DNA of 32,600 bases from a virus. Both the position numbers and the translations under genes were made by a program. Within the stretch, counting starts at the first letter, position 1; each line of letters begins with the position of its first letter. Of this stretch, positions 1-32,600 are shown piece after piece. The stretch covers positions 1 to 32,600 of IMG/VR virus record IMGVR_UViG_3300000116_000101, one strand, 5' to 3'. The notes below the pieces were generated by a model. It ran no database searches and was not told the DNA's origin. It saw nothing but the letters and a program-made list of their open reading frames with translations.

Positions 1-1530
1 TTTTTCACCTATTATACCTTGTATACCTTGAGCGCCTTGTAAACCTGTTATACCTTGTAAACCTTGTAGACCAGTATCACCTTGTAAACCTTGTATACCT
101 TGAGCGCCTTGTAAACCTGTTATACCTTGTAGACCTTGGACACCAATAATACCTTGGATTCCTTGAGCTCCTTTTTCCCCTATTATACCTTGTATACCTT
201 GTAAACCAATATCACCTTTTATACCTTGAATACCTTGGGATCCTTTTTCACCTATTATACCTTGTATACCTTGAGCGCCTTGTAAACCTGTTATACCTTG
301 TAGACCTTGGACACCAATAATACCTTGGATTCCTTGAGCTCCTTTTTCCCCTATTATACCTTGTATACCTTGAGCCCCTTTTTCACCTATTATACCTTGT
401 ATACCTTGGGATCCTTTTTCACCTATTATACCTTGTATACCTTGAGCGCCTTGTAAACCTGTTATACCTTGTATACCTTGAATACCTTGTTCACCAGTTA
501 TACCTTGTAAACCTTGTAAACCAATATCACCTTTTATACCTTGAATACCTTGATTACCAGTAATACCTTGGATTCCTTGAATACCTTGTAAACCAATATC
601 ACCATTTATACCTTGGATACCTTGAGTACCAGTAATACCTTGAATACCTTGAGCTCCTTTATCACCTGCATCACCCGTTACTTGAAAAGAAACTATTATG
701 TCATCTCCATCAGCAAATGGACTCGATGCTGAAGATGCTTCTGAGGCTATAGTTAAAATGTACCAGGTATCTGTATCTTGTCCTGCTACTGTTGTAATTT
801 GATATAATATAAAATCGTCAGTATTACCTTTTTCTGATATTCTAACGTGTCCTTTTATTGTAGAAGTAGCATTATCAATAGTTGTCATGAACTGAACAAT
901 GCTGTTTCCATTGTCATCCGTGGCATCTAAATATAAGCTTGTTGCGGCATTTTGAGTTGAATTATTTAATTGAACAATCCCTGTGGGTGGGTCTGTTGGT
1001 GGAGAAGGTACTGTTGTACTAAATGTATAATCAAAAGAAGCACCTCCAAAATTACCTGCTGTACCTTGAGTACCTTGTATACCTTGAATACCTTGAGTAC
1101 CTATTATACCTTGAATACCTTGAGAACCTATTATACCTTGAATACCTTGAGAACCTTTAGGACCTACTTCTCCTACACCTGTTGTACCTTGAATACCTTG
1201 AGAACCTATTATACCTTGAGCGCCTTTTAAACCAGTATTACCTGTTACACCTTGAGCACCTTTTTGACCTTTAATACCTTGAATACCTTGTGCACCTTGT
1301 TCACCAGTAATACCTTGAATACCTTGAGCACCTGCTCCAGATATATCTATCCATTGTGAACCTGATACTGTAGAAGATAGAACTTGACCTAGTACTCCAG
1401 GTGATTCATCTGTATCGTATATTGATTTTGAGACTAAAAGAGACCCACTAATATTTGTATCGTTATCTACCCCTAAGGTTTCAAGTAAAGCGTTTGATCC
1501 ACTTACTATTACTTCTCTCCAATTTGCCAT
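1..1530 (-). CDS. Collagen-like tail fibre protein (3' end off the window)
   Basis: The frame is open from the ATG at 1528-1530 to the left edge with no stop, so 510 residues are visible and the C terminus is missing. Layout: an N-terminal anchor of about 60 residues (MANWREVIVSGSNALLETLG), a first Gly-X-Y stretch at about 63-157, a globular insert at about 158-285 with no collagen periodicity, and a second Gly-X-Y stretch from about 286 to the edge. The repeats are rich in G-I-Q, G-I-T, G-A-Q and charged G-E-K triplets, as in other phage collagen-like fibres. The anchor resembles that of the 700-aa fibre at 1981-4083 (both MA-x-W-x-x-VIVSGS), suggesting both dock on the same site. A host-recognition or fibre role is inferred from the repeats and the position at the end of the virion block. 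A variant of the late-region motif lies 16 nt upstream. Confidence 0.85.
   Translation of the reverse strand, partial: MANWREVIVSGSNALLETLGVDNDTNISGSLLVSKSIYDTDESPGVLGQVLSSTVSGSQWIDISGAGAQGIQGITGEQGAQGIQGIKGQKGAQGVTGNTGLKGAQGIIGSQGIQGTTGVGEVGPKGSQGIQGIIGSQGIQGIIGTQGIQGIQGTQGTAGNFGGASFDYTFSTTVPSPPTDPPTGIVQLNNSTQNAATSLYLDATDDNGNSIVQFMTTIDNATSTIKGHVRISEKGNTDDFILYQITTVAGQDTDTWYILTIASEASSASSPFADGDDIIVSFQVTGDAGDKGAQGIQGITGTQGIQGINGDIGLQGIQGIQGITGNQGIQGIKGDIGLQGLQGITGEQGIQGIQGITGLQGAQGIQGIIGEKGSQGIQGIIGEKGAQGIQGIIGEKGAQGIQGIIGVQGLQGITGLQGAQGIQGIIGEKGSQGIQGIKGDIGLQGIQGIIGEKGAQGIQGIIGVQGLQGITGLQGAQGIQGLQGDTGLQGLQGITGLQGAQGIQGIIGEK
88..372. repeat. Exact 114-bp direct repeat inside a collagen-like coding array
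   Basis: Positions 88-201 and 259-372 are identical over 114 bp, offset by 171 bp (57 codons, 19 Gly-X-Y triplets). Both copies lie in the second collagen stretch of the fibre gene, and the offset keeps the reading frame and the triplet phase. Identity at silent positions points to a recent in-frame duplication by slippage or recombination rather than protein-level selection alone. Confidence 0.9.
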
Positions 1531-1546
1531 ATTTTATTATATATAA

Positions 1547-1556
1547 TGATAAATAT
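1547..1556 (-). promoter_or_regulatory. Degenerate copy of the late-region motif before the collagen-like fibre
   Basis: In the sense direction this reads ATATTTATCA, one mismatch from the ATATTTATAA word found before six other late genes. It ends 16 nt before the ATG of the collagen-like fibre, within the 12-21 nt range seen for most exact copies. Assignment as a promoter is inference. Confidence 0.4.
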
Positions 1557-1569
1557 TAAAAGAATATGG

Positions 1570-1764
1570 TTAATCAACTTCTGTAGGTGAAGGAGTGGGT
1601 TGAGAATTTAGATGTTCTTCGATTTGTGTTATTTGATTTTGGAGTTTAATTTGTAAAGTCCCAATAAACATAGCGTCTATTCCCTTAATATTAATTTCTT
1701 TTATTCCTACCAACAATGCCTTTACTTCTCTTAATGATAAGTTTTCTAATGTGTATATGTCCAT
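1570..1764 (-). CDS. Small helical protein, related to its upstream neighbour
   Basis: A 64-residue protein with no signal peptide or membrane segment. The central part (about residues 8-50, ending K-L-Q then an amphipathic stretch) lines up with the 67-aa protein at 1767-1970: L-S/T at the start, a hydrophobic helix, a G near the middle, and a K-L-Q before the last helix. It ends in a short Pro/Thr/Ser-rich tail. The gap to the upstream gene is 2 nt, so the pair is probably co-translated. They sit between two fibre genes, so a role in fibre assembly or attachment is possible, but I recognise no family. Confidence 0.7.
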   Translation of the reverse strand: MDIYTLENLSLREVKALLVGIKEINIKGIDAMFIGTLQIKLQNQITQIEEHLNSQPTPSPTEVD

Positions 1765-1766
1765 AA

Positions 1767-1970
1767 CTATTTATTTTTAAATTTCTCTAAATCAAGATAC
1801 ATTTTTTGTAGTTTTAAGGTTAAATTATAAATTTCCTCCATTTCTCCCCCTGTAAAGGTTGATTTACGGATAATATTTAACATAAAAAGTATCTCTTCTC
1901 TAGTAAGAATTGGCAGACCCATTGCTGGGTCTGCCTTTCCTATTATTGTACTTCCTGATTTGAAACCCAT
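1767..1970 (-). CDS. Small helical protein in the fibre cluster
   Basis: A 67-residue protein. After a short N-terminal strand-like segment it is mostly helical: L-T-R-E-E-I-L-F-M-L near residues 22-31, a T-F-T-G-G turn, then a helix containing L-K-L-Q. This arrangement resembles the 64-aa protein just downstream and looks like an old tandem duplication. It starts 10 nt after the stop of the 700-aa fibre gene and is probably expressed with it. No recognised domain; a fibre accessory role is inference from position only. Confidence 0.7.
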   Translation of the reverse strand: MGFKSGSTIIGKADPAMGLPILTREEILFMLNIIRKSTFTGGEMEEIYNLTLKLQKMYLDLEKFKNK

Positions 1971-1980
1971 TTACATATTC

Positions 1981-4083
1981 TTATGAATAAATAAATATAT
2001 CTTCATTATCTCCTATGAAAATGTTACCTTTCTTCTGGAATTTAGAAACTACTGCTGTTGGAACATCTATTCCGGTTGCACCTTCTACTACCAATGACAT
2101 AAATGAGTCTGGTGTATAAGCTTCTGTACTTGGATCAAATGAACCTGTTGTACTCCATCTAGTTGTTGCTGCATCGTAAGCAAACGCTTCACCATTTGCA
2201 GGACCATCTTGTTGTACTACAATACCACCATCTCCAACTGCTGTTGATCCAGATGCCATTCTGATAAATCTATCAGCTACATCTAAATTCTGAGTGTTTT
2301 GGAAACTTGCTGTACCTGCAACTGTTAAGTTACCTGATACTACTGCGTTTCTTCCAATTTGAACATCTCTTGTTACAGTTAAATCTTGTCCAATTGTTAC
2401 ATCATCTGGTAAACCAATTGTTAAAGCAATGTTTCCACCAATTGCTTGAGCGGAAGTATCTGATACTGTAATTTCATTTGTTGTACCTGCAAATGTTGCA
2501 GTTGTATCTCCTTCTACTGCCGTGTTAGCAGTTGAGCCATAATCTACAGCTATTGTTGGAGTTGAACCTTCACCAGTATTGGATCCAATTGTTACACCAG
2601 TTCCAGATCCAAGTGTAGCAACATAGTTACCTGTTGTATCTGTTCCTAAAGCAACTGAATTTGCTGCAACACCTGCTGCTGTAGTTGCAGTAGCGGCGTT
2701 ACCTGTTGTATTTTGATTAAAGGTTGGGAAAGTGTTTCCTGCACCCGTTAAATCTTTATTTGTTAATGCTTGTGTAGCAGCTAATTGAACAATATTACTA
2801 TTTGTAATACTTGCTATTTTAGTAGCTGTATCAGCATTACCTGTTACATCACCAGTTAAAGCACCTACAAATGCTGTAGAAGTTACACTTGATAATCCTG
2901 CTAATGTTGTAGCCGTTGCTCCTAAATCTACTTCTGTAGAACCAATAGTTACACTATCGTTTGTAAGTGCACTATTTGGAATTCCAGATAAGTTAGCTTC
3001 AACTACGGATATACCTCCTGATGCTACAGATATTGTATTATCTGCTGCTTCAACTGAAACTTGTATACCTGCTGTTCCTCCATTATAAGAAAAATCTGCA
3101 ATACCATTACCATCTGTTAGTGGGTTAGGAACCGCATCAGATCCTGATACTACTCCTGAACCAGATAATATTGTAGCTGCTGTTATTGATCCTCCTAATG
3201 AAACATCAGTACCTGCAATTGTAATACCATCATTTGCTAACATTGCATTACTAATACCACCTGCTTTTACATTTATGGTATCTGTAGTAATTTCAAGTGA
3301 AGTACCATCTACATTTACTGCTAATGCTGATCCAGCACCACCTGATAAACCTGCTCCTGCTACTGCTGATGCAATTTGAGTTGCTGTAATTCCAGCATCT
3401 GCTACTTTTACTCCTGAAGCACCTACTGATAATGTAGATCCATCTGCTTCTACTGCAAATGTTGCTGCTGCTGCTCCATCGTAAGGACCACCTGTTAAAC
3501 CATTACCTGATGTTAAATCTGGTAGATTAGATGTTCCTGAAAATGAACCACTAAATGTACCTGTTGCTGTAACACCTGTAAGTGTTAAACCTGCTAATGT
3601 AGTTGCAGTTGCACCTAAATCTACTTCTGTAGTACCTAGTATTACACTGTCATTTACTAATTGTGAATTTGCTACACCTGTTAAAGCACCACCTAATGTG
3701 ATTACTGGATCAACAGTATCTCCATCTGAAGTTAATGTTAAACCATTTTCTGTTCCAGTTGCTGATACAGTTTGTACTGTACCTGAACCTAAACCTGTTG
3801 CAGCGATACTAATACCACCTGCTGTGTTTGTTACCGTAATATTTGATCCACCAGTAATAGTTCCTAATACAGGATCTGCTCCTGTGGAACCAATTATTAA
3901 TTGACCGTTTGTAGCTTGAGCAAGAGACGTAAGTGCTCCTGTTCCACTACCTACGACTAGGGCGCCGTCTGTAAAGGTTGCCCCTCCTGTACCACCCGAT
4001 TCTACGGGTAATGCTGTATCTAGGGTTAAGCTAGCTAATGCTGCTGATGATCCGGATACAATTACTTTTTTCCATGTTGCCAT
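1981..4083 (-). CDS. Large Thr/Ala/Gly-rich tail fibre protein
   Basis: A 700-residue protein very rich in Thr, Ala, Gly, Ser and Val and almost free of Cys, typical of a beta-rich trimeric fibre shaft. The N terminus (MATWKKVIVSGSSAALASL) matches in pattern that of the collagen-like fibre at 1-1530. At least three internal copies of a unit occur: x-N-x-x-L-x-N-D followed by S/G-x-T-I/L-G-x-T-E-V-D-L-G-A-T and a T-T-L-A-G-L segment, at about residues 135-170, 280-300 and 370-400. The phage-fibre phrase G-N-A-D-T-A-T-K also occurs. The C-terminal 150 residues change to less repetitive sequence (D-R-F-I-R-M-A-S-G-S-T-A-V-G-D-G-G-I) ending in D-I-F-I-Y-S. The start is preceded by the late motif 49 nt upstream. 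Fibre assignment is inference from composition, repeats and location. Confidence 0.8.
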   Translation of the reverse strand: MATWKKVIVSGSSAALASLTLDTALPVESGGTGGATFTDGALVVGSGTGALTSLAQATNGQLIIGSTGADPVLGTITGGSNITVTNTAGGISIAATGLGSGTVQTVSATGTENGLTLTSDGDTVDPVITLGGALTGVANSQLVNDSVILGTTEVDLGATATTLAGLTLTGVTATGTFSGSFSGTSNLPDLTSGNGLTGGPYDGAAAATFAVEADGSTLSVGASGVKVADAGITATQIASAVAGAGLSGGAGSALAVNVDGTSLEITTDTINVKAGGISNAMLANDGITIAGTDVSLGGSITAATILSGSGVVSGSDAVPNPLTDGNGIADFSYNGGTAGIQVSVEAADNTISVASGGISVVEANLSGIPNSALTNDSVTIGSTEVDLGATATTLAGLSSVTSTAFVGALTGDVTGNADTATKIASITNSNIVQLAATQALTNKDLTGAGNTFPTFNQNTTGNAATATTAAGVAANSVALGTDTTGNYVATLGSGTGVTIGSNTGEGSTPTIAVDYGSTANTAVEGDTTATFAGTTNEITVSDTSAQAIGGNIALTIGLPDDVTIGQDLTVTRDVQIGRNAVVSGNLTVAGTASFQNTQNLDVADRFIRMASGSTAVGDGGIVVQQDGPANGEAFAYDAATTRWSTTGSFDPSTEAYTPDSFMSLVVEGATGIDVPTAVVSKFQKKGNIFIGDNEDIFIYS

Positions 4084-4132
4084 TGACTAATTGTTTTTTT
4101 TGATTATTGTTAAGTTTTGAGAATTTTCTCGT

Positions 4133-4142
4133 TTATAAATAT
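4133..4142 (-). promoter_or_regulatory. Late-region motif ATATTTATAA upstream of the 700-aa fibre gene
   Basis: Exact copy of the ten-base word, ending 49 nt before the ATG at 4083. Just downstream (sense direction) an imperfect inverted repeat at 4119-4130 (GAGAA, 2-nt centre, TTCTC) falls in the presumed leader. Candidate late promoter; no -35-like box is apparent. Confidence 0.6.
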
Positions 4143-4180
4143 GCAACCTGTTTTGTTTATTAATATTTTTCTAATTTTTT

Positions 4181-5191
4181 TTAAGTACCTTCAAACCCAA
4201 AAAACACAGATTCAGTTGTAAAATACATATGCCCTGGTTCAGGAGTTGGTTCAAAACCATCAGGTTGAACTCTAAATATAGCTATACCTTCACTATCTAT
4301 TTTAAATAGACTTTGTGTTATCGCAGTTGTATTATTTATTAAGAAATTCTCATTAGTATCTAATGATACAATACTACTACCTGTTACACTTAAACTTCCT
4401 GTTATTTGAGCTGATCCTGTATAAGGAAAAACTGCAGATTCTGATATTAAGGTTGCGAATACTGAGGCTACTGCTGTTTGGTAACCTGCTAAACCTAATG
4501 CTTGAGTACTTGCATTTAAATCACCTCTACCAGCAATTGTTATTAAATTATTTTCAATTTGAGATACAAGTAAAGTACTAGCATTTGATGTAATTTGATG
4601 ACCTTCGTCTTCTATAAATGAAGGTAAATAATCGCTTGCAGTTGCAAAGAAATTGATATTTTGTGAAGAATTTCTACTTTGGATTTTAGTAATTTTATAC
4701 TGACCATATAAACCCTTAATTTCTGAAGATACACTACCTGTATAAGCTAGTTGGGCAGCTATACCCCATGCTGGTAAACTTTCATCATAATCTGCATCTT
4801 CTGAACCTGTAATTGCTCTTGCATCAGCAGGATAACCATCTCCAACTTTTGTAAAAGAAGCGGAAATGAATAAATATTGTCCCTTAGGGGGTCTAATTCT
4901 TCCTGTACCATTACCATTTCCAATCGCGTTTTGATCAACTGTTATGATATCTGCTGATATGTCTGTAATAATAGCATCACCCGTAAGTTTACCACCAGCC
5001 ACTATAACCATACCAACCATTAAGTCAGAGAATACTAGTGGGCCTTGTGAAATAACACAATTTTGTATTGTAGGTTGTCCTGAGGTAAAAGTACCAGTAA
5101 TTCTAATATCATTTATGTTGTTTTCAAATGAAATAAAATCATTAGAACCGTCATATCCTAGTGAGGCAAAATTTATTGTTGGTGTAGCCAT
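4181..5191 (-). CDS. Predicted virion/tail-fibre-associated protein
   Basis: A 336-residue soluble protein with no membrane segment or signal peptide. It sits between a collagen-like fibre and the 700-aa fibre. Composition is Ser/Thr/Ile/Gly-rich and beta-like. Near residues 265-280 it has a T-G-S-A-Q-I-T-G-S-L-S-V-T-G-S stretch, a strand-turn pattern often seen in phage fibre proteins of marine viruses. It ends in P-G-H-M-Y-F-T-T-E-S-V-F-F-G-F-E-G-T. The 32-nt gap upstream lacks the late motif and is A-rich, so it may share a transcript with the 617-aa gene. I do not recognise a named family; a structural role is inferred from neighbours and composition. Confidence 0.7.
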   Translation of the reverse strand: MATPTINFASLGYDGSNDFISFENNINDIRITGTFTSGQPTIQNCVISQGPLVFSDLMVGMVIVAGGKLTGDAIITDISADIITVDQNAIGNGNGTGRIRPPKGQYLFISASFTKVGDGYPADARAITGSEDADYDESLPAWGIAAQLAYTGSVSSEIKGLYGQYKITKIQSRNSSQNINFFATASDYLPSFIEDEGHQITSNASTLLVSQIENNLITIAGRGDLNASTQALGLAGYQTAVASVFATLISESAVFPYTGSAQITGSLSVTGSSIVSLDTNENFLINNTTAITQSLFKIDSEGIAIFRVQPDGFEPTPEPGHMYFTTESVFFGFEGT

Positions 5192-5223
5192 TTATGCTTT
5201 ATTTTTTTTTATTTATTTAATTA

Positions 5224-7077
5224 TTAAAACCTCATTGTCATCATTACCTCACTAAAATTACCAACTCCTGATAATCCTATTTGGTTAAAGTTAGACCCTA
5301 AACTGTAAGAAGTACTAATACCAATATTACCTGAATTTCCTGTACCATCAAAGTTTTTACCTTCTACTGTAACTAAATTTATACTTTGTTTATCACTATA
5401 CCCACCTGCTCCTTCATTTAATCCCGCTGGGACTGTTACTGAATAATCAGTTTGTTGTTTATCTCCTGCACCCGATCCTCCAGACAATACTGTTAAATTA
5501 TTTAATTGAGATGAACCATTTAATCCTCCTGGTGCTACTATTGTTATAGCTGTAATATCATCTGCAGTTGCGGTAACATTTACGCTAAATAGGGTTCCAT
5601 AAACAGCCTCACTACCTGAAGTTCCACCTGTATCTGCACAAGTAAAGGTAAATGTGTTTGATGTTACTGCTGTAATATCGGCTATTTGATAATCTACATT
5701 AGCTGCTCTAAGTACTACTTTATCCCCAACACTTAATCCATGAGAATTAAAAGTAACAACCATACTAGTTGATGTTCTAACCCATGCTGCTGTAAATAAA
5801 TTTGTAGTGGAAGTCATATATACTTCATAATTGTTACCATCAGAATCAGCTAAGTATCTATATTGTGTGTTATATACATTTCCTGATCCACCACCTGAAC
5901 CTTCAGCACCTGTTATACCTTGTATACCTTGTGTACCCGTTATACCTTGAATACCTTGAGAACCTGCACCTATTATACCTTGTACACCTTGAGTACCCGT
6001 TATACCTTGAATACCTTGAGAACCTATACCTGTTATACCTTGTATACCTTGTATACCTTGATCACCAGTAATACCTTGGATTCCTTGAATACCTTGATCA
6101 CCAGTAATACCTTGGATTCCTTGAATACCTTGATCACCTGCACCTTCTATACCTTGTATACCTTGTATACCTATTATACCTTGTGTACCAGTAATACCTT
6201 GAATACCTTGAGAACCTGCACCTGTTATACCTTGTATACCTTGTATACCTTGATCACCAGTAATACCTTGTATTCCTTGGATTCCTTGTGAACCTGCACC
6301 TGTTATACCTTGTATACCTTGAGTACCTTGTAAACCTGTTATACCTTGGATTCCTTGTGAACCTGCACCTGTTATACCTTGAATACCTTGAGAACCTTGA
6401 ATACCTGTAATACCTTGTATTCCTTGTGAACCTGCACCTTCTATACCTTGAATACCTTGTGTACCTATTATACCTTGTATACCAGTAATACCTTGTATTC
6501 CTTGAATACCTTGACCACCTGCACCTGCTATACCTTGTATACCTTGTATACCTTGAGCAGCTTGATATCCTTGAATACCTTGAATACCTTGTATTCCTTG
6601 TGAACCTGCACCTGTTATACCTTGAATACCTTGAATACCTTGACCACCAGCGCCTGTTATACCTTGTATACCTTGAGTACCTAATCCACCCGTTACACCT
6701 TGAGTACCTTGTATACCTTGTATACCTTGAGCAGCTGCATATCCCTGAATACCTTGTGAACCAATTATACCTTGTAGACCTTGAGAACCTTGTGATCCTC
6801 CTGCTGAGGCTCCTCTAAAAAGTTCTCCATCAGGTTTTATTAATACCATTGGGTAAGCTTGTTCTCCTGGTGTTGTTGCTTCGTTTGCGTATGTTCCCTT
6901 TAAAGTTACATCTCCTGTAGTTTCAAGAGACCCAGACAACTTTGCTGATCCTGAAAGGTTATATTTTGTAAATCTGGTATATGTGAAAGCATCAACAATT
7001 TGTTTTACTTGTGAAGCCTCTACTGTTTCTCCTGTTTGTATCCCATTAGGGTCTAATTCTGTTGGTTCAATTGCCAT
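5224..7077 (-). CDS. Collagen-like tail fibre protein, complete
   Basis: A 617-residue protein with three parts: an N-terminal non-repetitive head (about residues 1-92), a long Gly-X-Y region (about 93-395) and a C-terminal globular domain (about 396-617). The triplets are mainly G-I-Q, G-I-T and G-S-Q, with regular breaks such as G-A-G-S-Q and G-Y-A-A-A-Q. Proline is almost absent from the array, unlike animal collagen. The head does not resemble that of the other two fibres and carries S-G-S-A-K-L-S-G-S-L-E-T-T-G-D-V-T-L. The C-terminal domain is Ser/Thr/Gly/Asn-rich and ends M-M-T-M-R-F. Collagen-like phage proteins usually form trimeric fibres; a receptor-binding role is inferred. The late motif lies 21 nt upstream of the ATG. 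Confidence 0.88.
   Translation of the reverse strand: MAIEPTELDPNGIQTGETVEASQVKQIVDAFTYTRFTKYNLSGSAKLSGSLETTGDVTLKGTYANEATTPGEQAYPMVLIKPDGELFRGASAGGSQGSQGLQGIIGSQGIQGYAAAQGIQGIQGTQGVTGGLGTQGIQGITGAGGQGIQGIQGITGAGSQGIQGIQGIQGYQAAQGIQGIQGIAGAGGQGIQGIQGITGIQGIIGTQGIQGIEGAGSQGIQGITGIQGSQGIQGITGAGSQGIQGITGLQGTQGIQGITGAGSQGIQGIQGITGDQGIQGIQGITGAGSQGIQGITGTQGIIGIQGIQGIEGAGDQGIQGIQGITGDQGIQGIQGITGDQGIQGIQGITGIGSQGIQGITGTQGVQGIIGAGSQGIQGITGTQGIQGITGAEGSGGGSGNVYNTQYRYLADSDGNNYEVYMTSTTNLFTAAWVRTSTSMVVTFNSHGLSVGDKVVLRAANVDYQIADITAVTSNTFTFTCADTGGTSGSEAVYGTLFSVNVTATADDITAITIVAPGGLNGSSQLNNLTVLSGGSGAGDKQQTDYSVTVPAGLNEGAGGYSDKQSINLVTVEGKNFDGTGNSGNIGISTSYSLGSNFNQIGLSGVGNFSEVMMTMRF
6061..6132. repeat. Perfect 36-bp tandem repeat, two copies
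   Basis: Positions 6061-6096 and 6097-6132 are identical, encoding two copies of a 12-residue block of four Gly-X-Y triplets (G-D-Q, G-I-Q, G-I-Q, G-I-T). They lie in a wider array at about 5900-6800 of near-identical 9-bp-based units. Exact identity suggests recent slippage. Confidence 0.9.
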
Positions 7078-7098
7078 GATGTATTGGTATTTATTTTA

Positions 7099-7108
7099 TT
7101 ATAAATAT
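7099..7108 (-). promoter_or_regulatory. Late-region motif ATATTTATAA upstream of the collagen-like fibre
   Basis: Exact copy in the 39-nt gap between the 352-aa gene and the fibre gene, ending 21 nt before the ATG at 7077. Followed in the sense direction by an A/T stretch with no Shine-Dalgarno sequence. Candidate late promoter. Confidence 0.62.
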
Positions 7109-7116
7109 ATAAAAGG

Positions 7117-8175
7117 TTATTGTCTATCAATGTTTACTAAAATTGTTGTATCAGTAGTTCTTGATGTAGGAAGAGGTTGTGCCATTTTCCCAATTGCTAC
7201 TAATTCATTATTATTATTATATAAGCCTACTGTTGTAACATATGGGGAAAAATATGATCCCGTGGCATATGCATAAACAGTACCGTCATTACTAGAACCT
7301 GATATAGTGGAAGGATTTAGTGTATAGTTAAATTCACTTTCTCCTATTGTACATTTATATTGCGTCTCATAAATAGTAAAAGAAGATGAAAATTCTAAAG
7401 TTATATTAAGAGTATCTATAAGATTTTCAACATCATTATTTCCTACTGTTCTTCCACCATATATACCGTTTCCATATTCCGCACTACCCCAATACCCTTC
7501 TTCTCCAATTCCTTCTTTTCTGCTTCCACCAGTAAAAACAATCATACCTTGTCCGTAAATAACATTACCTACTACGGTTATAGTATCGTTTATATTTGTT
7601 CTTATTAGTTTACCTTCACCATCATCATAATAACTTCCACTTGGAGTAGTAATATTAATAGAACTAGGTAAAATATAATCTCCAAACAAAGATTTAGGTA
7701 TTGATATTACTCCTATAGTAGGATCAATTTCTGAGGATTCACCATAAAGACCCTCTCCATATATAATACCTCCCCATAAAGGACCATCTAATATTTGAGT
7801 TATATAAGAACTAGTTGGCCAATATTTTTCTGGGTTTAGATCAGTTTGATCAAAATTTTCAAAGGCATTTGAATCTATTATACCATGAGTAGTACCATCT
7901 GGGTAAATTGATTGTGTATTAGCTATTTGTACCTCACCATTACTACTTGAGATATAATTTGAATAATATAATTGTTGAGCAGAATAATATACAGAAGACT
8001 GTGAATATTCTGTTATATACCCCGTAGCACTAGAAGTTTTGAATTTGTTCCCTAAAAAACGATCAATCCCTACATCAGAAGTAGTTAAAGCATCTCCAGT
8101 AAATGAAAATCCTTTAGTTAGTTCTAAAGGTGATATTATTATATCTTGTGAGTTTAATGTTTTGTACGCCCCCAT
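7117..8175 (-). CDS. Tail/baseplate-periphery protein, paralogue of the next gene upstream
   Basis: A 352-residue protein. Its last 80 or so residues match those of the 344-aa protein at 8182-9216 in order: S-E-F-N-Y, then N-P-S and I-S-G-S, then T-x-V/I-G-L-Y-N with N-E-L-x-A and a final P-L before a V-x-x-D ending. The E-F-N-Y-x-x-N-P phrase recurs in structural proteins of marine T4-like phages as I know them. The N-terminal two thirds are Tyr/Ser/Gly-rich, with a run of G-x-G-Y/E-Y-G-N-G-I-Y-G-type turns near 228-240. The gap to its paralogue is 6 nt, so both are likely translated from one message. Exact structural position unknown. Confidence 0.75.
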   Translation of the reverse strand: MGAYKTLNSQDIIISPLELTKGFSFTGDALTTSDVGIDRFLGNKFKTSSATGYITEYSQSSVYYSAQQLYYSNYISSSNGEVQIANTQSIYPDGTTHGIIDSNAFENFDQTDLNPEKYWPTSSYITQILDGPLWGGIIYGEGLYGESSEIDPTIGVISIPKSLFGDYILPSSINITTPSGSYYDDGEGKLIRTNINDTITVVGNVIYGQGMIVFTGGSRKEGIGEEGYWGSAEYGNGIYGGRTVGNNDVENLIDTLNITLEFSSSFTIYETQYKCTIGESEFNYTLNPSTISGSSNDGTVYAYATGSYFSPYVTTVGLYNNNNELVAIGKMAQPLPTSRTTDTTILVNIDRQ

Positions 8176-8181
8176 TCATTC

Positions 8182-9216
8182 TTAAAAGTCTAATTTAACC
8201 CTTACTAAAGCTTCTTTTGTAAAATCTTTGTTTAAAGGTTTTGATAATTTAGCTACTGCTAACAATTCATTACTGTCATTATATAATCCAATTGATGTCA
8301 TATATGTTTGAGGGTTATTAATAAAGTAATTATAAATAACTTCTCCAGTTGATCCTGAAATATATGATGGGTTTTCTGAATAGTTGAATTCTGAGTTTCT
8401 TGCTCTAATAAATACAAAATCTGAAGTAATTGTTTCTTCTGAGTTTAATCCAAATGAAGAACCTGTTATAAAACTGTTAAGTAATTTTACTGGGTTAGTG
8501 GGATCGGAAATTGAGTTTACGTCTTGGTTTGTATCTAAAGATATTCCTCCATCTGCTCCAGATAAATCTAAAGCATCTCCATTAAATAATATTGTTCCAA
8601 TATCTGGTAAAAATAAACCATATGAACCACTTTTTTCTGTATATCCTGTACCACCTGAACCTGAGTTATATGAAAAACCATCAGATCCACTAATTACTTC
8701 ATATGCTCTCATTGTACCATAAAAAGTTGGTACAGTAACCATATTTGAATTATCAGTTAAAGTTACTTGTTGGTTTGTAGGACCAGTTAATATTACATTT
8801 AATGAACCAGGGAATAAAGATTGTTTATAAGCTGATCTTTCTACACTAACAGCATAAATTGAACTACCTGTAACACCCCCAAATACAAAAGATCCATTTT
8901 CATCTTCTAACACTAGTGTTCTATATTGCCCATAAATTGTAGAAGCTGGAGATACATTAGGCACTGCTGGTTGATTATAAGCAAGAGCTCCTCCTCCCGT
9001 TTCATTACCATAAGCAATTTCAAATTGGGCTTTTGACCCTGCCTCAGCCTGATCAAGGTTATATACTGCTGTATAATATTTTCCTGATTCTGCTACTACT
9101 TGACCTGATCTTGTAAAGAAGGTTGTAAGTACTGGTGCGTTATTTGTCCAACAGGTGGCAGTTTGTGCTTGTGCACTTACTACAAAATCATCTGCTTCTA
9201 ATCTTTTAAATCCCAT
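8182..9216 (-). CDS. Tail/baseplate-periphery protein, paralogue of the downstream gene
   Basis: A 344-residue protein that pairs with the 352-aa protein. The shared C-terminal domain (about 262-344) contains R-N-S-E-F-N-Y-S-E-N-P-S and S-I-G-L-Y-N-D-S-N-E-L-L-A-V-A-K. The N-terminal part is different (begins MGFKRLEADDFVVSAQAQTA) and includes a segment on uniform strand spacing (K-Y-Y-T-A-V-Y-N-L) that suggests beta sandwich. It follows the 221-aa gene by 10 nt and is probably in the same unit. Context among fibre and periphery genes supports a virion role; the paralogy is visible directly, the function is not. Confidence 0.75.
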   Translation of the reverse strand: MGFKRLEADDFVVSAQAQTATCWTNNAPVLTTFFTRSGQVVAESGKYYTAVYNLDQAEAGSKAQFEIAYGNETGGGALAYNQPAVPNVSPASTIYGQYRTLVLEDENGSFVFGGVTGSSIYAVSVERSAYKQSLFPGSLNVILTGPTNQQVTLTDNSNMVTVPTFYGTMRAYEVISGSDGFSYNSGSGGTGYTEKSGSYGLFLPDIGTILFNGDALDLSGADGGISLDTNQDVNSISDPTNPVKLLNSFITGSSFGLNSEETITSDFVFIRARNSEFNYSENPSYISGSTGEVIYNYFINNPQTYMTSIGLYNDSNELLAVAKLSKPLNKDFTKEALVRVKLDF

Positions 9217-9226
9217 ATCTTTTTTA

Positions 9227-9892
9227 TTATGTTGTTGATTTAGTTATTGTTATTGGAATAGTAATTCTTGCCCCACTATCTAAACCTGTAAATGTTAAAG
9301 TACTTAATAAAGTTGCATTTGCCCCAAACAATGTATTTACTGTAGTTGCTCTTAATGTAACCTGTGTACCTGTTATAGTTGAAGAAACATTTGTTCCTAA
9401 AGTTGTTGTTGAATTAACATTAGCAGTTGTTGCTGATGCTGTATTAATACCAGTTGCTTCAAAAGTATTTAATAAACGAACATCTGCAATAGTTACACTA
9501 TAACCTGATGTTTCAAACACTTGATCATTACCTAAGTAATTTAATGTTTGAGGGGTAATTGCTAATGTAGCACCTTGTTGAAGTGTTACTGCATTATACC
9601 CAACATTTAATACTGGTAATTTAGCTGTACCTCTTGGTAGTGTTGCTAATTTATATTTCATTATTTGTGATTCAAGAGGAAATGCTTCTAATAAAGGCAT
9701 TCCATCTATAGCTTCACCATAAAACTGTGAACCAGAAGGGTGTGATGGATTATAAAGTGTATAATCTATTTCATCATCTGCTAAAGCAAATTGTGTGATT
9801 CTAAATGAACCGTCGTTAGCTGCTAACAATTCTCTACCTTTTGTTGTTAAGATAGCATCAACTGTTATTACTGAATTGTTTAAATATCCCAT
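9227..9892 (-). CDS. Predicted virion structural protein
   Basis: A 221-residue soluble protein. The N-terminal segment L-T-T-K-G-R-E-L-L-A-A-N-D-G-S-F-R-I-T (about residues 15-33) followed by F-A-L-A-D-D-E-I-D-Y is a pattern I associate with tail-periphery proteins of marine T4-like phages, where a short helix precedes a beta-rich domain. The C-terminal half is Thr/Ala/Asn-rich and beta-like. It heads a unit of three tightly spaced genes (221, 344, 352 aa) and is preceded by an exact late motif. No named family; structural role is inference from context and pattern. Confidence 0.72.
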   Translation of the reverse strand: MGYLNNSVITVDAILTTKGRELLAANDGSFRITQFALADDEIDYTLYNPSHPSGSQFYGEAIDGMPLLEAFPLESQIMKYKLATLPRGTAKLPVLNVGYNAVTLQQGATLAITPQTLNYLGNDQVFETSGYSVTIADVRLLNTFEATGINTASATTANVNSTTTLGTNVSSTITGTQVTLRATTVNTLFGANATLLSTLTFTGLDSGARITIPITITKSTT

Positions 9893-9911
9893 TTGTGTTT
9901 ATTATTATATG

Positions 9912-9921
9912 TTATAAATAT
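9912..9921 (-). promoter_or_regulatory. Late-region motif ATATTTATAA upstream of the 221-aa gene
   Basis: Exact copy in the 30-nt gap after the 1555-aa gene, ending 19 nt before the ATG at 9892. It nearly abuts the upstream stop codon, so the gap is almost entirely motif plus leader. Candidate late promoter for the 221-344-352 unit. Confidence 0.62.
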
Positions 9922-9922
9922 G

Positions 9923-12900
9923 TTAATCTATTAGTTTGTTGTCCCTTAGTTGCCTTAATGCTTCATCTGGTGTAAGTTCTATTTCTTTTATTGGGAAATT
10001 TGGAAATAAGAAACCAGAAGGTGTGTTATTTTTCTTTAATAAAGGTGAATATGACGTTATAATACTTCCAGATTGTTCTTGTGAAGTAAAGGACCCAGTA
10101 GCATTTTGTGGTGTTGCTACAATTCCACCTTGATCAGTACCATATACTAAATCTTGATTTTGTGATGGTATAAATTCTCTTTTTATCGGTAATTCAGCAT
10201 AAGGAAAAGTTTGATTAATTATTATTGATGAAGGTTCAAAATTCCATCTTCTTAATAAAAAGAAATCTTTATTAATAGAAGGATCAACTGGTCTGTCTAA
10301 TAATAATAATAATTGAGTATCAAAAGCTCCTCTTTCTTCTGGTGTTTGTATCGCCAGAACATTATATACCTTAGTTTCATCATTAACAAATCGTATTTGA
10401 TCACCTACTTCTACTGTCCATGGGATGTTAAAATTAGGTATTACAGTATCCTCTGGTTCAAACCCACCTGGAAATCTTGAACTTGGTCCTGGAAAATAAT
10501 TTAAAGATTGTTGTGATCTACCTGAATTATAATAATCATTCCCAAAAGGTTGTGGAGTATATGTTGGTGGATTTGAACCATAATCGGGAACTAAATTATT
10601 TTCATCTGATAAAGATATTTGTTGGTTTAATGGGAATGGGTTTCCATTTTCATCTGTAAATTTATTTTGTGTTGCAGAAGTTGGGAATACCCAAAACGGT
10701 GTTACCATTGATCCAGCACTTTCAGCTTGACCTGCATCTTCTGTATTAGAATTAATAATACACGTTACAAATGGACCATTTACTGGAGGGTCTATTAAAT
10801 TACCTCCATCTACATTTGGTCTTGATGTTGGATTCCAATAATTTTTAGGTGCATCTACATTTTCTGCTGCATATTCTTGGTATGTTCTAATTCTATACGA
10901 AGTATTTGCTTCTATAATTTCGCTTGCAGCATTTTTTATCCCAACATCTAAAGTAGCATATTGGGCATCATAAGGACCAAAATTATTTTGCTCACCATAT
11001 ATCTTAGTATCATTTGCCCTCAGATTAATCCTAAATGTTTTAGAATTTTCTATTAATCCTACGTTTTGTGACCCAAAAGCCTGGGTTAAATTCATTGAAA
11101 ATGTACTACCACCCAAATAATGAAAAGTTAATGTCGCCTGGGTTGTTACTGTTAATGGTATTTTAGTCCAAGTTGAACCATTATATTTTTCAATATTTAT
11201 TTTAAATATACCTACGGTACCCTCATTAAAGTTAGAACTATCATTATAACCACCTGTAGATGTTCTATAATATTGTGGTGGGGTTGTTGGAAATTTTCCA
11301 CTAAATTCTATACTGTAAGGAGCGGATAAAGCATCTCCACCTGGGGATTGTGGGTCTGTAACAAATCTTATTGTACCCGCACTGTGACCACAAGCAGAGT
11401 CTGAATGAATTGGATCATCACACGTATCTGGGATTATGGTCGGACCAAAATTATTTAAATAACTAACACCAGATGCTACATTGGCATAACCCGCACTCCC
11501 TATTATATTACCAAAAGAAATAAGCTTATCGTTTGCATTTGATGAGACATATACAGGACCATTAAAAGACATACCATATTCTTCATATGGTTGAACATAT
11601 TCTGGTATTGATTGTCCTTTTAATGGTATAAAAGGTTGATAACCATTAGAAGATGTTTGAGAATATAAAACGGGTACTAATTGTTGTGCTACCTTTTCTA
11701 TTTCTTGATCCCCATTTAGAAAGTTATATGCTGTTGATCCCTCTGCTTGGTTCATTGCTACTCTACCTGTCTCTCTTGAATCTGGGTCCTCACTATTAGT
11801 TGTTTCTTTCCAAGTACCTTTAATATCAAAAGCCGTATAGGGTGATAAGTTTGGGTTATTAGCATCTCCTGAACCATTAATTAGATATTTAACATTAAAT
11901 TGTACTTTATTGTTTATTACAGGATAAGGATCTGTTATTTGTTCAGCATATGCAAAATTTGCATTTAAATAATCAACTACAGGCACATTACCATATGTAT
12001 ATTGGTTTGGTGAATTTGAAGATGAAAGATTAAAATCATTTGATGTTGATCTTGAACCAACATATCTAGGATAAATACTAGTTAGTTGTGTGTAATTTGA
12101 AGCCGGTACTGTTGATTTTAATGCCGATCCTGAAAGTATTAATTGGAAATTTGAAGGTGTATAAGGATCAACTGAATAATTTACTATTTGTATTTCTCTA
12201 TTTTCTCTTTCACCAATAACATTATTTAATAAAGGTTGACAATCAACCTCGTTATCAAATCCATTTGATCCCGAAAAGGCATTTTCTATAACTGTTGGAA
12301 CTAAACCATCTCCTTCTATTAATCCCGCAGGTGTATTAAATTCTAATTCATAATGTCTTACTACTAAAGAATTTTCTACTGAAGCAGAATTTGCTGATCC
12401 TGATGATACTTGTAATGATAAAGATAAACAATCCTTAATATTAATAGATTGGGAGGGTATTAAATAACTCATAGTAATAGCATAACCATCAACATGAATT
12501 GAATCATTTTTAAATAAAGATTCTGTTACAAAATCATTAGCTGTTGTTGGAATACTAAGTGGGTAACTACCAGTATATAATCGAATTGAAGCGGTAGGCC
12601 AAGTTGGACCATCGCCTGTTTCACCCTCTCCATATACGTCTGTGGCGTATATAGCAGATGCATATTTTGCGCCTTCATCATCGCTACCAGTCCATGCTGC
12701 TAAAAACATTGATGCTGTTACTTGTACATCATTTTGTGGTAATTGATTAAAAATATATAAACCATCTATACTAGATGATAATGATTGGGAAAATGAAATA
12801 TAAGCATCACTCCATCGAGTTGCAAATAAATCTGGGGGTATTATGTTTTGGTTATTAGCATTAGGGTTTTCTATTGTAATATTTAATTGAGGTGAAATGT

Positions 12901-14590
12901 AAGTACCATCTTGGTTTTGGCTTGTATTACTAGGGAATGTAAATCCTGTTGTTGATATTGATCCTATTTGGGCAAAAATACCTGCTGAAAAGCCTTCTGG
13001 TAATTGAAAGGTATTGGGAACTAAATCGTTAGTACTACTTGTAAAATTAACATCTATTGTTTCTTCTCCAGGGTCAGCATTATCATATGATACAGTATAT
13101 TTTACAAAATACCCATAATTTGTACATAAACCAAATTGTGTAGTCCCTACAGCATCATTAGCATTAGGAACAGTTCCAGATGTTGGGAAAAAACTACTTG
13201 TATAAGTATAATCCCCATTTCTTAAAGAATTATTAAATACTACTGGTTGTAGATTTAGAGAAGTACCTTGAGTTTGACTTATATTATTAGTTAAATTACT
13301 AAACTCAGATAAAGTAAGAGTGACAGCTTCCGTATTAGGAAGTGCAGAATATCCTGCACTTAAATTAACATTATTTACTGTTAATTTTATATAAGGATTA
13401 GCTCCAGGAACTGTTTCTAAATCTATAATATCCCATTCAACATTATTTAAAATATTTGAAAATTGTGCTACCTTTATTTTACCTGCATTTTTATTAAAAT
13501 CTTCTACTGATCCTGATAAAGTTGTTAATGTTTGGTAAAAAGTTGAACCATCACCTACATATACTTCTGTTACACTAGCAATAGTTGAATTATTATAAGC
13601 TATAGTTTCTCCAATTATTGGGGGTGATGTGCTAGTATTAAAATTATAATTTCCACTATCTGTTGTTGTAGCGTTTTCTTTATATACCCTAAATACGGCA
13701 CCTGCTGATGGTGGGTTTGCTGATATAGAAGTATACTGTGTAAAAACCCATGGACTAACACCCATTTCTTCATGAAATACTTGAAATGAACCACTTACTT
13801 GTTGGTTTACTTGAGTTACCCCATTTAAAACCCCATTGCCTAACTCATTTAATGTACCTTCTAAAAAAACATTATTTATATTTACATTACTATTAACTGT
13901 TGATGTATATACACTACCACCTAAAGGGATAAAAGGAGAAGCGGGTGCTCCTGATCCTGTTTCTGTTAGAATATAAGCTTTATAAGGTCTATGGATGTGT
14001 GGGTTATATCTATATGTATCTCCATCTCCACCATCAGTATTGTATCCTCTGTATACCCATAGCTCTTGATCGTTTCTAATTGGGATTTCAGTTGTTGATT
14101 CTACTATATTATTTGTAGTTAAAGTAATAACTATACCACTTGAAACAGCTGTAAATCCTTCAGCTAATAGTTCTGATTGTGTAAATGTTATGGTTTCTCC
14201 TACTTGATATCCTGACCCTATATCCGTAACTTGGATAGTATTTATTATTGATCCAAGAGATTTTAATCTAAATTCTGCTCCTACACCATTTATACTTCCA
14301 TTTTTTGTTATAAAAACAGTATTAAATGCAGATGTTGTAGGTTGAGTAAAGGGTAATGATTGATTTGGTATTAAATTAGTAAATTCTATTCCATTTTGTA
14401 CTACATACGAAATATTAGTCCCTAATGATGAGATTTTAGAAGTATAATTATTATTAGCTACCGTTGTAGGATCCTTAATAGAATTAAGTTTAAGATTCAT
14501 ATCTAAATTATTAGAAGAACCTGATACTAATATCTGATTAGTAGTTTCTTTAAGATAATACCTTATGTCTGGTGTTGGAGCTACTGCCAT
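9923..14590 (-). CDS. Giant tail/baseplate structural protein (1555 aa)
   Basis: A 1555-residue soluble protein, Asn/Thr/Ser/Pro-rich, with many S-G-S turns and no membrane segment. Around residues 90-160 it carries a module with G-S-G-Y-Q-V-G-E-T-I-T-F followed by E-L-L-A-E-G-F; nearly the same module is found near residue 1315 of the 1762-aa protein. Near the C terminus the phrase V-G-D-Q-I-R-F-V-N-D-E-T precedes a segment of alternating strands, and the end is acidic-helical (L-T-P-D-E-A-L-R-Q-L-R). It sits where T4-like genomes encode large wedge-peripheral proteins (gp7, gp10), but I cannot align it to either. Single-gene unit preceded by an exact late motif 13 nt upstream. Confidence 0.75.
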   Translation of the reverse strand: MAVAPTPDIRYYLKETTNQILVSGSSNNLDMNLKLNSIKDPTTVANNNYTSKISSLGTNISYVVQNGIEFTNLIPNQSLPFTQPTTSAFNTVFITKNGSINGVGAEFRLKSLGSIINTIQVTDIGSGYQVGETITFTQSELLAEGFTAVSSGIVITLTTNNIVESTTEIPIRNDQELWVYRGYNTDGGDGDTYRYNPHIHRPYKAYILTETGSGAPASPFIPLGGSVYTSTVNSNVNINNVFLEGTLNELGNGVLNGVTQVNQQVSGSFQVFHEEMGVSPWVFTQYTSISANPPSAGAVFRVYKENATTTDSGNYNFNTSTSPPIIGETIAYNNSTIASVTEVYVGDGSTFYQTLTTLSGSVEDFNKNAGKIKVAQFSNILNNVEWDIIDLETVPGANPYIKLTVNNVNLSAGYSALPNTEAVTLTLSEFSNLTNNISQTQGTSLNLQPVVFNNSLRNGDYTYTSSFFPTSGTVPNANDAVGTTQFGLCTNYGYFVKYTVSYDNADPGEETIDVNFTSSTNDLVPNTFQLPEGFSAGIFAQIGSISTTGFTFPSNTSQNQDGTYISPQLNITIENPNANNQNIIPPDLFATRWSDAYISFSQSLSSSIDGLYIFNQLPQNDVQVTASMFLAAWTGSDDEGAKYASAIYATDVYGEGETGDGPTWPTASIRLYTGSYPLSIPTTANDFVTESLFKNDSIHVDGYAITMSYLIPSQSINIKDCLSLSLQVSSGSANSASVENSLVVRHYELEFNTPAGLIEGDGLVPTVIENAFSGSNGFDNEVDCQPLLNNVIGERENREIQIVNYSVDPYTPSNFQLILSGSALKSTVPASNYTQLTSIYPRYVGSRSTSNDFNLSSSNSPNQYTYGNVPVVDYLNANFAYAEQITDPYPVINNKVQFNVKYLINGSGDANNPNLSPYTAFDIKGTWKETTNSEDPDSRETGRVAMNQAEGSTAYNFLNGDQEIEKVAQQLVPVLYSQTSSNGYQPFIPLKGQSIPEYVQPYEEYGMSFNGPVYVSSNANDKLISFGNIIGSAGYANVASGVSYLNNFGPTIIPDTCDDPIHSDSACGHSAGTIRFVTDPQSPGGDALSAPYSIEFSGKFPTTPPQYYRTSTGGYNDSSNFNEGTVGIFKINIEKYNGSTWTKIPLTVTTQATLTFHYLGGSTFSMNLTQAFGSQNVGLIENSKTFRINLRANDTKIYGEQNNFGPYDAQYATLDVGIKNAASEIIEANTSYRIRTYQEYAAENVDAPKNYWNPTSRPNVDGGNLIDPPVNGPFVTCIINSNTEDAGQAESAGSMVTPFWVFPTSATQNKFTDENGNPFPLNQQISLSDENNLVPDYGSNPPTYTPQPFGNDYYNSGRSQQSLNYFPGPSSRFPGGFEPEDTVIPNFNIPWTVEVGDQIRFVNDETKVYNVLAIQTPEERGAFDTQLLLLLDRPVDPSINKDFFLLRRWNFEPSSIIINQTFPYAELPIKREFIPSQNQDLVYGTDQGGIVATPQNATGSFTSQEQSGSIITSYSPLLKKNNTPSGFLFPNFPIKEIELTPDEALRQLRDNKLID

Positions 14591-14603
14591 TTATGTTATT
14601 TTG

Positions 14604-14613
14604 TTATAAATAT
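14604..14613 (-). promoter_or_regulatory. Late-region motif ATATTTATAA upstream of the 1555-aa gene
   Basis: Exact copy in the 56-nt gap after the 1762-aa gene, ending 13 nt before the ATG at 14590. The rest of the gap is A/T-only runs with no hairpin, so no terminator for the upstream gene is visible. Candidate late promoter. Confidence 0.62.
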
Positions 14614-14646
14614 TTTAAAACTATTTTTTTATACTATTATTATTTT

Positions 14647-17600
14647 TTATGGATCTATAGGATCCTCTCCTTGTGTTGGTCCTCCAAAATAACCATATTG
14701 GGTATAAGCACAATAAGATTCATTTAGAGGATAATTGGTTTGATCAAAATTCTTTATAACAACTCTCCAATCTCTTTGAGTTAACTCTAAATTATCTGGA
14801 GCAGATGGACCAGGGGATGCATCACATCTAATATTAATAGTTCTATCTCCTGTATATACATTCCCGTTATTTGCTACAGTTGGATTAGGAGTAACTCCTC
14901 CACCAATTATACTAAGGAAACTTGGTGTGCCTGGATGTACTGACCAAGCACCACTTTCATCAGTCATAAAATACATTACATATTGAGTGTTAGGATTACC
15001 TCCTACACTTACTTGTGTGGTGGATGTTCTTTCAGCTGGAGTTCCAGAACTAGGAATAGTTCCAGACCCACAACTACTTATACTAACAATATCAGTAGTT
15101 CCTTGAATTTGTTGTAAATTAGGAGTTATTGTTATAGTTGAAGGTGGTGAGTATAAATTAAAAGCGGGTCCAATAGGGACTGATGATGCTGTTATATCGC
15201 CTTGATATAAAGCTAATTTTATTATTGATGGTGCCCCTCCTGTTAAAGTAGATGAAGCACTTAAAGCATGATATGTGTCATTTTTAGCATTCATAAACCA
15301 TGGTACTTCACTTGGGGTATTAGTAGCATCTCCATCAAACTCTCTTGAACCTGTGTTAAAATTTCCAAAGGTATCAGTATTAAAACTATCACCCGTTGAT
15401 ACTCTAACAAGACCACCATCATTTGTTGTTTGGAAATAATTAGCTTCATGCCATCCTTTAAAAAATGATTCTGTGGGGTATGTAGGTATTGGTGGAAAAT
15501 ACCCTTGTGCTAATGATTCTGTAAACCCTGTTGCAGGGATTACATTTGGATCTTCTCCTGAAGAGGTAGCATAGTAACTAAATACCCCACTTGCACTAAA
15601 GGTTAAATTATAAAATGAATCATCAAATGAGTTAACTGCATTAGATGAAGGTTCTTGGTTAATTATTAATAAAGTTGCATCTTCGGTACCAGGAAACCCA
15701 TCACTTTGGTTTGAAGTATTTGATATAAAATAAGATTGATATCCTTCAATTAAAATATTTAGATAGTCAGAGGCTCCTGTTAAATTAAATATTACATAAT
15801 CACTATCAGCAATAAAGGGTTGTATTGCTACACCATTAACATCAACATTAGACATTTTAATATATTTAACCTTATTAGTTACATTATAAGCAACATCCCG
15901 GGTTAATAAAGTTACAATTAAATCTTGTGTTGCGGTTGTATACCCTAAACTCTGTAATTCAGCTATAGATATTGTTATAGTATCCCCTACTTGATAACCA
16001 GAATTACTAGGAGAATTAATTACCTTAACATTTAACCATGATTGGGCAGCAGGTTGTGTTGTTGTGCTTATTCTTACTTCAGCACCTGTTCCACTACCAT
16101 CTGTTGTTATATTTGTAGTTGTTACATTAGTGTTAGATGGGTAAGGAGTGGTTTGAAAGTTTTGGGTTATATTAAGGGGGTAATTTTGTGTTAATATACC
16201 ATTTTGGTTAACTGTGTCTGCCCAAAACCATACATTTCCTTCTGTTGGGATAAAGTTAGGGAGTACAAAATCTGATTCATTTTTAGATATATTATTAAAC
16301 CATTGGATTCTAAAGAAATAATCTATAATAGCATCATGTCCAAAAAATGTTTTACAAATTTCATTAGCTCTTACTTGAATATCATTACCAAATTCTCCAT
16401 TGTAAAACTCTCTTTGGTCAATTCTAGGATAATTAACAGGAGGGAATTGATTTGATCCTGTTTGTTCTTGATGATATGGAGGTGTAATTCCTAAAGATGG
16501 AACTATTGACTCACTCCATTGTTGTACAAACTCTGGATATTGAGCATAAAATTCAGAGGCAGAAACTTCAGCTTCTGTTAAACCACTATAAGGTCCTCCA
16601 CCATTTTGAACAGATCTACTAACGGGGGCAGTAAAATTACTATTAAAGGGTTCAAATGCACCCCCAGTACCTCCACTAAATTTATATATAGCAGACCCAC
16701 TAACATTTCCATATGCAGGGAACGAACTACTGGAGTTAGGTACTTGGTAATTTCTTGGAAATGATTTAACACTACCTGAATATTCAGGAGTGGTAAATGA
16801 CATTGAAGGAGGTGCTTGTCTGTTTCTTTCTAATAAATTTTGTTTTATTACAACACCAGAAGATAAACTCGTTCTAGCAGGTGTAAAATCTTCTATCATT
16901 TTAAATAATGAATTATCGAAGAATGAAATTAACCTAATAAAATCATTTACATCATAACTATTTATATATTTTGTAAAATATGCATCTCTTAAAGCATCTA
17001 ATTGTGGATAAGAATACCCAGATTCAGATATTTGTCTAGGATCACCTATATAATCTCCTAAGTTAAACGCACCTATTTGTGCTATAATATCATCATTAAC
17101 CTGGTCTGTGGGTGAGAATGCTACTTCTAAATAATTAATACTAGGATTACTACCACTTGGGTAAATATCTTGTTGTATTGATCTATAAGGTGATAAAGTA
17201 GAACCAGAAGGTAATACTTCTTGAACTATTTTAATTTGATCACTTATCCTATTTTTAATACCTCCTGGTACTTGGTTTAGAAAAATGCTTTCTCTATTTT
17301 GTATAAATGAACCTGTTACATAAAATTCACTATCCCCGCTTGAAAAAGACTGTGTTGTTGCCCAAGATCCTGTAACTTTAGGGTGTATTGAAGTTCTACT
17401 TGATGTTATTAATTGTGTACCTAAATCTGCTCTAAAGGCTAAATCTTGAGGTGTTACATTAATTGTATTACCTTGAGTTGAATAAGGGTTAACTACATAA
17501 TCGTAAAATAAACTTTCACTTAATGCTGTATCCCAATATCTTATTTCTTGATACGCCCCAGAAAAAGGTGTTGCAGTTCCTCCATCTATAGGTACATTAT

Positions 17601-19935
17601 TTATATTTGGAAATCTTGAAGTTTGTACTGTATCCCAATATTGCCAGTTATGTGTTATATTATCTGAATCTGTGTGTCCTATTTTATCCCCAATTCTATT
17701 AGCAGCATATATATAAGCTTTATCATTTCCTGAGTAATCAACAGTAGCCATTACAGACCACCACCCACCATCAAAGAAGGGTAAATCAATACTTGCTGTT
17801 TTATCTAACCCATTATTTCCATCAGGATAAAATGTTAAAGTACCATAAGCATTAGATTCAGAAGGAGAAGACCCACTATAACTTGAAGTAGTCATTCCTG
17901 ATCCTGTATAGTTTAAAGTAATAAAGGAAGTATTACCATCACCAGTCCATAAGTTTTGGTGTATGGGTGTAGCTGTTTCTGGTATACCTGGGGTTTTAAA
18001 TCTAAATTGTAGAGATTTTGGTCTTGTTTCTTGAACATTATTAGCAAAATCATCACTTAATTGAAATGAAGAGGTTATTTGACTGTTTATACCATCAGAA
18101 TGAAAGGCATAATTAAATACATCTTTACTATAATCCCAATCTTGAAAATCGTTTCTATCTTTACCACCAAATTCGTTTATTCTTAAAATGGTACTTGGGA
18201 TTCCATAAGCAGTAATTAATGCTCTTATACCAGCTATTGTACCTTTTTTCTTAAGTAATAAGGGTATGTTATGGTAAATTCGTTTATATAATTGTTTATT
18301 AACATTGTCTAATGGGACTATATCGTTTGAAGCAGATATTTCAGTATCTACGTACTGAAACCCAGTAGGTGTATTAACTAGGGTATCGATTGACCCCGTC
18401 ATATCGGGAAAAGGAAATGTACTACCTGAGGGAGTTAATCCCAAAAATGCAGTATATAAATCATTAGAGTTAAAATTATTTGAATATAATTTAATACCAA
18501 AATCCCTAATAGCATCTGCTACTAAATCCTTAGAAATACCAAAGTCTAAACGGTTATCCGCGTCAAATCTAGTTGTTAAATTCTTAGTATATAACCATGT
18601 ATTATCATACTGTTGAGCCACCATATCAACGAATAATTCATATTTTTCGTTTTCTGAATCTTCTTTAAGATATTCTGGGATTGCATTATATAAATAATCT
18701 TGATTATTTTCATCATAATTAGAAGCAGATAAAGCTTGCCCCCCATAATAAGGACTTCCTTCATCTGTACTCCCTACCCAAGTTAATGCTTCGGTACTTC
18801 CAGTTGGAAATAAAATATAAGGAGGTTCTGTATTTTGTTTTGGGTATGATTTTTCTGAACCACTATTAAAATACATAAAATATTCCCAACCATCTAAGTT
18901 AGAAATTATTTTTTCAATACTATTACCAAGTTCAGCTTTACTAGAACTGTAAGTACCCGTATTTAAAGGTAAATTATTTATAGCATTACTTGAAGATTGG
19001 ATTAATCCTACTTTATAATAAAAATTATCTAACCTAGTATATGCGGATGAAAAATGTATAAAATTACTATATTCAGTGTAATCTACACTTATGTTAATAT
19101 CCTTTCTATTTAATAGATTTTTTATTTGGTTTTGGGAACTAGTTATATCTGAATTTATTAAAGTATTATAACTAAATTCTTGACTTGATTCTCCTGTTTC
19201 TTGTGTTACAGTAATACTATAATTTGGACCCTTTATTAATTGAATATCATTTGGTTCAAAAATTAAAGGTGGGAAAGTAACATTATATGCTTCAGGATAT
19301 GAAATTTCTTCAACTACCCATAATGTTGATTTTAAATCAAATTGAGAAGGTAAGGGCTCATATAGTTTAACTAATAATGAAGGTTCTACAGCAGTTGTAG
19401 TATCCAATCTTAAATTATTTGCTATTACCTGTTGATCATTTCCAAAATTAAGTAAAAAATCTACAAAATAATCTTGAGTTTCACGAAACCCAATAAATGC
19501 TTCACTTGAACTAATAATTAATTCACTAGGTATAGTATTACTATTTAACCTTAATTCAGTTCTATCTGAACTAATTTCACTGATATAATAATTAGTTTCT
19601 ATATCCGAAGCTATAAGCTTTCTATAAAAATTATAAGTAGCATAAAAAGTACCTTCATCATATCCTATTTCTGAAAGATCTTCATCTGGGTATAATATAG
19701 TATCTCCATTTATTACACTATAATTTGTTACAGGGATGGCTTTTGCTGATCCAACTAAGGGGAAAATAAGATTTTTACTTTCATCATAAGCATAGTATTC
19801 TATATAATCCGTGGATGAAGTAAAAGCAGTATCTAATCTTGAAGAAGATATTAAATTACTATCTTTTTCATCATACTGTTGAAATTCAAATGTTGAAGGT
19901 TCAACTTGTACTATTTTTATTTTATTTTCTTCCAT
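14647..19935 (-). CDS. Giant gpI-like tail protein with LamG-like domain (1762 aa)
   Basis: A 1762-residue protein, the largest in the window. Near residue 550-580 the phrase Y-H-N-I-P-L-L-L-K-K-K-G-T followed by G-I-R-A-L-I-T-A-Y-G-I-P is the signature I know from phage tail proteins of the gpI kind, in the position where gp6 partners occur. Residues about 640-820 look like a LamG/concanavalin-like sandwich: L-Q-F-R-F-K, a G-W-W-S-V-M strand, and E-I-R-Y-W before Y-D-Y-V-V-N-P. Around residue 1315 a G-Y-Q-V-G-D-T-I-T-I module recurs from the 1555-aa protein. Long low-complexity Asn/Ser/Thr linkers join the parts. It follows the 155-aa gene by 27 nt without the late motif. Baseplate-periphery function is inference from the gpI-like core and location; the LamG-like part could bind sugar. 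Confidence 0.78.
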   Translation of the reverse strand: MEENKIKIVQVEPSTFEFQQYDEKDSNLISSSRLDTAFTSSTDYIEYYAYDESKNLIFPLVGSAKAIPVTNYSVINGDTILYPDEDLSEIGYDEGTFYATYNFYRKLIASDIETNYYISEISSDRTELRLNSNTIPSELIISSSEAFIGFRETQDYFVDFLLNFGNDQQVIANNLRLDTTTAVEPSLLVKLYEPLPSQFDLKSTLWVVEEISYPEAYNVTFPPLIFEPNDIQLIKGPNYSITVTQETGESSQEFSYNTLINSDITSSQNQIKNLLNRKDINISVDYTEYSNFIHFSSAYTRLDNFYYKVGLIQSSSNAINNLPLNTGTYSSSKAELGNSIEKIISNLDGWEYFMYFNSGSEKSYPKQNTEPPYILFPTGSTEALTWVGSTDEGSPYYGGQALSASNYDENNQDYLYNAIPEYLKEDSENEKYELFVDMVAQQYDNTWLYTKNLTTRFDADNRLDFGISKDLVADAIRDFGIKLYSNNFNSNDLYTAFLGLTPSGSTFPFPDMTGSIDTLVNTPTGFQYVDTEISASNDIVPLDNVNKQLYKRIYHNIPLLLKKKGTIAGIRALITAYGIPSTILRINEFGGKDRNDFQDWDYSKDVFNYAFHSDGINSQITSSFQLSDDFANNVQETRPKSLQFRFKTPGIPETATPIHQNLWTGDGNTSFITLNYTGSGMTTSSYSGSSPSESNAYGTLTFYPDGNNGLDKTASIDLPFFDGGWWSVMATVDYSGNDKAYIYAANRIGDKIGHTDSDNITHNWQYWDTVQTSRFPNINNVPIDGGTATPFSGAYQEIRYWDTALSESLFYDYVVNPYSTQGNTINVTPQDLAFRADLGTQLITSSRTSIHPKVTGSWATTQSFSSGDSEFYVTGSFIQNRESIFLNQVPGGIKNRISDQIKIVQEVLPSGSTLSPYRSIQQDIYPSGSNPSINYLEVAFSPTDQVNDDIIAQIGAFNLGDYIGDPRQISESGYSYPQLDALRDAYFTKYINSYDVNDFIRLISFFDNSLFKMIEDFTPARTSLSSGVVIKQNLLERNRQAPPSMSFTTPEYSGSVKSFPRNYQVPNSSSSFPAYGNVSGSAIYKFSGGTGGAFEPFNSNFTAPVSRSVQNGGGPYSGLTEAEVSASEFYAQYPEFVQQWSESIVPSLGITPPYHQEQTGSNQFPPVNYPRIDQREFYNGEFGNDIQVRANEICKTFFGHDAIIDYFFRIQWFNNISKNESDFVLPNFIPTEGNVWFWADTVNQNGILTQNYPLNITQNFQTTPYPSNTNVTTTNITTDGSGTGAEVRISTTTQPAAQSWLNVKVINSPSNSGYQVGDTITISIAELQSLGYTTATQDLIVTLLTRDVAYNVTNKVKYIKMSNVDVNGVAIQPFIADSDYVIFNLTGASDYLNILIEGYQSYFISNTSNQSDGFPGTEDATLLIINQEPSSNAVNSFDDSFYNLTFSASGVFSYYATSSGEDPNVIPATGFTESLAQGYFPPIPTYPTESFFKGWHEANYFQTTNDGGLVRVSTGDSFNTDTFGNFNTGSREFDGDATNTPSEVPWFMNAKNDTYHALSASSTLTGGAPSIIKLALYQGDITASSVPIGPAFNLYSPPSTITITPNLQQIQGTTDIVSISSCGSGTIPSSGTPAERTSTTQVSVGGNPNTQYVMYFMTDESGAWSVHPGTPSFLSIIGGGVTPNPTVANNGNVYTGDRTINIRCDASPGPSAPDNLELTQRDWRVVIKNFDQTNYPLNESYCAYTQYGYFGGPTQGEDPIDP

Positions 19936-19962
19936 ATTTAGAAAGTAGTGGTATTTGTAATA

Positions 19963-20430
19963 TTAAGGGTTTGTTGTTGATGGTATTGTACTAACAATAT
20001 CATTATATTCTTTATTCCCTGACAGATCTTCATTTTCTATGTTATCAGCATCTAAATCAATTTTTTCTCCTGTAAGTGCTTCAGCTGTTGCAATTTGAGA
20101 TTGTAATAAATCTCTTCTTAGTTGTGATATTTCCGCTCTTAATGCTACTATAATTTCATTATCTTGATCAAAGTTTATATAGTCACCACTGGTTTTGACT
20201 AAATATTCGTGTGAATTTGAACCTCCATAGGAAGGAATATCGTAAAATAGCTCATTATAATATTCAAAAAACTGTTGAACAGTAGTTGTTGCCTCTATTT
20301 GTTCATTTACAGAAATAACACCCAATTGTTGAAATTGAGTATCTATAATTTTAGTATAATCTGTTTTAGAATATACTTTTTTAATTAAATCTATTTTTTC
20401 TGTTTTTCTATCCATTTTACTTCTACCCAT
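19963..20430 (-). CDS. Small baseplate-cluster protein of unknown function
   Basis: A 155-residue soluble protein. Residues about 53-82 (F-F-E-Y-Y-N-E-L-F-Y-D-I-P then S-H-E-Y-L-V) form a recognisable conserved-looking block, followed by a coiled-coil-like helix (about 90-115: I-V-A-L-R-A-E-I-S-Q-L-R-R-D-L-L) and an acidic Asn-rich tail. The chosen start overlaps the end of the 389-aa gene by 8 nt; a second Met at residue 6 would leave a 7-nt gap and is an equal alternative. Placement between the DNRLRE-like protein and the giant gpI-like protein suggests a baseplate assembly or joining role, which is inference. Confidence 0.7.
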   Translation of the reverse strand: MGRSKMDRKTEKIDLIKKVYSKTDYTKIIDTQFQQLGVISVNEQIEATTTVQQFFEYYNELFYDIPSYGGSNSHEYLVKTSGDYINFDQDNEIIVALRAEISQLRRDLLQSQIATAEALTGEKIDLDADNIENEDLSGNKEYNDIVSTIPSTTNP

Positions 20431-21592
20431 TAACTACTTTAAAGTAATAATTCTCATCCATCACTATGGTTTGACCCGCTATTTCAGTTTGAATCAATAT
20501 ACAATAATACCTTTCAGGTTCCAAACCATTCATATAAACAGTAAAGAAACTTCCAGTTGAATCACAACTAATATTTGTAAATTCTTTATCAAAATCTACA
20601 ACAAATTCATTAGTATCTAAATCCTTAATAGCATATAAAGATTGTGAAGGTAAAGCATAATTTGTTGTATAAACAGAAGCGGTTTGAAAACTACGAATTG
20701 GAAATTCGGGACGTACACTTAATCTAAAATTATTTATACTTTCACTGTAAAATACACCTTGGTTATTATCTAATGCTACAAATAAATCAGGAGTATTAAT
20801 AACATCTAAGGATCCTGTTTCATATACAGAATCATCCCACTTTATTTCTAATTGTGGTGGGTAGATTGTATTTGTGTCTACTGAATAATAACTTAATTGG
20901 GGAGATACTGCACTTGAAGTAATAAATTCTTTATCAGTTTCCCATTTTACTATAAATCCTTCGTTTGCTATTTCTATTTTACCTGCATTTAAACCCCTAG
21001 ATGATGAATACCATACTCTTAATGCATCTGTTACATTAACATTTAAGTCTTTGTCACTTCTTAAATTAAAGGATTGTGTAAACTCTAAAGGACCAATTCC
21101 TTCATATCCACCTGATCCTGTATACCATACTCCACCTCCTGCGTTATTACTTCCAGAAAATGAGGCTGTAATAAGTGGATTCCAACCTCCGGTTGACCAT
21201 TTATTTGAACCTGAATAATCAGAGTATACCCAACTTACACCTGTAGTATTAAAGGGTTTATCTAGATATTGACCTGATCCATTATTCCATGATCCTGATA
21301 TAGGGTAAACTTCTATGTTTGATTTTAAAATAACATTCGTTGCTTTTGATACATTCAATTTTAAACTCCCTGAAAAGTTATCCCAAGATCCTGTTACTTT
21401 TGCTATATTATCAATTACATCGTTTATCTGTGACTGATCAAATTTAACTAGAGATCTTGCTACTTGGGCTATAGGGTTTATGTCTGTTACTTTATTGTTT
21501 ACATCTAATATAGGATCCAACCCAGTATTCATTGCTGGGTACGCACTATATATTGAAGCGTCTTGGGAGGGAAATAATTTATATACTGCCAT
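20423..21592 (-). CDS. DNRLRE-like virion structural protein
   Basis: A 389-residue soluble protein. The start has the pattern of the DNRLRE/CBM96-like sandwich: F-P-S-Q-D-A-S-I-Y-S near residues 7-16, N-T-G-L-D near 23, then R-S-L-V-K-F-D near 46. Near residue 190-230 the matching second half appears: V-T-D-A-L-R-V-W-Y followed by N-A-G-K-I and G-F-I-V-K-W. The remaining C-terminal 130 residues look like an Ig-type strand domain. DNRLRE-like domains usually occur in surface proteins and can bind carbohydrate; here the gene lies directly after gp6 (2-nt gap), so a wedge or periphery role is likely. The domain assignment is pattern-based and moderately sure; the function is inference. Confidence 0.68.
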   Translation of the reverse strand: MAVYKLFPSQDASIYSAYPAMNTGLDPILDVNNKVTDINPIAQVARSLVKFDQSQINDVIDNIAKVTGSWDNFSGSLKLNVSKATNVILKSNIEVYPISGSWNNGSGQYLDKPFNTTGVSWVYSDYSGSNKWSTGGWNPLITASFSGSNNAGGGVWYTGSGGYEGIGPLEFTQSFNLRSDKDLNVNVTDALRVWYSSSRGLNAGKIEIANEGFIVKWETDKEFITSSAVSPQLSYYSVDTNTIYPPQLEIKWDDSVYETGSLDVINTPDLFVALDNNQGVFYSESINNFRLSVRPEFPIRSFQTASVYTTNYALPSQSLYAIKDLDTNEFVVDFDKEFTNISCDSTGSFFTVYMNGLEPERYYCILIQTEIAGQTIVMDENYYFKVVNG

Positions 21593-21594
21593 AA

Positions 21595-23436
21595 TTATAA
21601 GTTTACTACTTTTCCTTTAATATCTCTATTTGGATATTTTAATTCAAAAATACTTGGATCTAAAGAAGGAAATATTGTTCCATTTTGGTTTGCACCATTC
21701 ATATCATAAGCCCATTGTGAATATCCACTATTTGTTCCTGCAATGTTACTTATTACTATAGACTTAACAGTTTGTACTCCTTCTAATGCATCTAACATTA
21801 CAAATAAATCGGGAGTAATTATAGGTTGATTAATTTGCCATTTATCAATATTAAAATAAGTTTGAAGTGAAACTATACACCTTTCAAGTACCTCATTACT
21901 GTTATAATTAGGATAAGTTACAATTTGGAAATTTATACCAAAATTAATAATAAAAGCATCTTTAATACTAATAGTATCACCAATCATTCTATACTCATTA
22001 AGATATGTTCTAACATTTTCTTTTAAAGTATCTGAGGGAGTGGTTAAATAATTGTTATTGTCTTCTGTTAGTACGTAAAGGTCTAATGTTGTATTAGCAT
22101 CATCGGCATTTGGTTTTTGTGTCCATGCTTTTGCAATTCTACCATATTTAGAAGGCATACTTAAAGCTCTTACTAAATAATCATTAGCTGTTACATTTCT
22201 TAATTGAGTAGAAAAATTTGATATACTATTTTGTCTTATTTCTTCTATTGTATCTCCATCTTGACCTCCTGAAGCTGCTTCGGGGTTGTTAGTTGCTACA
22301 GAGTTAAATATATATTGTGCTAGATTAGGATCTAATCCACCTTTTATAAATTTTATATTTGTAGTATTAACATTTGTAATAGTATTTGATAACACATTAG
22401 ATTTAACCCCACCACCAGTATAATATCTTACTGTTAGAGTAGTATTTGATGGAGAAATACCGTATGTGTTTGTAAAAACAAAATTTGTAGGACTATAAGC
22501 GGTTGTTAATTTATTTTGTTCAAAAGGTAAACCTAAACCTACATTCATTGAATTTGGAATAATTTCTTCTGTTGTACTATTTGGGTTACCAACTCCAAAT
22601 TGAAGTTGAAGTCTATTACTACTTAAAAATCTAGTTGCAAATCTAGTTTCTACTGATTTAGTTTGTAATAAATAAGGTGTATCTGTATCTAAATAAGTAT
22701 TTGGGTCATTTATATTTGTGTTTTTAATACCATCAAATATTAATTCTTGTCCTAAATAATCAACTTCATACCATTTATTTCCATCAGAATCTATTACATC
22801 AACTATACCTGCTATATTAGGTTCATTAATTTCAAGTGTAATGAAATCTTGTGGGGATCCTATGGAAAATTGAGTTTGATTAATTTTAGCTGAGAATACT
22901 TTTCTTGATTTTTTTAATAGGTAAAAAGTAGGATTACCTCCTGATATTTGACCAATTGAAACCGTAGTTGGGTCTAATGAACTGGAGGAAGTAAAATCAA
23001 TTGGATTATCTAATGTAAAAGTTACGGGTGTTGCTGAAGTTGTCGTTATTGATGTATTAGCATCTACATATAAGGCATAATCATAATCAGGAACAGATTC
23101 ATTATTAACTAGTTTAGCTGGAACTTGTTGGTATATATCTATGATAGTATTTGATAAACCTGTAACTCTAGGTTTATAACCATACATATAGGCCATATCA
23201 AATATATTACTCTGTTGTCTAGCATACTGTAAAAAGTTTTCTTGAATTTGATTATCTAAATAGAAAGATAACACATCCCCTACATACGCTGCTTGTTCTA
23301 TAAACATCATCCCCGGGGAGGTGTTTGAAAAATCTGTATAAGTCTTTGGGAAGTATGTTTGGCTATAATTAATTAGCTGGGATCTATACTCTGAAAAATC
23401 CTTATTTATATATTTTATGTCTTTTCTTACAGCCAT
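21595..23436 (-). CDS. 6: Baseplate wedge subunit, gp6-like (baseplate J family)
   Basis: A 613-residue protein, close to T4 gp6 in length (about 660). The N terminus holds the characteristic block S-P-G-M-M-F-I-E-Q-A-A-Y-V-G-D-V-L-S-F-Y at about residues 40-59, followed by Q-E-N-F-L-Q-Y-A-R and a hydrophobic M-Y-G-Y-K-P segment. At about 385-430 the baseplate-J-like phrase G-D-T-I-E-E-I-R-Q-N then R-N-V-T-A-N-D-Y-L appears. In T4 and P2-like phages this protein forms the dimeric core of each baseplate wedge and, with gp25, triggers sheath contraction. Its start overlaps the gp25 stop codon (TAATG), so the two are translationally coupled, as expected for partners. Identification is strong. 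Confidence 0.92.
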   Translation of the reverse strand: MAVRKDIKYINKDFSEYRSQLINYSQTYFPKTYTDFSNTSPGMMFIEQAAYVGDVLSFYLDNQIQENFLQYARQQSNIFDMAYMYGYKPRVTGLSNTIIDIYQQVPAKLVNNESVPDYDYALYVDANTSITTTSATPVTFTLDNPIDFTSSSSLDPTTVSIGQISGGNPTFYLLKKSRKVFSAKINQTQFSIGSPQDFITLEINEPNIAGIVDVIDSDGNKWYEVDYLGQELIFDGIKNTNINDPNTYLDTDTPYLLQTKSVETRFATRFLSSNRLQLQFGVGNPNSTTEEIIPNSMNVGLGLPFEQNKLTTAYSPTNFVFTNTYGISPSNTTLTVRYYTGGGVKSNVLSNTITNVNTTNIKFIKGGLDPNLAQYIFNSVATNNPEAASGGQDGDTIEEIRQNSISNFSTQLRNVTANDYLVRALSMPSKYGRIAKAWTQKPNADDANTTLDLYVLTEDNNNYLTTPSDTLKENVRTYLNEYRMIGDTISIKDAFIINFGINFQIVTYPNYNSNEVLERCIVSLQTYFNIDKWQINQPIITPDLFVMLDALEGVQTVKSIVISNIAGTNSGYSQWAYDMNGANQNGTIFPSLDPSIFELKYPNRDIKGKVVNL

Positions 23437-23843
23437 TAGTTAAAATTTAAATTTAAAGTATCTTCAATAGCAGTATTTATAACATTATAGTATATTTGCA
23501 CTGTTACTTCATTATTGTCTGAGTTATTTAAAACATTTAATTCTTGAACATTTACAAGAGGAAATTCGGTCGCTATTTTTTGTTGTACATCTTCTCTTAA
23601 AAAATCTAAATTATCTGAATTTATTTGAGTAAATATAAATTTTCTTAAACCACCACCAAAAGTAGGATTACCTGGTCTTTCTCCTGGGTTTGTTAGGAAA
23701 TAATTAATTAAGTTATTTTTTATTGCCTGAGCAGTTTGATAATTAGGAGTGAACACACCACCTTCATTGAATGGGATGTTTACTCCAATACCAACTGAGG
23801 GTCTTAAATCATTAACAAATTGATTGGGTGCTCTAAATGCCAT
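23436..23843 (-). CDS. 25: Baseplate wedge subunit gp25 (GPW/gp25 family)
   Basis: A 135-residue protein matching T4 gp25 (132 aa) in length. The family hallmark N-P-G-E-R-P-G-N-P-T-F-G-G-G-L-R-K-F-I-F lies at residues 52-71, containing the GER and FG-GL residues conserved in the family. The rest is the expected helix followed by beta strands (E-V-T-V-Q-I-Y-Y near 111). In contractile tails this small subunit joins the wedge core to the sheath. It overlaps gp6 by one base (TAATG) and follows the 131-aa gene by one base, so the three are one operon segment. A confident call. Confidence 0.93.
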   Translation of the reverse strand: MAFRAPNQFVNDLRPSVGIGVNIPFNEGGVFTPNYQTAQAIKNNLINYFLTNPGERPGNPTFGGGLRKFIFTQINSDNLDFLREDVQQKIATEFPLVNVQELNVLNNSDNNEVTVQIYYNVINTAIEDTLNLNFN

Positions 23844-23844
23844 A

Positions 23845-24240
23845 TTATACTTTTCCTTTCATTATATTATTAATCATATCCATAGATACCTCACCTTGAG
23901 GTAATTGACCATTTGGGGATGTAGTATCCATACTACCCATTTGTAATGGCATACTATTAGTATTTGCACTTATAGTACCATTTACTCCAGGTCTCATACC
24001 ATCTAAAACACTCATCATGTTTTCTCTTAGTTTCAGTTTATCCGTTTCAGGGAGTGAAGTTTGCATTACTGGGTTCAGGGGACTAGGTGTTCCCGGATCT
24101 GTTGAAGGGGTTGCTGTTATTCTTTCGACAACGGTTTGTCTAGGAGCACGCACAGCTTCCATAAGGATGTCTTTCATCTCTTCTTGTATAGCCTCTTTCA
24201 CTGCTTCTTTTACGATTGTTTTTAATTGATTTAGTTTCAT
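23845..24240 (-). CDS. Small protein of unknown function in the baseplate operon
   Basis: A 131-residue protein. It begins with an amphipathic helix (MKLNQLKTIVKEAVKEAIQE) followed by an acidic Met-rich helix; the second half is a Pro/Ser/Thr/Met/Gly-rich tail of low complexity ending in D-M-I-N-N-I-M-K-G-K-V. The helical start K-L-x-Q-L-K-x-I-V-K-E is a frequent opening of small proteins in marine phages and makes the ATG at 24240 credible. An exact late motif ends only 4 nt before that ATG, closer than at other genes. It lies one base before gp25. Function unknown; a scaffold or assembly role is only a guess. Confidence 0.7.
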   Translation of the reverse strand: MKLNQLKTIVKEAVKEAIQEEMKDILMEAVRAPRQTVVERITATPSTDPGTPSPLNPVMQTSLPETDKLKLRENMMSVLDGMRPGVNGTISANTNSMPLQMGSMDTTSPNGQLPQGEVSMDMINNIMKGKV

Positions 24241-24244
24241 ATGT

Positions 24245-24254
24245 TTATAAATAT
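24245..24254 (-). promoter_or_regulatory. Late-region motif ATATTTATAA abutting the 131-aa gene
   Basis: Exact copy lying 4 nt before the ATG at 24240, in the 18-nt gap after the 488-aa gene. If this is a -10-type box, initiation would fall at or beyond the start codon, implying a leaderless message or a different function of the word. It would head the segment 131 aa - gp25 - gp6 - DNRLRE - 155 aa. Confidence 0.55.
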
Positions 24255-24258
24255 TGAA

Positions 24259-25725
24259 TTAATCTGCTTTTAAATTGTTTTGTATTATATAAAATGCTAG
24301 TTCGTCTAGTAATATTTGATCTTCAGCACTAAATGAAGGTTCTCCTTGTAATATTATAATTCCTCCTGAATTTTTAGCTATTGCTTTTCTTTTGTATTGG
24401 TCACCTACTTTAGATTTATCTTCTTGTACCACAGATAATTCAAAACCATTTACATTAGTTAATATTGTATTACCTTGTTCTTGTGAGTTAGCTTGTATTG
24501 CTAAAAGCTCAGCATTTATTTGTTCCATAGGTATATCACCACCACAATTTTCTATTAGTTCATCAACACGTTTTAAGTATCTTAATATTATTATTAAGGA
24601 TATAACTAAAAATATAAGGGATATAAGTAATGCCTTTTTTAAATCTTCGGATATATCAACTAAATCTTTAAGTAACTCTTTAACATCTTCTAATTTTGCT
24701 ATTAAAGAATAAGGTACACCTACACCAGGAGGTGTGGCAACTGGGAAGCCTATTGCGGAAATACTACTTTTTACACCCCTTAATTGGATTGATAAGTAAA
24801 GAAATAAAGCTGCTATTGCTGTGTTTGCTGCTATTACTATCCACATTTGGTTTATTTGTTTAACTATAGAGTTTCTTCGTTTTATAAGTTCTCTTAAAAG
24901 CTCATTATTGGGGCATACTGCCGTTTCTTGTTCTTCTTTTTCTAATTTGGTAATACCAAACACAACCATTAAAGATATAGCTAAAGGAAATAATTTGTTT
25001 TGGGCTACCCCAGCAAATGCTAATATTTGAGCTTTTATGGTAATTATAGCTATTTGGACTGCTCCTAAGCCTATAAGGGCGGCAGTTTCAGCTAGCTTAT
25101 TCATTTCATCTTTTACTTGATCTGCCCTTCTTTCAGCTTCTTTATCTATATCAATTAATTTCTTTATAGGTAAAATTTGTGGTACTTCTCCCTCAAGGGT
25201 TATTAAAGATTGTTTATCTGGGGCGTATTGGTCTTTTTTATAAAGAACTGTTGGTTCTAATATAGATAATTCGGGTAAAGCTTCAATTGATACTGTTCCA
25301 AACCTAATCTCATATTCTCCATTTTCATCAGTTTTTATTTCTTTATTACCATTTTTATCATATACATATTCTTTATATTCTTCCTCTTTTTTTATTTGTT
25401 TAGGTTTACCAGTTATTCTATTTATTTTACCACTGGGGTCGTCAACTTTAATTTTTCTGGTTTTGGTTACTAATTTCATTGGAAATAAAACAAGTAAAGG
25501 TTTTACTTCAACTCCTTGAATAGGTTCACTTGTTTGTTCACTATATAATCTTCCTTTAGTAGAAAAAGTAGTAATAACAGGTTTGTATTTTTCAAGTTGT
25601 TCTTTAGTTGCTTTAAAATCATCAACATTGTCTTTTACACCTTCAGCTTTTGCTATTATTTCCTGACCTTTAGGGGTATTTAAAAATACTTTACCTAAAT
25701 CTAATAATGTTTTTTCATCTATCAT
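24259..25725 (-). CDS. Multi-pass hydrophobic protein with Ig-like domain in the baseplate operon
   Basis: A 488-residue protein. Residues about 53-180 look like a carboxypeptidase-regulatory-like (Ig-fold) domain: K-G-R-L-Y-S followed by E-P-I-Q-G-V-E-V, then T-D-E-N-G-E-Y-E-I and a tail K-D-Q-Y-A-P. After a charged linker come hydrophobic segments at about 214-230, 243-258, 294-314 and 364-381, separated by Lys/Arg/Glu-rich helices. The C-terminal 100 residues are soluble. Such membrane-like segments are unusual in a baseplate gene; the gene is locked between hub and gp25 (1-nt gap to the hub gene, 18 nt to the next) so it is likely a virion or assembly protein. Possible roles: a hub component that enters the host membrane, or an inner-membrane assembly factor. 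Both are inference. Confidence 0.72.
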   Translation of the reverse strand: MIDEKTLLDLGKVFLNTPKGQEIIAKAEGVKDNVDDFKATKEQLEKYKPVITTFSTKGRLYSEQTSEPIQGVEVKPLLVLFPMKLVTKTRKIKVDDPSGKINRITGKPKQIKKEEEYKEYVYDKNGNKEIKTDENGEYEIRFGTVSIEALPELSILEPTVLYKKDQYAPDKQSLITLEGEVPQILPIKKLIDIDKEAERRADQVKDEMNKLAETAALIGLGAVQIAIITIKAQILAFAGVAQNKLFPLAISLMVVFGITKLEKEEQETAVCPNNELLRELIKRRNSIVKQINQMWIVIAANTAIAALFLYLSIQLRGVKSSISAIGFPVATPPGVGVPYSLIAKLEDVKELLKDLVDISEDLKKALLISLIFLVISLIIILRYLKRVDELIENCGGDIPMEQINAELLAIQANSQEQGNTILTNVNGFELSVVQEDKSKVGDQYKRKAIAKNSGGIIILQGEPSFSAEDQILLDELAFYIIQNNLKAD

Positions 25726-25726
25726 A

Positions 25727-27055
25727 TTAGGTAGTTTTTACTTTTTTAGATTTATAATCACCTGATTGTGCTCGGTTAGATATATTATCTAATACACCCC
25801 CAGATTGACTAAGGATATTTGCTAAAGATGAAGCAATAGGAAGAGAACCTTCTTTACCTAAAGCACTACATAAAGTTTTTAAGTTATCTATTAATGCGGT
25901 GAAATCATCTAAAAATTTATCACCCAAAATTATGGATTCGGATGCATTTTGTTTACCTAAAGATACCACACCCTTATCAGATATAATATTTACATTTTTA
26001 GTTTGAGATTGTATACCTAAATCTTCAATTGATGTTAATACAATAGACTTTTGTGAAGAAAATAATATACTATCAATATGAGTATTAAATAATAATCTAC
26101 CTGAATTTAGTATTACTTGAGGGCCATTATAAGACTTAGGGGATTTTGGTACAGGGGAAATTATATTAGAATAAGGTATAGTTGAACCTTCACCTTCACG
26201 TTTTAAAGCAACCGCTATATCAAAAGGTATTTTTTGAGTAGAAGTTAAATATATAGACGTAGGGTCATTATTTATATCTTCTGTTATAGGTAAATAACCT
26301 TCTGATGAACCACTTATAGGTTGACCATTTTTTATAATAGTAATTGGGTCTCCGTTTTTAGTATTATTACCAGCAGACCAATTATTTGTAATAGTACCCC
26401 CAGCTTTAGAAGTATTACCCAATCTAATACTATTACCAAATCTACCTTCAAGTATATTATCTCCGGCAAAGGGTAAAATAGGGTGAATATCTCCTTTTTC
26501 TTCAAAAGTACCACCACTATTACCATTTAAATTTATACTTTGTTTTTGTGTGGTAGGTCTACTTACATTTCCTGTTTCTATTGAAGTATAAGATTTATTT
26601 AAAGAGGGAGCAACATTATTATCAGTATTTAAACTTGTAGGTACAGCATTCATATGTTGGCTGTTCCATAATGAAGTAATACTTACATAAAAATTCTTTA
26701 ATTTAACCCCTATATCTGGGTTTTGATTTGATGGTCCTCGTACAATAAGTACATATTCGTTAACTAAAGGATAAGTTTTTAAATTAGGAAATAAAGGGGT
26801 TGCTAATTGAATAGTAGTACCATCCAAACTTGTATTACCTGCAGTTTTAGCCTCAGTAAAGTTAATTGTCCCAATTCCTGACCACTTACCTGTTTGGTTG
26901 AATAAATCAGAATTAGAATTAAGATTAATATCTACAACTCTTGCAATTATAAATTTTCCAATTTGTGAAGCCTCACTATCAACATCACTTATACTTGAGT
27001 TAGTATTGGGTGATGATTGAAATAATCTAGAGATTCCAGTTTTATTTACTGCCAT
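25727..27055 (-). CDS. Baseplate hub/central spike OB-fold protein, gp5-like
   Basis: A 442-residue protein. The N-terminal 34-135 segment reads as an OB-like barrel (G-K-F-I-I-A-R-V-V-D-I-N ... L-V-N-E-Y-V-L-I-V ... Y-V-S-I-T-S-L-W-N). At residues 203-213 E-G-R-F-G-N-S-I-R-L-G is the phrase I know from gp5-type hub proteins of marine T4-like phages. The later part (about 315-385) has regular short strands (Q-V-I-L-N-S-G-R-L-L-F-N and S-I-V-L-T-S), a spike-like beta pattern. No lysozyme domain is visible between the parts, unlike T4 gp5, which has one. It overlaps the 119-aa gene by 14 nt. Central hub or spike is the best reading; other OB-fold tail proteins remain possible. Confidence 0.75.
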   Translation of the reverse strand: MAVNKTGISRLFQSSPNTNSSISDVDSEASQIGKFIIARVVDINLNSNSDLFNQTGKWSGIGTINFTEAKTAGNTSLDGTTIQLATPLFPNLKTYPLVNEYVLIVRGPSNQNPDIGVKLKNFYVSITSLWNSQHMNAVPTSLNTDNNVAPSLNKSYTSIETGNVSRPTTQKQSINLNGNSGGTFEEKGDIHPILPFAGDNILEGRFGNSIRLGNTSKAGGTITNNWSAGNNTKNGDPITIIKNGQPISGSSEGYLPITEDINNDPTSIYLTSTQKIPFDIAVALKREGEGSTIPYSNIISPVPKSPKSYNGPQVILNSGRLLFNTHIDSILFSSQKSIVLTSIEDLGIQSQTKNVNIISDKGVVSLGKQNASESIILGDKFLDDFTALIDNLKTLCSALGKEGSLPIASSLANILSQSGGVLDNISNRAQSGDYKSKKVKTT

Positions 27056-27401
27056 CTTTTTTTTCTTCGTAATTCTTATTAAGGGTTTCTAACTCTTTCA
27101 TTAATTGATCTTTTTCTTCATCTGTAATTCCAGTAGGATCATCACTAATTGAATTGTTTAAAACACGTTGTATAATTGTGGACATTTTTATTAACTGTTC
27201 GTCATTTCGAACACCAATTTCCATATATTCTTTTATAAGAGGAACAATCAAAGTAGCATCACCAATATCGTTAATTAATGGTTTTAATTCTGATATTAAT
27301 CCTCCTATTTGTTGTTGTTTTGTTTTTTGGTTATCGTATATCTCACTTAATATATCTGAGAATTTTTTACTACCAAATACTACACTATCTAATGCGCCCA
27401 T
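27042..27401 (-). CDS. Small protein of unknown function preceding the baseplate hub gene
   Basis: A 119-residue all-helical protein. Core residues about 37-65 read L-I-S-E-L-K-P-L-I-N-D, then T-L-I-V-P-L-I-K-E-Y-M-E-I-G-V-R-N-D-E-Q-L, which looks conserved; the C-terminal 30 residues are a charged coiled-coil-like helix. The gene overlaps the hub gene by 14 nt in another frame and carries an exact late motif 12 nt upstream, so it opens the baseplate unit. I do not recognise a family. A small hub assembly or late-transcription accessory role would fit the position, but nothing in the sequence proves it. Confidence 0.7.
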   Translation of the reverse strand: MGALDSVVFGSKKFSDILSEIYDNQKTKQQQIGGLISELKPLINDIGDATLIVPLIKEYMEIGVRNDEQLIKMSTIIQRVLNNSISDDPTGITDEEKDQLMKELETLNKNYEEKKDGSK

Positions 27402-27413
27402 GATGTTATTTTA

Positions 27414-27423
27414 TTATAAATAT
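27414..27423 (-). promoter_or_regulatory. Late-region motif ATATTTATAA opening the baseplate unit
   Basis: Exact copy in the 37-nt gap between the sigma-factor gene and the 119-aa gene, ending 12 nt before the ATG at 27401. The next gene upstream encodes the gp55-like factor that would be expected to read such a box. Candidate late promoter. Confidence 0.65.
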
Positions 27424-27438
27424 GGATATAAGAAGGAA

Positions 27439-28152
27439 TTAGAATTTAGCGTAACCGTTCTCTAAATAAAATATATATTGTTGTTTAAAGATACCATGGA
27501 GTTTATCTGCAATCTTTGTTATTTTTGGAGTTTTTACATCTATAATTTCACGAATGTATATATAAAGTGCTTTTTTGTTAAAAACCTCTATAGTTTCTCG
27601 TTTACGAAATAATTCTAAAATTGCATCTGCTATTTGGGCATCATTCTTTTTAGGAAATAACTCAAATATATTTGATGTAACATGATCAACAAATATGTCA
27701 ATGTATTTATCTAAATCAGTTTTAATAATTTCATCCCCCATTTTATATGTGTGGGTTGAATGTTCTCCGGTTAATACATCAACAGGTACTTTTTTTATTT
27801 TTTTACTATAATTTTTTGTATTATATAAAATTAACCAACGTTTTACAATGGTCCCAAAATACGAGTATGCTTTAGCCCCTCGTGTTGGGTCAAATAAATG
27901 AATTTTAGATAATAAGAAAACAATTATCTCATGTTGAAGATGTTCTAAATTTTCTACCTCTGTATGGTAAAATTTAAAAGTGTGAATAATATTTTGAGTA
28001 AGTTTAAAGAACGCATAGTGTATTTCTTTATCATAAATTTTACTCCTCATTTCTGAACAAGGTGTGTTGTTATATAATACGATAGCGTCTTCTGTGTCCT
28101 GAGTGAAGTAGTTCTTACTCTTAGGTCTGCGTTTTTTCTTTATTGGGGCCAT
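27439..28152 (-). CDS. 55: Late-transcription sigma factor, gp55-like
   Basis: A 237-residue protein, somewhat longer than T4 gp55 (185). A basic N terminus (K-K-K-R-R-P-K-S-K-N-Y) precedes a sigma region-2-like helical domain at about 20-115, with N-L-E-H-L-Q-H-E-I-I-V-F-L-L then F-D-P-T-R-G-A-K-A-Y-S-Y-F-G-T-I-V-K-R-W; the F-D-P...A-x-S/A-Y-F pattern followed by a basic helix is the hallmark of gp55 and related sigma factors. No region 4 is recognisable, also as in gp55. In T4, gp55 with the clamp and gp33 directs RNA polymerase to late promoters. Its place directly upstream of the virion genes and their shared motif supports that role. No clamp or gp33 gene is recognised in this window. 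Confidence 0.82.
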   Translation of the reverse strand: MAPIKKKRRPKSKNYFTQDTEDAIVLYNNTPCSEMRSKIYDKEIHYAFFKLTQNIIHTFKFYHTEVENLEHLQHEIIVFLLSKIHLFDPTRGAKAYSYFGTIVKRWLILYNTKNYSKKIKKVPVDVLTGEHSTHTYKMGDEIIKTDLDKYIDIFVDHVTSNIFELFPKKNDAQIADAILELFRKRETIEVFNKKALYIYIREIIDVKTPKITKIADKLHGIFKQQYIFYLENGYAKF

Positions 28153-28157
28153 AAATG

Positions 28158-28433
28158 TTATTGGACTTTAAATCTTGATAAATTGGTTTGTATTACCTTT
28201 ATTTGATCAAAAATCCAACCTATTTCATCATCAGCTTTGAATATACCTTTAGAATCTACGTCTTGTAAACGTTTATCTGATATTTCTAATTGTTTTGAAA
28301 ATTCTGCTATATAACTATTCTGATTGATAATTATTTCTAGCATTTTCTCATTTTTCTTTAATAGGTTGATGGTCGTATATCCTAAGACAACGACCAAAAC
28401 CCCTAAAACAATAATTACTATATTTAATATCAT
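28158..28433 (-). CDS. Single-pass membrane protein with conserved-looking C-terminal segment
   Basis: A 91-residue protein: a transmembrane helix at about residues 2-24 (I-V-I-I-V-L-G-V-L-V-V-V-L-G-Y), a basic K-K-N-E-K stop-transfer, then a helical soluble part. The segment D-S-K-G-I-F-K-A-D-D-E-I-G-W-I-F at about 60-75 recalls small proteins found near late-gene regulators in marine T4-like phages. The start overlaps the stop of the HD gene by 4 nt (ATGA), and the sigma gene follows 5 nt later, so the three are co-expressed. I cannot assign a function; no lysis-protein features such as a lipobox partner are seen. Confidence 0.72.
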   Translation of the reverse strand: MILNIVIIVLGVLVVVLGYTTINLLKKNEKMLEIIINQNSYIAEFSKQLEISDKRLQDVDSKGIFKADDEIGWIFDQIKVIQTNLSRFKVQ

Positions 28434-29206
28434 AAGTTATCTAACATGTTTTTTAATCCTACACTAGATACTTTATTAAGTGCCTTTTGTTTAGAATTAC
28501 CTTTTTGATTTGACGTCAATGTATAATTTTTCTTTGGCGTAGCCACGCTATTCTTAGAGAATTTTGGTAACCACTCAATTTCAAATTCAATACGTGCCGC
28601 CATCATGTCAGCCTGATGTAAAATAAATGGAAGTGATGTGCGAGGTTTTTGTTCTGGCATAAATGCTTTTAAATATTTCTCATTTGCTGAGTCATATAAA
28701 CCATCATGGGTCTGGATAGCAATCATTTCATTAAAAGTATATTTAATATCATGTTGCTGAAGTAGAAATAATCCACGATCTGGAACGGCTGCGAAGGGTA
28801 ATGATTTATTAAACATATAATCTTCACCTAATTTATCACGTCTCCAATTATCTGTCTGAGGTATATATGCTTCTTCAGTATCAGATCCCATTTTACCTAG
28901 GTCATGGTTGATCGCCGAAAATACCAATTCTTCCTGGGTAAATGTCGTCATATCACAACCAAACCCCTCCCATACAGCGGACATGGACAATGCTGCCTTT
29001 ACTACTCTATTAACGTGATCTACATACCCACCTGGGAATGCTGAATGGTATTCTTTCTTATGAGCTGCTGGCATTAATATAATACGGTCCTCATATTTAC
29101 TATAAAAATCAAGTAAACGTTGTTTACGATCTCCAGTAATAAATGTCTCAATGTTAGTGTTGAATTCAATCCAATTTGATTGGAGTTGTTCTGCTGTTAA
29201 TTTCAT
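28430..29206 (-). CDS. HD-domain metal-dependent phosphohydrolase
   Basis: A 258-residue protein with the ordered metal-binding residues of an HD domain: H64 in G-G-Y-V-D-H-V-N-R-V, H101-D102 in N-H-D-L-G-K, a H167-D168 pair, and D200 in H-Q-A-D. The preceding A-H-K-x-E-Y-H-x-A-F-P-G-G is like that before the HD motif of YhaM-type exoribonucleases and relaxase-linked HD domains. HD proteins hydrolyse nucleotides, cyclic nucleotides or phosphate esters; the substrate cannot be told from sequence. The C-terminal 40 residues are basic and low-complexity, possibly nucleic-acid-binding. Coupled by an ATGA overlap to the membrane protein downstream. A role in nucleotide metabolism or against host signalling is inference. 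Confidence 0.82.
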   Translation of the reverse strand: MKLTAEQLQSNWIEFNTNIETFITGDRKQRLLDFYSKYEDRIILMPAAHKKEYHSAFPGGYVDHVNRVVKAALSMSAVWEGFGCDMTTFTQEELVFSAINHDLGKMGSDTEEAYIPQTDNWRRDKLGEDYMFNKSLPFAAVPDRGLFLLQQHDIKYTFNEMIAIQTHDGLYDSANEKYLKAFMPEQKPRTSLPFILHQADMMAARIEFEIEWLPKFSKNSVATPKKNYTLTSNQKGNSKQKALNKVSSVGLKNMLDNL

Positions 29207-29224
29207 AACCTATTTTTTTTTAAT

Positions 29225-29407
29225 TTAACTAATGGTATTATCCTGCTCTATCATTGATTGTAAATCCTCTATGATATTTTCACTACTTTCAATTCTTTTA
29301 CGAAAACTAGTAGCGGTTTCTCTTGTATCACCCACCATACGTTTAAGTTCTAGTAAACCTGAAGATAATTGTAATAACTTTTTCTCAAATAAATTTTTAT
29401 TTCTCAT
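29225..29407 (-). CDS. Small helical protein, unknown
   Basis: A 60-residue protein, almost wholly helical, with a basic first part (M-R-N-K-N-L-F-E-K-K-L) and an acidic C-terminal helix (S-S-E-N-I-I-E-D-L-Q-S-M-I-E-Q). The heptad-like spacing of Leu and Ile suggests a coiled coil. It lies 18 nt before the HD gene, in the same direction. The 140-nt stretch upstream (29408-29547) holds no gene; it is A-rich in the sense direction and contains one TAGATTTG, half of a Bacteroidota-type promoter, without a matching -33 box. No function can be assigned. Confidence 0.6.
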   Translation of the reverse strand: MRNKNLFEKKLLQLSSGLLELKRMVGDTRETATSFRKRIESSENIIEDLQSMIEQDNTIS

Positions 29408-29547
29408 AATTGTTAATTTTAATAACGGGGTTATTATTTCATCCCCTGTTTTTCTTATTATTTTGTTGCTTTATTTTGCCTATTCTTTTTATTCCCTTTT
29501 ATTTCCTAAACCTGTATTACAAATCTACGTAAAGTTTTTCTGGTATC

Positions 29548-29976
29548 CTAGTAATTTTGTATATTTCTTTTAAGTTTTTTTAGAGTTAGCAATTTTGCGC
29601 ACTTTTCATACTCCTCTATATTTTCAAAATATTGGAGTACTTTTTCTAAAATTGAAAGGAAGGGTTCCTTTTTAAAATCTAATACAGCATCTAAATGGTT
29701 TTTATCTGTAAGATCTATTTGATTAATATAAAACCAAGCTCTATTATATACAGTAAACATAGAAGCATTTTTAGTTTGTTCTATATCATAGTTAGGGTTT
29801 TCTTTAGATAAAAATTGATTAAGTTTTTTATGGAATATTTCATGATTTTGTATTAACTTAACAAACATCCCAATCTTAGATAGAGGATCTTTCATCAGGT
29901 CATCTATAGACAAGTTATCATTTTCCATTTCCTTAGAAAATAAATCAAATACTTTATCTTTATCTATCATGTTCAT
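29548..29976 (-). CDS. Acidic helical protein of unknown function
   Basis: A 142-residue soluble, Lys/Asp/Glu-rich, helical protein. A central block N-A-S-M-F-T-V-Y-N-R-A-W-F-Y-I-N-Q-I-D (about 70-88) and a Leu-rich C-terminal helix are the most distinctive parts. Two starts compete: the ATG at 29976 (Met-Asn-Met-Ile), which sits inside a word similar to the late motif, and the ATG six bases later, giving a protein two residues shorter. Neither has a Shine-Dalgarno sequence. In some T4-like genomes small late-transcription or replication accessory proteins lie near gp55, but I see no match that would justify a name. Confidence 0.68.
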   Translation of the reverse strand: MNMIDKDKVFDLFSKEMENDNLSIDDLMKDPLSKIGMFVKLIQNHEIFHKKLNQFLSKENPNYDIEQTKNASMFTVYNRAWFYINQIDLTDKNHLDAVLDFKKEPFLSILEKVLQYFENIEEYEKCAKLLTLKKLKRNIQNY

Positions 29977-29982
29977 AAATAT
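29973..29982 (-). promoter_or_regulatory. Weak late-motif-like word overlapping a start codon
   Basis: The sense reading ATATTTATGA differs from the late-region word at one position and overlaps the first of two possible start codons of the 142-aa gene. It may be chance in AT-rich DNA, or mark a message starting almost at the codon, as at 24245-24254. Confidence 0.25.
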
Positions 29983-29985
29983 ATA

Positions 29986-30177
29986 TTATTCCTTTAGGTT
30001 TTCCAATTCTTGCTCAATATCTAATTTTATTTTTTCTAATACTTTATACTCGGACACAACATCCTTTTTATCTGGGTTTTCTGGATGGTATCTCCAAAGA
30101 TCTTCCATTACAGTAGTTGTGGCTACTAGGTCATTAACTAATTCAGTTTTTAAGTAATTGATTTCTGATTGTTCCAT
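29986..30177 (-). CDS. Small charged helical protein, unknown
   Basis: A 63-residue protein with two helices flanking a Y-H-P-E-N-P-D-K-K loop (about residues 30-38). Acidic overall with a C-terminal coiled-coil-like helix ending E-Q-E-L-E-N-L-K-E. It lies 9 nt before the 142-aa gene and 9 nt after the 56-aa membrane ORF, consistent with an operon of small genes. I recognise no family. Confidence 0.65.
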   Translation of the reverse strand: MEQSEINYLKTELVNDLVATTTVMEDLWRYHPENPDKKDVVSEYKVLEKIKLDIEQELENLKE

Positions 30178-30186
30178 AATTTTAAT

Positions 30187-30357
30187 TTAGTCGTTATTAA
30201 ATTCTTTTATAAATGTGTAAACTGATATTGTTAGTACTATAGGAAAGAATAAAAAATTTATTATTTTCATATCCCAGGTTAATTTTTCACCAATTAACTC
30301 GAATATATATTCCGTAAGTGCTAACCATAATACTGCCATTATTAAATATATCATCAT
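30187..30357 (-). CDS. Small two-helix membrane protein
   Basis: A 56-residue ORF (stop at 30187-30189) found by translating the gap between larger genes. It starts M-M-I-Y-L-I-M-A-V-L-W-L-A-L and has a hydrophobic first half (about residues 3-22) and a second hydrophobic stretch (about 32-50: I-N-F-L-F-F-P-I-V-L-T-I-S-V-Y), separated by a short charged loop; this would be a helical hairpin in the membrane. The neighbours 3 nt and 9 nt away on the same strand support translation. Alternative starts: the adjacent second Met. Small phage membrane proteins can be holins or host-inhibitors; no evidence favours either here. Confidence 0.6.
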   Translation of the reverse strand: MMIYLIMAVLWLALTEYIFELIGEKLTWDMKIINFLFFPIVLTISVYTFIKEFNND

Positions 30358-30360
30358 ATT

Positions 30361-30501
30361 TTAATTTAATTTATAATATTTAACTTCTGTTTCTGTTTCT
30401 TTAGACTCCCAGGGAATATTATTACCCATTAACTTATTTAACTCTTTAATTCTCTTACTTTCTACAAGAAAATCTATGGTATTTTGCATTACTATAACCA
30501 T
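30361..30501 (-). CDS. Very small hydrophilic protein, unknown
   Basis: A 46-residue ORF (Met-Val-Ile-Val-Met-Gln-Asn) whose start is 1 nt after the stop codon of the T5orf172 gene and whose stop is 3 nt before the next small gene. A charged helix (V-E-S-K-R-I-K-E-L-N-K-L-M) is followed by a Lys/Thr/Glu/Tyr tail. Codon use and tight packing support a real gene, though Met5 could be the true start. No function suggested. Confidence 0.5.
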   Translation of the reverse strand: MVIVMQNTIDFLVESKRIKELNKLMGNNIPWESKETETEVKYYKLN

Positions 30502-30502
30502 A

Positions 30503-30976
30503 TTATTTAAATTTACTACCAATTAATATAATATTATCTTTTGCCTCTTCCAAGCTAATATGAAAAAATTCTTTTCTATTATTAACTCTAAAAGATTTTA
30601 ATTTCTCATGAGTCATTCTTTCTACCATCTCACCATTAAAACATTTATAAGCCCACTCTACTTTATAAGGTGTAGGAACACCGGTAGCAGATGATATTTG
30701 AGTTGCTCTTTCTTCAGGTTTTAATTTAGTATACCCAATTTTTAGATATTCTTTAGGTAATGATGGGTTTGATAATACATATACCCATTGATCACCTTCA
30801 CCTTGATCCGCATAAAGCCCATACTTTTTTTCGGTATAATACGTTACGTCTTCCCATCCCTCACCTCGTTCACTTGGGGTGATGGTGAAAAAAGCTGCGT
30901 TTTCAATGCCGGTATTTCCATAATTTTCCTTTAGGGGGATAAATGTTTTCGATTCATGTTCTGTTATACGTTTCAT
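30503..30976 (-). CDS. T5orf172-domain protein (GIY-YIG-related)
   Basis: A 157-residue protein. The domain runs from about residue 64 to 145: W-V-Y-V-L-S-N (Y66), L-K-I-G-Y-T at 78-83, P-E-E-R-A at 87-91 (R90), E119-R-M-T-H-E-K-L and F-R-V-N-N-R-K-E-F-F-H-I at 129-140. These Tyr, Gly, Arg, His and Glu positions are the conserved ones of the T5orf172/MUG113 group of GIY-YIG-like nucleases, common in phages. The first 60 residues are not part of the domain. Nuclease activity is a family property and not shown here; a DNA-processing or anti-competitor role is inference. It lies 15 nt after the 187-aa gene. Confidence 0.85.
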   Translation of the reverse strand: MKRITEHESKTFIPLKENYGNTGIENAAFFTITPSERGEGWEDVTYYTEKKYGLYADQGEGDQWVYVLSNPSLPKEYLKIGYTKLKPEERATQISSATGVPTPYKVEWAYKCFNGEMVERMTHEKLKSFRVNNRKEFFHISLEEAKDNIILIGSKFK

Positions 30977-30991
30977 ATTTTTTAAATTTTA

Positions 30992-31555
30992 TTATCTAAT
31001 AAACCAATAAATTTCTTTTTTATTATCTCCAACATGAAAATAGTCAACCCTAGTTTTAGATAAATCTTTAGTTAAATACTTTTTAGAAAATTTAACCAAG
31101 GATGAATTAGAATTTTTAGAAATAGAATTATAAGTATAATTTTTTACATATTTATCTTTTTTAAATTGCTCCCCAAAGATATCATTACCATTATATCTCT
31201 TGCCACTAAAATTAGAAAAATTATAACCAGCTATTAAATTATTATTTACATCATATCTATATTCTTGATATGGTTTATAATTTTTTAAATTATTATGAAC
31301 ATAAATAGAATCAAATTGAATATTGTCTTCTTTAAACCATCCCCCTTTAAAATTAAATTTTAAAATAGATCGATTAACAGAGTCAGTCTTAATATAAAAA
31401 TAAAAAGCTATTACTTTATTATTTAAGGTTCTAACACACCCATCAGTTAAATCATTATACTTTATATCCCAAAATTTAATAAAATCATCTGGGAGACGAT
31501 TGTGAAGGGAATTTACTAATTCTTCTTTAAAATACACTTTATTTAATTTTCTCAT
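30992..31555 (-). CDS. Unknown Lys/Asn/Tyr-rich protein
   Basis: A 187-residue soluble protein, strongly enriched in Lys, Asn, Tyr and Phe. Several strand-turn patterns (F-N-F-K-G-G-W-F, Y-R-Y-D-V-N-N-N-L-I-A-G-Y-N-F) hint at a beta-rich fold with loose repeats somewhat like MORN/YwqK-type proteins, but not enough for a call. The start overlaps the stop of the lipoprotein gene (TAATG), so the two are translationally coupled and may act together. It lacks its own signal peptide, so it would stay in the cytoplasm. Function unknown. Confidence 0.65.
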   Translation of the reverse strand: MRKLNKVYFKEELVNSLHNRLPDDFIKFWDIKYNDLTDGCVRTLNNKVIAFYFYIKTDSVNRSILKFNFKGGWFKEDNIQFDSIYVHNNLKNYKPYQEYRYDVNNNLIAGYNFSNFSGKRYNGNDIFGEQFKKDKYVKNYTYNSISKNSNSSLVKFSKKYLTKDLSKTRVDYFHVGDNKKEIYWFIR

Positions 31556-32193
31556 TATTCTATAATTATTTTAAATGATTTTTCAATAACTTCTCGAGGA
31601 CCTACATCATTATTAAATGTAGTTTTAATAAATACTTGTAAGGTATCACCAACCATCTCATTATCCATAAATATTTGCTGTCTAGGATTGTAATTATATT
31701 TACTATATGTACCTAATAAGGTTTCAGCATAGGGACACTCCCAACAAAAATTCTTCTGTATCTGGTACCCAGCAATATTTAAAGGAGGCATAATTTTTAC
31801 TATATCTGATAGGGTATATTCAATTTCTCCAATAGGGATTGGATTATTAAACCCACCTCCTGTAAACCAACTTAATACTGAATAAGTGGGTACAGTAAAT
31901 CGTAAATTCTCTAATGCTATCCAATAATCAGAATCATACTGCGTTTCAATTAATGGAACATCATTAATTACTGCGTTAACTTCATCAAGTTCACCTCTAA
32001 TAGTAAAATATTTGGGACCATAATAAAAAACATGCCAATATCCATTACTGTCTTGATAAGCATCAGGTTGAACTAACTCATCTATAAAAAATTCTGCGTT
32101 GCAATCACCATCTACACAAACATTTTCTATGATCTCCTCTGGGCTACATGCCCAGAAGAGAATTACTAAAAATATATAAATTATCTTTCTCAT
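31555..32193 (-). CDS. Predicted phage-encoded lipoprotein
   Basis: A 212-residue protein with a short basic start (M-R-K), a hydrophobic stretch at about residues 4-15 and a lipobox-like F-W-A-C16, so Cys16 would be lipidated. The mature end C-S-P-E-E resembles the acidic surface-export signal after Cys in Bacteroidota lipoproteins. Two Cys pairs (C-V-D-G-D-C and C-W-E-C near residues 27-32 and 152-155) could form disulfides, fitting a location outside the cytoplasm. The start overlaps the DUF932-like gene by one base (TAATG). Phage lipoproteins can block superinfection (as T5 Llp does) or alter the cell surface; that role is inference, as no homologue is recognised. Confidence 0.75.
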   Translation of the reverse strand: MRKIIYIFLVILFWACSPEEIIENVCVDGDCNAEFFIDELVQPDAYQDSNGYWHVFYYGPKYFTIRGELDEVNAVINDVPLIETQYDSDYWIALENLRFTVPTYSVLSWFTGGGFNNPIPIGEIEYTLSDIVKIMPPLNIAGYQIQKNFCWECPYAETLLGTYSKYNYNPRQQIFMDNEMVGDTLQVFIKTTFNNDVGPREVIEKSFKIIIE

Positions 32194-32600
32194 TATGCTA
32201 CAAATTCTAATGCTTTACTAAACATTTTTTTATTTACGTCTTGATCTTGCTTGAAATTCTTAATAACTCGAGCTTGACGTTTTTTTCCTGTTTTTGTAAT
32301 ATATTCGAAATTACCTTCAATAATATTTTCTTGAACTCTATTAAATACTTCCCAAAGCATATTTCCTTCATCTGCTTTACGTTGAGCTTCTAAAACTTCT
32401 TCAATTGCTTGATCATCAAAAGTATTTTCTGTATCTTCTACTCTAATATCTAAAAATGATTTGGCAAGATTAAACATTTGTTCTTCTCCTAATTCAATTT
32501 CTTTCATCTTATTCATTGCTTCAACAGTTAAAGGTAATCTTTCAACCATCTCTTTAATAGTATCTTGTAAAGTTGAAAAATCATAACCCATATGACGGAT
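32193..32600 (-). CDS. DUF932-like protein, C-terminal part (5' end off the window)
   Basis: The frame stays open to the right edge: before the Met at 32591 come I-R-H in frame, so the true start is outside and 135 residues are visible. I-R-H near the beginning of this segment and a late block L-W-E-V-F-N-R-V-Q-E-N followed by K-R-Q-A-R-V-I-K-N fit what I know of the C-terminal half of DUF932 (phage/plasmid TIGR03299-like) proteins, whose function is poorly known, often linked to replication or anti-restriction neighbourhoods. The middle is an acidic helical region (E-V-L-E-A-Q-R-K-A-D-E). It is coupled to the lipoprotein gene by a TAATG. The family call is tentative. Confidence 0.6.
   Translation of the reverse strand: MRHMGYDFSTLQDTIKEMVERLPLTVEAMNKMKEIELGEEQMFNLAKSFLDIRVEDTENTFDDQAIEEVLEAQRKADEGNMLWEVFNRVQENIIEGNFEYITKTGKKRQARVIKNFKQDQDVNKKMFSKALEFVA

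Follow-up and report, generated by a model that had tools for sequence, protein, structure and literature searches.

A conserved intergenic element as the likely core of a late promoter class in T4-like phages of Bacteroidetes

The late promoters of phage T4 are described as a TATAAATA box, read by gp55 with gp33 and gp45 (PMC2988020, PMC1524935, PMC7892883) and spanning positions -13 to -6 (PMC1524935). For Bacteroidetes, a study of F. johnsoniae describes a -7 box, TAHHTTTG, in which T-12, A-11, T-8, T-7, T-6 and G-5 are nearly invariant, and a much less evident -33 motif; the same study reports the lack of a Shine-Dalgarno sequence in this phylum and a preference for A at -3 and -6 (PMC6847099). 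Within the literature outside subscription papers, we found neither a late promoter described for T4-like Bacteroidetes phages nor TATTTATAA described as a phage promoter.

The stretch of DNA analysed here, hereafter the window, comprises the 32,600 nt at positions 1 to 32,600 of IMG/VR record IMGVR_UViG_3300000116_000101. It contains six exact copies of the ten-base word ATATTTATAA, all on the minus strand, which is the gene strand, and none on the plus strand. As originally predicted, these copies point in one direction and lie 4-49 nt before a start codon: those at 4133..4142, 7099..7108, 9912..9921, 14604..14613, 24245..24254 and 27414..27423 are followed by an ATG after 49, 21, 19, 13, 4 and 12 nt, respectively. 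They precede six of the 30 window genes used, and none is intragenic. The comparison of both strands with shuffled sequence, proposed together with the prediction, gives the same picture, since dinucleotide shuffles of the whole window contain 1.6 copies on average and 5 at most, six or more being reached in none of 100. Markov models were trained on the 60-nt stretches before 29 genes and applied to these stretches; at orders 1, 2 and 3 they give 0.12, 0.11 and 0.18 expected copies, and for each order none of 2000 simulations had six or more. When up to one mismatch is allowed, the window holds 29 copies for 28.5 expected, that is, the number given by chance, and the signal is thus carried by the exact core only. 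The one-mismatch copy predicted before the left collagen-like fibre is indeed present (ATATTTATCA, 1547..1556, minus strand, 16 nt upstream), but the chance level of such copies lends it little support and it is retained as a candidate weak copy. It is also kept in a relative whose sigma-like factor is 98% identical, which adds little.

The exact copies, all on the minus strand like the genes they precede, are found before late units. The copy at 27414..27423 precedes the 119-aa gene (an ORF at 27042..27401), first of a unit of 119-, 442- and 488-aa genes. The copy at 24245..24254 is separated by a very short gap from the 131-aa gene (an ORF at 23845..24240), whose unit continues with a gp25-like baseplate wedge gene (23436..23843; PF04965 E 4.4e-9, phrog_261 4e-17), a gp6/gpJ-like baseplate wedge gene (21595..23436; phrog_219 3.5e-14, PF04865 4.8e-7) and genes of 389, 155 and 1762 aa. 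The four others precede the 1555-aa gene (14604..14613), the unit of 221-, 344- and 352-aa genes (9912..9921), the 617-aa collagen-like fibre (7099..7108) and the 700-aa gene (4133..4142), the last of these sites being also found in relative G002. At the 7099..7108 element, the coding tail of the preceding gene contains a TTG located 18 nt upstream of TATATTTA. The proposed division of the virion genes by the word holds in that the element precedes late units, but it had omitted a 336-aa gene (4181..5191), which follows the 617-aa fibre with no ATATTTATAA copy between them. Pfam and PHROGs back the gp25 and gp6 labels given to two of these genes; the labels 'hub' (442 aa) and 'DNRLRE' (389 aa) find no family support in either.

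Conservation was assessed in the best 80 of 472 IMG/VR stretches encoding a relative of the factor (window clade) and in the best 80 of at least 600 reached via the factor of the isolated Flavobacterium phage immuto (immuto clade). In 26 related contigs, a near-copy of the window being left out, ATATTTATAA occurs 163 times in sense and 10 times in antisense orientation. Over 163 sources the counts are 196 and 8, many copies being one site repeated across several relatives; 177 of the 196 sense copies are followed within 70 nt by a script-called ORF, and 6 of the 204 copies are inside ORFs. Of 80 relatives, 76 have the exact word within 75 nt past the factor gene, and two of the other four end there. 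As the sites of the relatives are homologous, a non-redundant set was built, retaining 56 of the 226 sites at which TATTTATAA lies no further than 60 nt from an ORF. In this set, the core is preceded by A (0.61) or C (0.32) at -1 and followed a few bases on by AAA, and there is almost no information upstream of it (n=56). The conserved core is thus TATTTATAA, with A or C ahead and an A-rich tail, of which the exact ten-mer is the commonest form in the clade, and the unit of the element is [A/C]TATTTATAAnnAAA, with no fixed -33 partner. The flat upstream profile agrees with the predicted absence of an obvious -35 box, apart from a small TTG excess at 24-26 nt (7/58). The gp6 baseplate gene is also present on contigs of two Flavobacteriales metagenome bins which, together with the host of immuto, suggests that the hosts are Flavobacteriales. 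All these results confirm that the word is real, strand-specific, intergenic, located before late units and kept in relatives.

The complete 160-kb genome of immuto, whose factor is 45% identical to that of the window, makes it possible to compare late genes (78,900-102,000 and from 117,600 on; 64 genes) with early ones (168 genes), both sets being defined from annotation and not from expression. The exact ten-mer occurs there eight times in sense, six in the late and two in the early region, and never in antisense. Exact copies are found upstream of the sheath and tube genes, one fibre gene and one spike gene, as well as of gp107, which is placed like the 221-aa gene of the window; the terminase, portal and tape-measure genes have the element with one or two letters changed, and the major capsid gene has none upstream. 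Within 100 nt of immuto genes, [AC]TATTTAT is found at 22/64 late versus 16/168 early genes (p 1.6e-5), the 42 late-region genes without it being in many cases probably internal to units. The early-type box has the opposite distribution, with 0/64 late versus 25/168 early genes. De novo motif discovery gives gaTATTTATAAnaA as best motif for the late genes, several of the assigned sites being weak, and TTC.TATATTTAG for the early ones, preceded by a TTG at a distance of about 20 nt, that is, a host-type promoter TTG-N20-TATATTTAG. A motif search on all 232 immuto upstreams against a genome-wide background returned a generic A-rich leader and was set aside for the separate late and early sets with an upstream background. 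With a matrix built on 20 immuto sites, the three best hits in the window are three of its six sites, and the first 11 out of about 65,000 positions include all six. The other five of these 11, three antisense (including the hits ranked fourth and fifth) and two sense, are all inside genes, and window counts are above those of shuffles only modestly.

The position, strand bias and conservation of the element, together with the late/early split in immuto, make it very probable that it functions as a promoter, and its genomic context as well as the predicted fold of the neighbouring factor designate the latter as its probable reader. We therefore favour, as likely, that ATATTTATAA forms the core of late promoters recognized by the phage sigma-like factor. 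It most likely represents a late promoter class of T4-like Bacteroidetes phages, which plays the role of the T4 one with a different spelling. The ATATTTATAA-centred unit would be a -10/-7-type element with no fixed -33 partner. The phage factor, encoded ahead of the first late unit, would join the host RNA polymerase and read this element. Late mRNA would start within a few bases of it, leaving a short A-rich leader, or almost none at some genes, and virion genes would fire late while early genes would use host sigma-A promoters.

The word could alternatively be the -7 box of the host Bacteroidetes sigma-A without its -33 motif, which would make a phage factor unnecessary. This would be in line with the weakness of the -33 motif in the F. 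johnsoniae promoters described (PMC6847099), with the TATTTA common to the late core and the immuto early box, and with the presence of a TTG near the host spacing (24-26) at 7/58 late sites, versus 0-2 at shifted positions. The letters do not follow, however, in either of the two registers that we infer. When the TTT are aligned, the host T-12 is found at 1/7 window sites, TA is at the host position in 13/58 non-redundant sites, and A-11 is changed to C at 32 non-redundant sites, found in the immuto clade and never in the window clade; when the first TA is aligned, T-7 and G-5 are absent by definition of the core. Furthermore, none of the 64 immuto late genes has an early-type box, and a TTG is found at one offset in 28/39 early-type sites but at no single offset in more than 4/56 late sites (non-redundant, all sources). 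Host sigma-A is thus unlikely to be the sole reader, and we give this explanation a low probability.

It is quite improbable that the element is a genuine T4-type TATAAATA with drifted letters, in which the TATAA of the core would be aligned to the box at -13 to -6. TATAA is indeed common to both, and the gp55-like factor, the T4-like virion genes and the clamp-like and clamp-loader genes of one relative would fit such an origin. The original prediction had likewise compared the element with T4-type late promoters, a likeness which does not extend to the letters. TATAAATA shows no upstream excess, as it occurs 8 and 8 times by strand in the window, once near a start, and before 3/64 late and 5/168 early genes in immuto; T is found at the seventh T4 position at 0/6 window sites; and conservation runs upstream of the T4-like part, into TATT. 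The spacing also probably differs from that of T4. Of 104 candidate homologues of the 131-aa gene that lies ahead of gp25, 102 have the element upstream, and the remaining two resemble other genes. The gap between element and ATG is 2 nt in 56 sources and 3-5 nt in 3 sources of the immuto clade; in the window clade it is 4 nt in 20 sources and 13-19 nt in another 21, and in the two Flavobacteriales bins 6 and 17 nt. With T4 spacing, those of these genes that have a gap of 2-5 nt would have their RNA start past the ATG; they are 59/59 immuto-clade genes with the element and 20/41 of the window clade, the other 21 (13-19 nt) being uninformative on spacing. If that ATG is used on late mRNA, the late transcript must begin no more than a few bases from the core, and short-gap genes would undergo near-leaderless translation; they could alternatively be translated from read-through RNA.

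An element acting at the RNA level, as a translation start signal or as a site for RNA processing or decay within the late leader, would account for the closeness to ATG in bacteria without Shine-Dalgarno, in which A is favoured at -3/-6 (PMC6847099). This is very unlikely, given that the gap from element to ATG has two peaks in a range of -1 to 59 nt, that only 6/30 window genes have the exact word and that most immuto early genes are devoid of the element (16/168 have it). Finally, TATTTATA is letter for letter the reverse complement of TATAAATA, but T4-type promoters facing backwards are scarcely credible, as they would send antisense transcripts into the previous gene at every site and would leave outside the octamer three conserved features, namely the final A, the AAA tail and the preceding [A/C].

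The phage factor that we favour as reader is a 237-aa protein (27439..28152, minus strand), with a predicted region 2 fold at about residues 14-121 and a second helical domain at about 146-237. No late element is seen before its gene, as expected if it is made before the late phase. The prediction of a gp55-like factor just before the first unit is upheld as to its location and in that T4 gp55 is the best model match, but the relationship is remote and other sigmas are close behind. The window factor matches the PHROG late sigma at E 0.052 and Pfam sigma region 2 at E 0.022. Among 25 factor-family members, the Pfam model weakly matches 13 (best E 0.001) and the PHROG 7 (best E 0.026); the immuto factor, gp118, has no Pfam match, and T4 gp55 itself reaches only E 0.087 against the Pfam region 2 model. 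The hhalign probability between the factor and gp55 is 17.5%, and sequence searches of solved structures returned nothing relevant. When the model of the factor (mean pLDDT 73) is compared with 377 aligned chains, T4 gp55 (7d7c_F) comes out best (Z 10.4 over 122 residues, 5.3 A), without being clearly ahead of the next sigma fold (Z 10.2). A Z of this size can arise by chance with helical models. Foldseek gives nothing under E 0.15 with this model, its top rows being other sigmas and T4 gp55 being absent from the best 50 matches; in a viral model library, a protein of the T4-type phage KPV15 is ranked 44th. Profile comparisons score 28.7 with T4-type gp55, 23.4 with host RpoD and 22.7 with ECF sigmas. 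For the gp55 profile the null is 14.0 +/- 2.7 and permuted columns reach 28.7 in 0/120 cases; they reach the RpoD and ECF scores in 1/120 each. Judging from models and profiles, the factor would thus be a remote relative of the gp55-like region 2.

Residues 116-237, modelled alone, are helical and well scored in part. For this C-terminal domain, 11 of the 13 top structural rows are stretches of sigma region 4 (Z at most 5.9), as read from titles and residue ranges, several being the same Thermus protein; Foldseek gives nothing under E 2. With the whole factor model, the best match in the viral library is unnamed (E 2.9e-5) and the second is a Bacillus phage sigma-E (E 6.7e-3), followed by more named sigmas. 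The C-terminal domain finds no sequence support against gp33, host RpoD (12) or ECF (8) sets, the RpoD/ECF comparison being made with ORFs picked by position after dropping loci without an ORF or with a short one, and Pfam region 4 is detected in none of the 25 factor-family members. As the second domain resembles sigma region 4, through weak structural matches only, a single-chain late sigma is possible. In its fuller form, which we regard as rather doubtful, the chain would combine a gp55-like region 2 with a gp33-like, degenerate form of region 4 which holds on to the polymerase flap instead of reading DNA, and the promoter letters would have been re-tuned towards the -7 box found in the host phylum. 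A review of T4 from 2010 states that a fused late sigma had not been found in nature, and asks why (PMC2988020). A built-in region-4-like domain, if present in the factor, would bear on why the late sigma of T4 is divided between two proteins. A gp33 profile, built from five gp33 proteins, finds no match up to E 1 in five relatives; it does find the T4 control, and gp33 diverges fast. Relative G014, whose factor is 85% identical, encodes a phrog_223 processivity factor (E 1.5e-6), a gp44-like clamp loader (E 1.1e-75) and a DNA polymerase in two ORFs. This gp45-like clamp and its loader make a T4-style coupling to replication possible in the window clade. In immuto, which is annotated with family A polymerases, no clamp is detected by PF09116 or PF16790, PF09116 also missing Mel-JY01, which has loader genes. 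If the single-chain reading were true, promoter and factor would form a working pair in immuto as well, where no clamp was found.

The late promoter class perhaps extends to Rhodothermus relatives. A related motif also occurs in Mel-JY01, whose factor is 39% identical and in which TATTTAT is the top enriched 7-mer before the presumed late genes; [AC]TATTTAT is found there 13 times in sense versus 2 in antisense, out of 67, and TATTTATAA 0 and 0 times. In Rhodothermus phage RM378, which has genes on both strands, TATTTAA, counted over early and late genes together, is found within 60 nt upstream of 39/146 genes in sense versus 13 in antisense, and the narrower form TATTTAAAA 11 times in sense and 0 in antisense. 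The sense sites include those of sheath, tube and portal genes, and many are a few bases from the ATG. The sigma of RM378 was considered as a relative of the window factor and rejected, as no match was found.

The motif provides a rule by which the late units of many uncultured phages can be annotated (472 stretches encode a relative of the factor), and this work names the likely reader protein. Immuto and Flavobacterium sp. LMO8 constitute an isolated phage-host pair in which it can be tested.

Compared with known systems, the late element shares with Bacteroidetes sigma-A promoters the TATTTA-like middle of the immuto early box and an A-rich leader. It differs from them in having no fixed TTG at -33, no fixed TA at -12/-11 and no G at -5, and in being located, unlike the sigma-A-type box, mainly on late and not on early immuto genes. 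RM378 also presents a TATTTA core and an A-rich tail near the ATG, before sheath, tube and portal genes, but with A instead of T after TATTTA and with an ordinary two-domain sigma that has no detectable sequence kinship to the factor. As in T4, a -10-like box without a -35 partner precedes virion genes in a phage that encodes a sigma-like factor, with T4-like baseplate genes in the window, T4-like head genes in immuto and, in one relative of the window clade, genes for a clamp-like protein and a loader. Unlike in T4, the box has other letters, the hosts are Bacteroidetes, the factor has a predicted extra C-terminal domain and, probably, the spacing to the start site is different.

The distance between the late element, the proposed late promoter word ahead of the virion genes, and the ATG of the 131-aa gene before gp25 (window 23845-24240) was compared among homologues in relatives. 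It is 2 nt in 56 sources of the immuto clade, named after the Flavobacterium phage immuto, whereas in the window clade it is 4 nt in 20 sources and 13-19 nt in 21 others. Near-leaderless starts at this gene would thus appear, from sequence comparison, to come and go among relatives. L007 (IMGVR_UViG_3300000115_000101; 32,599 bases) was excluded from counts; its sigma-like factor is 100% identical to that of the window, its six late-element copies lie at identical coordinates, and the two records probably represent one contig.

Long GIQGIQG repeats characterise two collagen-like fibres of the window, the left one (1-1530), which reaches 1907 aa in the relative G002, and a second one (5224-7077). 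In another contig, the DNA polymerase is seemingly carried by two ORFs of 576 and 288 aa, with about 470 bases between them (L232:1889-4955).

Early genes of immuto (L088:10988-26244, i.e., immuto 60,988-76,244) recurrently display a host-type promoter, TTG-N20-TATATTTAG, followed in many cases by GTATCAATAATTAAAACA.

In the Rhodothermus phage RM378 (L215, L222, L223), a promoter-like TATTTAA motif, of which the passages of PMC5587285 that were consulted make no mention, precedes 39 of the 146 genes, on both strands. Mel-JY01 (L091, L226-L228) was deposited under the label Microcystis phage. The Mel-JY01 factor, though, is 39% identical to that of the window, and some Mel-JY01 promoters have a TAnnTTTG-like look; GGAG-type ribosome sites, on the other hand, are found at many of its genes. 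This host label may be worth checking.
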